Origin: Nannochloris sp. 'desiccata'
Lineage: Eukaryota > Chlorophyta > Trebouxiophyceae > Chlorellales > Chlorellaceae
Reading direction: 5' to 3'
NCBI GenBank assembly: GCA_019044685.2
Contig: JAGTXX020000008.1
Location: 372,001-436,000 of the forward strand
Length of the DNA: 64,000 nucleotides
A program made the position numbers and the translations under genes. Position 1 is the stretch's first letter. Each line of letters begins with the position of its first letter. A model generated the notes under the pieces. That model had not been told where the DNA came from, made no database searches, and was given only the letters and a program-made list of their open reading frames with translations. Shown one piece after another: positions 1 through 64,000 of this stretch.

Positions 1-1
1 C

Positions 2-610
2 ATCAGCCAGTGCACTCCTCAAGGTCAGAACACAGTTCATGTCCTTGATCTTTCTTATCTCGTGTTTAGAGGGATGTCACTTGATGCGTTCAACGCCCTT
101 TATCCTGGAAGAAAATATCTGATTGATCTTGGTATAAATGGTCCAAATAGAAGCCTTCTGTGGTTTCAAGAGAGATATAATAAAATGGGCATTGAGTTTG
201 ATGAAGTATGGGGGTGGGAAAAGAGGGAGCTAGACCCTCAAAGCTTTTGGAGATATGTCCCATCATCAATTTACTCAAAACTGCACTTCATGAACGTGGC
301 GGTTGATCTAAATTTTGACGAGCGGCATCCCTTGGAGGTAATAAGGAATCTTTACAAGGATGGAGACTACGTTGCTCTAAAATTAGATATTGATAGTCCT
401 GGCTTTGAAGAGATTATTGCTGACCGTATCTTGGACGATCCTGAAATTTTGAAGATATTAGGAGACTTTTATTATGAAATGCATTTTGGGGCCCCATATT
501 TCCCCTACCACAACATTCCATCCAACGATTCTATTTACAACATGGAGAACGTTATGGCATTCTTCGTGCAATTACGCGATAAAGGTCTCCGAGCTCATTA
601 CTGGGTATAA
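2..610 (+). CDS. FkbM-like methyltransferase-family protein, 3' end
   Basis: The reading frame is open from the first bases of the window and ends at TAA 608-610, so the 5' part lies outside. About 200 residues are visible. The KYLIDLGINGPNRSLLWFQ stretch followed by a D-x-VW-x-WE segment, a YVALKLDIDSPGFEE segment and an EMHFG motif is the pattern I associate with FkbM-related putative methyltransferases of algae and plants. The first stretch would be the SAM-binding loop and the LKLDIDSPG segment the motif around the catalytic core. The substrate cannot be inferred. No intron is visible in this part. Family assignment is from motif memory only. Confidence 0.5.
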   Translation: MSQCTPQGQNTVHVLDLSYLVFRGMSLDAFNALYPGRKYLIDLGINGPNRSLLWFQERYNKMGIEFDEVWGWEKRELDPQSFWRYVPSSIYSKLHFMNVAVDLNFDERHPLEVIRNLYKDGDYVALKLDIDSPGFEEIIADRILDDPEILKILGDFYYEMHFGAPYFPYHNIPSNDSIYNMENVMAFFVQLRDKGLRAHYWV

Positions 611-734
611 ATAGTTGACAAGCATTGTTGCGGATCACTAATGTAAAATACCTTGAGCGTTCTGGACCAGTAGCTACCTATAGGGCGTAGATTTAAGCAT
701 TTGAGTGTAATTGGTGACGCTTTCGCATAAAGAT

Positions 735-960
735 ATAAGCCCAGAGCTTGGATTGCTGCTGAAGCTAAACACTATGGGGTACCTCCAGAAGTCTTTTGGA
801 CTCGCTGACAAGCAAAAGTGTGTTACCGTTGTGGCAGCGATCAGCACAGAGCTGACAAGGATTTGACTAAGCCCTGTTCGGTGTCCCCAAACGGGGGAAC
901 CCAGTAGTTTCTGCCACTGCAGAAGGTACTGGGAAGCATAAAATAGATTTAGATAATTCC
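735..960 (+). pseudogene. Relic of a Ty3/gypsy gag (zinc-knuckle region)
   Basis: The translation near 815-880 gives a CYRCGSDQH zinc-knuckle start whose last Cys is displaced. It is preceded by a segment (PRAWIAAEAKHYG) that lines up with the region before the knuckle of the gag at 23640-24608. A stop codon interrupts the frame just upstream of the knuckle. The heptamer CCCAAAC (886-892) follows, as at the gag end of the complete element. This is a decayed fragment of a relative of the outer retrotransposon. No LTR is seen nearby. Confidence 0.55.
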
Positions 961-1843
961 TGCAAGCAAGAAGGTCGGGAAGGAAGATATGAGCATGGCT
1001 GCTCTACAGGCAGCGCCAGCGGGCAGTGGCAGCAGTGCGACAAGAGAACGCTGCAGGCATGGGTCGCGCAAGCGCAAATCCGGGCAGGATCCTGCTGAGA
1101 GGAAAAAATGATAATGGACCGCTACCAGCTGACGTCGGTAGATTACGACGCTCGACAGGGCCGTACAGCCTGTTTCAGCAGTGGCATGACGGGGCACTTC
1201 ACCGGAAGTTCCCGCAGACTAAAACTGGCTCTGCTCCGAGAGGGGGAGTCACTGGAACCCCACACGCAGGACACAGTAGCTTTCTTGGGACGCGGCTGCT
1301 GGGCACAGCCAAATGGGTCCCTGCTCCAGCGGCTCGTGCGTAGCTGTTGGAGGGTACCAGCAGAGGAAGAAAGAAATTCCTGGCTGGGTAAATGTGCGCA
1401 AACAGAAAAAGAGGCCGAGTTGCAGATACGGTACTGAGGGTACTGCAGCGTTAGGTCGATCAAGGTACGAAAATGCAAGTCGTGGGGATGTCTGCTGAGC
1501 AAGATCCAGATATGGGAGTTCCTGTTCACAGCAGTGCAATACGATGCCATCGCGGCACAGATTCTGGCCCGTGTTGGGCAAGGCCAGAGCAAGCTGATGC
1601 TATTTGAAGGTAAATTTGGAAACAGATTCGTGCCCTTCTTATTGCTCAAGAGGCCTTTGATGAGCGTGGCGCTCGGCTTTCATTTATTTGTAGAAAAGTA
1701 GCGGACACGAAGCTCGAATTTGCAAATTGCGGGTGGGTCATGAGAGGTTGGTTTTACTCTGAAACGCGACGGGCCTACAAAGGGCGCGCGCGTTTCAGCC
1801 GGCTCGTGTGCGCGCCATAGGGAACGAAAAGCAATCCTGTGTT
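961..1843. other. No intact gene; traces of unidentified coding sequence
   Basis: Several open frames overlap on both strands and none is convincing. On the plus strand 1440-1690 is open and reads like a protein (SKIQIWEFLFTAVQYDAIAA), and 1830-1925 is also open and protein-like (FNGLRVERLYDLENWQYD). The two could be exons or fragments of one gene broken by the insertion of the recombinase fragment at about 1925. I recognise neither. Confidence 0.25.
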
Positions 1844-1924
1844 TTACAACAAGTTCAATGGCCTGCGTGTTGAGAGGCTATACGACCTTGAAAATTGGCA
1901 GTACGATGCGTCCAAGGTCAACAA

Positions 1925-2868
1925 CTCAGCAAGGGAGCTCTCTCCATAGTGGGCGACCAGCACGTGCTTTGCAAAGATCTGAAACTTGTCCAACAGAGGG
2001 TGGTTGCTCGCTGCAGCTTCCCACCCACCGTTTTCGAAGCCAGCGATGGCCCAGAATGCTTGAAGTCTAAACAGAGCGCAATAGGCACCGTATTCAAAGA
2101 CGTAGAAGGCCAAATTCTGCAGCAACAGTTGGATCATGTGCTCTCTTGACAGCAAGTAATCACGTGCACCTTCGTACTCTGCCGCCTGCTGAACGTATTT
2201 GCCTACCTGCTCTCTGAGCCGCACCATCCAGTCTGCCACAAAGAGCTTGTAGACATTCGGGCAGTACTGCAGAGGATCCACTGTAGAGTGAGGCACATTG
2301 TAGGCTTCTAAGGGAGCAAACCCAGCAGTAGCTTCCAGCGCAGGCAAAGCAGCAATGGAGGTTTTGGAGGCGTAGCTTCGCTGCATCTGGTCCCCGAGGC
2401 TCCACCCCATCAGGGTCGCTGTCTGGTACGATGATACATCTTCAGAGAGCAAGGTAGTGCAGAGTGAATTGCGACCAAGGTGACCAACAACCACCTTCCG
2501 CAGCTCTGCTTCCTTCAACAACGACCTCAGACTGCTGGTAATTTGGCCAATTTTCGCTTCCGTTGCCTTGCCTTTGGCCAGAAAACCATACTCCAGCCAC
2601 CCCAGAGGGTCTGCCTCGGCTGCAAGAGCAGGTTCTGACTCGCGGTAGACACCAGCAGCCTGTGCAGCAGCGACGGTGCCGTGCAGCATGCAAGCGATGT
2701 GTGCAAGGATATCCCGGCCATGAGCCCAGCCGTAGAGGTAGTTATAGCTGAGGTCAACGAACGCGAGGTGGCCATAGGTATCAAGCAGCGGATCTCTGTG
2801 TTGCAGCATGGCGAGGTCCCTCAGCATCGAGCCACTATCGTGCTTCAGCTGAGCATGAAGGGAAAAAC
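1925..2868 (-). pseudogene. Truncated tyrosine recombinase (YR-1 type)
   Basis: The minus strand encodes about 315 residues that are nearly identical to the middle of the recombinase at 19898-35511, including the HLGRNS motif, the MGW tryptophan and the QRSYASK tyrosine. The N-terminal half, including the first catalytic Arg, and the C-terminal third are missing. Homology begins sharply next to the end of R copy A (about 2890) and ends near 1925, where the frame runs into unrelated sequence and stops at 1844. With copy A it forms the order R then recombinase, as at 19-22 kb. It is a dead copy. Confidence 0.8.
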
Positions 2869-2894
2869 CGAGCAAACGGCAAGATAAAGAATGA

Positions 2895-3545
2895 CTTGCA
2901 TAACCGGTGATATAAAGACAAGTTAGCTAATATTAGTGTGCTTTGTGTTACATAAATATGAGTTCGATTACATATGAAGAGGTAGGGTCGATAGATGCGC
3001 TGAATGTTGGAATTTAACAAGTAGGCGGTGGCTGATGGTGGAGGACGGTGGAAAATGCCCTTTTATAAAACGAGAATAGAAAGCCAGTGTAGCTACGTGC
3101 TAGCAGGAGGATTTGATACGTACGGGTGTTCGATCAATAGATGAAAGTGTAGCACGGGTTTCTTGAGGTTCCTGCATCCAATGCTTCTAGTAGACAGGCT
3201 GGCAGCCACTGGTGTCAAGAGGGCGGCGGGAGCGGTGACGAGAAACAGGCTGGGTTTTCTCAAGGCAGCAGCGACTCAACCAAAAGGACAACGAGCGCAG
3301 CTGGATAGTCAACCAGCTGATGCAGACCCTTTCATAGTGTGGGTGCTGCCAATCAGGCGTGCAGACGCAGCAGATGATCAGGAAACGATCATCAACTTTG
3401 TGATCAACCCAGCATTGGTGGCGAGCAGGCTGCTGCAGCCTCTCGTAGATATATATTATACATTTTCTCTTTGCAGGAATTGCTCAGAATGGCGTTTAAA
3501 TGCCAGTTCCTTGGCCATCTTCCAGCCTTTCTCCCATCCTGAGGC
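2895..3545 (-). repeat. R repeat, copy A
   Basis: This is one of five copies of a ~0.6 kb dispersed repeat. Reading the minus strand, it begins at the stretch containing GGCGTTTAAA and TGCTCAGAA, passes GATCATCAAC and the CTCGCCACC block, and ends in TTTATGTAACAC and CTTTATATCAC. Copy A is the most diverged of the five. Direct copy B lies 2.6 kb to the right and the header-nuclease gene is between them. The small open frames inside R differ between copies and are probably not genes. A TATAAAG box lies at its outer end (2911-2917). Confidence 0.8.
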
Positions 3546-3621
3546 GCCTACTATAATTGTAGTTTTGTGGCCTTCACCTCCATTCTCGTTTCATATTATT
3601 CATTTACAGTATCCTGTAACC

Positions 3622-5051
3622 ATGGGGGATTTATTTTCCACGCCGTCCGCACCGTCCACGGCACGATTCTATGAGGGAATCACATTGCTTTTTGGCAATC
3701 CTAACAAGGAGTTCCCTCAAAATTTCGACCCAACGCGCCCTTTCAAGACAGAGCTGCTGAGAAGAGTTTCGCGAGCGAGCTTTGTCGACTCCGTGAACGG
3801 TAGAAATGGCCCTTCTCGAGTTGTTCTTCTTGAAGATCCTACAACGTTCAAGCTTGAGCTGGAATCGCCGCTGGAGGTCGAGCTTCGTAACAACGCGACC
3901 TATATTGTAGTTCATCCTACACCGCCCATACCGGAGTTCTACGAGGGCATTACGTTGCTGCGGGGCAATCCAGAGGAGGAATTTCCTCGGGATTTTGATC
4001 CTGCCCACCCGTTTGGGAAAGCATTGCTAAAAAAAGTATCCCGACAGGGCTTTGTTTCAAGAGTTAAAGATGAAGGTGCCGTAGCAGTAGTGCGTCTTGA
4101 AGATTTTCTTAAATATAGTTTAAGTCCTACAGCCTTCATTCTGAAGGACGAATCGCCGCTGGATGTCGAGCTTTGCGATAATGCAACGTTCATTTTAATT
4201 CACTCCGGAGAAAAAGGTTTAAGGAAGAGGGTAAGCACCTTTTTGTTATCTTTGGTAGTTTTCTTTTCAAATCTTCGCTGATCGTCGTTTGCTAAATTTC
4301 ACCTTTGTTTCTTTGATTTTACAGGTTGATGACATGGCGGCCTGGCAACGAAGTCATGCTGAGGCTGAGGAACGACATGTGGGGTCAGCACTCGTAAAAT
4401 TGCTCCAGAAAGATCATACCGACGTCGAGCCCTTTTCCTCCAAAAGCGTTTATGGTCCTGGTGGCAAATTTAAAGAAATCGACGCAGCAGCCATTAGTCC
4501 GGATTGTGCTATGGTAGCAGGGCACAAACATGTGATGAGTATGAAGGGCGTTGAGCAACTTCAGAGGGCCATTGCATTTATTTTGTGAGTCGTCGTTCCT
4601 GTGTAATTTTTTCACAATTTTTCACAATTCTGATCTCCTTTGTCTTTCTCATGCTTTCCCTTTTTCTTTTTGCAGGAAATACCGTGACCAGGACGAGGGG
4701 AATGTGTCCCTCTTTAGGGGCAAGCGCATCATTGGTGTTCTGGCCAGCGCACCTGAGGTCGGAGGAGAGAAGCAAGAATTCATGAACACCGTCATCGAAA
4801 GCCTGGGTTATAAAAGAATTTCCACGGATGGGCTCTACGGTGACGACCCTTGCAGCACTTTCCAGGCCTCAGGGGATTCATGTGATATTTCTTCGCCCTC
4901 AGATACTCCAGGCACCAGCCCCAACGCCCCACCATCTGCCGTGCCTCGTAGAGGCGGGCGCTCTTTCCTCGCCCCAATGCGAGGACCAGCCATGCTTGTA
5001 CGCCCTCGTTTGGTTAACAACAGGGTTACTGGATTTAGGCTTACTTTCTAA
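3622..5051 (+). CDS. Crinkler-like protein: two header domains plus PD-(D/E)XK-like domain
   Basis: Three exons (3622-4230, 4325-4584, 4676-5051) joined at GT-AG sites give 414 aa in frame. Residues about 12-97 and 103-197 are two copies of one domain, each starting FYEGITLL-x-GNP-x2-EFP and ending in a -VELRNNATYIVVHP-type strand. This resembles the ubiquitin-like header of Crinkler (CRN) proteins. Residues about 210-330 resemble the restriction-endonuclease fold of Crinkler-RHS proteins: an AEERHVGSALVKLLQKD helix, then EIDAAAISPDCAMVAGHKH. There the usual E-x-K is G-H-K, so the metal-binding Glu is lost. A Pro/Ser-rich tail with basic stretches follows. The gene lies between direct R copies A and B, opposite in strand to them. 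CRN proteins are known as host-directed effectors or conflict proteins; the role here is inferred. Confidence 0.65.
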
Positions 5052-5523
5052 CCCCCAGATAGTCCTGGGTTGTGTTTTCTTTCTTTATTCTTTCAATTTC
5101 AAAAACAAACTCAAAAAATAAATTAATAAACGTTCTTTCTTTTTGCTGCATATATAATCCTGTTCTTTATTCTTAGTCTTAAATGTTTTTATCTTTTACC
5201 TAGAGAAACACCATCTACGCGTGCTCTTACAATTTTTCTTTTACTTTGTCTACTAGTAATACTTTCTTTTAAACTTATGATTTCTTTCATTTTTTTTAGG
5301 GTCAAAATGACGTCCTTTCTGTTTTAATGTTCTTTCTTTTCTGTCATTCTGTAGCACACATGTAATGAACACAATGCACATCATGTTCCGCACCTATTTG
5401 GCTACAGTGGCTGCAGCAACTGGTAGTGCTGATAAAACAAAAAGAAGAGATGAGCCTTCAGCAGCAGCGGTAAATATCACGGCGGCGGCGGAAGCAACTT
5501 TCTTTGCAGAATTTGCAGAATCT
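5052..5523. other. Intergenic, T-rich
   Basis: Low-complexity CTTT/TTTC-rich sequence follows the stop of the header-nuclease gene. An AATAAA-like signal lies near 5118. No other gene is seen. Confidence 0.6.
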
Positions 5524-6190
5524 AGGATATAAAGACAGCTCAGCTATCTATCTCAAGTGGGTTTTTTTTTTGTTACATAAAGACGATATCGGTAGCATAT
5601 GAAAGGATAGATTGATAGATGTGAGGGGCATCTGCCCTGAATGTTGGGATTCATTGCTTGGCAGTGGAGGGCGGTGAAAATGCCCATCTTCCTGTAAACG
5701 GGGGTAAAAGGGGGTAGCTGCGTCTGAGCAAGACAACTCGCTGCATACAGGCGGTGCAGCAATAAATGAAAGCCTTGGCGCTGATTACCGGAGGTTACTG
5801 CACCAAGTCGAGGTAGTAAGACAGCTTGGCAGCCACAAGGAGGCTGGAGGGCGGTGGAAGCGGCGGTGGAAACAAGTGGGATTTTCTTAAGGCAGCAGCG
5901 AGTCAGCCAAAAGGACAACAAGTGCAGCTCGCTTCTCAACCAGCTGATGCCGATGATTCGATATCATGGATGCTGCCTCTCAGGGGTGCAGACGCAGCGA
6001 GTGATCAGGAATCGCCTGAGCGATCATCAACTTTATGATCAACGCAGCATTGGTGGCGAGCAGGCTGCTGCAGCCTCTCGCAGATATCTGGTATTCGTTT
6101 CTCTTTGCAGGAATTGCTCAGAACGGCGTTTAAAGCCTTTCTCCCAGTCTTCTCCCAGCCTCACTTTCTCATCTCCCACGCAAAATAATG
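5524..6190 (-). repeat. R repeat, copy B
   Basis: This minus-strand copy of R is close in sequence to copies C-E over its whole length, from the GCTTTAAACGCCG block at the right to the ATCGTCTTTATGTAAC block and the TATAAAG box at 5528-5534 on the left. It lies immediately upstream of TMEM209, about 105 bp before its ATG. The sequence ATTTTGCGTGGGAGAT at its right edge (read on the minus strand) recurs near 13355, close to the other R cluster. Confidence 0.8.
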
Positions 6191-6296
6191 GCGCGCTCTC
6201 GGGTTTCAAATCAAGCGAATTGTCATTTTCAAGAGTCTTCTTCAAATAAAGAACAAATAACATAATATCGATGCTTACGCAATAGTTCCGGAGAAG

Positions 6297-8979
6297 ATGG
6301 TGGCCTGGAACCAAGTGCCACGGTATATTGAAGCTCAGCCTGGCTCTCAAAATGGTTTTGTGATCAAAAAACTTGTAGGCTTGGGGGCTTTTTCCTTCTT
6401 TGCAGCAAGGTTTGGGTAAGCCTCAAGATATCTATCAATATAAATACACGGCGAAAAGCAATGAGGGTGCTGTAGAATTTGAATTTTGGCTATTGTTTCT
6501 TATGCTTGTCCGTCACTGCCATCCCCCGCTGTTGCAGTTCTACTTTGATTAATGACCCTAGCTCAGCATCATCCTTTGCTGGTAAGTGATACTAGTTTTT
6601 TTCCTCATTATCTAGATACTCGGAAGTTAAGCTCCTACAACTTTGGCAGCGAATTCCAAAGTTTAATTTGTACCGACCTCACTTTTTGCAGTGGCAGCAT
6701 ATACAGCAGCAGTCATTCTAGGGGTTATGGCTGTGCAGGCAGCTTTAGCAATTGGGGAACGCAAACCTATATGGTAAGTCTAAGCTATACTAATTATAAA
6801 AGACGGCGTGCGAGGAGAGGCCAGCATGAACAGCTCCCCGAGTGTCCTGTGTGTCGGGGTGGGCTGAAAATCTGAGAGTTTGCCAGCACCGAGCAGATCT
6901 CTCCAACTTAAATGCTAGAATTAATGTCGCAACCGAAGAGCGTTGTATTTCCTTTTGTGGAGTCTGTTTGTACAAGTTTAATTTTTAAAATGTACTATCT
7001 ACTAATTAATAAATGCAGGGATGCCTTGAGTGAAGGGCAGCGTAAGCTGTTAGGAATGGGCCCCTCTTCGCGCCCTGCTGCCCCGCCAGCTAGAACTAGA
7101 TCCGCAGCTGAACCTTTGGTGACACCGCCAAGTAGAGCTGCTCGTCCGTTTTTGCAGCCCATTGTAACGGGCGAAGAGCCGCAACAAGGCCTGCTTCGTA
7201 CACCTGGGAGCAAGGGAAGCGCAAGGAACGTTACTCCTGACCAGCTTCAGCGAATGATGGAGGAGCTCGATGAGCACGTTGATGCCGCTGCGGCACAAAC
7301 TGCAACTGGAGCTGCGGACTATGGTGCTTTCGCGGGGGCATCTGGAGTGCAACCTGGGGTTTCTTCGTTAGGAGGCGGGAATACATACAGGTCCGTTTCT
7401 TTTGAAATGCGATAAGATTAGAAACTCTTTGTTGCTTTGCAGCGTTAGCGTTCTTCTTTAAACTGGAGTTATCCTGATAAAGTAATGAATATCTAAGAAA
7501 CCATACACCTGCCTGACATTTGCTCTTTCTTTTCTATCGTTTATCTACAGGCCTTCGGCGATACCTAGAGGAACTGCTGCTGCGCCACTCCGTTCTGACG
7601 GGCGTATCACTCAGTCCCAGCCTGCTCAAAGAGGCGCAGTCTTGCACGAGATGGGTGTTCGTGAAGACGCTCTGGAAGTGAGTTGAATAACTTGCTGATC
7701 AAGTTTTAATTCCCATCCCAGATACCAGCTGCCGTCACCTTTCGGAATTTGACTTCATTTTGCAGGTGGGCATTGAACAAGCCAGAGAGTGGTTCGCCAG
7801 CGACGTGCTGAAACCTCTGATGGTTGCTGTTCATAACGCGCATCTCGAGGTGATCGCTGGAGCTGCTCAATTGGGATTCCCAGGAGTTCGCTTGACGCCT
7901 TTAACTGATTTAGGTAAGATGACGACATGATGAGATGAGTACTTTCGTAGTTGATGGAAAGCATCGTTGACCGTCCATTTGTATTACCTTGATCTCAAAC
8001 CTTAATCAATTCAAATGCAGGCACTGATAATGCCAATAAGACCGCAGACGACAGCCTCATGCTGGCACAAATTAGTGGACGTATAGAGGAATACCTGAGA
8101 AACCCAGCGAATCAGAGCAATAGGCAGCTTTTGAATTGCATGCAGGCAATTATCACCTACCAGAAACTGCTTTTATTGCTTCGCGGAGAGTACCCCTCAT
8201 CTTTGCTCCCTCCGACCCCTGATGGGTATCTTCTGAAGAGGATTGAGGAATTAGCAAGTAAGAAGGATCGCCGCGTTATAATTTAATGTTCATATCCTTT
8301 GCTGAATTTCACATATTTCGATCCCTTGTACCTCCTTTGATTTTTAATTCATTTGGCTCTGCAGATGGCTCTTGTATGCTAGAATTTAAATGGAATGGCG
8401 GTGGTGAATGGAATAGGAAAAGCTGGAGCGCTGATTTACCAACAGACTCGGCTATTCTTTTCTATCTGTTCGCAGCTTTCCTTGCTGCGCCAAAGTGGGT
8501 GTTCAGGAACGAAGATCCATCTCGCATCGAGAGCCCGAATGGCGTTTTATATCTTGGTAAAATACCTCCACGGGTGACGGGTGAATATTATGCCATAATT
8601 CCTACACGACCTCCAGCCAAAAGCAAGGTGGGAACTTTGCTTCTCTTATTCAAATGTTTCAATCCATTATGTTCGCCTTCGTTAATTAAAAAAATCTGAC
8701 TGAATTAATTGATTCCTTTGTTTGTAGGGCACCGGCGTCGTGGGCCTTCAGCTCGGTACAAGAGAGCCACATTTCTCCTTGTTGCGACAAGGAGAAATTC
8801 TGTTGACAGAAACAGGACAAGCAGCTTTCTTTCGGATAACTGTTCTGTTCTTGCATCACTGTCGCCAGCATGGAAATGTGGTCGGCGGGCGCAACCTTGA
8901 TTACTTGAATGTAGGTCACCTCGTATCACCCCCGACGTTCAGTCTGCGTAGGTTCAAAAAAGCTTTCAGAATGTGGTAA
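6297..8979 (+). CDS. TMEM209: TMEM209 homologue (nuclear envelope protein)
   Basis: Nine exons (6297-6415, 6538-6581, 6692-6773, 7019-7390, 7551-7677, 7766-7913, 8021-8257, 8365-8627, 8728-8979) splice at GT-AG sites into a 547-aa frame, near the usual ~560 aa. Early hydrophobic segments (exons 1 and 3) are followed by a Pro-rich linker, then the conserved half: LHEMGVREDALE, the REWFASDVLKPL helix, SCMLEFKWNGGGEW, LPTDSAILFYLF and a C-terminal RQHGNVVGGRNLDYLN segment. These are hallmarks of TMEM209 (Pfam 'cytochrome B561, N terminal'), associated in animals with the nuclear envelope and pores. It appears intact despite R copy B just upstream. Confidence 0.9.
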
Positions 8980-9600
8980 AGACGTGTATTGTACCGTTTT
9001 TATTTAAGCGTTTGATCTGTAAGACTAGTCTAGATGGGTCTTGATAGCTGTAGTTTTAAATCACTTGAAAGTTGTTAAAAAACTGCTGCATATATGCCAA
9101 AAGGAAAAGAAAAAATTCAATTAAGGTTCGATGCTTTATGACGCTTGTTGGCAAAGTAGTATTCTGCGAGCGCGTCGTCAGTTTAGTTCTCATCCATAGC
9201 TTGAGCTTAACATGCGATACCAAATCACCTGTAGAGAACAGTCCGTAGCCAACAGAATCGAAACTTTTACTCCAGTTGACCTTAAAGCTGTGTAGTAAGC
9301 ACTGCAAAATCAACATGTGATGAAAATTACATGCACTGATGTTTGTCCCTTGAGGTACTAACGAACGGTTAACGCCAAGCGAATATAATATACTCGACTT
9401 TTAGCGTGATCATGAGGCATTCACCCTGCTTACGACTCTTTGAATGGTAATAATTTACACGGTACTTTGTACAAACCAACTTTTTACGAGCGCTTTAAAG
9501 AGTCGGCCAATGGGTATTTGAATCGCAACATAGTCAAGTCAAGTTAAATTGCCTCCAAGTGAAACAATTTGGGCGTAATAGCTGAAGTTCGCCAGCCATC
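8980..9600. other. Intergenic between convergent genes
   Basis: AT-rich sequence between the 3' ends of TMEM209 and the EEP gene. I see no RNA gene or repeat in it. Confidence 0.6.
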
Positions 9601-10968
9601 TTATGATGAAGCCAGCTCTTTCAATGTAATTACACCTTCATCGCCTGTTTCTAGCGAAGCCTCTTTCTTCTCTAACCGCAACGTTACTTTAATCGCCGCA
9701 TGGTCTGAAGGATACAATGTGGGATCTTTTGGATCAGGATGATCGCCAAAGACTTGTGCATCGACGATCTTTAAGTTAAAATCCTCAGCAGCCCAGACAT
9801 AAACATAATCTAAACATTCAAAAGGGCCCTCGTCCTTGAGAGGGGCTTCAATTCCCGTAGGCCAAGTGCCCCGCGGCTCTGTACCATGGCGCATGCGATA
9901 CCCTGACCTGTATCCCTTCGACTGCAGCAATTGATGAAAAGATTCGCTGGGATTTCCATTGAAGTCACCACAAAGCACCACTGCAGCGCAGCCTTCGCGA
10001 GCAGGTTCCATCCACTCAATCACTCGTAAAGCTTGACGCTCTCTGTTCTCAGGGTGTTGGTGATCAAGGTGGGTGTTGACAATCCAAATTTTAAACCGAG
10101 GTTTCGCACCAAGAGTTGCAACATCAGGTGTTTGAGGCACAACGCGCGGCCCATCTTCGGTTCCATCAATCTCGTCCTCTATAAGTGCAAATTCGATGCG
10201 CTGAGCCGCCCTCCAGTCCCCTAAAACTAGAGTTGAATGGTTGATTTCATGAAAGTCAACCAATCGCGTGGCGATGCTATTTCCATAAAAGGGGGCTATA
10301 GAGAGGTCTCGAAGAGTGCGGAAAAAACTACCCTGCAAGTAGAAGCGCTCCCTAAATGATTCGAAGGGCTCTGGCAGACTCAACATAAGGCGCAGCAACG
10401 GTGTAAACCCCAGAACTTTCATGACAGAGCTAGCATACATTCGCATAAGGTTGTTGCCCGACTCCATGAGGTTGAAGAGTGCAGCTTTGCAACCAAATAC
10501 GTGATAGAAATTACCAAGGAGGTCCCTGTCTTGCCCATATTCTCCAGTGAGGCACTCTTGAAAGCACAACACATCAGCGTCAATCTCATCTCTGATGCAG
10601 AGCTGAAGCAATTTTCTCCGCTCTCCATAGCGGTCTGAAACGCCTCGTAGATTAAAAGTTGCAACGCTAAATTCAGCTAGGTTACCTTCAATCATGTTTG
10701 ATACAGATCTCCTTCTGGCCCGTCTTCCTCTTCTAAATATTCTTCGTTTTATTCCAGACCCAATTGCCCTGGCGGTGGAGTTGAGAGCACCAGGTCCAAA
10801 ACCTTGATTCGCTAGAGACCCTCTGTAGGAGAGCGAATCCGTTCTCTTATGTGCTTCAGCTCCAGACCTATGCAAGCTGCCTTTTACAATCGTCCTCCTA
10901 GGGTAGTGTCTTGTATCTTTAAAAGCGATCGAGGGTGATCGAGCCTCGCTCAATTCAAAGGTTCCCAT
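9601..10968 (-). CDS. Endonuclease/exonuclease/phosphatase (EEP) family protein
   Basis: A single 455-aa frame. After a basic N-terminal region of about 95 residues the EEP core is complete: ATFNLRGVSDRYGERR (Asn), LCFQECLTGEYG (catalytic Glu), GNSIATRL, VNTHLDHQHPENRERQ (His), VLCGDFNGNPSES (Asp and Asn) and YPSDHAAIKVTLRL (Ser-Asp-His). These are the metal-dependent phosphodiesterase residues shared by nocturnin/CCR4, Angel, TDP2 and sphingomyelinase-type enzymes. The substrate cannot be told from these motifs. The RKTRR/RR-rich segment before the core may be a targeting or nuclear signal. Its upstream region (10969-11480) carries no other gene. Confidence 0.85.
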   Translation of the reverse strand: MGTFELSEARSPSIAFKDTRHYPRRTIVKGSLHRSGAEAHKRTDSLSYRGSLANQGFGPGALNSTARAIGSGIKRRIFRRGRRARRRSVSNMIEGNLAEFSVATFNLRGVSDRYGERRKLLQLCIRDEIDADVLCFQECLTGEYGQDRDLLGNFYHVFGCKAALFNLMESGNNLMRMYASSVMKVLGFTPLLRLMLSLPEPFESFRERFYLQGSFFRTLRDLSIAPFYGNSIATRLVDFHEINHSTLVLGDWRAAQRIEFALIEDEIDGTEDGPRVVPQTPDVATLGAKPRFKIWIVNTHLDHQHPENRERQALRVIEWMEPAREGCAAVVLCGDFNGNPSESFHQLLQSKGYRSGYRMRHGTEPRGTWPTGIEAPLKDEGPFECLDYVYVWAAEDFNLKIVDAQVFGDHPDPKDPTLYPSDHAAIKVTLRLEKKEASLETGDEGVITLKELASS

Positions 10969-11480
10969 TGTTTTGTTCTATCTATCATTATTGTTTTCCT
11001 ACGTCTGATAATTCTGCGATCTTTACCAGAGAAAGTTTTTTGCTTTTTGTATTAGCAGAATTTGCCTAAAAGCATATTCTCTTCACCTGCACTTGACCTT
11101 CCCTCGACGCCAAGGGCTGCCCCTTTTAAACCTCCCTCGATTTCTATCCAGCCCTTGACCTTTTTGGAAAGAAGGGACGTATTTGACATATCTGATCGTA
11201 TGAATCCAAAAACTTTATCAAAATACCATCTATAAATGCATTACAAGTACTTTTTAACAAGCTTCAGAGTTGTCAGAAACACGATTCTTGAGCACCGGCA
11301 GCAGCAGTGCCCAGCTGCGCTCTGCGCACAACATAGCTAAAATAAGCCTAACAAGACTTCAGTTTACAAATATTCAGGAGCGAATGCTACATAGCTGAAT
11401 TATTTAGCAAAAATTTAATAAATAAGCCTGCTTTTTAAACCGGGCTGGTCGAACAAAAACAGCAAGCGGTCTCTCTATTC
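10969..11480. other. Intergenic
   Basis: Sequence between two minus-strand genes that should hold the promoter of the EEP gene and the 3' UTR of the thioesterase. No further feature is seen. Confidence 0.6.
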
Positions 11481-12425
11481 TTATTTAATGAAGTGCACCA
11501 TGTCTACTAATTGACAAGTACAGCTCGCCAATACTTCATGTCTATCTACAGTTTCAATAGTACCACTTACATAACATCGTATCCCCTTCATTTGAGTTAT
11601 GCTGCATCGAACAAGCATCGTTGTGTGCAACGGCACTGGTCGTAGAATTTGAAACGTGATTTCTTTTGTTGCTAAAAAAGGAGCAAAATCACATTTCCCC
11701 AGCTCTGCTGTAGCTTCATCCAAACACGTTTCAATAGCTCCACCATGGGCACTTAAATAAAAGTTTCCAGTCCCAATCGCTGCTCCATCACCAAACCGTA
11801 CTGCACCCAGCAAATTACCATTGCTTTGAAGATCAGGTGATTCTTGATAAAACATTCTAAGATCAATACCACGCTGGGCTGCTGCATTTCCTGTAATCCA
11901 CCCTCCGCAAGGGAGCACTTCATATGGCGTTCCAGCTCCAGGTAAATGCTTTTCAAATGGCCAGCAGCCAACGGTGGTGGAGAGCTGGGCTAGCAGAGCA
12001 TCTCCTGGTGGGAAAAGGCCATCAGACCTAAATCGAATGCCATCTATTTTAGCTTGTGATCTATATCCAGCAGCTGTTCCAGCTCTCTGGTTGTTTTTTA
12101 CTTCCTCAGGGGTAGGCCCGCTGCTCCATCTGCTGCCCCTGTCGGCCCCTGCTCCGTTTTGACAGGCGGCGTTGTTCTGGTCTACACCTCCTCCAGGCTG
12201 TTTGCATAAGTTCGCTTTACTAGTGTCAACATCTGAGTGTGTATCTATTCTGCTGAATGTCATGACGCGCCTGTCTTTCAGAGCGTTGCTATCTGATTGC
12301 GTTGTTTTTAATCGCAGATGAAGATTAGTTGTGAAATTCGTTTGATATGGTTGTTTCGCTATTAATAGCCTTCTTGGGGTGATACCGCATGAAAGGTGAT
12401 AGACGCTATTTAACATATCTATCAT
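11481..12425 (-). CDS. Hotdog-fold thioesterase (4HBT superfamily)
   Basis: A single frame of 314 aa. The last ~150 residues form a hotdog domain. HGGAIETCLDEATAELGK is the central helix with its HGG and a downstream acidic residue. TKEITFQILRPVPLHTTMLV and VLASCTCQLVDMVHF are the later strands. This arrangement fits acyl-CoA thioesterases of the THEM4/5 or PaaI type. The first ~110 residues are poorly conserved and could include an organelle-targeting peptide; later ATGs, such as the one starting MTFSRIDTHSD, are possible starts. No break is seen. Confidence 0.7.
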   Translation of the reverse strand: MIDMLNSVYHLSCGITPRRLLIAKQPYQTNFTTNLHLRLKTTQSDSNALKDRRVMTFSRIDTHSDVDTSKANLCKQPGGGVDQNNAACQNGAGADRGSRWSSGPTPEEVKNNQRAGTAAGYRSQAKIDGIRFRSDGLFPPGDALLAQLSTTVGCWPFEKHLPGAGTPYEVLPCGGWITGNAAAQRGIDLRMFYQESPDLQSNGNLLGAVRFGDGAAIGTGNFYLSAHGGAIETCLDEATAELGKCDFAPFLATKEITFQILRPVPLHTTMLVRCSITQMKGIRCYVSGTIETVDRHEVLASCTCQLVDMVHFIK

Positions 12426-12833
12426 TTTCAGGCTTTACTGGTTGACCAGCAGTCAGCAGCAAGAGAGTCAATAAAAACCATTTCGTCCAGAGAGAACCCT
12501 CCTGAAGTTTGAATGAAGGCTTCTGTTTGCTAGCCAATAGAAAATACATCGACAGACCCCGGGTGCTCAGCATGCTTCAAGGATTACAAAGGAACTATTA
12601 CCTCAGGTCAAAATAAAGTTTTATTAATGTAGCAACTATCAGTCAAAGAATTATTTGTTTCCAAGGAGGCGGCGGAGGTGGGGCTATAGGCTTGATGGTT
12701 TTTCTGTTCTTACAGCTTTTAACGTTATTCTCTTATCCTGCTAATATTTGTCCTTGCTTTCTCTTGAATTAATGTATACCCTGCAGTAGGGTGCGTTCTC
12801 CGCGCTATATGGCTGTAAATCTCTCTCTCTCTC
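12426..12833. other. Intergenic with CT microsatellite
   Basis: No gene is seen. A CT-dinucleotide run lies at about 12819-12836, just beyond the relic that follows. Confidence 0.6.
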
Positions 12834-13228
12834 TCAGGCGGCCGAGGTGATGGCACGTGCGTCAATGGCAGTCTTTCTTCTTTCTCCGCTCAAGAATCGT
12901 GTAACATAGCTAATCTTTTTGCTGATCAAACAACTCAATTCTACTTCATCTTTATGCGTATACATAACGTGCAATTGGTACATTAATGCGATTAGTAACG
13001 CAGCACTGATACCAACTGCAAACATTATCCACAACCCTGCTAACTGATCTAAAGATATTTTTGAGGTGAATATCACCAACCAAACTAGTCTTGCATGAAG
13101 CTTTAGGTGGCTTTACAAGGTATTTCGTAGAAGATTGATCGTACCATTTTCTTTGAGTTCCACTATCTCAGCTTGATCGAGTGCATCCATCAATTTTGTA
13201 TTGTTAAAGCCTACCGATAAGAAGGTGT
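12834..13228 (-). pseudogene. Relic of an ionotropic glutamate receptor-like gene (3' end)
   Basis: The minus strand at 13130-13228 reads VGFNNTKLMDALDQAEIVEL followed by KENGTINLL, which resembles the ligand-binding lobe just before the last helix of glutamate receptor-like channels. After a stop and about 30 nt, 12834-13094 reads ISLDQLAGLWIMFAVGISAA, resembling the final membrane helix (M4), then a basic tail. The 30-nt gap could be a very short intron but is more likely decay. The pore and the N-terminal parts are absent; the next sequence is the hairpin-rich stretch and R copy C. Confidence 0.4.
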
Positions 13229-13349
13229 TTTATCGATGACGTTGAGGCCTTGTAGTAGGAAAGGTAATCTCTAAAGCTTTAAATCATGTTGCACTAGTTT
13301 AAAATCCCACCAAGGGCCGCCTGAGGCGACGAGATTTCCGCATAGAATA

Positions 13350-14090
13350 CCGTTATTTTGCGTGGGAGATCATCTGGGTTTTGGAGATGTATGATTCTGC
13401 GGCTTTTTGTTGGATCACGGATCTGTATAACCGAATGCACTTGTGCTTTTTTGTTGTAATACACGCTCGTTCTTTTCTGTGGCTTTCTGCGTTGCTGCGG
13501 AAAAGCACAGGGCGAGATGCACTGGTGCAAAATTGTACCTGTCGGCGGCGGTGCAGAACTGCGCCAGTGCAAAAAGATACAAAAAGCGCCTGTGTGTAGT
13601 ACAATTCCCCCTTTCTTTTCGTACTGTTTTCGTACAATTTGGAAGAAAGAAAGAAAAGAAAGAAAGAAAAGAGAAGGTAGGAAGAGCGCCGGTTAGAGCT
13701 AATATTTCTACCCCCCTACTTTTGCCTGAAACGGCCGAATATGCTATTCGTTTGCTGATATTCTTAATAGAATTTGAATTATAGCCATTTTATTGCTGTT
13801 AATTGAGTTCTGTGTAATTTTGCGCAGATACAGACGGAGCTTTTCGGCACTGGTGCAAATTTGCGGCGGTGCAGGGCGGCACTTTTTGCTCTTTTTTGCA
13901 CCGCCGCAAAATAGCACTGGGCGACAAGCAACAACTGTTCAAGTTGCAGTGGCGCTTTTCTGCTGTAATCTGTAACTCAGCAAATAATCACATGTGCATA
14001 AGGGTGCATAGCTGCTTTTCCTGCGCCTTTCTGCTCCTGCACCAATCTCCACCTTTCCCAAAACCCAGACGGATGAGAAATCAAGGCTGG
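13350..14090. repeat. Palindrome-rich, possible MITE-like insertion
   Basis: ATCTGGGTTTTGGAGAT near 13369 recurs inverted near 14050 (CAAAACCCAGA with flanking similarity). Inside, TTTGCGGCGGTGC at about 13859 pairs with GCACCGCCGCAAA near 13898 to form a 13-bp stem. GCACTGGTGCAAA-type words recur several times. A purine AAAGAAAG run lies at 13647-13676. No coding signal is convincing. Exact ends and target duplication were not found. Confidence 0.4.
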
Positions 14091-14094
14091 GAGA

Positions 14095-14664
14095 AGGCTG
14101 GGAGAAAGGCTGGGCGATGGCTGGAAGATGGCATTTAAACGCCGTTCTGAGCAATTCCTGCAAAGAGAAATGTATACTAAATATCTGCGAGAGGCTGGAG
14201 CAGCCTGCTCGCCACCACCAATGCTGCGTTGATCATAAAGTTGATGATCGCTCAGGCGATTCCTGATCACTCGCTGCGTCTGCACCCCTGAGTGGCAGCA
14301 TCTACGATATCAAATCAACGACATGAGCTCGTTGAATATCCAGCTGCGCTCGTTCTCCTCTTGGCCGAGTCGCTGCTGCCTTGAGCAAATCCCACTTGTT
14401 TCTACCGCCGCTCCCGCCGCCCTCAAGCCACCAGTGGTTCCAAGCTATCTAAAGAGCGCCAGTTTTTTGGTAGACAAACCTCCGGCAATCAGCGCTGCGC
14501 TTTCATATACTGTTGCACCACCCATATGCAGCAAGTTGCCCTGCTCAGACGCAGCTACACTGGCTTTCTATCTCATTTTGGTGAGGAACGCATTTTCACC
14601 GCCAACTGAACATTCCTCGCCGGGGAGATAAAAACCCTGCCTCCTTCACGGACTATGCCATTAT
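14095..14664 (+). repeat. R repeat, copy C, with recombinase vestige
   Basis: A plus-strand copy of R, nearly identical to copy D 2468 bp away. It ends at 14615-14664 in a 50-bp piece that matches the start of exon 2 of the YR-1 recombinase (20109-20158) at about 43 of 50 positions. So the repeat appears to have once led into a recombinase gene here. The 3' end of NTPase copy 1 follows about 100 bp later, on the opposite strand. Confidence 0.8.
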
Positions 14665-14765
14665 ACACTTACATTCAAACAATTTAATCTGTAAAACAAA
14701 AAGTACAAGCAGAGAAAGGGGTAACAAATAGAGTAAAGGGAAAAACTAAAAACTAAAGCTTTTAT

Positions 14766-16429
14766 TTATTTATCATCATTTGGAGGTGCTGCTTCTAGCT
14801 CACCATCATCATACATTTTCAGTATGAAATACAATTCTGCAGGTGAAGGCATCGTCAGCAGTTTCGTATCATTTAAGTCAGCAAAGACCGTTGCAGGCAA
14901 ATCCTTAGCCCAGAGAGATTTTCTTCGCAGCGCCACGAGGTTCCATTCTACCATCGACCTCAACGCCTTTTTGCCCACAATCTTCCGCAGCTTTTTAAAT
15001 GAGACTGCATGCCTATGCTTCTTTGCAACAGCAATTTCCCTCAACACAGTTTTGTAATCCTCTTCTGTCCACGCTGCCAGGGACCGGCTGCCACTTGTTG
15101 GGAAATCTTCAGGCCAGAGACCCCTCTGCACCGCATCTTCAAGATCCATGCTTATCCATTTCAAACCCGCTTCCCAGCTCTTGAGACGTTTCGAATGCTT
15201 TGCACATCGTTCCAGCAACCCAATGTTTCCACCACATACTTCATACACCCGAGGCCACATGTCAATCTGCTCTCCATTTTCTGTCGTATCAAAGAAAGTC
15301 GGCGGTGCCTTCTTACACAGCGTGAGGCTCTCGATAAATTGCTTAGCTTCATCGATGGTAGCCAAGTCTCCAATTTCTTGGGTGACGTATTGCTTGGTGT
15401 GAAGACCCTCTGCAAGGAAGAATTTAAAAAAAGAAAAAGAAAAAGAAAGCATATGAGGTGAAGGAGCAACGGTGGGGGAAAAAGGCAAATAAATAAACAA
15501 GTAGGTAGGTTCCAACAATACACCATTGCTAGTTTGAGACACTTTCTCAGCTTACCCTTTTCAAGAAAATCAATCACAAACGATTCAGAAGATGCCAGCA
15601 CAAAGTGTCCCAGGTGCTCCTGTTTCGTCGTCCGCACAAAGAAACGGAGAAGGGCTTTAAGCTGCCTGCGCCCGGGATCGTCGTGCCAATCCAACAGCAC
15701 GTTGGCTTCATCAATAATAATGACGGGTTTGTAAGGCAGAGGCCGTGTTGCTTCTAAGAATGTGGTCAAAGAGGCGATGATGGACTCCATTGGCGGGTTG
15801 CCAGCCGCGGGCTCGAATATTTTCTCCAAGTCTAGCTCCAACCCAGTGAATTTAAGCTTGATACCCGCCCACCAATTCTTAAGACCTGCATCTCCGATTA
15901 TCAACTGCCTAATGGCGTTCGCAAACTGCTGCGGAGAGCTGATATCTTTTCCACGACAGTCCAGGTAAAGAATAGGAGGAGGGCCTTCGCCTATTACAGC
16001 TTGGCCTAACTCCCTATCCTTCTTCACTTCTTGAAGTAGTTTCTGCATGAACATGGATAAAAAGTTTAGACGCTTAGACGCAAAGGGTGGAGAGAGGTTG
16101 AAATAAGCAAAGCACAAAATTAGATCGGCAACAAAAGATCAAGAGGCTTCCTAAAAACTTACTGTTTTGCCGCAATTCGCGGGCCCTAATACAATAAGCA
16201 GCTCACTTGGACTATCATCAAACACTTCATTGAGAGCGGCAAGCTCTTCCTTTCTATTAAAAATCTTGCCAAAAACAGCCGATGATGATCTAGCTGCAGC
16301 CGACGCCGTGACCTGAAAACGAGGTCGCAGACTGCCAGCTAAGCGGACCTTCTGTCCAATCTGAGGAGGTGAAGTTCGGCTTGGAACAGCCCTAGGCTTC
16401 GAGATAGTAAAACCTTTTCCTGCCAGCAT
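14766..16429 (-). CDS. P-loop NTPase (STAND/archaeal-ATPase-like), tandem copy 1
   Basis: Three exons (16163-16429, 15556-16042, 14766-15409) join at GT-AG sites into 465 aa. Exon 1 carries an NRKEELAALN helix and the Walker A GPANCGKT at the exon end. Exon 2 carries YLDCRGKD, Walker B KPVIIIDEANVLLDW and a sensor-like GHFVLASSESFVIDFL. Exon 3 has an EVCGGNIGLLERC motif and a helical C-terminal domain ending in PPNDDK. This layout resembles the AAA/STAND 'ATPase domain' proteins and the NTPase module of Crinkler/RHS-type proteins. The frame upstream of the chosen ATG is also open for about 30 codons, so the start is uncertain. The gene sits between R copies C and D, antisense to them. Confidence 0.7.
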
Positions 16430-16559
16430 CTCCAGAGATGTTCGGATCGCAATATTTGGCCAAAGAGTCGGCGGGGAATCAGCAGGGGGAATCTCTACGA
16501 AGGTTTTCTACGGTTTTAATATTTGACAATGACAAATTAATGTTATTTATTGTTGATAT

Positions 16560-17132
16560 GTGGGGAGAAATCAAGAAAGCGAGGCCTCCCTAGAACTGGC
16601 ATTTAAACGCCCCTCTGAGCAATTCCTGCAAAGAGAAATGTATACTAAATATCTGCGAGAGGCTGGAGCAGCCTGCTCGCCACCACCAATGCTGCGTTGA
16701 TCATAAAGTTGATGATCGCTCAGGCGATTCCTGATCACTCGCTGCGTCTGCACCCCTGAGTGGCAGCATCTACGATATCAAATTATTGCCATCAGCTCGT
16801 TGAATATCCAGCTGCGCTCGTTCTCCTCTTGGCCGAGTCGCTGCTGCCATGAGCAAATCCCACGTGTTTCCACCGCCGCTCCCGCCGCCCTCAAGCCACC
16901 AGTGGTTCCAAGCTATCTAAAGAGCGCCAGTTTTTTGGTAGACAAACCTCCGGCAATCAGCGCTGCGCTTTCATATACTGTTGCACCACCCATATGCAGC
17001 AAGTTGCCCTGCTCAGACGCAGCTACACTGGCTTTCTATCTCATTTTGGTGAGGAACGCATTTTCACCGCCAACTGAATATTCCTCGCCGGGGAGATAAA
17101 AACCCTGCCTCCTTCACGGACTATGCCACTAT
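16560..17132 (+). repeat. R repeat, copy D, with recombinase vestige
   Basis: A plus-strand copy of R. It differs from copy C at few positions and also ends in the 50-bp vestige of recombinase exon 2 (17083-17132). It separates the two NTPase genes. Confidence 0.8.
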
Positions 17133-17230
17133 ACACTTACATTCAAACAATTTAATCTGTAAAACAAAAAGTACAAGCAGAGAAAGTGGTAACAAACAGA
17201 GTAAAGGGAAAAACTAAAACTTTTCTTTCT

Positions 17231-18894
17231 TTATTTATCATCATTTGGAGGTGCTGCATCAAGCTTCCCAGCTTCATACATCTTCAATACAAAATACAAC
17301 TCTGCAGGAGAAGGCATTGTCACCAGTTTATTATCATCTAGGTCAGCAAAGAGCGTCGCAGGCAAATCCTTAGCCCAGCGAGATTTTCTTCGCAGCGCCA
17401 CGAGGTTCCATTCCACCATTGACAATATCGCCTTTTTGCTCACCATATTCCGCAGTTTATCATACGAGACTGCATGCTTGTGCGTCTTTGCAAGGGCGAT
17501 TTCTCTCAACACAGTTTTATAATTCTCTTTTGTCCAAGCTGCCGGGGGCCGACTACCACCAGCTCTTGAAAACCCTCCAGGCCAGAGACCCCTCTTCACT
17601 GCACCTTCAAGATCCCTGCTCACCTCTTTCAAACCCGCTTCCCAGCTCCCGATATCGTTCGCGTACTCTGCGCATCGTTCAAGCAACCCAATGTTTCCAC
17701 CACATACTTCATACACCCGAGGCCACATGTCAATCTGCTCTCCATTTTCTGTCGTATCAAAGAAAGTCGGCGGTGCCTTCTTACACAGCGTGAGGCTCTC
17801 GATAAATTGCTTAGCTTCATCGATGGTAGCCAAGTCTCCAATTTCTTGGGTGACGTATTGCTTGGTGTGAAGACCCTCTGCAAGGAAGAATTTAAAAAAA
17901 GAAAAAGAAAAAGAAAGCATATGAGGTTAAGGAGCAACGATGGGGGAAAAAGGCAAATAAATAAACAAGTAGGTAGGTTCCAACAATACACCATTGCTAG
18001 TTTGAGACACTTTCTCAGCTTACCTTTCTCAAGAAAATCAATCACAAACGATTCAGAAGATGCCAGCACAAAGTGTCCCAGGTGCTCCTGTTTCGTCGTC
18101 CGCACAAAGAAACGGAGAAGGGCTTTAAGCTGCCTGCACCCGGGATCGTCGTGCCAATCCAACAGCACGTTGGCTTCATCAATAATAATGACGGGTTTGT
18201 AAGGCAGAGGCCGTGTTGCTTCTAAGAATGTGGTCAAAGAGGCGATGATGGACTCCATTGGCGGTTTGCCAGCTGCTTGCTCGAATATTTTCTCCAAGTC
18301 TAGCTCCAACCCAGGTAGTTTAATCTTGATACCCGCCCACCAATTCTTGAGACCTACATCTCCGATTATCAACTGCCTAATGGCGTTCGCAAACTGCTGC
18401 GGAGAGCTGATATCTTTTCCACGACAGTCCAGGTAAAGAATAGGAGGAGGGCCTTCGCCTATTACAGCTTGGCCTAACTCCCTATCCTTCTTCACTTCTT
18501 GAAGTAGTTTCTGCATGAACATGGATAAAAAGTTAAGACGCTTAGACGCAAAGGGTGGAGAGAGGTTGAAATAAGCAAAGCACAAAATTAGATCGGCAAC
18601 AAAAGATCAAGAGGTTTCTGAAAAACTTACCGATTTGCCGCAATTCGCGGGCCCTAGCAGAATAAGCATATCTTTCGGATTTTTAGCAAATCTTAGGTTG
18701 AGAGCGGCAAGCTCTTCCTTTCTATTAAAAATCTTGCCAAAAACAGCCGATGATGATCCTGCAGCCGAGGCCTTGAGATGCAGATGAGATCGCAGACCAC
18801 CAGCTAAGCGGACCTTCTGTCCAAGCTGGGGAGGTGAGGTTCGGCTTGGAACAGCCCTAGGCCTCGAGAGAGTAAAACCTTTCCCTGCCAGCAT
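17231..18894 (-). CDS. P-loop NTPase (STAND/archaeal-ATPase-like), tandem copy 2
   Basis: Exons 18631-18894, 18024-18510 and 17231-17877 give 465 aa, the same length as copy 1. Walker A is GPANCGKS (Thr to Ser) and Walker B is unchanged. Exon 2, both introns and the first third of exon 3 are almost identical to copy 1. The end of exon 1 around the Walker A approach and the last ~145 residues differ at roughly a third of positions, with indels that keep the frame. Both copies have intact frames and splice sites, so both may be expressed. The gene lies between R copies D and E. Confidence 0.7.
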
Positions 18895-19064
18895 CTCCAG
18901 AGATGTTTGGATCGCAATATTTGGCCAAAGAGTCGGCGGGGAATCAGCAGAGGGAATCTCTACGAAGGTTTTCTACGGTTTTAATATTTCACAATGACAA
19001 ATTAATGTTAATTTATTTTGTGAATTCCGGATCGGAGGGATAATCAAGAAAGCGAGGCCCTATC

Positions 19065-19705
19065 CTCCCTATAACTGGCGTTTAAAGGCCATTCTGAGAA
19101 ATTTCTGCAAAGAGAAAATATAGTATACGTATCTGCGAGAGGCTGCAGCAGCCTGCTCGCCACCAGTGCTGCCCTGATCACAATGTCGATGATCGCTCAG
19201 GCGATTCCTGATCACCTGCTGCGTCTGCACCCCTGAGTGGCGGCACCTGCGATATCAAATTATTGCCATCAGCTGATTGAACATCCACCTGCGCTTGTTA
19301 TCCTTTTGGCTGAGTTGCTGCTGCCTTGAGGAGAACCTCGCTTGATCTTGCCGCCGCTGCTGATCTTGTCGCCCTCCAGCCACCAGTGGCTGCCAAGCTG
19401 TCTAAAGAGCACCAGATGGTGGAGAAACTTCCGGCAATCAACACCACACCTTCATCTACTGCTGCTTGCTCCACCCATATGCAGCAAGTTGCCCTGCTCA
19501 AACGCAGCTACACTGGCTTTCTATCTCATTTTGGTGAGGAACGCATTTTCACCGCCCTTAAAAGCCAGCCACCGCCAACCTCTTTAATTGCGCATTCAGG
19601 GAAGATACCCATATCTATCGCCCCTATATCTTCATATGATATCGATATCGTCTTTATGTAACACAATCACTTGAAATAGATAGCTGCCCTGCCTTTATAT
19701 GCTAG
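19065..19705 (+). repeat. R repeat, copy E
   Basis: A plus-strand copy, more diverged than C and D but complete. It ends in the ATCGTCTTTATGTAACAC block that copies C and D lack. About 190 bp after it begins the YR-1 recombinase gene on the same strand. Confidence 0.8.
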
Positions 19706-19897
19706 TTTCTTCAAGGCAAGTATTACGTTCTAACTAAAACTAAAATATCCTTGCACCTTTCTTCGCCGGTACTGTAGCAGCTTCCTACCTTGAAGGAGCT
19801 GCCACACGTCCGTGCATGGAGTGTTTTCCCCAGCCTAGGTTCCTTTTCACAGCTTAAATCAAATCAAACTTCATAGTAATCGTCCTTCCTAGGCATC

Positions 19898-22831
19898 ATG
19901 GAGCCTGCAACAACCACTGCTGATTTTGAATCCCAGCCCGGGGTCTTGCCCACAGCAACAGAATCCCAGCCAGACCTCTTTGTTTCGGTTGAAGAACCTT
20001 CTCAAGACCAGCCTGCTTCTAATGGACCCACGGGTAGGTTTAAATTCTCCCTTGTCAATGTTTTTCTGCTACTTTTAGCTGACCTTGTTGGTGTTGCTGC
20101 AGGGACGACGAGACCTCGCCGGGGTGATAAAACCCCTGCTTCTTTCGCGGACTACGCCTTTATCGAGCCTGTCAGGTCTCAAAAGAAGAAGAGAGGACGC
20201 CCTCGGAAGAAGCGTGTTGCAGAGGCCCAGCCTGCGCAGCAGCAGCAACAGGAGGAGGAGCATGACGACCTTTCTGCTCTTGCCATCCCTGGCCTCCCAG
20301 CTCTTCCTGACCTCGGCGGCGCTGTCCGTGAATTTATGTTGAGCGAGGGGCCGAAGTTGAGTATGGAAGACATCACGCGCCTCTCAGACCAAGCTGTGCT
20401 CGACTTGTTGGCCAAAATTCCCGCTGCCTTCCTCGTCAATCTCGACGCCGACCCCCAGCCCTCCCCCCCCCCAGCAGCTGGTCAACGCCAATTTGCTTGA
20501 TATTGGGGTGTATTCGCAGTACAATGACCTCACGCTGCCTCTCCATCGATACCTTGTAGATAGGGTATGTGCAGAGTGGTTTGACAAGCTCCGTTTTTCA
20601 ACGAAAACCAACTACTTGAATGCTATTCACAGAATCACCGGGGCTCACCAGCCTGCAGTGACCACGGCAGTGGTGCTGCCGTACGATAGCATTGCTGCTG
20701 CCATTGACTCGGTTATTCAATCTGAAGTCGATAATGAAAAGATGCAGCACCCCTCTGGCACGTTGCGTGTCTTTCAGTCGGCTCTGCCTCGCCTTATTGC
20801 CATCCAACTCTGTGTCCCGGCAGAGCAACGCCCCGTTGCAGATCCACACGCCAATATAAACATAAAATATGAAACGCTCCCTGATGTCGAAGCTAGATGC
20901 AATGGAGGGAATGCTTGGAAGCTGCTGGTAGAGAAGTGGAGGCGTTTTGCGCATCCAAAGAAACGCGTAGCTGCGGTGCAAAAGAATGCTCAAGCAAAGC
21001 TCATCACCGTCGCTGAAATTAAACAAGTCCAAGCCGTCGCATTGATGAGCCCCTTGCGAGAACTAGATGCCATATTGCTCTCTGTAGCTGGTCTGAGCTT
21101 CTTGATGTCGAGGGGTAATTGCAGCGAGATTCTTCCTCACTTGAAGTTCTTTGGAATGAAGCTGACTGCTCACCAAAAACACGACGGCACCACCCGCCGC
21201 TTACTCGGTTTTTCCCTTCATGCTCAGCTGAAGCACGATAGTGGCTCGATGCTGAGGGACCTCGCCATGCTGCAACACAGAGATCCGCTGCTTGATACCC
21301 ATGGCCACCTCGCGTTCGTTGACCTCAGCTATAACTACCTCTACGGCTGGGCTCATGGCCGGGATATCCTTGCACACATTTCTTGCATGCTGCACGGCAC
21401 CGTCGCTGCTGCACAGGCTGCTGGTGTCTACCGCGAGTCAGAACCTGCTCTTGCACCCGAGTCAGACCCTCTGGGGTGGCTGGAGTACGCTTTTCTGGCC
21501 AAGGGCAAGGCTACAGAAGTGAAAATCGGCCAAATTACCAGCAGTCTGAGGTCGTTGTTGAAGGAAGCAGAGCTGCGGAAGGTGGTTGTTGGTCACCTTG
21601 GTCGCAATTCACTCTGCACTACCTTGCTCTCTGAAGATGTATCATCGTACCAGACAGCGACCCTGATGGGATGGAATCTCAACGACCAGATGCAGCGAAG
21701 CTACGCCTCCAAAACCTCCATCGCTGCCTTGCCTGCGCTGGAAGCTGCTGCTGGTTTTGCCCAAGGAGAGGTCTATACTGTGCCTCGCACCAGAGTAGAC
21801 CCTCTGCAGCTCTGCCCGAATGTCTACCAGCTGTTTGTACAAGCTTGGATGGTGCGGCTCAGAGAGCAGGTAGGCAAATACGTTCAGCAGGCGGCAGAGT
21901 ACGAAGGTGCACGTGATTACTTGCTGGCAAGAGAGCACATGATCCAACTGTTGCTGCAGAATTTGGCCTTCTACGTCTTTGAATACGGTGCCTATTGCGC
22001 TCTGTTTAGACTTCAAGCATTCTGGGCCATCGCTGGCTTCGAAAACGGTGGGTGGGAAGCTGCAGCGAGCAACCACCCTCTGTTGGACAAGTTTCAGATC
22101 TTTGCAAAGCACGTGCTGGTCGCCCACTATGGAGAGAGCTCCCTTGCTGAGTTGTTGGCTGTGCAGAAGACCATGATGGAGGGCAATGCCTTTCCAGTGC
22201 CATGCCCTCTGTTGGCTTCAGAGCTCCCCTATGCCTCAGAAGACGCCAAGATGTGTGGTCAAGCGTTTGTGCGTGTTGTGAAAACTTCCTATGCTGAGGC
22301 CATCGACGAGTTGTTGAAAATGCCAAGCAGAGCCTCTCAATGCCACTCTGAGCAGGCCTCAGGCAGCAGCAGCGAGCAGATGCAGCTGGTAGGAGAGTTC
22401 AGGGAGGAAGTTATTAGATCCCAGAGGCAAGTAATCGAGTTGCAGCAGCTGCTCCTGCAGCAGCGAGCGGCGCCGTGGCCACCTCAGGCTTTGTATGGTG
22501 CGTTTCCCTATGATCAATGGCCTCCTGCTGCTTATGTGCCAACGCACTTCCTTGCGTTGGCAGCTCCTGTTCAAGACGTAGCCGCGCTTGGTGGCAATGG
22601 GCTCTCCCGTTTGCTAGTGAGCCTTGACAAGGTAGAAAGTTTTGCTGAGTTGCAAGCCCGGTGGCCTGTTGTGCAAAGGGCGCTGGCAAGCACTCCTTTG
22701 GATGCTGAAGCAAAAGAGCGAACAGGGAGAACTGTCAGCCTGTGGCAGCGCGTTTTCAATGGGGTCAGGAGGTGTTTCGATGGGTGGCCGGACGCTGATG
22801 TTAGTGGATTTATGGATGGGTTGCGTGCTGG
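19898..22831 (+). CDS. Tyrosine recombinase YR-1, 5' part (Crypton-like), split by retrotransposon
   Basis: Exon 1 (19898-20033) and exon 2 (from 20103) encode an N-terminal region with an AT-hook (KKRGRPRKKR), a poly-Gln/Glu stretch and a Pro-rich linker. The 69-nt intron is a multiple of three with no stop, so it may also be retained. At a run of ten C (20463-20472) the frame shifts by one base; beyond it, 784 codons are open. The recombinase residues are Arg in SRGNCSEIL (21111), His and Arg in HLGRNS (21593), Trp in MGW (21672) and Tyr in QRSYASK (21702), the R-HxxR-W-Y set of tyrosine recombinases such as Cryptons. The gene is interrupted at 22831 by the outer retrotransposon and resumes at 35286. 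Removing the insertion, and shortening the C run by one, gives about 1029 aa. Confidence 0.75.
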
Positions 22832-22963
22832 TGTTACGTGTATTTAGTAGCATTAGACCCTGGAGTGGCCCCTGCCCTCTCACACTATATAGCTAAGCTC
22901 CAATCCCCTGTTAGATAGTTGAATATATGTAATTATATATTATAATACGTATAACACTCAACA
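22832..22963 (+). repeat. Left LTR of outer retrotransposon
   Basis: 132 bp, TG...CA ends. The likely primer-binding site TTGGTTTCAGC follows at 22965-22975. A candidate TATA sequence lies at about 22892. Confidence 0.95.
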
Positions 22964-23639
22964 ATTGGTTTCAGCTTAATTAAAAAAACATAGACCTCCT
23001 CTAGAGGACCCCAAGAGTAAGCAACTTTCATCTAATTGTGGCGAAAGCCACACAGGGTGCACGGTGCTTTCGGAGGGCGATACTCTAGCTTACTTAGAGT
23101 GTACCTGACCCTCTGGAAGTGGGAGCATAGTAACTTGACGGAAAATCAGATCGTTTATCGCAGATGCATGTTATGGGCATGAAACATGTCGGAATGATCT
23201 CTGCTTAGCGCAAGCAGCTCGCTTACACCAGAATAATAGTTGCAAAATTATTCTCTACACGGTGGCAAGCACTGGGAGGATTTTCTCGTGTTTTGGTGTG
23301 AGGGCACTCCACGCATTGTCAATCAAGTTTTTTAAGTCAGAGTCTAACTGGCGGTTCTTCTTCTGTTATTCCCTTGCAGAGTTGGATACCGAGGTATAAG
23401 ACGTGAAGCAAGAGGAACAACTCGATTTCCTTTCTGTTTCAGACCTTGATTTACCTCCTCGCCCTGCCAACAGCAGTCTGATCCCCTGCTGCCTTGGCCT
23501 CGCACATCAATCTAGCAAACTCAAGTCACAACTCACCTAGGAGCTTCCAGCTCTTAGACCACACTGTTAGGTTGTGTTATAACTGCCTGTAGCAGCAAAA
23601 TACTTCCGCAGTCGCGCCGTCCCCTTTAGTCCACTCTCT
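22964..23639 (+). other. Leader of outer retrotransposon
   Basis: This untranslated stretch runs from the primer-binding site to gag. It contains short complementary words, such as GGCGAAAGCC near 23041, that could form stem-loops. No open frame of note. Confidence 0.6.
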
Positions 23640-24608
23640 ATGGCTACCGACAGTGAAATTCAAGTTCGATTTTTCCACACCAACCCGCTCGCTGCTGAAA
23701 ATCCTTTGTCGGAGGGTAGCACCCAGCCTTTAGGTCCACCATTCCCTGGAGCATCTTCGGTTCCCGTGTCTGAGCATGACTCCCCCGCTTATGCGGACCC
23801 CTGGGCTGACCCAGAATTGGGCAAGAAATTGAAAAGCATCAACATGCCTTTAAAATTCAGCGGCCAGCTTGAGCTGCAGCCGCCTTTGGCATGGAATCGC
23901 TGGGTCAACCAGTTGAGGTACGTGATGCGTAGTCGAGGCCTCACTACCACCTGGCAACAGTGCGTTGGCTTTGGTGAAGCGTTGGCAGGCCCTCCGTTGG
24001 ATCTCTTCCTTGCCGAAGTTCACGGTGCCGCTATCGTGCCCACTTTTGACGAATTTTTGTCCCGTCTGTCCAGCCAATACCTTCCTAGAACCAATCTTCA
24101 ACACTGGGTTATGGAAGCACTGGCAAATGCTAAATTACAGAGCGACGAATCGGTTCAACAGTACGTTCTTCGTCTTTGTGAGCTCTTCCGTCTTTCTTCC
24201 TCTCCCAAGAGCATTGAAGACCAGCACCTTGCCTTCCTTAAGGGTCTTCCCCCTTCCTTGCAAACTGCGTATTTGGATCGCCTGCAAGAACGCAGCGATG
24301 ATGGACTGCGAGATGAAGCGTTAGAGCCACTCCAAGGCAATTCTATAGTCAAATATCTGGACACTAAGAATCAACGCTACCTCCAAGACAAGCAGCGCAG
24401 GGCTGCAGCTGGTGGTCATAAACCCACCAGTCGTGTCAACGCAGCTACCGTAGCTGATCCAGCACGGGTTCAGGCTTGGCTTAAAACTAAATCTGAAAAA
24501 TTGAACATAGATCTCTCTCTCATCCAAGCTCGGTATGCCAAGAGAGAGTGCTTCAAATGTGGTAGTACTGACCACAAGTTACCTCAGTGCGGGAAGTCCC
24601 CAAACTGA
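23640..24608 (+). CDS. gag: Gag of outer retrotransposon
   Basis: 322 aa. The retrotransposon gag capsid-like helices occupy residues about 75-220 (NRWVNQLRYVMRSRG, QYVLRLCELFRLSS). The C-terminal zinc knuckle is CFKCGSTDHKLPQC. The stop TGA at 24606 directly follows a CCCAAAC heptamer. The protein packages the element RNA. It overlaps pol by about 38 nt in the -1 frame. Confidence 0.9.
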   Translation: MATDSEIQVRFFHTNPLAAENPLSEGSTQPLGPPFPGASSVPVSEHDSPAYADPWADPELGKKLKSINMPLKFSGQLELQPPLAWNRWVNQLRYVMRSRGLTTTWQQCVGFGEALAGPPLDLFLAEVHGAAIVPTFDEFLSRLSSQYLPRTNLQHWVMEALANAKLQSDESVQQYVLRLCELFRLSSSPKSIEDQHLAFLKGLPPSLQTAYLDRLQERSDDGLRDEALEPLQGNSIVKYLDTKNQRYLQDKQRRAAAGGHKPTSRVNAATVADPARVQAWLKTKSEKLNIDLSLIQARYAKRECFKCGSTDHKLPQCGKSPN

Positions 24609-27303
24609 GTGTCCCAGTAGTTTCTGTAATTGAAGGTGCTGGGGACCATTCTGTAAAGAATGATTGTTCCAGTGGTAATCCTGGAATTGGTCAGTCAATG
24701 AGTGATGACCAAACTAATGCATTAGAACGTTTAACCCATGATTGGGATCTTATTGAAGAAGCTATGTTAGAGCGTCTTCAGCAGCAGAAGGAATTTCCGC
24801 TTGGTGTTATTTTAGCTAGAATTCAATCTAGAAGAGATCTACAAGAAAGATCTAGTACATTGATGTATTTTACTGGCAAATTAGGTAGTTCTACCGTTAG
24901 ATTCTTTATTGATACTGGTGCTGAAGGCAGTTTCGTGTCTGAAGCACTGGTTCGTGCAAAACAGCTTCCGTTACAGCGTGGTAGAAGTTTAGTAGTTAGA
25001 GCTTTTGATGGCTCCAGGCACGAGTGTAAACAAGTGCTGGGGAACATTTCTCTTAGTATTAGTGAATATCGTGGTACTCATAGCTTTGTGGTTGCTCCGC
25101 TTTCTGGTTTTGATGTCATTCTTGGTATGGACTGGGTGGATCAGTTTACCGACGTTACGTTCATGCCTAAGCAGCAACAAGTCCAACTGTCTACTGCTGA
25201 TGGAATGGAATTACTCTTGTATTCAGATAAGGCTCCTGCACCGTCGTTCCCTCTGTGCAGCATGGCTACTTATGAACGCGACCTTAGACTGAATCAAGTT
25301 CAAGATGTTTTTGTCGTAGCGGTGCAATGGAAAACTGATCCCCTGTCGGACTCTCCTATATTGGACGTCTCCATTCCAGATCATTTTGATGAAGAAACTA
25401 GAACTAAATGGAAACAAATGAAGAAAGATCTGAACCTGGTACTGGATGATTTTCGAGATCTGATCCTTAAAGGCTATTTGGTGGAAATGCCGCCCGATCG
25501 TGAAAAAGACGGTGGTAATTTTACTATCAAATTGAAGCCTGGTGCTGAACCTCCTAACCAACCTCCTCGTCGTCTGGGCCTGCATCTTCAACCTGAATTA
25601 GAAAAACAGCTCAAAGACTTACTGGCCAGAGGTTATATCCAGCACAGCAATTCTGAATTTGGAGCCCCGGTGCTGTTTGTTAAAAAGAAAGATGGCACTT
25701 GGCGGCTCTGCGTTGATTATCGCGAATTGAATGATCTCACAGTCAAATTGAAGTATCCTTTACCTAGAACGGATGATCTTCTAGATTCCATAGAAGGCGC
25801 TACTGTGTTCAGCAGTTTAGATGCTGTGCAAGGTTACCACCAGTGCCGCGTCAGAGTCGATGACGTACCGAAAACAGCTTTTCGGACCCAATATGGTCAC
25901 TACGAGTATCTCGTGCTTCCTTTTGGACTTACCAATGCTCCTGCGCATTTTCAGAAGTATATGCATCATATATTTCGGGAAGCCAACCTGCTGGGAGTGA
26001 CTGTACTGGTCTACTTAGACGATATTTTAATTTTTAGTAAAAACCTTGAAGAGCATGCGCAGCATGTTAGGGCTGTGCTGGAGGTGCTTCACAAGAATAA
26101 AATACAGTTGGCACCTCATAAGTGTCGCTTTGGTTTAGCTGAGGTGGAATTTCTGGGTCATTTGGTGTCTGCTAATGGTATTAGACCTGATCCTAAGAAG
26201 GTTGCCGCGATTGCCGAATGGACCGCTCCCACCAATGTTAGTGAGTTGAAGTCGTTTACTGGTGCTGTAAATTTTCATAGAAGGCATATTGAACACTGTG
26301 CGTCTATTATGGCACCTTTGAACAAGTTAACAAAGAAAGAAACACCTTATATCTGGGGAACCGAACAGCAGGCAGCATTTGATGATTTAAAACAGGCTCT
26401 CATCAGCGCTCCCGTATTGCGACCTCCCAAATTTGGTGGTATGTTTCATTTATACACCGATGCCAGTGGTGTTGGCATGGGTGGTGCGTTGTATCAAGAC
26501 TTTGATGATGGCAGGCATCCTATTGCTTTCTGGAGCAGCTGCTATACCCCTGCACAGCTAAATTACGGCGTGCCCGAGCAAGAGCTGTGTGCTGTCATCC
26601 TTGCCTTGAAATATTTTGAACATTATCTGAAGAATGCTCAGGTGACTGTGTTATCTGACCACATGGGTCTGTCTACTTTCCTTACAAAAAAAGGGATTAA
26701 AGAAACTCGCAGACACATGCGCTGGAAAGATTTTCTGGCTGAATTTGATATCCAGATCAAACACATCGCTGGCAGAGATAATGTTGTTGCTGATGCTTTA
26801 AGCAGAAGAGGGTGGCTCGAGCAGCTGCAAGTTAATACAATAAATGTTGGTGGTAGTGATGCTGATAATAAACTTCTGGATGGCTGGTCAGCAGCATGCA
26901 ATTCTGATCCAGCAATTAAAAATCTGCTAGAAAAGTTTGCTGCCGGGACCTTGTCAAAGAAGAGATTCGCGATGCCTGATGATAAATTGTATCGTCTTTA
27001 TGGTTCACAGTGGTGTTTGGTTGTACCTCATAGTAAAGTTCACGCCTTACTTCATGAATTTCACGACTCACCTACTGCTGGTCACATGGGTGTTGAGCGC
27101 ACTGAAGTGTCGGTGCGTCGTCACTACTGGTGGCCTACGTTGCATGCTGATGTAGTGAAATACATCACTCATTGTCCGCACTGCCAACGTAATAAACCAG
27201 ATAATCAAGCCATGTATGGTAAGATGGTACCAGTACAGGTACCCAAACTACCTTGGCTGGCTGTGAATATTGACTTCTTTGATATGCCGCCGGACGAGGC
27301 CGG
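24571..27303 (+). CDS. pol: Pol of outer retrotransposon, part 1
   Basis: The frame is open from 24571. Aspartic protease: FFIDTGAEGSFVSEAL. Reverse transcriptase: [13 protein letters not shown] and YLDDILIFS. RNase H: LYTDASGVGMGGALY and DHMGLSTFL. Integrase zinc finger: H-x3-4-H (HEFHDS...GHMG) and CPHCQ. The first catalytic Asp lies in VNIDFF. The frame is cut at 27303 by the inner element; in the empty site it continues at 33812 with no loss of frame. The extra residues after 27303 are read from the inner LTR and are not native. Confidence 0.92.
24599..24605 (+). promoter_or_regulatory. Putative -1 ribosomal frameshift site (gag-pol, outer)
   Basis: C CCA AAC in the gag reading frame fits the X XXY YYZ rule and lies directly before the gag TGA. 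The -1 frame is open from 24571 into pol. The same heptamer survives in the gag relic at 886-892. Confidence 0.75.
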
Positions 27304-27662
27304 TGTAGCACTTTGCGCCTTATTTTGCCTTTTTCTATTTTGGTCTCTTTTCTTTCTTCCGTCGCTCTGGACAGCTATTCTCTGCCAGACTCAGTCTGAC
27401 ACAGTCACTCTCGTTATGGCTGCGTGCCCTATAACGTTATAGCTTGAGAAGCTACATACTCAATTCCTAAATAGCTCTCCATCGCTCTTTTCCACATTCT
27501 TAATTATGATTAACTCTTGATTCGTGTAACCAGGTACACCTGATACTCCTAGATACCCTATAGACCTCTAAGACAGTGTAGTTGTGACTCCACTGTGCGC
27601 ATTCGATCGAACATCTTGTTCCTAAGAACTTAGCCTTTCACCCAGTTAGGCATAGTTCTACA
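27304..27662 (+). repeat. Left LTR of inner retrotransposon
   Basis: 359 bp. The probable primer-binding site TTGGTTCTCAGC follows at 27663-27674, similar to that of the outer element. Confidence 0.95.
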
Positions 27663-28160
27663 TTGGTTCTCAGCTTTTGAAACGGGATACGTAAGTTGCA
27701 CCTTCTGATTCTCACTTGGCAAGTGAGCGTGCACCTCATCTGATTCGCATCCCGCGTTCTTCGACCTCTTGATTTTGGGCCCCACTCCTCTGCGTGGCCT
27801 TTTGATCTGTTTGATAGCCCTATATAAGCTTGACTTTGGCGAAAGTCCGCTCATAGGCTTCTCACAGGTGTGTTTTTGAGACTTGGCGAGTCGACACACC
27901 CCCGGCGTACGCGTTTCTGAAATTTTTCTTTGGCGGCTCTTGACCCCGGTTCCTGATATCTTGGTCCAGGTATCTCTGAAGATATTATCTGATTAAGATC
28001 TAGTGAAGCATCCACCACCACAGTACTGAATCCTCATCCGTGACTACCGAGGTAGCTGCTATCAGCGAGAAGTACTGTACTGTCCACGGCTGATCTAGGT
28101 ATTAGTCATTTAGTACTTCAAGTGGTCCGGTATTAGTCCTATTCCACTGTACTATAGTGT
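27663..28160 (+). other. Leader of inner retrotransposon
   Basis: No gene. From about 28050 the sequence is rich in TAGTAC and GTACTAG-like words (28069-28190), which could form local hairpins or bind a factor. Confidence 0.5.
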
Positions 28161-28622
28161 ATGGCATCTAGTACTACACTAGTACATCAAGACTTGGTTA
28201 AAGAGGTAAAGAAAGAGAAGCGTAAAGAGAAGTTCAAACAGAAGAAGAAGAAGAAGGTCATTGCTGATACTCGTAAGCGTACTACGTGGCAATACAACAA
28301 GAGTAAAAGAAGTTCACAACTGAAGAAGTACCTTGACGCGAAAGCTAACGTAGAGGCTAAAGTTAAAGGTACTTACGGGAAGTTTACTTACATAGGGGGA
28401 TTGAAACAAGTGCCACTAGACGGCATTCCAGCTGATCTCAAGAACCCTAGTAAGTACAAGTGGGTACTAACTAGTACAGCTTGTTCTCAAGCACGTGAAG
28501 AAGAACAAAGCTTCTTAAAGTACTGGAATCCTAGACGTGTTGACGAAGCACGGTGGTCCCTTTGGGAAGAAGAAAATAAATTAAAGGTTCTTCCCGACGG
28601 CAGGGTCATATATTTTAATTGA
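28161..28622 (+). CDS. Lysine-rich ORF upstream of gag in inner retrotransposon
   Basis: 153 aa. Residues 10-45 are very rich in Lys and Arg (KKEKRKEKFKQKKKKK), then a KRSSQLKKYLDAKANVEAKV coiled segment and a compact C-terminal half with KYKWVLTSTAC and a WSLWEEENKLKVLPDGRVIY end. It lies on the coding strand, 24 nt before the gag ATG. The C-terminal half could be a small nucleic-acid-binding fold. I do not recognise it, and such an ORF is not standard in Ty3/gypsy elements. Confidence 0.6.
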   Translation: MASSTTLVHQDLVKEVKKEKRKEKFKQKKKKKVIADTRKRTTWQYNKSKRSSQLKKYLDAKANVEAKVKGTYGKFTYIGGLKQVPLDGIPADLKNPSKYKWVLTSTACSQAREEEQSFLKYWNPRRVDEARWSLWEEENKLKVLPDGRVIYFN

Positions 28623-28646
28623 AATTCGTATTGCTCGTACGACAAG

Positions 28647-29534
28647 ATGAACGCCGAAGAAGCTGCTCAGTTGATGCAGCAAGTACAGTTCTTGACTGCT
28701 CAACTCAATGAGTTACAGCAACAACCACCAAACGTGCAACAACCACCTGCTGCACAGCGTATCAAGCCCCGCAAGCCCAATGACTTTACCGGGGATAGTA
28801 AAGCTTTGCAAGATTGGTTGTACGCTGTATCCTTGTACTGTCATTCTATTGGTATTACTGATGATATGCTGAAGGTGCAAACTGCCTTGCCCTACCTTCA
28901 AGGTGCTGCCAAGACTTGGTTGCGTCGTGTCTACCCTGTTGATGAGTGGGCTAACGCTCCTTGGGGGACTTGGCAAGATTTTTGTACGGCTTTGCGTGGT
29001 GCTTTTGGTCCCTTGGAGGAACATCTTCAAGCACGGGAACGCCTTGACAACTTACGTCAGAGGCGTACTCAATCTGTGATTGATTACATTAGAGAGTACC
29101 GTATTATTATGCTTGAATTGCCTGAAGTTACTCAGGATGAAATTGTGCATCGCTTCCGGAAAACCTTGTACTGGGACAAGGTTAAGGACTATATTACCCA
29201 AGCTACGGCCAATAGGGTTCGTACAACTCTTCAATTTGACGAGATTGCTACTTTGGCTACTCTTGGTGAATTAGAATTGGTACCTGCTGGACAACGTGGC
29301 AGAGGCAATTACTCTGGCCAACACTGGCAGTCCCGCCAGCCGGCTTCTCTTGCTCCTGCTCCGCGTCCTGTGGCTATGGATATAGGTAGTATTGATTCTC
29401 GTCCCTCTGGTTCTTATGATCGTGACGCCTTGCGTCGTGAAGGTCGTTGTTTCTACTGCAAAGAACGTGGTCATCGTAAAAATCAGTGTCCCGAGCTTAC
29501 TAAGAAGCAGGGAAACGCGAGACACCGACAGTAA
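28647..29534 (+). CDS. gag: Gag of inner retrotransposon
   Basis: 295 aa. A short Gln-rich coiled-coil start is followed by the gag capsid domain ([37 protein letters not shown]) and one zinc knuckle, [14 protein letters not shown]. The stop TAA is at 29532. It differs strongly from the outer gag. Confidence 0.92.
29510..29516 (+). promoter_or_regulatory. Putative -1 ribosomal frameshift site (gag-pol, inner)
   Basis: G GGA AAC in the gag frame fits X XXY YYZ. It lies 15 nt before the gag stop, within the short gag-pol overlap (about 29503-29534). Confidence 0.75.
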
Positions 29535-32500
29535 GCGGAGTCTTTATTGCCGGTGAATCTGTTGATGATGATGTTGATGACTCCTCCACCCTTGATTCGG
29601 GCCCAGCTCCCGCCTGCGACCCTCGATATATTCTCGCAGTGCGCTCCGAGACTGAGCTGCAGGTCCTCCGTGGAAGTGTCAATGGCCAGGTCGTCACTAT
29701 CCTTATAGATAGTGGTGCTGCTGGTAATTTTATTTCTCAAGACTTTGTTGAAACATTTGGAATTACTACGAAAAAGAAAGATCCTCAGAACTGGACTCAA
29801 GCCCTGATGGCTGATGGTACCGCTTATGATTTGGACAAGTTTGTTCACCGTGCCACGATTAAAATCCAGAATTACAGAGATTCGGTATCTCTGGATGTAG
29901 TGCCTTTAGATTCGGCTTATCATATGATATTAGGACAACCATGGCTGAGTAAAATTAATCCTAGTATTGATTTCTCCGAGAAAACAATAACTTTTACTCA
30001 CCGCCGTCGTCGCCACTTTTGGCAATGTCCGCGACCAGACCGACCCACTACATTGAAGCCCTTGAGTGCTGTACAACTCAATAGAGTTCTTCGTAAGCGC
30101 CCCTCTGCTAAAGTATATGCTTGCTATGTACGGCAAACTGATGACGGTGTCGAAAGTGAAGTTAAAGAAACCACCGCCGCGGGCGCTCGAAAGATGGCGA
30201 AGGATATTATGAAAGATTATGAAGATGTTTTCCCTGATAACTTGCCTCCTGGTCTGCCTCCTGAACGATCTGTAGATCATCGTATTGAACTTGAACCTGG
30301 TGCTCAACCCACTTCCCGCCCAGACTATAAAAAGAGTCTGCCTGAATACGATGAAATGCAGCGACAGATCAACGAAATGTTGGAAAATGGTGAGATACAG
30401 CCTAGTGTGTCTCCCTATGGATCTCCTGTGCTGTTTGTCAAGAAGCAAGATGGCTCCTTACGTATGTGTATTGACTACAGAGCCCTGAACAAACAGACTG
30501 TGAAGAATAGGTATCCGCTCCCTCGTATTGAAGAAATGTTGGATCGCCTTGGTAAGGCCAAGTACTTTACCAAGCTTGATCTGAGATCCGGCTACTATCA
30601 AATACGAGTAGCTAAAGAAGATATCTACAAGACTGCATTTAGTACCAGATATGGTCACTATGAGTTTTTAGTGATGCCATTCGGTCTGACGAACGCTCCC
30701 GCCACCTTCCAGACCTTGATGAATGACATCTTCCGCACTAGTTTGGACAAATTCATTATGGTATACTTAGATGATATCCTTATCTTTAGTGATACTCTTG
30801 AGGATCATGAAAAGCACGTTCGCCACGCGCTTGACGTCCTCCGACAGAATAAGCTGTATTGCAAGGCCTCTAAGTGTGAATTTTTCCAAACTGAAGTGTC
30901 CTTCCTTGGGCATGTGATTAATGGTGATGGTGTTAAAGCTGACCCTCGTAAAGTTCAAGCTGTTGCTGACTGGCCTCAACCTAAAACAGTCCGGCAAGTC
31001 CGCTCTTTTCTCGGTCTAGCTAATTATTACCGTCGCTATGTTCATGGTTTCGCCACCATGGCTGCCCCTCTTACCTTGCTTACTAAGAAGAATGTCCCTT
31101 TTCTCTGGACTACCAAGCAAACTCAAGCGTTAGAAGCCTTGAAGACTGCCTTGTCCACCGCTCCTGTGTTGAAAAATCCTGAATTTGGCAAGCCTTTTGT
31201 GATTACTACGGACGCTTCTGAGTTCGCTGTTGGTGCTGTGCTTAGTCAATCTACGCCTGAAGGTGAACGTCCTGTTGCCTTCATTTCTCAAACTCTGAGT
31301 GATACTGAACGTCGTTGGCCTACTCATGATCGCGAACTTCATGCTATTGTCTGTGCTCTCAAACGCTGGCGACACTATGTCGAAGGCGTGCCGATCACTG
31401 TTCTTACTGATCATAATTCCTTGAAGTACTTCATGGAACAAAAAGAACTGTCTAAGAGACAAGTACGATGGCTTGAAACTCTATTAGAGTACGGTAATGA
31501 CTTGCTCATCAAGTATCTCCCTGGTAAAGCTAATGTTGTAGCTGATGCTTTGAGTCGACGCGCTGATTTTGAACTGCCCCCTGTGTCTGACACTGTGCTG
31601 CCACAGCTGCTTCGTGTGCAAGGTATTCGTGTTAATAGTGTTCGTGTGAATTCTATTGTACATTTTGAACCTAACCAAGGTTGGTTAGCTGAATTGAAGG
31701 ATGCTTTGGTTAAAGATCCTTTGTACAAGAAAGTTGTCGCTCCCGCTCCCGTTAGTAACCGTCGTCGTCGCCGCTCTCTTGCTCCTCCTCCATCTGTCTT
31801 GGATTTTGAATACTCAGTTCAAAATGATTTAATTTATGCTCACTCGAAGGGAAGAAAGAAATTGTTCGTTCCATTCAAGAAGTTGCAAGCTAAAGTTTTA
31901 GCTGCAAATCACGATCATGTGACTGCTGGTCACGTGGGCATGGATAAAACTACTGAACTGGTTTCTCGACATTACTACTGGCGTGGAATTGCACAAACTG
32001 TACAACGTTATGTGAAATCTTGCCTTCTTTGTCAGCGAATGAAATCGAACAACCAAAAGCCTGCTGGCTTGTTGCAACCGCTGCCGGTTCCTGATCATAA
32101 TTGGGAACATGTCTCATTGGATTTGATTGGTCCTTTGCCTACCACTCTCAATGGTTTTGACTGCATTGTTACTGTAGTTGATAAGCTTTCTAAAATGGGT
32201 CATTTCATTGCTACCACTACCACTGTTGATGCTCCTAGTCTTGCTAAACTCATGATGAGTAATATCTTTAGGCTCCATGGTTTCCCAAAAGCCTTGATCA
32301 GTGATCGCGATGCTCGCTTCACCAGTGAGTATTGGAAACAATTTATTGATGCTTTAGGTATTGCTTCTCACATGTCTACTGCTTTCCACCCCGAAACTGA
32401 TGGCCAGACTGAGCGAATGAATAGGACCATTGAAGAGATGCTCCGCTCTTACGTCAACGATAAGCATGATAACTGGGATGAATTGTTACCTTATCTGGAA

Positions 32501-33271
32501 TTGGCTTATAATAATTCTCGTCAAGCTTCGCATAAGTTTACTCCGTACTTCTTGAATCATGGTACTCATCCTTTTGTCCCTGGTGCTGCTCTCAATCCTA
32601 CTTCTGCTGCTGCTGTCAATCCTGATACCTTGGCTCACACTGTCGCTACTGCTTTAACTGAAGCTAAACAACATTTGGAGCGCGCTCGTGAACGTCAGCG
32701 TGAATATGCAAATAAATCTAGAAGGCATGTTGAGTTTAAAGTTGGAGATCGTGTTTACCTGTCTACAGAAAATTTGAAGCTGCCCGGTCCTTCTCGCAAG
32801 CTGCAAGAAAGACGTATTGGTCCCTTCACGATTTCTAAAGTGCTGTCTCCCGTTACGTATAAACTTACACTCCCTAATGAGATGCAAATTCATGCTACCT
32901 TCCATGTCAAACTCTTACATCCCTTTGTAGAGTCTCCTGAAGAATTTGGTGAACGCGTTACTGTGGAACTGCCACCGATTGGTTATGCACGTGGTGATGG
33001 AATCTACCTTGTCGATTATGTATTTGGTCGTAAATGGGATACTATTGTTGGTAAATCTCGCCCTGAATGGTTTTATCATGTAGCTTGGCTTGGTTACTCT
33101 CTTGAAGAAGCTACTTGGGAACCCCGCCGCCAACTACTCGGCATTAAAGATTTAATTGATGAATATGATGCTGCACACCCACTCAAACGTGGAGAAGCTA
33201 CGCTACCACCTTGGCCTACTGTTAATTCTAAAAAGAAGAAGAATATCAAGGAACCTACTAAAAAGAAGTAA
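29516..33271 (+). CDS. pol: Pol of inner retrotransposon
   Basis: Reached by -1 frameshift; about 1250 aa. An acidic linker (VDDDVDDSS) precedes the protease [14 protein letters not shown]. Reverse transcriptase: [13 protein letters not shown] and YLDDILIFS. RNase [17 protein letters not shown]. Integrase: the H-H-C-C finger ends CLLCQ; catalytic residues lie in [22 protein letters not shown] and [19 protein letters not shown] (D, D, E). The C-terminal chromodomain is [19 protein letters not shown], which in chromoviruses guides integration to modified chromatin. All domains look intact, so the element could be active. Confidence 0.95.
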
Positions 33272-33447
33272 TTTTATTGTCTATGTGATTTTTTTTTTTT
33301 TTTCCCTGGTTAAGAAATTTTCAGATTTGTCTATTTATATTTTCATTTTGCTGACTGTCTTTTGTTTTGCTTTCCCCTTGATTCCTTTGTCTGCTTACAT
33401 TGTTCTGAGCCAGCGAGGACGTGGCTCTTTTCTTAAGGAGGGGATAA
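33272..33447 (+). other. 3' region and polypurine tract of inner retrotransposon
   Basis: A T run lies near 33288-33303. The polypurine tract AAGGAGGGGA is at about 33435-33444, just before the right LTR. Confidence 0.7.
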
Positions 33448-33806
33448 TGTAGCACTTTGCGCCTTATTTTGCCTTTTTCTATTTTGGTCTCTTTTCTTTC
33501 TTCCGTCGCTCTGGACAGCTATTCTCTGCCAGACTCAGTCTGACACAGTCACTCTCGTTATGGCTGCGTGCCCTATAACGTTATAGCTTGAGAAGCTACA
33601 TACTCAATTCCTAAATAGCTCTCCATCGCTCTTTTCCACATTCTTAATTATGATTAACTCTTGATTCGTGTAACCAGGTACACCTGATACTCCTAGATAC
33701 CCTATAGACCTCTAAGACAGTGTAGTTGTGACTCCACTGTGCGCATTCGATCGAACATCTTGTTCCTAAGAACTTAGCCTTTCACCCAGTTAGGCATAGT
33801 TCTACA
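33448..33806 (+). repeat. Right LTR of inner retrotransposon
   Basis: 359 bp, matching the left LTR, followed by target duplication GCCGG (33807-33811). Confidence 0.95.
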
Positions 33807-33811
33807 GCCGG

Positions 33812-34982
33812 GATGGATTACGCGTTAAGCGTTACTGATCGTATGTCTAAAATGGTTCATATCTTGCCCTGTATGAAATCTATCACTGGAGAAGGTACTG
33901 CTCGTCTCTTTTACGATGGTGTATTTAAGTATCATGGTATGCCTAAATCTATTGTTTCTGACCGTGATTCAAGGTTTACATCAGCGTTTTGGCAAGAATT
34001 AATGAAAATTTTAGGTACTGATTTGCTGATGTCCACTGCTATGCACCCTCAAACTGATGGTCTAGCAGAGCGTAGTCACCGTACTATTAAAGAAACCCTG
34101 ACTAACTGGACTGCTGCTAATCCCAGCAACTGGTCTCAACATATTTCTTCAGTCGAATTTGCTATCAACAACTCCAAGCAAGGTGCTACTGGTCAAACTC
34201 CTTTCTTTCTTAATCATGGTCTGCACCCTCATACTCCTGCTTCCTTATTGGCTGATTCAGTTTTGCCCGCTTCTTTATCTCCTCATGCTGATGATTATCT
34301 CAAGAAATTAAAGACAGCCTGGAAGTGTGCTCATCAATGTGTCTTAGCAGCCCAAGAAACCATGAAGAAGCGAGCCGACCGCCACCGCCGACCGAGTCCG
34401 TTTAAAGTTGGTGATAAAGTTTTAGTATCTTATAAAGTTTTAAAGATGCCTGATGTGACAGCAAGGAAGCTGCAGCATCGGTATTTTGGTCCTTACCCTG
34501 TCACGCAGCTGTGTGGTGAGAATGCAGTTGTGGTGGAGCTGAGTGCCGGAAGAACAAGGTCTTTTAATGTTTCTAATCTTAAGCCTTGGAAGGAAGATCC
34601 AGACACCTTCCCTGGCCGTGATTACTCTCAACCTGGTCCTGTAGAAGTTATTGGTGATGAAGAATATTTTACAATAGACAGATTCATCAAGAATAGGTGG
34701 GTGAGAAGTGGTCGTGGTTATAAAGAACAGTTTTTGGTGCATTGGGAAAATTACCCGCCAGAAGACGTATCTTGGCTTCCAGTACAGCAGCTTGAATCAG
34801 AGATGGAAAAGGATAGTTTTACCGAATTATTGAAAACATTACAGACAAGAAAGCCTAGACCTGCGCTTAAGCCTAAAAGGAAAATTAATAATAATAGCCA
34901 GCAGCAGCAGGCAGCGCCTCGTACTCAGCGGCAACAGCAGCAGCAAGAGCCTACTCGAGTTAGGACTAGGGCACAGCGATAG
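33812..34982 (+). CDS. pol: Pol of outer retrotransposon, part 2
   Basis: Continues the integrase core directly after the insertion: SVTDRMSKMVHI, then catalytic SIVSDRDSRFTSAFW and HPQTDGLAERSHRTIKETL. A GPY-type segment (LQHRYFGPYPVTQL) is followed by a chromodomain, EQFLVHWENYPPEDVSWLP, and a basic, Gln-rich tail. The frame fits part 1 exactly when the inner element and one copy of GCCGG are removed. Confidence 0.93.
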
Positions 34983-35148
34983 TAACTTTCTTAGATTGAT
35001 TATGGGTTGTTACACCTTACGTAATTCTTTGTCTTGCTTTGTGTACTCTACAAGTGATTAACGATGGGGCTATCAGAGTGTTCCCGACTTGTAGTACAGT
35101 TTTGATCCTTTTGCAAAAAGTGTGTTTTTGGTATAAAGAAGGGGAGAA
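34983..35148 (+). other. 3' region and polypurine tract of outer retrotransposon
   Basis: The polypurine tract AAGAAGGGGAGAA (about 35136-35148) abuts the right LTR. Confidence 0.7.
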
Positions 35149-35280
35149 TGTTACGTGTATTTAGTAGCATTAGACCCTGGAGTGGCCCCTGCCCTCTCAC
35201 ACTATATAGCTAAGCTCCAATCCCCTGTTAGATAGTTGAATATATGTAATTATATATTATAATACGTATAACACTCAACA
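35149..35280 (+). repeat. Right LTR of outer retrotransposon
   Basis: 132 bp, matching the left LTR at 22832-22963, followed by target duplication GCTGG (35281-35285). Confidence 0.95.
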
Positions 35281-35285
35281 GCTGG

Positions 35286-35511
35286 CTACCGCCCGGCAAA
35301 TAGAAAGGGAGCGATGCCAATCAAACGATTCTTGGAGGGTGTTGGGTATGCATTGCGTGATAGTGAGGCTGGGAAAGGCGTTAGAGCGACCTTTATCGGC
35401 GGAGAAAGCAGCCAGTGCGGCACCAATGCAGAGTTTGAAGCTGTTTTTGTGCAGGCGGTGGCCAGCTTTGCTTCCGGGAAAGGGTTGCCGGTGCCTATGT
35501 TTGGTGAATAA
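35286..35511 (+). CDS. Tyrosine recombinase YR-1, 3' end
   Basis: The last ~75 residues of YR-1, displaced by the retrotransposon. The codon split at 22831 is completed here, and the frame then runs KRFLEGVGYALRDS, FIGGESSQCGTNAEFEAVF and ends MFGE with TAA at 35509. This tail is also missing from the truncated copy at 1925-2868. The GVGYAL and F-IGGESSQCGTNAE segments have no function I recognise. Confidence 0.8.
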
Positions 35512-35720
35512 TTGCATGCATTTTCTTCTTTCTTTAGATGCCATCGTAGATGTAAAGCTTGTTTATTTTTTATTTTTCAACCTCTTCAAGCCGTTGCCAC
35601 CCTGTGAGGGGGTGACAACGACCGGGGTAGCTCTATGTAGTTGTGGCTTGCATCATCAATATTCCGCATTTTGAGAGTTAGCAGTTGTGTGCTGGAGGAA
35701 ATGGCGCACGGATTGAAAGT

Positions 35721-36089
35721 TTAAGACTGGCTTGTGCTCAGAAGGGCTCGGACAACGTCATCAATGCCGCACTGGCATGCCTCCATCAAAGCGGTCCCTC
35801 CGTCGCTGTTCTTGGCGACGACCTTGGCTCCCGCCGCCAACAACATGTTTGCGATGATTGCGCGATTGTGGTGGGCAGCAAGCATCAATGTAGTTATGCC
35901 ATACGCGTTGGCAGCCTCAGTGTCTGCCCCTTTGCGGAGCAAGAGACCTACTGTGGTTTCGTGCCCACCTACCACCGCCGCCATAAGAGCAGTCGCCCCG
36001 TGCTTATTCCTCAACTCGAGGTTCGCTGGTAGAATGGCTGCTCGGCCTGGGCGAGCGTCGGGCCTGTTGCGGGAAGAGTTACTCATCAT
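35721..36089 (-). CDS. Small ankyrin-repeat protein
   Basis: 122 aa with three ankyrin repeats: LRNKHGATALMAAVVGGHET, ANAYGITTLMLAAHHNRAI and KNSDGGTALMEACQCGIDD, each followed by a LL-x3-GA helix pair. There is no other domain; it probably mediates a protein contact. A TATAAAG box (36117-36123, minus strand) lies 27 nt before the ATG, as in other accessory genes here. The gene lies about 200 bp beyond the end of YR-1 and may belong to the same mobile unit. Confidence 0.75.
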   Translation of the reverse strand: MMSNSSRNRPDARPGRAAILPANLELRNKHGATALMAAVVGGHETTVGLLLRKGADTEAANAYGITTLMLAAHHNRAIIANMLLAAGAKVVAKNSDGGTALMEACQCGIDDVVRALLSTSQS

Positions 36090-36116
36090 CTTGTATGCAG
36101 TAATGAGCTAAGTTAC

Positions 36117-36123
36117 CTTTATA
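36117..36123 (-). promoter_or_regulatory. TATA box of the ankyrin gene
   Basis: TATAAAG on the minus strand, 27 nt before the ATG at 36089. Confidence 0.55.
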
Positions 36124-36231
36124 TCCGCTTTGAGGGCGGAGCACGTTGAGTTCCAGAGTGCCGTCTGCTGCCGTCCTTTGAAACTCGGAGCATAATCAGC
36201 TCCTTAAAGGCGACTAGAGCTGGAGATAGGG

Positions 36232-36357
36232 TCCTAGACGGCATAGACGGCATAGACACCCTATTTGTAATTTAAAAATATACTAAGGATCAATATAGAA
36301 TTCAATATTACTTCTTACTACAAAATGCCGTCCATGCCAACTATGCCGTCTATGCAT
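36232..36357. repeat. Inverted repeat built of TAGACGGCA units
   Basis: TAGACGGCATAGACGGCATA at 36236 is answered by ATGCCGTCCATGCC and CTATGCCGTCTATGC at about 36324-36353, inverted, with about 70 bp of AT-rich sequence between. It has the form of a small MITE or a hairpin. No target duplication identified. Confidence 0.5.
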
Positions 36358-36544
36358 CGATAAACCCCCCGATATCGCCTCTGTTTAGAAGACCCCCCTA
36401 TTTAGCCGTCTTGAGACAGAACTCCAGTCATCCCAGACAATCTCTCGCTTGCGACTGTGAAAAAAAAAACTTATATTGTAAAATAAGGTGCGACGCGTCG
36501 ACGGGTTTTCCATTTGGACACACCTAACCCTCAAGCGTCGTTGA

Positions 36545-37090
36545 CTATTGGTAGACCCCATCCTTTCTTAATTTCTTCGCGATACACTCTGTGCTAGTCC
36601 ACGTAACACCGCGTGCATCCCCGCGCTTCTCACTTTCCAATCCGGTCATTTTCAGGAACTGTTTTTGGAATTCAGGCTTTGATTTCTTGCTCGGTTTGTA
36701 CGGTGAGGACATTCCATTGCTGTCCCACCAGGAGCAATAGGTGGCATACAATGCTTTCTAAGGGTAGAAGGCACCGTCTTTCACGTGCTCCCAGTCACCG
36801 GCCATGGTCAACATTTTTTGTTCGTTGTCCAAAAGGTCGATAACAAATTTCACTTCAGGTGTGAGGGCATGCTCAAGGAGCTCCCTCTTCGCCTGTGTCA
36901 TGGGCAAATGGTTTTTGTCTCCAATAATGCGCGTGTCTCCCTCGTACGACTCCAGATATTTGTAAAAGTGAGCTGCGCTCCCTTCGGCATTCATTTGTGC
37001 AGCGAGGGCCCGAAAGTAGGAGGTGTCTCCGAGCCTGGCAGTGTGGTGGCACAATACTACAAAGTTTTTCAGAAAAATAAAAATTCTTTT
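36545..37090 (-). pseudogene. Relic of a virus-type primase-helicase (SF3/D5, DUF5906-like), C-terminal part
   Basis: The minus strand from about 37090 reads NFVVLCHHTARLGDTSYFRA, then HFYKYLESYEGD, LPMTQAKRELLEHALTPEVK and, after one TAG at 36758, YATYCSWWDSNG and a basic end. This is the order found downstream of the helicase core in D5-type primase-helicases of large DNA viruses, virophages and related transposons. The Walker motifs are not present; the upstream part is lost at a tandem repeat. The single nonsense codon and missing core mark it as dead. Confidence 0.55.
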
Positions 37091-37295
37091 TATCAGCGAC
37101 GGCCAGCTACGGCTGAGCGATGGCAGCTAGCTACTAAAGCTTTCTAAATCTGAAAAACTATTTTTCAAAACCCATTTCCATGTCTGCCACCACACTGCCA
37201 AGTGTGGCAATACTAGAAACTTTTTTCAAAAAATAAAATTTCTTTGATCAGCGACGGCCCAGTATAAGGTAGGGTGGTAGCTATTAAAGCAAAAA
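37045..37295 (+). repeat. Two diverged direct repeats of about 95 bp
   Basis: 37048-37140 and 37205-37292 share an A-rich block, then TCAGCGACGGCC and a GTAGCTATTAAAGC-like end. They are probably fragments of one small repeat at the broken end of the helicase relic. Confidence 0.6.
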
Positions 37296-37920
37296 TATTT
37301 TTGGATGAGAGTCAAAATTAGATGTGCGGGGTTGAAAGTTAATGGCTCGCAATGAGCGGGCCTCGAGAAAGCGGACGCAGGAGTGCGGGCTGGCGGGCTG
37401 GCGGGGAGGGCTCGCAAATAAATAAATAATTATCGTGGTGGAGGCTCGAATTTCAAGCATTTTTTAAACCCCTCAAAACTGCTTAAAATGTCAGCATCTT
37501 TTGAGCATGGCTACAACATATAGCGAGGTGCTTAAATATGTAGAAAACATTTGGATTGCGCACCCATTTAGCGAGCCCGCACCTCGAGCGAGCCTATTCG
37601 AACCACATGCGACCCCGCCGAGCCGGCCCTCTGCGCACCCTTGCGGACCCTCTTTTCCTGCTTAAATTTTATTTTCGCAGAGTGGTATGCTGTGTGCAGT
37701 ACAGAATCAAGATGTACCTACCTAAAAATGAGATATAAGCAGCTTGCCACTCCACAAAGTTTCATATTAAATATTACAAAAAGTGCCTGGCGGAGTCATC
37801 TGCGGGCCCTTTTTGGCGGACTTGCTCGCATCCTCTCAGCGGACCAACCGACCTCTCCGCTCCCCGCTCCCCGCACCGAAGCTCCTCGTTTCTTCTAAAC
37901 ATGCACAGTAACGCAGCTTA
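37296..37920. other. Gene-free stretch with GC-rich islands
   Basis: 37330-37420 (GCGGGCTGGCGGG-like) and 37555-37650 plus 37795-37880 (GAGCCCGCACC-like) carry CGGGC/GCCCG words in both orientations, in otherwise AT-rich DNA. Similar islands occur at 55060-55260, 61255-61375 and 61560-61640. No coding signal. Confidence 0.5.
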
Positions 37921-37940
37921 CACAGGCTAAAAAAAAAGCA

Positions 37941-37947
37941 TATAAAG
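37941..37947 (+). promoter_or_regulatory. TATA box of YR-3
   Basis: GCATATAAAGA-TTTGG context, 27 nt before the ATG at 37975. The same context (GCATATAAAGAATTGG) is at 61438, inside repeat R' copy 2. Confidence 0.55.
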
Positions 37948-37974
37948 ATTTGGAAACTAAACTAACTAAAAATA

Positions 37975-40074
37975 ATGGACTTGCCTACCAACGCCATCTA
38001 GTGCCTCTCACGTCTGTGGCCCATTGCAGATGTTGAAGAGTATCTTGCAAGCTACGACCCCATCGTCCTTTTAGAATACAGTGGACAAGGGGCTGAACCC
38101 ATATCAGAAGAGGACCTGCGGCGCTGTGGCGGTGAGAAGAAGCCCGCCCAAGCGGTTCGAATTTATGACCGTCTGGGAAGGCTTGAAAAAAATACCAAAA
38201 AGAGCTACCAGACCCATTGGAACCACTTCAAAGCTGCGATAGCTGAGCTGAACACACGTCCAGAGTATGAGAGCGAGCCTCTTTCATGCCTCGCCCACCC
38301 GGTGAGCAAAGTTGCCGCCGCCGCCCAGATTGTTGTGGACAGCCTGAAGGGCGACAACCTGAAAGGAAGCACGAGTTCTTTTCAAAATGCGATGATAAAA
38401 CTAAGAGAGTGCCAGCTGGGCATACCGAGACCTGGCAGCTTGAAAGAGGATGCGTGGTTTAGAAGCGCTCTTGAAACCGCAGGCAGGGTCACCGCGGAAA
38501 GAAAGTTCGCCCCGGAGGCCAATTCCTTGCTCGGAACCGAAGAGACAACGACCCTGAAACCCCACGAGTACGAAAATCTTATTGATACTTGCATCCGCTT
38601 TGGCGGAGACAGCACCCGCTCGCGATGGCTTGCTGCAGCGTTCATCAGCTTTGGCTTCAGCAGAGCTTCCCGCTGCAGCGACCTCTGCACGATGAAGTAC
38701 AAAGCAATGTTCACCACGACCCAAGACACAAACCCAGTTCAGCATTGCTTGCTAAACGTTAAAAAAGATGGGAACACAAAGACGAACAAGTATGGCGAGT
38801 TCCGTGGTGCTGCATGCGGTCACCATAAACATGCCCACCTCGACCTGCTGATCTACGATGCCTTGACTCCAGGCAGAGAGGTCGACTTCGGGGACTTGGT
38901 ACTGAATAGGAGGGAGGAATGGCGCACGAGACCACTCTTTCATCAAGATAACACTGTATCTGCTGATGGACTGACGGCGCTCTTCAGCAACCAACTGAGC
39001 AAGGCCGGGCTGCGAAATGTAGTGAACCGCTTGACGCATCTCATGCGCAACACCGCCGCCATTCGGGCAGGTGCCCACACCTCTGTGGACATCGTAGAAC
39101 TGCTCGGAGAGTGGAAGTCAGGCGGTAGTACCTGTGCAAACTCGTACCTAGCAAAAAGCCAGTCGTCGGCGCTGCAAGCACACCTAGCCCTTGCCGGGTT
39201 CAAGGGGTCGTTTGCCCATTACTTGGGGCGTGCGGAGGTGCACGTGCCTGACGCATGGGTCGATGCAGTGATGCCAGGGGTGAGAAAAGCGCTCTTGAAG
39301 CAGCACGAAGGGCTGAAATGCCATGAGAAGGAAATAGGCGCCGAGACCTTCTTACAGTTGTTGTTGTTGTATCTGGGGATGGTATGCTGGCAGAACCTCC
39401 CTCTGAAGTACCACAGATACAAGGACAGCTATACGCTGGCTCATCTAAAGGAGATCAATGGCATCATGCAGACTGCCAAGTACAAAAAGTTTGCTGAGGA
39501 AGTGCTTGACAAGGAGCGGCGGGCAATTGAAAAAATTGAAAACAGAGAGGAAAGCACCCACGATGCTCCCCCCAGAGTCGCTGTGGAGGTCCCCAAGGCC
39601 TCCATCAAGGTCTATGCCAGCCACTTAATTGCATTTGGTGACTGTAGGACCTGCAGCGACCTCTGGAACCTGTGGGAGCGGGAGAGACCGATCATCAACA
39701 GCATTATTCAAAGAGGCGACGCCAAGCAAGCCCATGGCCTAACAATGCAGAAGGGCAGGCTCGAAGCGGTGGTGAGGGTGATTGCGAGGCTTTCTGAGGA
39801 GAGGGGCAACCTGCAGGATGGCATTCAAGCTCTGCAGGGGGTCTTGGAGAAGCTCGACGCCAAGGAGAAGTCACTTGGCGGGAGAGCGGGCATCAGCATT
39901 TCCACGTTCATTGAGGCGCTGCAGGGCGTTGTCAACACCACAGCCATTCAGAAATTTCAGAGTGCCATCAAAGGCAGAACAAAGGTCACCATGCTGGACC
40001 TGAAGAACATGTTGGATGCCCATTGGGAGACGACGACGGGGTGGCCGGCGGTGGAATGGGCTGAGGCTGATTAG
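37975..40074 (+). pseudogene. Tyrosine recombinase YR-3, one nonsense codon near the start
   Basis: From ATG 37975 the frame is open for 700 codons except for TAG at codon 9 (37999-38001). Residues about 60-110 resemble the N-terminal SAM-like helices of tyrosine recombinases (KKSYQTHWNHFKAAIAEL). The catalytic set is visible: Arg in SRASRCSDL (about 38665), Lys-rich strand VKKDGNTKTNK, His and Arg in HLMRNTAA (39037), Trp in GEWKSGG and Tyr in CANSYLAKS. The C-terminal ~200 residues are helical with a possible coiled coil. It is clearly different from YR-1 but has the same plan. Whether a later start or readthrough allows expression is unknown. A Crypton-type element is the most likely origin. 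Confidence 0.65.
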
Positions 40075-40800
40075 GCTGGAGCCTAGTGGCTGCGGCTGCG
40101 CTGCTTATCTTTGGAATGACTTCACCTACCTTTGCTTCACTTCATCTGTTGTCCCAGCTTGCTTGTGCGATGTCTGCCCTTTTGAGGCAGAGGGAGCTAC
40201 TGCCATTGTTTGGCTGGCGACGCTGATCATGGCTGGCGGCTGGATCCCCAAAGCTGCTTTAACAGTGAAAAATGACGATGATGGTCGTTACATGTCGATA
40301 GCAAATCCGCATTGTAAACGCATATAAAGATTAGAGCTCTTATAAATGTCAAGAAGCAGACTGTGATAAAGATCTGATCAGAATCAAGGAATCGCTTTGA
40401 AGTCAAATATCAGCCCTCCTTGTAAAAACAATCCTAGTTATATCTGTGGGAGAGCTATATTTCTGGGATACATATTTCTTCAAACTCCGTTTTGGTTGTC
40501 TGCTCCCACCATCTCCCAGCACAGTATATGAGCCAAAAGTTTCATCTCGGCTCCGAGATGAGATGAAGTTTCGGAAATTTTGGATATTCATATAGTGTAT
40601 CAGTAAGGTTATCGAATTTAAGATTTCCCACACATTTCAGACAGCTTTCATTAGCATAGTTCGCCCTGCTCCTTGCTGATGCAAAATTTCAATTGGGCAA
40701 GCACCTTGAGATTAATTAATTCGACAGGAAAACGAGAAGATAGCGACTTTTGCTCTTGCATATTATCGAATTAAGGTATGCTTACTCTGCCCTGGTCGCA
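40075..40800. other. Intergenic
   Basis: No gene recognised. Another CATATAAAGAT lies near 40322, shortly after YR-3. A GAGATGAGATGAA repeat lies near 40555. Confidence 0.5.
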
Positions 40801-40823
40801 AAACCCTAAACCCTAAACCCTAA
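40801..40823 (+). repeat. Interstitial telomere-like repeat (AAACCCT)3
   Basis: Three tandem AAACCCT units end in AA, 27 nt before the LicD-like ATG. This is the plant/green-algal type telomere unit, and also the form of the plant 'telo box' promoter element. Confidence 0.85.
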
Positions 40824-40850
40824 GCCGCGAGCGGAGCTTCTACTTCTAAG

Positions 40851-41684
40851 ATGATGCTAGATTCGAGCGAGGTGGAAGATCAAGAAAAGCACGCTTCTAA
40901 GCCCTCTAAATCAGATCATCCTCACAAGCAACGGGGCCATCATCACCATCGAGGTCACGAAGAACATCATCAACGCTTTAGAGGTACTACTACTAGTAAG
41001 AGCAATCAGCCGGCCACCAACGCTTGCACGCAGCAGCAGGCCAGCCTTGCAGCTGTGGGTGCTGTTGCCGCGTATGGGGCTCTCCGTGGCAGCATTAAGA
41101 TATTCCATCATGCTAGGCGTGCTATGCTTCGTCAGCTCCTGTTCGATCTTTGCCCCGCTTTACATGAAGGCGGCCACAGGTATTGGCTTGATTTTGGCTC
41201 TCTGTTGGGCGTTCACCGTGACGGTGATCTGATTCTTCATGATAATGACATCGATTTAGCAATTCTGGACCCACAGTGGGATCAACTTCACTCTCACCTC
41301 TCCACTTCCCTCCCTCAATATACTGTCAAGCTTGAGTTCCCCTCTGACGCTGATGGCGAGACAACTTTTCTACGAGTTTATTGCTTACTAGGCTTTGCTG
41401 ACGTGTTTGGCGCATTAGAACTCGAAGATAAACGACTTCTTGTAGACTGTGGACATGGTGAATTGAATTGCATTTCTACAGAGCTGGTTCTACCGACAAA
41501 AAGTATAGAATGGAAGGGGGTAAAAATACAGGTGCCGAGAGATTTGAATGGCGCTTTGCATGCGAGGTATGGTCCGACGTGGCGTGTACCTCGATACATG
41601 GATAAGGGGGCTGATACTGTAGAAGGAAATAAAACATATGCTCGAGTCTTTAGAGCCTTATCGAAATTGGGGATAAGGTTGTGA
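40851..41684 (+). CDS. LicD/fukutin-like nucleotidyltransferase-fold protein
   Basis: 277 aa, single exon. The first ~75 residues are hydrophilic and His-rich. A weakly hydrophobic stretch (LAAVGAVAAYGALRG) could anchor it in a membrane. The LicD signature follows: YWLDFGSLLGVHRDG and LHDNDIDLAIL, with the D-x-D pair that binds metal in phosphocholine or phospho-sugar transferases. The segment IQVPRDLNGALHARYGPTWR is the conserved C-terminal LicD motif. It probably adds a phospho-substituent to glycans in the secretory pathway. The substrate is not known. Confidence 0.75.
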   Translation: MMLDSSEVEDQEKHASKPSKSDHPHKQRGHHHHRGHEEHHQRFRGTTTSKSNQPATNACTQQQASLAAVGAVAAYGALRGSIKIFHHARRAMLRQLLFDLCPALHEGGHRYWLDFGSLLGVHRDGDLILHDNDIDLAILDPQWDQLHSHLSTSLPQYTVKLEFPSDADGETTFLRVYCLLGFADVFGALELEDKRLLVDCGHGELNCISTELVLPTKSIEWKGVKIQVPRDLNGALHARYGPTWRVPRYMDKGADTVEGNKTYARVFRALSKLGIRL

Positions 41685-41772
41685 AGAGATTATTTTTTCA
41701 TTCGAAAAATAATATCAACTGGCCCTAGATAGCTATTCTCTTTATAATAGTAAATAGAAACTTGATACTCTA

Positions 41773-41808
<36 letters not shown>

Positions 41809-42215
41809 GCGTGTTGATCGTATATATTCTCAAGACACCCCATGCATAAAATAAGCTTGAATAATAATAATAAAATAAATGGCAGAAGCCTATACAATTT
41901 TCTTAATCTGTGTAGACGTTGTGCTTTCTTTCTTTCTTTCTGTCTTCACAAACTAGATGCTCCGCTGGGATCCCTACAAATTTTCAATGCCTTGGTTGTG
42001 CTCATATTTGATATGTTAAATCCCCCCTGCTTTTCAACAATAATAATAACAAGAAGAATTCAATGCATATATGCTTGTTGTTTATCTCACGGAATGAGCT
42101 CCTCCCGGAGAGAAGCAACTTACTGAAGATTGACGCAGCATATATTCTATTACATGCTATTGGCTATAACGTAGCATTAGTATAACTGTAAAAACTAAAA
42201 CCTGAAAACGATATT
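41685..42215. other. Intergenic with AAT microsatellites
   Basis: TAA/AAT trinucleotide runs lie at about 41776-41805 and 41860-41877, and a TTTC run near 41927-41942. No gene. Confidence 0.7.
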
Positions 42216-43630
42216 TTAAGAAACAATCTGCAAAGAGCGGGTGAACAAGCTATCCACCACTCTACTCATATTTTCCATTGTATCCAACGCCGCAGGGTAT
42301 ACTTCATCAGCATCTGCATCTTCAAACACATCCAATACACCAGCACGTTGATCTAAAGTACCAGCTAATTTCTTATCCAAGATCATTTGAGATAATTTGT
42401 TCTCGACATTGTCTAAAGGAAGTTTAATGAGTTTGGCCAAATGGGCTACTTCAACCCGAGAATAGGGTTCAATAAGACGCTTAAGATTCTGTTCAAGCAT
42501 CATATCGTACAATGCACTTAAATGCGCGTGTACGACAGCGTCATCCTGTAACTGTACTTTGTAGGTTTCCAAAGTAGATTGGAACTCACCAAGAGATCGA
42601 TCTTGATACGCTTTAGCAACAGCACGGAGAGCATCCACATCAGCACCAGCGTATTTCAATCCTCCTTTAGATGATATGATACCTCCGACATCACCTACTT
42701 CACCAGACATGATCTTGCAGAGAAGCATATATTTTAAGATTGACACAGCACGGCTGTCATCACCAAGATTGCTTAATTGTTCAAAAGCTTCATAGAAGTA
42801 AGAGTATGCAGTCTTGAAATCCTTTTCTTCAGCGTGAAGGGTGCCCGACTGAGTATCGATATCAGCTTGAAGAGAGGGCGCGACGTATACAGCGTTGGCT
42901 GCAGTGCGGGACGCTGTGAGAGCAGCCCGAGATTTTGCCAAATTGAGGACCGCATTGTGAACTTTACTTTCCAACAGATGGATTTCTGTAAGCAAGAGCT
43001 TGTCATCAAGACGTTTCACCTCTGCGAGAAGCTTGGCAATAAGGGTTAAGGCTGCGGGGTAGTCACGAGTAGTGAGGTACAAAGAGGCCAAGCGGAGATC
43101 AATGCGTTGACGTAAGAAGGTTCTCTTCTCAGATGTGGCCCAGGCTGCTTGTTCTTGGCAGACCTCAAGCTGCAAGGGAGAAGAGAAAGAAGATAGGCTT
43201 AGCTTGTTGTTGTTTAATTCACTAAAGCGAGAGAAAGCGGAGTGGCTCTCTTCAAATAAAGAAGAGCGGTGTAGGCAGAACATATATGATGACTACCGAA
43301 GAATAGGCGACTTACCAAGATTTGTGTGCTATCAGGGACTTTGCCTATGCTTTCGATAATGGTACGCACGAGCTTGGCCGTCTTTGCCTTGGGAATAACT
43401 CCAAACCAAGGCCTAAGATCGGTCAGCAATGTTCGCAATCCTGCAGTGTCTTCGTGTTTGACCAGAGCTGCAGCCAGCATGTCCAACGCACTCTCTTTCA
43501 CCTTGAGAGCTTCAGCATCATTGGGATAGGAACCCAGAAGAATCTCCCTGAGCTGAGCTACTGCATTTGCAGGTTGAGTCTCGATCGCTTCAGAAGCAGC
43601 CTGCAGTTTCTGTTGCAGTGCCTCAGCCAT
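42216..43630 (-). CDS. RPN6: 26S proteasome regulatory subunit RPN6 (PSMD11)
   Basis: Two exons (43316-43630, 42216-43169) give 422 aa, the usual length. TPR-like helices contain EKRTFLRQRIDLRLASLYL, VKRLDDKLLLTEIHLLESKV and TASRTAANAVYVAP. TLHAEEKDFKTAYSYFYEAF and LKYMLLCKIMSGE lead into the PCI domain, with RLIEPYSRVEVAHLAKLIKL and LSQMILDKKLAGTLDQ. These are diagnostic of RPN6, which braces the proteasome lid to the base and core. It differs from the related CSN subunits by this C-terminal motif. Confidence 0.95.
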
Positions 43631-43960
43631 GTTTATTAGTATCTATGAAAGGTTGCTATTATGATAATTGGTGGTAATATGCAAATATGCTCTTATTTTT
43701 TAAACAGCAAGGGCAAGTTTGTTGCTGATCGATCAAAAATAGAGAACTTGATGAAGCTTGTCTACCAAATCCACAATCTCTTTAGGCAATATTAATCGAA
43801 TCAGAATCTAAATAATGTCCGGGGATCAGCTGTTCATGTGAGAAATAGGCTGTGCTCTTCCTTCTCATCACTGCTGCCCAAATGGCACTTCAACAACACA
43901 CGTGACCTCTCTTGACAATGATTCTCAAACTCTTTACACATGCTTATTTGCCAAGCATAG
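43631..43960. other. Intergenic
   Basis: Upstream region of RPN6; no other feature recognised. Confidence 0.6.
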
Positions 43961-44592
43961 TCAAAATATAATCTTTAATATCAGCTTTCCGTTTGAAAAT
44001 TTCCCTTCCCCTATTGACTCAACTATCCTGTATTCATGAGAACTGAAAACCGTCGACAACACCGCCGCTACTTCTCCCTTCAAAATTGTAGAGTCTCTAT
44101 CCAGATCAAAGGTGTTTCCTAGGAGTAAACCTGCGGGTAGTAGTAATCCAAAAGCAAATTGTTTAACTGTACCCCAAGCAGATTCGTTGAATTTAATTTC
44201 CGAAGCGATCTTCCCCGCCAGGTTCGGAGAAAGATCAAATCTGAATGATCCAACAATTAAGCAAATAAAGTTAGTAACTAGTAAACGATCTTTTGAAATT
44301 TCATGAAGCAATCTCTAAAGCATCCGAATATACCTTTTATCAAAGAGTTCTGCTGCTTGTTGTCTCTGTTGTTTCGGCAATTTCTCCAGATTAAAGATTT
44401 CGCCGGGTGGCGACTCGAATCCCCAACAATCAGGCCACACCCTAACAATAAGCATAGACATGACTCTCTGTCATCTACTTTAAAAACTGTTCTGCGAAAA
44501 TAACAAAATGAATACGCACCTGTGAAAGAAAACAAATTGCTGTCCCTGCTTCCCACCATCGAACAGATATAATGCTGTTGCCTTGGACACAC
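43961..44592 (-). CDS. Unidentified small multi-exon gene
   Basis: A 3' exon at 43961-44247 (minus) begins after an AG near 44248 and encodes FDLSPNLAGKIASEIKFNES, GTVKQFAFGLLLPAGLLLGN and a C-terminal GKFSNGKLILKIIF. A preceding exon about 44330-44440 in a compatible phase reads ESPPGEIFNLEKLPKQQRQQ. The first exon may start at the ATG at 44578 (MCVQGNSIISVRWWEAG). The exon joins are proposals; the reading phases of the first join are not settled. One hydrophobic stretch could be a membrane segment. It lies divergently from the kinase gene, about 30 bp apart. I do not recognise the family. Confidence 0.35.
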
Positions 44593-44622
44593 ATTTCGTT
44601 TTTAATTTTTTAGTTTTTCAAC

Positions 44623-46230
44623 ATGGGAGCGTGCCTTTCTGCCAGCCGAAACCTTATTCAAGGTCGGGATAAGGTGCATGAGGCTCCAGCACCTGCTACG
44701 AATGGTAATATTGTTGGTGCTGACGACGCCACCCCCCACCCTGTGGGCAAACACCACCACCGTCACCACCTTTTACGCAGCTTTCTGCACCGTATAACCA
44801 AAGAAGGAGCCTTGGAACATCTAATCCGTCATCCTCATCACCATCATTTTGAAGCAGCCGAGCAGCGCTTTGGCCTTGAAGACATTTTTGAAACACTAAA
44901 ATTGGCAGGCCGCGGCGGTTCTGGTGAGACTTGGGTGTCTAAAAATAAAACCACCAACAAAATTGTAGCTATGAAGCTTCAACAACGCCCTATTCCGTCT
45001 GTTCTTGCCACAATGGCCTACAATGAGATTGTCTTTCAGGGTACATTAAGCGAGGGGTGTACTTTTTTAACGCCCATCTACGAAGCGATTCTAACTCCTA
45101 CTCACGTTGCCCAAATAATGGAGTATGAGAATGGAGGCAATTTCGCAAGTTATCTTGCTGATAAGGTACCTAATACCCCACAAAATGAGCTTATATTACC
45201 TGAAGATGAGGCAAGATATTTTTTTAGACAGCTTGTGGCGGGGATATTTTATATGCATTCTAGAAATACAGGCCACAGAGACATTAAGCTTGACAATTGT
45301 TTATTAGATTATGGAGATGGCAATTATGATACTATCGATAGTGGAAACATAATTGATAGTAGGGGCAAAGAATTACCCGTATTAAAACTAGCAGATTTCC
45401 AGTTTGTCTACTCCTGCACCAGCTCGTCCTGCCCTAAAACCCCTGTGTTGCTCGGTACGCCAGTCTACATGGCACCAGAGCTACTGGAAACAAGATTTAA
45501 AGACCAGATAGACCTCCAACAACAACAACAACAGCACGATCAGAGATTTCACAAGTACGACCCCATGCAAGCAGACGTGTGGGCTGCTGGAATTTGGTTA
45601 GTGGCTGCCCTCATCGGCGCATTCCCGTTTGATTATGAGCCTGACAGTGATAATATCACCGCAGAAAGGCAGATTTTACATGAGCAGGAAGCTATGTCGT
45701 GGAGGGAAAGCTTATTTGTTAAACCCTATTTGCGTAAAATGAGCCCTGCCTTGCAAGATTTGCTAAATAAGATGCTGGAAAAGGACCCTGAGAAGCGTAT
45801 TACAATGGCTGGTGTGAAGATCCACCCATGGGTGAGTACTCCATTGCACCCACCCCAGTTGGAAAAGAAATGGAGAGAGTTGCAACAACAGCAAGCGGTG
45901 AGAAAACAAAACGTGGTGGAGATGCATCTGGATCAACATGCGTTCAAAGAAAGAAACAAAGCTGTTTGGCAGTTGGTTTCTGAAGCTCAAGACCTACCTA
46001 AAGAAAATCACAATCACCACTTATTTAATCACCATTATCGTAATTATCGTGATCATGGTGGTACTTCTAGTGCTATTAATAATGGTACTTCTAGTGCTGG
46101 TAGTAGCAAAGATCAAATTAAAGAAATTTCAAAACAAGACCCGTCGAGTAGAAAATATTTAGATACAGAGTCTATACCTGGTGGGTTTCGAATAGATATG
46201 AGATTAAGTGCCGTGAGTAGAGAGATGTAA
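44623..46230 (+). CDS. Serine/threonine protein kinase with N-myristoylation signal
   Basis: 535 aa, single exon. The start MGACLSASRN fits an N-myristoylation plus palmitoylation site (Gly2, Cys4), so the protein is probably on a membrane. His-rich stretches flank residues 40-75. Kinase domain about 87-405: GRGGSGETWV (Gly loop), AMKLQQR (Lys), GHRDIKLDNCLL (HRD, Lys, Asn), ADFQF in place of DFG, TPVYMAPE and DVWAAGIWLVA. The DFG Gly is Gln, which is unusual; the metal-binding Asp is kept. A Gln-rich insert and a His/Ser-rich tail follow. The group looks CAMK/SnRK-like. Confidence 0.85.
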   Translation: MGACLSASRNLIQGRDKVHEAPAPATNGNIVGADDATPHPVGKHHHRHHLLRSFLHRITKEGALEHLIRHPHHHHFEAAEQRFGLEDIFETLKLAGRGGSGETWVSKNKTTNKIVAMKLQQRPIPSVLATMAYNEIVFQGTLSEGCTFLTPIYEAILTPTHVAQIMEYENGGNFASYLADKVPNTPQNELILPEDEARYFFRQLVAGIFYMHSRNTGHRDIKLDNCLLDYGDGNYDTIDSGNIIDSRGKELPVLKLADFQFVYSCTSSSCPKTPVLLGTPVYMAPELLETRFKDQIDLQQQQQQHDQRFHKYDPMQADVWAAGIWLVAALIGAFPFDYEPDSDNITAERQILHEQEAMSWRESLFVKPYLRKMSPALQDLLNKMLEKDPEKRITMAGVKIHPWVSTPLHPPQLEKKWRELQQQQAVRKQNVVEMHLDQHAFKERNKAVWQLVSEAQDLPKENHNHHLFNHHYRNYRDHGGTSSAINNGTSSAGSSKDQIKEISKQDPSSRKYLDTESIPGGFRIDMRLSAVSREM

Positions 46231-46389
46231 ATGATAAGTCGGTTAAGGGCCATCTTCTCCCCTCATCTGGGGGATATAGAATTGATTAAAAAAGAGGGGA
46301 TTTTATTTGTTTTAATTTTGAGTTTCTTTGTTGTCGTCTACATGTAAGTGAACACTGTTTTACAAGGGGGTAATATACAATTAAGTAAG

Positions 46390-46781
46390 TCAAGATCTAG
46401 CTTCTGCCAAGTTGTTTTGGTGCTTTCGCTCGGCCTCTGCTCTCTTCTCCATAAGAACTGCAAAGAACAAAGAGGGTAAATAATCATTTTCAGGCAAAGA
46501 GCGGGGCCGGGGTAGGGGCTAAAGATTAGGGAAGGATTAAGTAAGTTTTTGCCCAGCAACTTTAGATATAACGCATGAATCGATGTCACCAATAACATAC
46601 CTTGTAAATCCTTCTCTGTCCTCGCCTCAAAATCTACCAGCCATGATCCAAAAGCTGCACCTGCTCCAGCTGCAATTGCGTGCTGCCATGGGCCTTGCAT
46701 AAGTGGCAATTTTCTAACTGCGTTTGCATAAATCTGCACTCCAAATCCCAATACAGCACCTATGACTGTCGCTGATGGCAT
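46390..46781 (-). CDS. Small membrane protein, possibly mitochondrial complex I accessory subunit
   Basis: Two exons (46601-46781, 46390-46457) give 82 aa. Two hydrophobic stretches (TVIGAVLGFGVQIYANAV and HAIAAGAGAAFGSWLV) are separated by LPLMQGPWQ, and a charged helix (EKRAEAERKHQNN) follows. Size and layout recall small accessory subunits of mitochondrial NADH dehydrogenase in plants and algae, but I cannot confirm this by motif. Confidence 0.5.
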
Positions 46782-47208
46782 TTTATTCCGATTTCTTTAC
46801 TAAAAATTAAGAAGATGAAATCACAATAAAAAAAATATACTAAATTGCCTTTCCAAACTGTTTTTAAACTATAGCCCGCACTTCGTAGTGATCAACCTGT
46901 ACATAAAGATGTGATCCAACAATTTTTATGTTCATTGTGGCCTTGCTGCTCAGCTTTTTCATTCGTTTAGCACTGCCTTTCTTCAGATGCCTGCCGCATG
47001 ATGCCGCAACCCTATAAGCTACTGCATTGCAGTGGTATGATGAGTCGAACTTCCAACGAGTTGCAACCCTGCAGAAACTGTTATGGATTCCTATTTTATA
47101 ATTCCTATCTGTCGATTGCATCTAAAGAGGAAAAATTATTTACAGCTATTATCGCCACGACATTTTTTTACAGAACTTTTATTCAAAACAACGCATCTTT
47201 ACCCTAAT
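46782..47208. other. Intergenic, with an uncertain short frame
   Basis: An 85-codon minus-strand frame at 46864-47121 (RVATRWKFDSSYHCNAVAYR, then a basic segment) could be a 3' exon or a small gene. No family recognised and no clear splice partner. Confidence 0.25.
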
Positions 47209-48894
47209 CTACCACCTCCTAATATCTTTTGGTGGTCTAAAATCAATAGGATGACTCTCTGGCGTTGCATGTTCATCTTCCTTCCACATTTTAATACTTT
47301 TATCTGCCTCACATGTCACCAATCTCGTCCCGCTTCGATCAAATGACATTGCATAGATTCCACTCTCAGAATCTAACGAACCTGGTTGTGCTATAGTCTC
47401 ACCTTGTTGGAATGAGTTTCCACTGCGCCAATCCCAGAAATACATAGATCCGTTATCGCCACCAGTCGCCATGACGCCATCTTCGTTGATTGCCATGGCA
47501 TTGATAATAGCTCTTTGTTGCTGCAACATATTATGTAAGAACTCCCCCTCAGGCAATCTGAATTTCTTAATATTATCAGCAGCACCGGAAGCGAATGTAT
47601 GTTCTGTAGGATGCATTGCTAAAGCGCGAACTGATTTTTTATGATAGGTCAAAGTCGACAGCGTTTTGCCCATTCGTAAGTCCCACAATTTGATTGTCTT
47701 ATCGTGAGATCCAGTAATAATCTGAGGATCTGTTCCTTGTGTTAAGATAGCAGATACTGTATCATCATGCCCACCGAGAGCGAAAACTTGCACTTTTGTA
47801 CGAATGTCCCAAATTCTACAGGTGGCATCCCGACCACCGGTTGCTAGAACGTCTAACGTTGGATGCAGAGCAATAGAATAGACACCTGATAGATGGCCAT
47901 GGTAATTACGAATGACTTTATTCTGTTCTAAATCCCAGCATTTCACCATTTTATCTAATCCACAAGAGAACATATATGGAGATCTCTCTGAAATTGCCAA
48001 GCCTGTGACTTGTTCAATGTGACCGGTAAGAGTAAGGCGAAGCTGCCCTGAAGCGACATCCCAGACTTTTATGGTACGATCACCTGATCCAGTGACAAAC
48101 CATTCGTTACCAGGGTCAAATGCGATAGATCGTACCCAGCCTAGATGCCCAGAGATAACTCGATAAGTACGCCAAGGAGCATGCCATGCTGGTCTTGGCC
48201 ATTTTGAAGGAATCCTCTTCGCAAGAGACGCACTAGGAGTGTATTCCTTCTCACCGCCAGCAGCAGTAGGGATCATGATAGTACCGGTAAGAGCAGCTTT
48301 GCCTGCAGCTGTAACACGGCCACTAATTGGCGCACCAGAACTACCGCCGGCGCTTGAATGGAGGATCAGTTGCTTCCCGGCAGTACCACCGCCTTGTGAA
48401 GCTGCTGTAGGGTATTGTTTCGATAATCCAGTAGCAGCAACAGAGTCTATAAGTTTTGCAGATGCAGATTTAGAATTTAAAGTAGGCTCCTGTGGTGGCA
48501 TAGGAGCTGCTGCGGGACGAGCACCGCCAGCACCGCCACCCGGAGGTTGCCGAGGGACGTAGCCTTCTAAGGAGGAGTACTCGTCATGCATCTGTGATAA
48601 TAAAGAGAATAAGAATGGATGCAACGAGATGAAATGCTCATGATCATGAGAGAGTGCGAAAATATTTAATCAAATAAACTAAAAAACTCTGGTTGTATTT
48701 CTCACCTTTGACGCAATCTTCGCCCGCTGGGCTTGTTCATCTAGAGGCAGTTTTTGGCTATGGTTTCCAACAAACATGTCGTACGTGCGTTTGAGCATCA
48801 GAGATGTGAGTGCTTTGATGCTTTTAGGCTGGATAGGGACGTCTTCTTCCCCATCTCCAGCTGGAGGCATGGCATCTTTTTTTGCTCCCTTCAT
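47209..48894 (-). CDS. PRL1: Pleiotropic regulator 1 (PRL1/PLRG1), WD40 splicing factor
   Basis: Exons 48706-48894 and 47209-48591 give 523 aa. A short N-terminal region ([12 protein letters not shown]) and a Gly/Ala-rich linker precede [20 protein letters not shown] and seven WD40 repeats: [60 protein letters not shown], then [26 protein letters not shown] and [10 protein letters not shown]. This is the PRL1/PLRG1/Prp46 pattern, part of the Prp19-associated spliceosome complex. All repeats look intact. Confidence 0.95.
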
Positions 48895-49878
48895 TTCTAG
48901 GTATTGTCAATAAGGAGCGCTGTTCGCTATAGAAATTTATTATTTTCTTTAATATGTATGTTGCAGAGAATCTAAACTTGGAATAGCGCTCCAAAGCTCT
49001 GATGGCTTTGTAAATTCATTTAATTGTCAGCAGAGATCACGTTCTTTGGAGATATGTCAAGCTATAAAACCTGGGAAATTTAGAAGTAAACGAATTTATT
49101 AAGTTATGCAAGCTTTGCAGTTTTAATGCCACTTTTAAAATAAACATTTGTTCAGCGGCACGACATGCGCATGCCCCGCCGTCCCCCCCCCACTGGCAGT
49201 ATGCTCAAATTATATTTATTTTGCGATTTTACATTACCTAGCATAGCTAAAATGTATCCTTATACACCCTGCAAGCAATGGTGTACAAACTTAATAACAA
49301 CATGAACCGCAGCAAACAAGGGGCTTTCATATTAACAAAGTGGCCGCCACCTCCACAGTTTTTACACTTCTGTTCAGAACTCCGGAGTACCACCAGGATG
49401 AGCAAAACCACTACAACGGCCTTTAGGCCGAAGCTACAGCCCATATCAATATATTGTCGAAAGCGTCGGAAGAGAATAATCGACAAAGGAAATAGACTAC
49501 CTAGTGAAGAGATAGTGCTACAATTTTACTTGGATTAAATGTACTAATCCAACACAAAACAGCGATTGATTTCATACAAATATAGTTGTAAGCCAATTCT
49601 CTGTTTTCTTACGAGGAAGAGCTCCGAAATCTCAGGCGAAGGCTGTGCATTGGATCATCTGACCTGATTTTAATTCTTTCTTCAGTACGCCCAAGTACTC
49701 CTCAGCTCTAGGCACTTGTCAGTGCTCAAAATTATCTGAAAATTACCCTTCAGACATCAGTTGCAGACCAAGATATTAAAAAGGAACAGGAAAAACACAA
49801 GTACTTAATATATAAACACTATTTCCAAAACAGATCATAAACCTCAAATTTTAAACCTTTTCCGCCAAACTTTCTTTC
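48895..49878. other. Intergenic
   Basis: No supported gene. A minus-strand frame at 49247-49486 has one hydrophobic stretch (LKAVVVVLLILVVLRS) followed by CKNCGGGGHF, but no homology I recognise. A C run lies at 49184-49192. Confidence 0.5.
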
Positions 49879-51909
49879 TTACTCGTCATCTGTAGCTTCA
49901 TCATCGTCAGCATCAGAGATAGGTTCATCGTCATGTCCTTGCTGCTGTGGCTGTTGTTCAGAACCTACAGCAGTCTCTGTATCCCCACCTTCCTGAGAAA
50001 TCGCAGTTGAAGCAGGGCCACTCGGATTCGCAGCATCACCAGCAGAAGAGGGTAACGTCCCTGCTGCCGTTGCTGCTGCTGCAGCAGAAGCAAGCCCTTG
50101 CCCAATCCCTGCCCCAATTAACAACGGTTTTCCATAGATATTCCATACTGCTCTGGTAGAGAAAAGCACTTTATCCGCAAATTTAGATAATTTGCCTTCG
50201 TCTATAGCACTCACAGGGCGCAAGCGCCCAACAAGCGAGTTGACCAATTTTTCCGCTCGAAGTTGCCCATCAATCCAAGCTGCCTCCAAATTTGCTCTAT
50301 CAGGCATCTCAGCATACCTCTTTGCCAATTGCTCCATTTCTCTTTGTAAAATTTGTAAATTATCAAGCTGGCCTAATGGTTCATACAAGGAAGTGAATGC
50401 CAGCCCTTTCCCAATGCAACCCACCTCATCAGGGCGCTGCCCCTCTGCTGGTACAGCACCCGGAGCATGGCTGACGTAAAACCAATTAATAGTGGATAAA
50501 GGAGAAGATGCATTGCGGTCATAGGGGGACACGATCGCAGCAACGTAGGGTTCTACGTGCCCAGGAGAGGTGACAGCAGCAGCAGCAGCAGCGGCGGCCG
50601 CTGCAGCCGCTTCTCCTTCCCCTCCAGCATTCTCAAGGGCCGCACCCCCTATACCACCACCTTCTTCCCTATGTGCGTGTTGCTGTAATACTTGATTATA
50701 AATATCAATAGTAGAAGGAATAGCTTGAAAAGTAGGGTGACTATGATACCATCCGATTACTTTTAATCCTGCTTTTTGTACCTCTTCCATCTTCGCTACC
50801 TGATCTTCAGGATCCATCTCAACATTAATAGAATCATCCTCAGTAGTCAATTCCCTGACAGGATATGCACGTAAGATTTCAATTCTCTTGGCCAATGGAT
50901 CCCATGTGCCGGCCAAGATGCCGATGATCTCATTCATACAGAGATGTGCGTGGAAATCCATCATAACCTCCGCTGCAGGGTGTACATACATACTGAAAGG
51001 TTGTTCACCAGGTAAATATGCTTCAAGAGGTTGCAACGCGTGTTCATCATCTACTCCGATAGCAGCAAAGCGGGGAGGGGCTCGGCGTTGTCTACGAGGG
51101 CGATCTGCCATTGCAGCACTGGAGATGGATGGGATACCGCCGCCGAATTTGAAACGAGCTTCAGAACCATCAGTACGTGCTCTTTTAGCAGCGCGAGGTT
51201 CCAGGGCTGCCATTGCTTCAAGCGCAGCTGTGGAGTCACCGCCTTCACCCAAACCAAGTCTCTTACGAGCAAGCTCTGCTTTGTATTGTTCCAGTAGCCG
51301 TCCGCGGTATTTGACAGTCTTCCACCCATCGTCAGCTTTACGTGTGGGGTTGACAAGGCGTTTAAGATAAATAGAGAAAGCAGATGGACTTTCAAATGTT
51401 AAATCTTGCCCAGCAACGCTGCATGAGATGCGACCATCAGGGAGAAGGGTGGCGATATGGGTAGATCCTTTATATTCTACGCTGAGAATATCTTCACCAG
51501 GTTCGATGATACCGTCGTCAATTAAATGAGCGAGGGTAATGATACCCCCACGACCACCTCCACGGCGAGCGGCTGGTTTGGAGGCAGGAGGGCGAGCTGC
51601 AGCGGGGGGAGGGGCTCGTTCGACGATGGGAGGAGGTAACGGGGCTGGCATGTCTGCATCAGAGTCAGTTTTCTCGTCATCGTCAGCACCTCCAGGAACT
51701 GCAGCGAGAGCTCCTGCACCAGTATTGGCGGCAGCAACGAGCTGTGCGGGGTGAGCTGCAGGCGCTCCTGCAGCGAATCCTCCGGTCTGGGCGTGCAATA
51801 GTTGAGGCTGGTCAGATTGGGGAACAGCTCCACTTAAAGGCGCTCCAACAGCACCATTTGCTGCAGGATGATCTTCTGTAGGCTGATGATTGAAACCACT
51901 TCCATCCAT
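49879..51909 (-). CDS. MPND: MPND-like JAMM/MPN metalloprotease with RAMA domain
   Basis: 676 aa, single exon. A low-complexity start is followed by a RAMA domain (about 120-215: ITLAHLIDDGIIEPGEDIL, LLPDGRISC, FESPSAFSIYLKRLVNP, GWKTVKYRG). A basic linker leads to the MPN domain (about 305-510). The catalytic JAMM set is complete: Glu in MNEIIGILAG, and GWYHSHPTFQAIPSTID with both His, the Ser and the Asp. A poly-Ala run from GCN codons (about 50571-50612) lies within the domain after the motif. RAMA plus MPN is the layout of animal MPND, a reader of N6-methyladenine DNA with protease activity. The C-terminal tail is acidic. Confidence 0.85.
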   Translation of the reverse strand: MDGSGFNHQPTEDHPAANGAVGAPLSGAVPQSDQPQLLHAQTGGFAAGAPAAHPAQLVAAANTGAGALAAVPGGADDDEKTDSDADMPAPLPPPIVERAPPPAAARPPASKPAARRGGGRGGIITLAHLIDDGIIEPGEDILSVEYKGSTHIATLLPDGRISCSVAGQDLTFESPSAFSIYLKRLVNPTRKADDGWKTVKYRGRLLEQYKAELARKRLGLGEGGDSTAALEAMAALEPRAAKRARTDGSEARFKFGGGIPSISSAAMADRPRRQRRAPPRFAAIGVDDEHALQPLEAYLPGEQPFSMYVHPAAEVMMDFHAHLCMNEIIGILAGTWDPLAKRIEILRAYPVRELTTEDDSINVEMDPEDQVAKMEEVQKAGLKVIGWYHSHPTFQAIPSTIDIYNQVLQQHAHREEGGGIGGAALENAGGEGEAAAAAAAAAAAAVTSPGHVEPYVAAIVSPYDRNASSPLSTINWFYVSHAPGAVPAEGQRPDEVGCIGKGLAFTSLYEPLGQLDNLQILQREMEQLAKRYAEMPDRANLEAAWIDGQLRAEKLVNSLVGRLRPVSAIDEGKLSKFADKVLFSTRAVWNIYGKPLLIGAGIGQGLASAAAAATAAGTLPSSAGDAANPSGPASTAISQEGGDTETAVGSEQQPQQQGHDDEPISDADDDEATDDE

Positions 51910-52255
51910 TTTTTGCTTTTCTCAAAGAATCAAGGTGGTAAAAATAAAAAGTGGCAGAAATTGATAGCAGCCAATACGCCTGATGTTGTATCCTACAAAT
52001 TTTAACTGTTCTTAATTTTAAAAGCTTTAATTGTTGATCTTTCTAAGCACAAGAGTCCGCGACGATTGAACAGCAAAGGTGCTTTATAGCAAAATAATAG
52101 CTATTAAATACTGACGGCATAAGAATTTTTTAGTATATAAACAAGGAACAATTTTGCTAAGAACAATTTTCATTTCAACCACAGCAGGAGAGCCAGCGGT
52201 CCTCCACAGCCTGCAACTATTTCAAGCACGCTAGCGCACCATTTCTCTATGCACT
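51910..52255. other. Intergenic
   Basis: Upstream region of the MPND gene and 3' flank of APRT. Nothing else seen. Confidence 0.6.
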
Positions 52256-53196
52256 CTACGCAAGACCGCCCTCAGTATCTTCTTTCTCGCACAACACATA
52301 CAAAGGGATCTCCCCCAGCTTGTCACGCCCCTTAAGTTCTGGAAGCTCAATGATGCAACCGCAGCTGATCACTTCTGCACCTGCTTTTTTAATCAGCTCA
52401 AGTCCAGCAACTGCAGATTTTAGTAGAAATAAGGGTATATGGTGAATGAAATACAGTACTGACCAGCTAATTAATAAGAGGAAATACCACTTTTCTGCCA
52501 CATATCACTTGAAATTCAATAAAAAATTAACTTACGTAGAGTGCCGCCAGTGGCCACCAAGTCATCAATGAGAACTACTTTTTGGCCAGGCTGAACAGCT
52601 CCAATGTGCATTTCAATCCTATCAGTGCTATATTCGGTAATATAATCAGCGAAAATGGTCTCGCCTGTAAGGGAAAAAAATGGTAAGAAGAGAAGAAGAG
52701 AGTCAGTCAGTCAGCAAACCTTTTCGACGCCTGCAAGCAGGATGCCTTTTTCTACAAGGTAGGGCAGAAGGCAATCGAGTCAGCGGTTACCTGGGAGCTT
52801 GCCGGGTTTGCGGAGAGGCACAAAAGGTACCTTTAGAGCCAAAGCAAGAGGAGCACCAAAGATAAGACCACGAGCTTCGAACCCTGTAGAGAGAAGTGTT
52901 TAAAAAACGATGCGGGAGGCGGCGGCGGTGAGAATACTGTCTCAAGGAATTTGAGAAATCAGAATAAACATTTGTTTACGTATCAAAGCCGTCTCTAACG
53001 TTTATGAGACTATCTTACCAGCGATGACATCAACTTTAGAGTCCTTATAGTGCTCATAGAGTATGTCGATTGAATGCTGGAACGCTTCTGGGTGGAGCAA
53101 CAGAGTTGTCACGTCTTGGAACATGATTCCCTCTTTTGGAAAATTAGGGATGACCCTAATGGTATCCGAGATCGTTTTTATACGGGGATCGGACAT
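52256..53196 (-). CDS. APRT: Adenine phosphoribosyltransferase
   Basis: Four exons (53019-53196, 52791-52883, 52536-52664, 52256-52410) give 184 aa, the usual size. Motifs in order: [48 protein letters not shown], and the PRPP loop [14 protein letters not shown], then the terminal [11 protein letters not shown]. The enzyme makes AMP from adenine and PRPP (purine salvage). The stop is TAG. No break. Confidence 0.93.
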
Positions 53197-53484
53197 TCTT
53201 TCGTATAGAATCTAGAAAGACTGATGGCGGATGCAGGAATGCTCAGTTCGTTAAAGAAATATTAGCTGGGCCCTCTAGAGGAGTTATCAAAAGTAAATAA
53301 ATATACAGAAACAACTTGCGTGACCTGGTAAGCTGCTATATGTCAGTAATTCTCACCTTGCTTCCCTGCTGTGCCTGCCCGCCGGGCCCTATCGGCATCA
53401 CCATGCAGATTCATTTATTTCTTCATAAAGTAGTTTAGTTCTATCTTACATTTATATTCACTACAACATATTTCAACACCTAAT

Positions 53485-54558
53485 TTACTTTTTAGTTGCT
53501 TTTACCTTTTTCTTCTCCACATCAGCACCAGCACTTTCTTCTTCTTCTACGTTTTTCTCCTCGACCTCAACCTCCGATTGCCACACCGGCAGTGCAACGC
53601 TTTCTGCTGTCTTCATATACAAGGCTTTAATCCCCTTCCACTTGCCAGGCAACTTCTCCACTGCAGTTTCCAACACAGCCATCACATTCTCTACACACTC
53701 CTTCTCTTCTTGAGAAGATCTAGCTACCCTAACACTTAAGCTAGACCCTCCAGCAAGGTACAAGTAAGTAGCTTCACATGCTTTACGAACCTGTGCTGCC
53801 CAGTCCTTTCCAGTCAACTTCACGGGTACAGGTTGTTTTTTCTTCTTAAAAAAGGTCTTTCCTAGCAATTTAGGTAATGATGGGAGGACACGTTCGTCAG
53901 CAACAAAGAGATCATAGCTGTTGCATAATTGACGTTTAGATTCGTAGGATTCATATTTGCCTTTAAGTTTTGATACACCGATGACCTTGGCGACGCTGTT
54001 GGTGCCTTCTGCACGGACCTTTTCTTTGGCTGCTTTATGGCCTTCGCCTGAAAGAGTATTAGAAAATAAATTTGAAGTTAGAAAAGGGGGAAGGCGGGAG
54101 ATCCTGAAGATTTGTAAAAGAACCTCATAGAGAACCAAAATTTACTTTTGCTAAAACATTACCTTTGTGGTCCTTGACAATAAGACATACTTCAGTGCCT
54201 TCTGTGCTATAGATTGGGTGGGGCAGGGGTAAACGAATAGGCTTGTCGTTCCGCTTGCCTTGCGGGATCTTTTTTAGAGCTATAACCTACAGTTAAGAGG
54301 AGAAATTGGCGAGATCCAACATTCAAACGTTATCAAATAGGCATTATATTGCATTAAATTTATTTTTAAGCCTTGTAAGGAGCGTTCTGTAAACGATGCA
54401 GGTTGGATTCATGCTTTGGCATCTTCACTTACCAAGTAAAGAAGCTCATCTTCTTCCAGAAGATTCATGCTTTCATCCTTCTGCTTTCCTAGATATTTGA
54501 GAAGGGCTACGATGGCTTTGTGCACCTGTTTCTTGTCAATGTCTTCAATGCCTGGCAT
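53485..54558 (-). CDS. Ribosomal L1-domain protein (UTP30/RSL1D1-like)
   Basis: Three exons (54433-54558, 54163-54286, 53485-54047) give 270 aa. The L1 domain covers most of the protein. IPQGKRNDKPIRLPLPHPIY is the characteristic start of nucleolar L1-like proteins, and SYDLFVADERVLPSLPKLLG with GKTFFKKKKQPVPV the second half. VRVARSSQEEKECVENVMAV closes the fold. A Lys/Glu-rich tail ends in KATKK. Proteins of this type (Utp30, Cic1, RSL1D1) act in ribosome assembly in the nucleolus. Confidence 0.85.
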
Positions 54559-54721
54559 GCTGGCTGAATTTATAATTGAATTAAGAAGCTATCGTTCTAT
54601 TTATGAGCAGATAATGCTTTTAAATTACTACTTGATTGCAAAGTTTCTCAAAATATTCCAATTTAACTTTGCCAGCCGCATCACAAATTCACTTTAAATA
54701 GATCCGAACTTCAAGTTATTT

Positions 54722-54826
54722 TTGTTTCTCAAGCCAGAAATTAACTATTTCTTATGATAGAGAAGTCACTTTGAGCAGGTAGGCCACAGTGAGAACTGAG
54801 TTCTCTATTTCTGGCTTGAGAAACAA
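54722..54826. repeat. Short element with 20-bp perfect terminal inverted repeats
   Basis: 54722-54741 and 54807-54826 are exact reverse complements (TTGTTTCTCAAGCCAGAAAT). The 65 bp between them is not coding. The size and structure suggest a MITE or a hairpin. A similar word, TTGTTTCTCAGGCCA, occurs at 61947 in R' copy 2. Confidence 0.8.
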
Positions 54827-55473
54827 GAATTGATATTATTTTAGTTCCTCTACACAATTAGGGGTGAAAAAGCTGCTCGGAGAAACAACTTTTCGGGGGC
54901 CTTAGTGAAGCTGGAGTTGATCAGAATCGCCAATTTCGATCAATTTTTTCAATACTAAATTCATCAGATGCTGGGTGTGCGGGCAGCTCTATACGTAGGG
55001 GAAGCCACTATGAGGAGGTCCATATGAATGTATAGACGTGGCACCCCTTTATATGCCTTTGGAAGCCTGTCCGCCCACCTCCCCGCCGGCGGGCCCTCCT
55101 CAATGTGCGGGGCTGCGGGCCCGCTGCCAGCCCGCCTGATGGGCCCGCAGCGGGCACAGCTGCCTCTGGCATCATGGACAGGGACCCGCCGGCCATTGCG
55201 GGCATGCGCGCGCCACCTGCGGGCTCCCCAGCGGGGCCTAGTGAGGGCAAGAGGCGAGCAACATGCTCGCACCACCGCAGCGAAGTGCGGGCTTGAAGGT
55301 TTAATTATGTATTTACTATCTGTAGAATGTGCTGATGGTTTTGTTACATGGGGAGGATGGGCAGCATTGACTGTGGTATGCGGGCAAGCAAGCCGACGCC
55401 CTTGGAAAATTATTTACTTTTACTTTTACTTTTTTTCGAAAGGAACAAGGGGAAAAAGATGCTCTAGGTATCT
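54827..55473. other. Gene-free stretch with GC-rich island
   Basis: 55060-55260 is rich in CCCGC/GCGGG words, like 37.3-37.9 and 61.3-61.6 kb. A CTTTATATGCC sequence (TATAAAG on the minus strand) lies at 55052. No gene recognised. Confidence 0.5.
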
Positions 55474-56131
55474 TCACCAGTCTTCTTCTTCTTCGAGGAG
55501 AGAGTAGCCAGCGAAGTTCTGGGGTCCGGGGGTGACGGCGGCCTGCACCAGCTTCCAGGTGAGCCCAAAGGTCTTGTTGACAAACCACACAGGGGACAGT
55601 TCGATAATGCACGTGATGCTGCTGCCCTTGGCGATAGAGTCGATGCTGACCCTCTCCTTGGCCTCATTGTAGATCTCTGCAGTAGGCACACCCGATTTGT
55701 CGACGGGGATCTTGATCTTCATAATGGGGCTGTATTTGGGGTCCTTTGGTTGTTTGACCAAGGGGCGGTGAAATTCACGAATAGTACCCTCGGGCAGAGG
55801 CTTACAGAACCAGTCTTGGGAATTCTCCACGCCCATGGAGACAATCACATCATCAATGGCAGGCATCAGGCCATGAAAGTTTTTCATCTTGGGGTCGGTG
55901 AGGTGGTCCTTCAAGGATACGTCAACGTGATTGGATATTTGCCCGGTCTTTTCATCCTTGTAGGTGCTGACTCCAAAAGGACAGTGAAGGCTGGGTGTCT
56001 GGAGGTAGATTTTCTGCTTGCCCGGGCCGTGCGTGGGTGACAGGAACGAATTTGCCGCCCTTGGAGTTGCGGCTGGCGGGCTGAAGGGTGATGAGATTGG
56101 GGTTGAAGTCTGAGTACCTGATGATTTCCAT
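55474..56131 (-). pseudogene. ssDNA-binding-like protein of large DNA virus type (DUF5871-like), frame broken by 4 bp
   Basis: From ATG 56129-56131 the frame reads MEIIRYSDFNPNLITLQPAS and continues to a CGTGCGTG duplication (56028-56035). Beyond it the coding frame is another one, starting KQKIYLQTPSLHCPFGVSTY and running to the end at 55474. With one 4-bp unit fewer the gene would be 217 aa. The QTP-x-LHCPFG motif, IKIPVDKSG, and the end SPVWFVNKTFGLTWKLVQ followed by an acidic tail are features I associate with the ssDNA-binding proteins (DUF5871) of nucleocytoplasmic large DNA viruses of algae. A TATAAAG box lies 34 nt before the ATG. Codon composition is more GC-rich than the surroundings. 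Confidence 0.55.
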
Positions 56132-56165
56132 TGTTCGCTTTTGATAGTTAATACTTTCCGTTCTT

Positions 56166-56172
56166 CTTTATA
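56166..56172 (-). promoter_or_regulatory. TATA box of the ssDNA-binding-like gene
   Basis: TATATAAAGAAG context on the minus strand, 34 nt before the ATG. Confidence 0.55.
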
Positions 56173-56208
56173 TACATTTTTCGCCGGGGGGTTCGCTGCA
56201 TGATGCAT

Positions 56209-57238
56209 CGTTCACTATTAGAGATTCAATGCCGGGCCAGGCCCTTTTTTGCTTTTTTGTAATATTTTTATTTCTAGTGGGGAGAGTGGTCGGCCTCCAT
56301 GATGAGATGCTGTACGACCTTGGAAAATTGTATACGAGGTATCACGATGAATACGCTGGATGTTGCTTTGCTCAATAAGCGCGCCATCACCTCCTCCGGT
56401 GTCTCCACCGCCGCTGACGTTGCTAGCTCGTGGTCAAAGTCAAGGGCCAAGCAGGGCTTGCAGGGCACAGCATGCTATTCAAGCTGTTGAACCTTTCTTT
56501 AATCAACAGCTATCATTTATGAAACAATCTACCCCCATTTCTTTATCATTGTTTAAAACGGTTAGTCATTATGTTCAAGAAAGATTTTATCAAGACCTTG
56601 AAAATGCGCCGAAAATATTCTTTCTTCAAGTTTTTCTTTGACCAGAAAAAACCTATAATTTGGCCATAAATGGGACTCAAATTGATGACTTCTGTAAATG
56701 GATGACGATTCGTATACTTAAAAAAAAAATCTATTATTAATAATTGCTTTTTATTTTTCAAAATAGCCAAAAAAGCAAAAGTTGTCCCAACACTGCAGTA
56801 CTGAGACGTTACTATTTGGGCGACAACAATGACGTTACAGTCGATGTCTGAGACCTCCATGTGGCCCTTAATTTCTTAATTAGGTCATATATGTGGTTTC
56901 CTTTAACGTAGCGTCTCATTTGTGGCCCTGTTAGGCATTCTGGCGGTGTTGGCCTCTGAGGAGTCGATATGGCGATACTTTCTTTAACAAGGGTTCAACG
57001 CAGGTTGAACAAGTTTTAAAATGGTAGAATTTGTTGAACCTTGGTGCGAATGATGTTAAAAAGCGGGCTGCAAGCCTCTGGAGCATCATGAAGCACCTCC
57101 GCCGCCACCTCCGCCGCCGGTTGAGGCCTAGCAGATATTCATGCATGGAACGCCGTAAAAAATCTAGTAGTGCGTGACAGTACATCTTCTCGCCAGCTAC
57201 CGTCATATCATCACCCCTGTGATCTCCACCATCGCTTC
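56209..57238. other. Gene-poor stretch with a possible coding trace
   Basis: A minus-strand frame at 56274-56468 (VETPEEVMARLLSKATSSVF) may be a relic; no family recognised. The rest is AT-rich and holds no gene. A (CCGCCG)-type run lies near 57100-57120. Confidence 0.35.
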
Positions 57239-57607
57239 TCACTTCGGGCAGACCTTGCAGAGCTCATCTCTGAGCTCGGCGTCATTTTTTTTTGTGATTT
57301 TGAGCTCCGCAGGCGGGATGGTAGGAGCATCGTCCCACCATGATGGTTTCATCCATGGCAAATAGATGCTGAGAAGGAAGCCGTGCTCTTTCTGGTACTT
57401 CCACAGCCATTCATTTGCGTGCCCACCGCCCGAGTGAAGGCAGACGTACACCTTGCCCCTGTGCAGGATCGCCGGGCCCCAGGTGAGCTCCTCGCTTCCG
57501 GTGTCAATGCCGGCCTCATTCTGCCTGTTGTGCTCCTCAACCATAGCCTTGAGGCGCATGAGGTCATCGCGCGTCTTCACCAAGACTCCGTATTCTCTGT
57601 TACCCAT
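57239..57607 (-). CDS. Unidentified 122-aa protein of the accessory region
   Basis: A compact GC-rich frame. Residues 1-40 look helical (VKTRDDLMRLKAMVEEHNRQ). The middle has WGPAILHRGKVYVCLHSGGG and ANEWLWKYQKEHGFLLSIYL, and it ends in a Lys-rich segment with CKVCPK. A TATAAAG box lies 27 nt upstream. It neighbours the ssDNA-binding-like gene on the same strand and has the same kind of promoter, so both may come from one virus-like source. I do not recognise it. Confidence 0.55.
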   Translation of the reverse strand: MGNREYGVLVKTRDDLMRLKAMVEEHNRQNEAGIDTGSEELTWGPAILHRGKVYVCLHSGGGHANEWLWKYQKEHGFLLSIYLPWMKPSWWDDAPTIPPAELKITKKNDAELRDELCKVCPK

Positions 57608-57634
57608 CGTTTCTACACTACGAAGGAGCCTCTT

Positions 57635-57641
57635 CTTTATA
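57635..57641 (-). promoter_or_regulatory. TATA box of the 122-aa gene
   Basis: CATATAAAGAAG context on the minus strand, 27 nt before the ATG at 57607. Confidence 0.55.
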
Positions 57642-57730
57642 TGGGTTGGTGGCCAACTCCACGTGGTTCTGCTTCTTTAAGAGATACAGCGGAGAAGCTA
57701 TTATATTTACACAACCCACCCGAAAAGAGG

Positions 57731-57886
57731 TGGACTCAAAGTGTATTCTAACCTATAGTGTCTGGGACAGTTTGAGTCCATTAATTTTTGGAAAGAACAG
57801 TGAAAAAATTGATGCCGAAAAAAAAGGTGAAGGAGATGGACTGAAAGTGTATCCTAACCTGTAGTGTTTGGGGCAGTTTGAGTCCA
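57731..57886. repeat. Pair of 50-bp repeats with inverted ends
   Basis: 57731-57780 begins TGGACTCAAA and ends TTTGAGTCCA, a perfect 10-bp inverted pair. The centre is CTAACCTATAGTG. A second, diverged copy is at 57837-57886. Another pair lies at 60522-60671. Confidence 0.8.
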
Positions 57887-57962
57887 CAGGCAAAAAGGGG
57901 AAGTTTGTTTTTTTCCAATTTTTAAATTATCTACCTACGGTATAGCACACACCAATCGTCAT

Positions 57963-58915
57963 CTAGTCTTCAATGAGAGCGCAGCCACGCTCCCGTTCAC
58001 GTGCCTTGAGAACAGCGTGGGTGCAGTCAAACCAGCGATGGTCTTTGCACCAGGCCAACGTGTATCCCCTCACTGCCCCTCTTTTTTCCTTGCCATTCTC
58101 GTCCTTGGAGCGAGGTCGGCTGATGACTTTTGATTCAAGGGTGGTGTACCCCCAGGAGCGCAGCACCGACCCAAAAAGCCCCACCGCCGCCTTGGTGTTC
58201 ATGGCGCCTGCCTTTCTATCTTTCACAGCAAACACACGCCGGACATCCTTTTCCACCTCGGGGTCGGAGAGATAGGTGGTGACGGCATCAATATTGATAG
58301 TTGAATCGAAATCCAGAGTATTTTTCAGCCCTGCCACGTGGAGAATAGGGTTGAGCGCCGCCAAGCGCTCCTCCCGGTTTCCAAAAATGGGGTACTGGGC
58401 CTTTTCATAGAGCATCCCAAACTCAAGGGAGAGGCACTTGACAGAAGATCGGTACTCCTCTATGGAGCTGCTCGAATCCGCATACATACGAAACACGTTA
58501 CTAATGTTAATATCCTTCTTCTCCGCCTCGGCCGTGCAAAGAAAGTCCCGCTGGAAAAAGTGCTTGGTGAGCCTCAGCTTGTCCTCCGCTGAAGCTTCGC
58601 CTGCATTTTGCCGCGCTTCTACCTCCCATCGCTCCACTTCATCGTCTATATCGGAGATTGTGACGTACGAGTCTTCTCCGAGGGCTTCTCCGTCAGCCAA
58701 AGGTACTTCTTGCACCTGGGCGACGTCGTCGACGGTATATCCAGCCAGCTGCCAGCAGGCGGTGAGTACCTCCAAGTGGTATTTCCTGCTCGTGTTATCC
58801 TCTTGGATGTTGAGGATTGACAGTTCGTGCACCCACTCCGGAAGGTGTGTCTCGTTGTCGAGATTTTGGAAGTGGCCGACCGGTTGTAGCTGGCCCGGAT
58901 CTCTGATAGATTTTA
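57963..58915 (-). CDS. Replication-type protein, C-terminal part (virus or transposon origin)
   Basis: The minus frame up to about 58915 encodes about 315 residues: an acidic first part, YPIFGNREERLAALNPILHV, NIDAVTTYLSDPEVEKDVRR, and AAVGLFGSVLRSWGYTTLES followed by a basic turn and a GYTLAWCKDH segment. The RLAALNPIL ... LRSWGYTTL pattern recalls the C-terminal region of origin-binding or D5-type replication proteins, but I cannot prove this. The open frame continues to 59150 through repeat R' copy 1; that extension is repeat sequence and probably not native, so the gene's 5' part is missing. Confidence 0.4.
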
Positions 58916-59375
58916 CAGGGGGTGCTGATGGTGCGATTAAAGGGATATACAGAAATAGCGATCTAATCATGCTGGGAATGCGATCCGCGAGAGAACAGTG
59001 GCAGAGAGAAGAAGGCACCTCCCCTAGAGAACGGTATGCGCACCACAGACGGCTACATCGCCTGGAAGCAGGTCCGCGCTGCTGGTGGCGGTGATCAGAC
59101 TGGTGGCGAGCAAGACGGCCAGCAGTCTGCGGTAGGGGGCTGATGCTCACGCTGACATATGTGGGCTGCTACCTGCCTTGACAGAAGCTGTGGAAGTGAT
59201 GACGCTGAGGATGATCACTGATTGCAAGGATTCGCTGTTTTCAAAAGATCATGTCAAAAGAATCGGTGTTCTGCAGGGCTGTAAGCACAACAGGGGGAGC
59301 ATCCTTATTAGTACAATCATCCGAATGCCTCTTTGGGGCTTATCGGCAAATTTCTCAAGGTCTAAAAATATGTAA
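58905..59375 (+). repeat. R' repeat, copy 1
   Basis: Shares with 61405-61960 the start GATTTTACAGGG, the TGCTGATGGTGCGAT block, CGGCCAGCAGTCTGC, AGGATTCGCTGTTTTCAAAA and a TTTCTCAAGGTCT-like end. Copy 1 is diverged and its TATA box is altered (GATATACAG). Confidence 0.65.
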
Positions 59376-59640
59376 TCGCTCAAAACTTTCAAAGAAAAGT
59401 TTTCTTTTATTTTTATTTAATAATTCAACCTCACATCGCTCACATTTGTTTTTGGTTTTAAAAGATAGCTCTACGAATATGCATACTTTATCTTCAAGCT
59501 GAGTAGTGCTCAGCGGGCCAATGAATAATAGATTCTTTAGCTGTCCAGCGAGGATCACGGTTCCCTCGCTCTGTCGAGTGCGTTTATGTTTTTCTGAGTT
59601 TATAGTTTACATTCTAGCATGTTATTTTGTCCCTCTGAAA
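59376..59640. other. No gene seen
   Basis: AT-rich sequence between R' copy 1 and the small gene. Confidence 0.5.
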
Positions 59641-59676
59641 TAGATCTTCTTACAAATTACCATTTCTCCCACCCCA

Positions 59677-60257
59677 TTGTGCCAGATTGTTCAAAATAAC
59701 CGCCGCGCCGCTGTCGTGGCGCCTAGAAATGTCACGCCGGGTCCTGAAATGCAGACTGGCGAAGATGAGGAGGGGGAGAAGAGACTTCGCGAGAGCTTGC
59801 TGCAAAGAAATGTGAAGCTGATGAACGATCTGCCCCAGGAGCCCAATAAATGGTGGGTTCAGCTAGCGTATCTGTTAGATCCCATCATAGTTATCGCTAC
59901 ATTTGCCTGCATTGGACATTCCTCACCTTCAAGTCGGTAGGTATTTCTTAGTTTTTTTATCCTCCGCCGCCCATTCGCAAGACGATCGTCACCTGGCTTC
60001 GAACTCAAATTTCGTGCTTTTTGCAGGGTAATGTACAGGGCTATGTCGCCTTTTCTGGGTGTTTGGCTACGATTGCGTCCTTGGTAAAACTCGCTGGAAA
60101 TGCCTATAAGACCATCAAGATGCAGGTCGCTGAAGTAGCCACTGAAGTGGAACTCCGCTTGACGGTGCAACTGGAAAAGGAGGGGGCTGCAATCAGAAAG
60201 GAGCTCAGTGAAACTGAAGCTCGGATTTTGGAAGCAATTGCAGGATCAAAGCCTTGA
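59677..60257 (+). CDS. Small membrane/coiled-coil protein, two exons (join unresolved)
   Basis: The first part (to about 59936) encodes an acidic helix (EDEEGEKRLRESLLQRN) and NKWWVQLAYLLDPIIVIATF, probably a membrane segment. After a stretch with a GT (59937) and a TTTTTGCAG (60018-60026), a second part (60027-60257) encodes CLATIASLVKLAGNAYKTIK and a coiled coil (EVELRLTVQLEKEGAAIRKE). The phases of the two parts do not match at these splice sites, so either a splice site or a base differs from this model. It lies between the two R' copies. Unknown function. Confidence 0.4.
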
Positions 60258-60521
60258 TGCGGGTTTTACTCCTTTACTTTTTCTTCTAAATCTCTCTCTT
60301 TTTTTCGCTTTAATGATAAATAAATTATTATTTGTTTCGATTAGATCATGTACTACCCTGTCCTTCAGTATTGAGCCATTTCTTATTTTGTAGCACCTTC
60401 TCTCTATTATGTAAACGATTTTATTCACTAGCAAGAAGTCGTTTTGGCGTCGTTCTGTGCTGCCGACACAGCCAAAGGTATTCATAGAAAATCCCAAAAA
60501 CAGCTTGAGATAGAATAGTGA

Positions 60522-60671
60522 TGGACTCAAAGTGTACTCCAACCTATAGTTGTTGGGGCAGTTTGGGTCCAATTGAATATCAAAAACTGCCCGACCCCGA
60601 AAACAGTGAGATTTGAAGAGTGGACTCAAACTGTACTTCAACCTATAGTTGTTGGGACACTTAAACACTAG
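60522..60671. repeat. Second pair of the 50-bp repeats
   Basis: 60522-60571 begins TGGACTCAAAG and ends GTTTGGGTCCA. 60622-60671 begins TGGACTCAAAC and has a decayed end. The spacing of about 100 bp matches the first pair (106 bp). Confidence 0.75.
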
Positions 60672-60679
60672 CAAAAAAA

Positions 60680-61130
60680 GGCGATTTTTACCCCATTTTT
60701 TTACCGGTTTTATCCAATTTTCAGTGGGTAATTTGCAATTTTACCCAATTAGGGGCATAAAATGGGTAAAAATAAGCTTTAATGGGTAAAATATGGGGTA
60801 AAATTTTACTCTTGGCTGGCGGCGACTTTCTTTCAACGCCGTTTGACCAAATGACCGACAGCTCCAGTGAGAAACAGCTATTAACTCACGTTCTGTATAC
60901 AAACTCGAGATACTAACCTCAGATTCAAAGGACCCACAAAAAGTTGGGGTTAGAAGATATATTTTAGGGTCGTTCTGTACTTTCACTTTTCTTCCCGTGG
61001 GCCGTACTTTCTTTCTTTCTTCCTCTTCGTACCATGCTGCGTATGATATGCATGCTGTGCTGTACGATAATTAATTGGGTAAAACCGCCCCCCAGCCGTT
61101 TATTTACCCAATATTTTTACCCAATTTTCA
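60680..61130. repeat. Region of inverted and direct TTTTACCC repeats
   Basis: TTTTTACCCCATTTTTTTACC near 60684 is matched inverted by GGGTAAAATATGGGGTAAAA near 60783. TTTTACCCAATTTTCAG recurs at 61113. Probably one or two AT-rich MITE-like insertions. No gene. Confidence 0.5.
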
Positions 61131-61404
61131 GAAAAAGACTGAAGACTGCCTTTCTTTCTTCGTCCGCACCGAGGAGCGCGGCCCGCTGAAATCGCTCGAA
61201 GAAATATAAATATTTAAAATGAACTCGAAACCAGATGGGCAAGGAATAAGAAGAGTGAACAGTGATTGAAAATGCGAGTCCGCTTCGAGCGAGCCCACCT
61301 TGGGTGCGGGGCAAGTCTGGGCTCCGCAACGAGCGCAGCGCGCACCATGAAAAGCTGCGGGCCTGCGTGCGAGTCTTGAAACGTGATGCAAAATAATTTT
61401 TAGC

Positions 61405-61960
61405 GATTTTACAGGGGATGCTGATGGTGCGATAAAGGCATATAAAGAATTGGTATCTAAAACTTGCTAGAAATGCTTGATCTGGAGCAGAACAACAGAA
61501 GAACAAGGGCTGACAGGAGAATGCATCCGCACACGAAAAGAGAGAGGCAACACGAATGTCTCTGCGCTGCCCGCCTCGCGGGCCCGCCCAGCGGTCTCCC
61601 CGCTGCCCGCCCAGCGGACTCCTTCTGGTGGCGGTGGCGACGCTTCATCTAAAAAGGAAGACTGGGAGGGAGGAGGGCGGCCAGCAGTCTGCAGCAGGTG
61701 GCGTGGTGCCAAGTTAAAGCACGAGTGGCACTATTTATGTGCTGATGATGGTGGCAACCGATGAAGCTGAAGAAGATCATTGATCAAGGATCGCTGTTTT
61801 CAAAATGATCTTTTGAACAATTATTCTCCATTTAAAACGCTCCAGCGCCAACACAGGCTTCAAGCGTATTAATATAGTCATGCGGAGGTCTTTCTGGACT
61901 AATTACACTAGTTTCTCGCTGTTTCTCACTGTTTCTCAGGGTCTGAAAAATTGTTTCTCA
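61405..61960 (+). repeat. R' repeat, copy 2, with intact TATA box
   Basis: Starts GATTTTACAGGGGATGCTGA, holds GCATATAAAGAATTGG (TATA at 61441-61447) and an ATG at 61473, as in the 5' region of YR-3 (37935-37977). A GC-rich segment (61560-61640) lies inside. It ends near TTGTTTCTCAGGCC at 61947. No complete gene follows it. Confidence 0.65.
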
Positions 61961-62070
61961 GGCCAAAAACTTTGCTTTATGGTTAGTGGCGGCGTCCATT
62001 CCTTATTTTAATTATTTGAATTGAAGTCTGTTTATTTTAGGAATCTGTCGATATAATACAGTCTTAATCT

Positions 62071-64000
62071 TTAAAGCTCCTGAGCACCCTGCAACATATT
62101 CGCTCTTGTCCTCATATACTCTTTCTGTCCTTTCTCTGCAATCTCAACATACTTTTGCTTTTCAGCTCCCGGCAATTCCCGCCACAACGTTGCGACATTC
62201 TCCATAAAAGTGCCTCTTTTCTCTACAGAGCTGCTGCCAGATTGTTGTTGTCGTTGTACTTGACGCATTTTATCACCCATATCACGCATAAAGAGAGAAT
62301 AGGGTGTAGGAGGACGCTTCAATTTAGCTGAATAAAAGAAAGGGAGAAAACAGAAAATTAATAAAAATGCAGTCTGGGTCTCAAACATCTTCTCTCATCT
62401 CCTTTTAAAAACGAAATCCTTAAAATTTTAAAACCTGCTTACGTGAGATGCCTTGAGCTAAGCCAACTATATCATTTCTATTCCTCAATTCATGAAGCAA
62501 TTCTTGCCGTCCTGTAGCAGATAACTTCTGCCATTCACCACTCCCTGGTGACACCAGACCTTCTTTCTCCATGGCCACTCGTTGTTTATCAATTTCTGCT
62601 TTTTGGGTAAAAGGAACCCTGGCAACGTCGTCAAGGGCATGCCATGCTTCACCAAGAGCTTTCATACGGCTCGCACCGGGCATGCCAATATAATTAGGCA
62701 TCTCCTCTGCATGGATTAAGAAAGGAAATTAAGAAAGAAAGGAAAAAGTTCGGAGCGGTCGGTAAAAAGAAACAAAAAACAGGTTTACTTCTTTTCTTCT
62801 CTAAGGGTTATTAATTACCTTGAAGGAAGAATTGGAATGCAGATCGTGCTCTCAAAACTACAGGACTGCCAGTATTCTCAGTTTCATCTTCAACACGAGA
62901 TTCACTCTTTTTAGCTTTTGAAGCAGAGGCCATCATAGTCATTTCTTTCTTCTTCTTTTCTTTTTTTGCAGTGCTGCTAGTCCTACTCTTCGCACCACTG
63001 CCTTCTTTTCTTCCTCGTTTACCAGACATCTCCATACTTCCTCCCTTATTCTGCGCTTCCGCTTGAGCCTTTTTCCTCGCTTCTTTCTTTTCCGCCATCA
63101 CCTCGGCCACTTTCAACAATTCCAACGCTTCCTCCAAAGTGATAGAAATCGGATCCAACTCTTTCGAAATCGATCTCATGGAACGTTTATGTGATACATA
63201 GGGACCAAATTTACCATTTCTCACCACCACAGGCTCATCCGTTTCGGGGTGGTTGCCTAAAGTACGTGGTAAAGCTAATAAAGAAAGTGCATAGTCTAGT
63301 TTGACGGTGCGTAAACTATAGGCTTTAGGTAATGGAGCTCGTCGCATCTCGTGGTCTGTATCCGTACCGAGTTGTGCATAAGGGCCATAGGGTCCTTGAC
63401 GTAAGAAAATAGGTTTGCCATGAGAATCTTTGCCGATGAATCGAGCAGGACCGCGGAGGCCGTATTGTTCTGCTAATTCAACAGAATTCAAAGTAGCAAC
63501 GTTATCCTCACCATCAATAGCATCACTATGACTATGACCACTGCTACTACTACCACGTCCACCCTTCTCAGCATCAGTCATGCTGCAGCTATCACTTAAG
63601 CTATTGTCTAAAGCATCACCAAAAATGTCTACACCAGCTTGACGTGTATATTTGCATTCAGGGTAGGCTGTACACCCTATAAAAGGACCGCCTCGGTGAG
63701 ATAATTTTAAACTGAGTGGTTCTCCGCAAGAAGGACAGGCTTTGCCTGGAGGTGACATTACTTGAGAAGAAGAAGAAGATCTGTTGAAACTAGAAATTTC
63801 ATCTCCTTCACCGCTCTGTAGTAAATTATCTCCTACTTTTTTCCCGAATAAGAGTATCTCCAATTCGTCATTTAAAGCATCAATTACTTCAGTTCCAGTT
63901 AAACTCGCTAATTCTCCCACTCTCGCATGAAAAGGACCCCAGAATTCACTTAAAAGCTCCTTCCACCCTTCGTTTCCTGCAGATACTTGATCCAATTCCT
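62071..64000 (-). CDS. Bacterial-type DNA topoisomerase I with C-terminal HMG boxes, 3' part
   Basis: Exons 62819-64000 (continuing beyond the window), 62443-62706 and 62071-62327 join at GT-AG sites. The first holds the end of the type IA topoisomerase: a zinc ribbon (CPSCGEPLSLKLSHRGGPFIGCTAYPEC, four Cys), then two C-terminal repeats (IFLRQGPYGPYAQLG; VVVRNGKFGPYVSH). After a Lys-rich linker come HMG-box-like domains: SAFQFFLQ joined across the intron to LGEAWHALDDVARVPFTQKA, and KRPPTPYSLFMRDMG with VATLWRELPGAEKQKYVEIA. In algae such enzymes often serve an organelle; the HMG boxes would bind or bend DNA. The active-site Tyr lies outside the window. Confidence 0.85.

Follow-up and report, generated by a model that had tools for sequence, protein, structure and literature searches.

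A recurring modular arrangement of repeats, exchangeable antisense genes and putative tyrosine recombinase genes in a green alga

Two loci in the window

The stretch of DNA analysed here (the window; 64,000 nt, C8:372001-436000, C8 and similar labels denoting contigs) belongs to a genome of 21.55 Mb in 18 contigs, and close protein matches carry the name Nannochloris sp. 'desiccata', a green alga. Two loci in the window contain copies of a repeat, R, placed on either side of a gene of the opposite strand (the cargo) and followed by YR-1, a putative tyrosine recombinase (YR) gene; the outer R copy is designated R'. The features are as follows, with window coordinates.

1635..1937 (C8:373635-373937), plus strand: remnant of a primase/SF3-helicase gene, locus 1, 52% amino-acid identity, tail-to-tail with the YR-1 fragment
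1919..2880, minus strand: YR-1 fragment, locus 1, 95% identical to 21196-22157
3076..3508, minus strand: R(A), putative element end and leader between cargo and YR-1, locus 1
3622..5051, plus strand: header-nuclease-like cargo gene P0065, 414 aa, locus 1, in three matched pieces
5714..6190, minus strand: R(B), outer R' of locus 1, terminus ATTATTTTGCGTGGGAG
14107..14660, plus strand: R(C), outer R' of locus 2; its right edge holds a piece of ~50 bp of YR exon 2
14769..16429, minus strand: NTPase copy 1 (AAA/ATPase_2), cargo, locus 2
16597..17128, plus strand: R(D), locus 2, built like R(C)
17234..18894, minus strand: NTPase copy 2, P0014, 465 aa, cargo, locus 2
about 19040..19700, plus strand: R(E), putative left end and leader of YR-1, locus 2
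19898..35511, plus strand: YR-1 gene, main copy, locus 2, ATG at 19898
22832-35280: outer Gypsy-type LTR retrotransposon inserted in YR-1, with a 5-bp duplication (GCTGG) in a by-eye reading
27304-33747: inner Gypsy-type LTR retrotransposon nested in the outer one, with no difference between its LTR ends over 300 bp or more
35721..36089, minus strand: ankyrin-repeat gene between YR-1 and the helicase remnant, locus 2
36530..37066, minus strand: remnant of a primase/SF3-helicase gene, locus 2

The initial annotation claimed that both loci share one plan, and this is borne out: the window contains five R copies along with two YR-1 stretches, its cargo comprises one header-nuclease gene and two NTPase genes, and the strand relations at both loci are as first described, with the cargo antisense and with R and YR in the same sense. 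The two NTPase cassettes are a tandem duplication with a period of ~2468 bp. The main YR-1 gene is broken at 22832 by the nested LTR retrotransposons, picks up at ~35281 and ends at 35511. Elsewhere in the window, a gene for a protein with RAMA and JAB domains lies at 49879-51909.

The assignment of YR as a putative tyrosine recombinase is based on its motifs and on Pfam scores below the cut-off (YR-1, E 0.067-0.07, 13.3-13.4 vs 27.1 bits). A second subfamily, YR-2, is ~67% identical to YR-1; Pfam gives no YR match for the YR-2 protein P0002, the AlphaFold model of YR-2 has a pLDDT of 35, and with the YR alignment as query the PDB yielded no match at E up to 10. An exon search of the genome found many YR fragments, with 5 of 30 matches covering most of the protein. 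The motif R..HLGRN..Y, whose R..HxxR..Y residues we take to be catalytic, is retained in the copies covering it except YR-3, in which Arg replaces the His, and the window YR-1, in which Cys replaces the first Arg. Because the other 10 of the 11 matches covering this first site (one of them YR-3) have Arg, the window YR-1 is probably inactive, in addition to being interrupted. YR-3 (C10:274k, ~28% identity) was considered as a member of the plan and rejected: it lies upstream of an NTPase gene on the same strand and is not divergent from it.

Recurrence of the plan and the left edge of R

The complete order R'-cargo-R-YR occurs at eight loci and in two YR subfamilies.

Window locus 1: header-nuclease gene as cargo
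Window locus 2, C8:348-357k and C10:49-55k: two NTPase genes per locus; C10 has an incomplete outermost R'
C11:965-969k: coiled-coil gene
C8:500-508k and C9:915-922k, YR-2 subfamily: diverged NTPase gene
C3:371-378k, YR-2 subfamily: another coiled-coil gene

A genome search with R gave at least 42 matches (40 of 75 candidates scored), spread over 12 contigs. Sixty copies of R and of R2, the leader of YR-2, were hand-picked from the searches, small overlapping rows being dropped, and 43 of the 60 were read, which together with two further fragments make 45 tabulated copies longer than 150 bp. R copies with unrelated flanks show a sharp left edge at ~ATTATTTTGCGTGGGAGATGAG, and 11 of 43 R matches, including two likely duplicate pairs, begin within 8 bp of each other (query positions 58-65). 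R2 copies with unrelated flanks start at ~ATTATTTC..GAAGGGGA, and R2' matches the leader over its first ~289 bp at three places (C8, C9 and C11) and over ~324 bp at C3. We read R from these edges as the left-end sequence of a YR element plus the leader between two divergent genes. No right end of the element is definable from the loci compared; 'GAATA', suggested as the 3' terminus of YR-2 by C8, C3 and C11, was dropped since the sequence common to C8 and the window continues past it. At C11:1267180, and in this copy only, the R terminus contains a perfect inverted repeat (ATTTTGCGTGG / CCACGCAAAAT, 8 bp apart), a geometry like that described for tyrosine-recombinase sites in PMC3212892; an EF-hand-like gene (by eye) with a transit-peptide-like start is head-to-head with R at C11:1267k.

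The orientation of R to its neighbours, expected from the initial annotation to be fixed, is kept at many of the copies read across the genome. Among the 43 copies with at least 1.5 kb of right flank, a same-sense YR lies downstream in 29, five of which have solely the ~50-bp piece of YR exon 2 that is part of R'; no same-sense YR is present in 14/43, and an opposite-sense YR lies to the right in 2/43. The antisense cargo (an NTPase, header-nuclease or coiled-coil gene) lies upstream of 21 of the 41 copies with at least 1.5 kb of left flank, and no antisense cargo is recognised upstream of the other 20; same-sense cargo occurs in 6/41, four of these lying in palindromes that also have antisense cargo. 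To the right of R, the cargo is antisense in 16/43 and same-sense in 1/43. Two palindromes, at C2:560-563k and C3:645-649k, consist of two divergent R copies flanking cargo pieces, and an ankyrin-like match (40%) occupies the cargo position of the R copy at C12:517775-519439.

We also counted from the side of the cargo, using 64 NTPase-family loci (hand-picked from 123 exon matches) and 25 header-nuclease loci (hand-picked from 64 matches). Within 6 kb of an R or R2 copy lie 22 of the 64 and 11 of the 25, respectively; zones of this size cover ~3-4% of the genome, and ~2 and ~1 loci are expected in them, so the association of cargo with R is beyond chance. The NTPase loci near R are antisense to it in 19 cases and same-sense in three. 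Twenty loci have a C-terminal NTPase exon at least 69% identical over at least 140 residues; 16 of them are near R, and all 16 are antisense. Match positions also reveal tandem NTPase arrays at C10:84-96k (period ~3.4 kb) and C10:254-272k (~5.7 kb).

Cargo within the unit and its exchange between recombinase lineages

The YR-2 units at C8 and C9 lie on different contigs. Starting at the R2' terminus and running through the NTPase gene to YR-2, they match in two blocks (91.6% and 94.3%, with ~380 bp between them unaligned), while their left outer flanks differ, so the cargo lies within the unit and has been dispersed together with YR-2. The junction between cargo and R is identical within one cargo family at several loci. 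In a tree of seven R2 sequences, the R' copies of C8 and C9 pair with each other and so do their R copies (0.98, 0.95), and at C3, where the same chassis carries a coiled-coil gene, R' groups with its own R (0.95), consistent with either a separate duplication or a conversion.

The relationships of YR differ from those of the cargo. The unit at C8:352k is 91.6% identical to the window in its NTPase and 78.8% in its YR, and this YR is 88.6% identical to that at C2, which carries a header-nuclease gene. The YR beside the header-nuclease gene at C4 is 90.4% identical to the C3 YR with a coiled-coil gene and 73.1% identical to the C2 YR with a header-nuclease gene. FastTree groups the C4 YR with the C3 YR (local support 0.996) and places the C2 YR in a clade with the YR of the NTPase unit at C8:350k (local support 1.0); two YR lineages that stand far apart thus carry header-nuclease genes. 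Cargo types are intermixed in a tree of 30 R copies, many nodes of which are weak. Mosaic copies were seen in five comparisons, where the better match passes from the cargo partner to the YR partner within R or close to it; in three of the five the cargo partner is without the 5' part of YR, and two are clean of deletions (C4 vs C2 and C3; C8:352k vs the window and C2). Because the cargo and YR trees disagree and the mosaics switch partner around R, we read the cargo as having been exchanged between YR lineages, by whichever enzyme, the mosaics and the tree conflict being the strongest evidence.

The recurring modular plan, the sharp end and the exchange of cargo agree with the initial annotation in its proposal of a YR mobile unit with cargo between direct R copies. 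Serial collection of genes fares worse: the three multi-cassette arrays read beside a YR (the window, C8:352-357k and C10:50-55k) hold NTPase genes only, and because each array holds one cargo family, tandem duplication fits better than serial capture. The reading that we prefer, and consider rather probable, is a family of integrative YR elements with the order R'-antisense accessory gene-R-YR, whose cargo is swapped between elements via R. The left part of such an element would be R', the antisense accessory gene, R and the sense YR, and the right part, where retained, a primase/SF3-helicase gene that is oriented towards YR. The YR protein would move the whole unit, a circular form integrating at the R terminus; cargo would be swapped when R copies belonging to different elements recombine, most likely by the ordinary homologous route, and unequal crossing-over between direct R copies would produce the tandem cassettes.

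An alternative that we judge unlikely is a nuclear eukaryotic counterpart of integrons, in which YR excises and inserts single-gene R'-cargo cassettes beside its own gene, recombining circular cassettes into the R terminus, with R resembling an attachment site. The topology is integron-like, a recombinase divergent from a cassette array with one repeat per cassette, and the cassettes R'-CC2 (C14, C7) and R'-NTPase have shared junctions specific to the cargo. The R' at C3 and those at C8 and C9 may be separate duplications, R copies stand end to end at C1, and the partner switches around R are compatible with such capture. Against this stand the NTPase-only arrays and the fraction of YR exon matches (5/30) that cover most of the protein; at C10:20-27k a header-nuclease and an NTPase gene do flank one R', but the header gene is wrongly oriented. 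If this alternative were true, nuclease-like, NTPase and coiled-coil genes would be shuffled among virus-like elements of the alga.

It is improbable that the genes are instead targets and not cargo, with YR elements inserting in one orientation immediately before host genes of particular families. The sharp left terminus of R before a gene would suit this, and so would outer R copies that abut ordinary-looking host genes (by eye), for example at C1 and C14. Such insertion is hard to reconcile with a cargo-R junction that is constant within a cargo family at several loci, with C8 and C9 units that share cargo and R' and diverge beyond R', and with a further direct-orientation R beyond the cargo at eight loci. 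The possibility that an old gene cluster multiplied by segmental duplication and unequal crossing-over, R being a shared divergent promoter and nothing mobile, would explain the ~2468-bp tandem repeats, the palindromes at C2 and C3 and the abundant YR fragments, but we hold it to be very improbable given R on 12 contigs with a fixed terminus and unrelated flanks, and a unit that contains recombinase-like and primase-helicase genes.

The helicase side and comparison with known systems

Five loci have helicase matches (six in all), placed beyond the 3' end of YR and in antisense to it. At C8, YR-2 stands tail-to-tail with a helicase-like ORF whose length is 871 codons or more; the ORF matches DUF5906 (1.5e-12), a PHROG DNA primase (6.5e-13) and a primase in the PDB (1.5e-10). 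Beyond it lie a histone-fold ORF and a smaller, second recombinase-like gene (Pfam Phage_integrase, E 0.0092, below the cut-off), which has one relative, at C9 (40%). The C9 helicase match is 39% identical and lies ~10 kb from YR-2, beyond a retroelement-like ORF (by eye). Since the helicase and second integrase of C9 are 39-40% identical to those of C8 and YR-2 is about 95% identical, the right part may not be carried along with the left one. At the C11 helicase locus, the 3' end of YR and one R copy are seen, and the exon search gave no match to the body of YR. DNA comparison found no helicase in the 3.3 kb beyond YR-2 at C3 or in the 5.5 kb beyond YR-1 at C8:348k. The only close paralog (82%) of the window ankyrin gene is beside a YR 3' end at C11:1260597. 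Two loci have an ankyrin gene placed between the YR and helicase genes, and there is no other close copy.

The gene content of the right part suggests that an element retaining it is virus-like, integrative and degraded. Among the ORFs of C8:499.2-514.4k, looked over by eye, no gene for capsid or packaging was noticed; scans of viral contigs, which can detect only close relatives, yielded none for the NTPase, YR-2, the second integrase or the helicase, and a phage tblastn with YR-2 gave no relative. Coiled-coil-like genes (by eye) flank the C8 virus-like element on both outer sides. Polinton-like viruses and virophages resemble the algal elements in having a primase-type SF3 helicase, a tyrosine recombinase and integration in algal genomes, as described in PMC4642659. 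In polinton-like viruses the SF3 helicase is often fused to TVpol, and here the matches are to primases, the polymerase part being judged from motifs; the algal C8 element differs in the lack of a noticed capsid or packaging gene.

The system is real and modular, and is a variant of eukaryotic YR elements that is new beside the known ones. Among literature titles, none was recognised as describing these elements, and no paper with both Nannochloris and tyrosine recombinase was found. Cryptons are YR DNA transposons with a presumed circular intermediate according to PMC3212892. The algal elements are like them in having a putative YR gene, in the absence of a transposase and in that no long terminal inverted repeat was seen, but differ in the antisense cargo, which can be exchanged and is framed by direct copies of the element's end, and, at some loci, in a primase-helicase gene on the far side. 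Cryptons have direct repeats of 4-6 bp at both termini; in the algal elements a left terminus is defined and no right end was found. Starships likewise combine a YR with variable cargo, and their whole-element and captain trees are described as disagreeing (PMC12134995). The Starship captain domain DUF3435 (PF11917) gave no match to YR-1 (E up to 0.1) or to the YR-2 protein P0002 (E up to 1), and the host is an alga and not one of the Pezizomycotina. The algal slot holds a single gene, upstream and divergent, and whereas Starships are giant, the C8 element measures ~7 kb from R' through YR-2 and ~10 kb once the helicase gene is included.

In bacterial and archaeal integrons the recombinase gene is divergent from an array whose units each consist of a gene and a repeat. 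This layout, with one site per cassette, is seen in the alga, here in a eukaryotic nuclear genome; no clear mixed array was found among the R copies read (43/60). A slot with a swappable gene between two copies of an end sequence is somewhat comparable to the gene-cassette slot of bacteria. The 45 R/R2 copies in one 21-Mb genome, from which partner exchange and switch points can be read directly, make this a compact and countable eukaryotic system for the gain and swap of cargo by YR elements, a question studied mainly in giant fungal elements.

The cargo genes recall Crinkler (CRN/CR) proteins (compare PMC6131194) in two respects, a header with a weak likeness to the ubiquitin-like fold and the AAA/ATPase_2 NTPase family. 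They differ in that header and NTPase are separate genes, in that the nuclease domain is putative, the C-terminal part of the protein having a low-confidence structure model where Crinkler effectors have an REase or other toxin domain, and in the algal host; Pfam gives no match for the header-nuclease proteins P0065 and P0080. Nine stop-free C-terminal NTPase exons have a median dN/dS of 0.36, with none of 35 pairs above 1, and these exons look to be under purifying selection; diversifying selection was not seen in this set, from which exons with stops were excluded. The NTPase, header-nuclease and coiled-coil genes may be conflict or defence genes, in which case the slot may be a trade route between the alga and its mobile elements. 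Residues 1-50 of P0014, an Arg/Ser/Pro-rich start of the NTPase, resemble an organelle transit peptide by eye.
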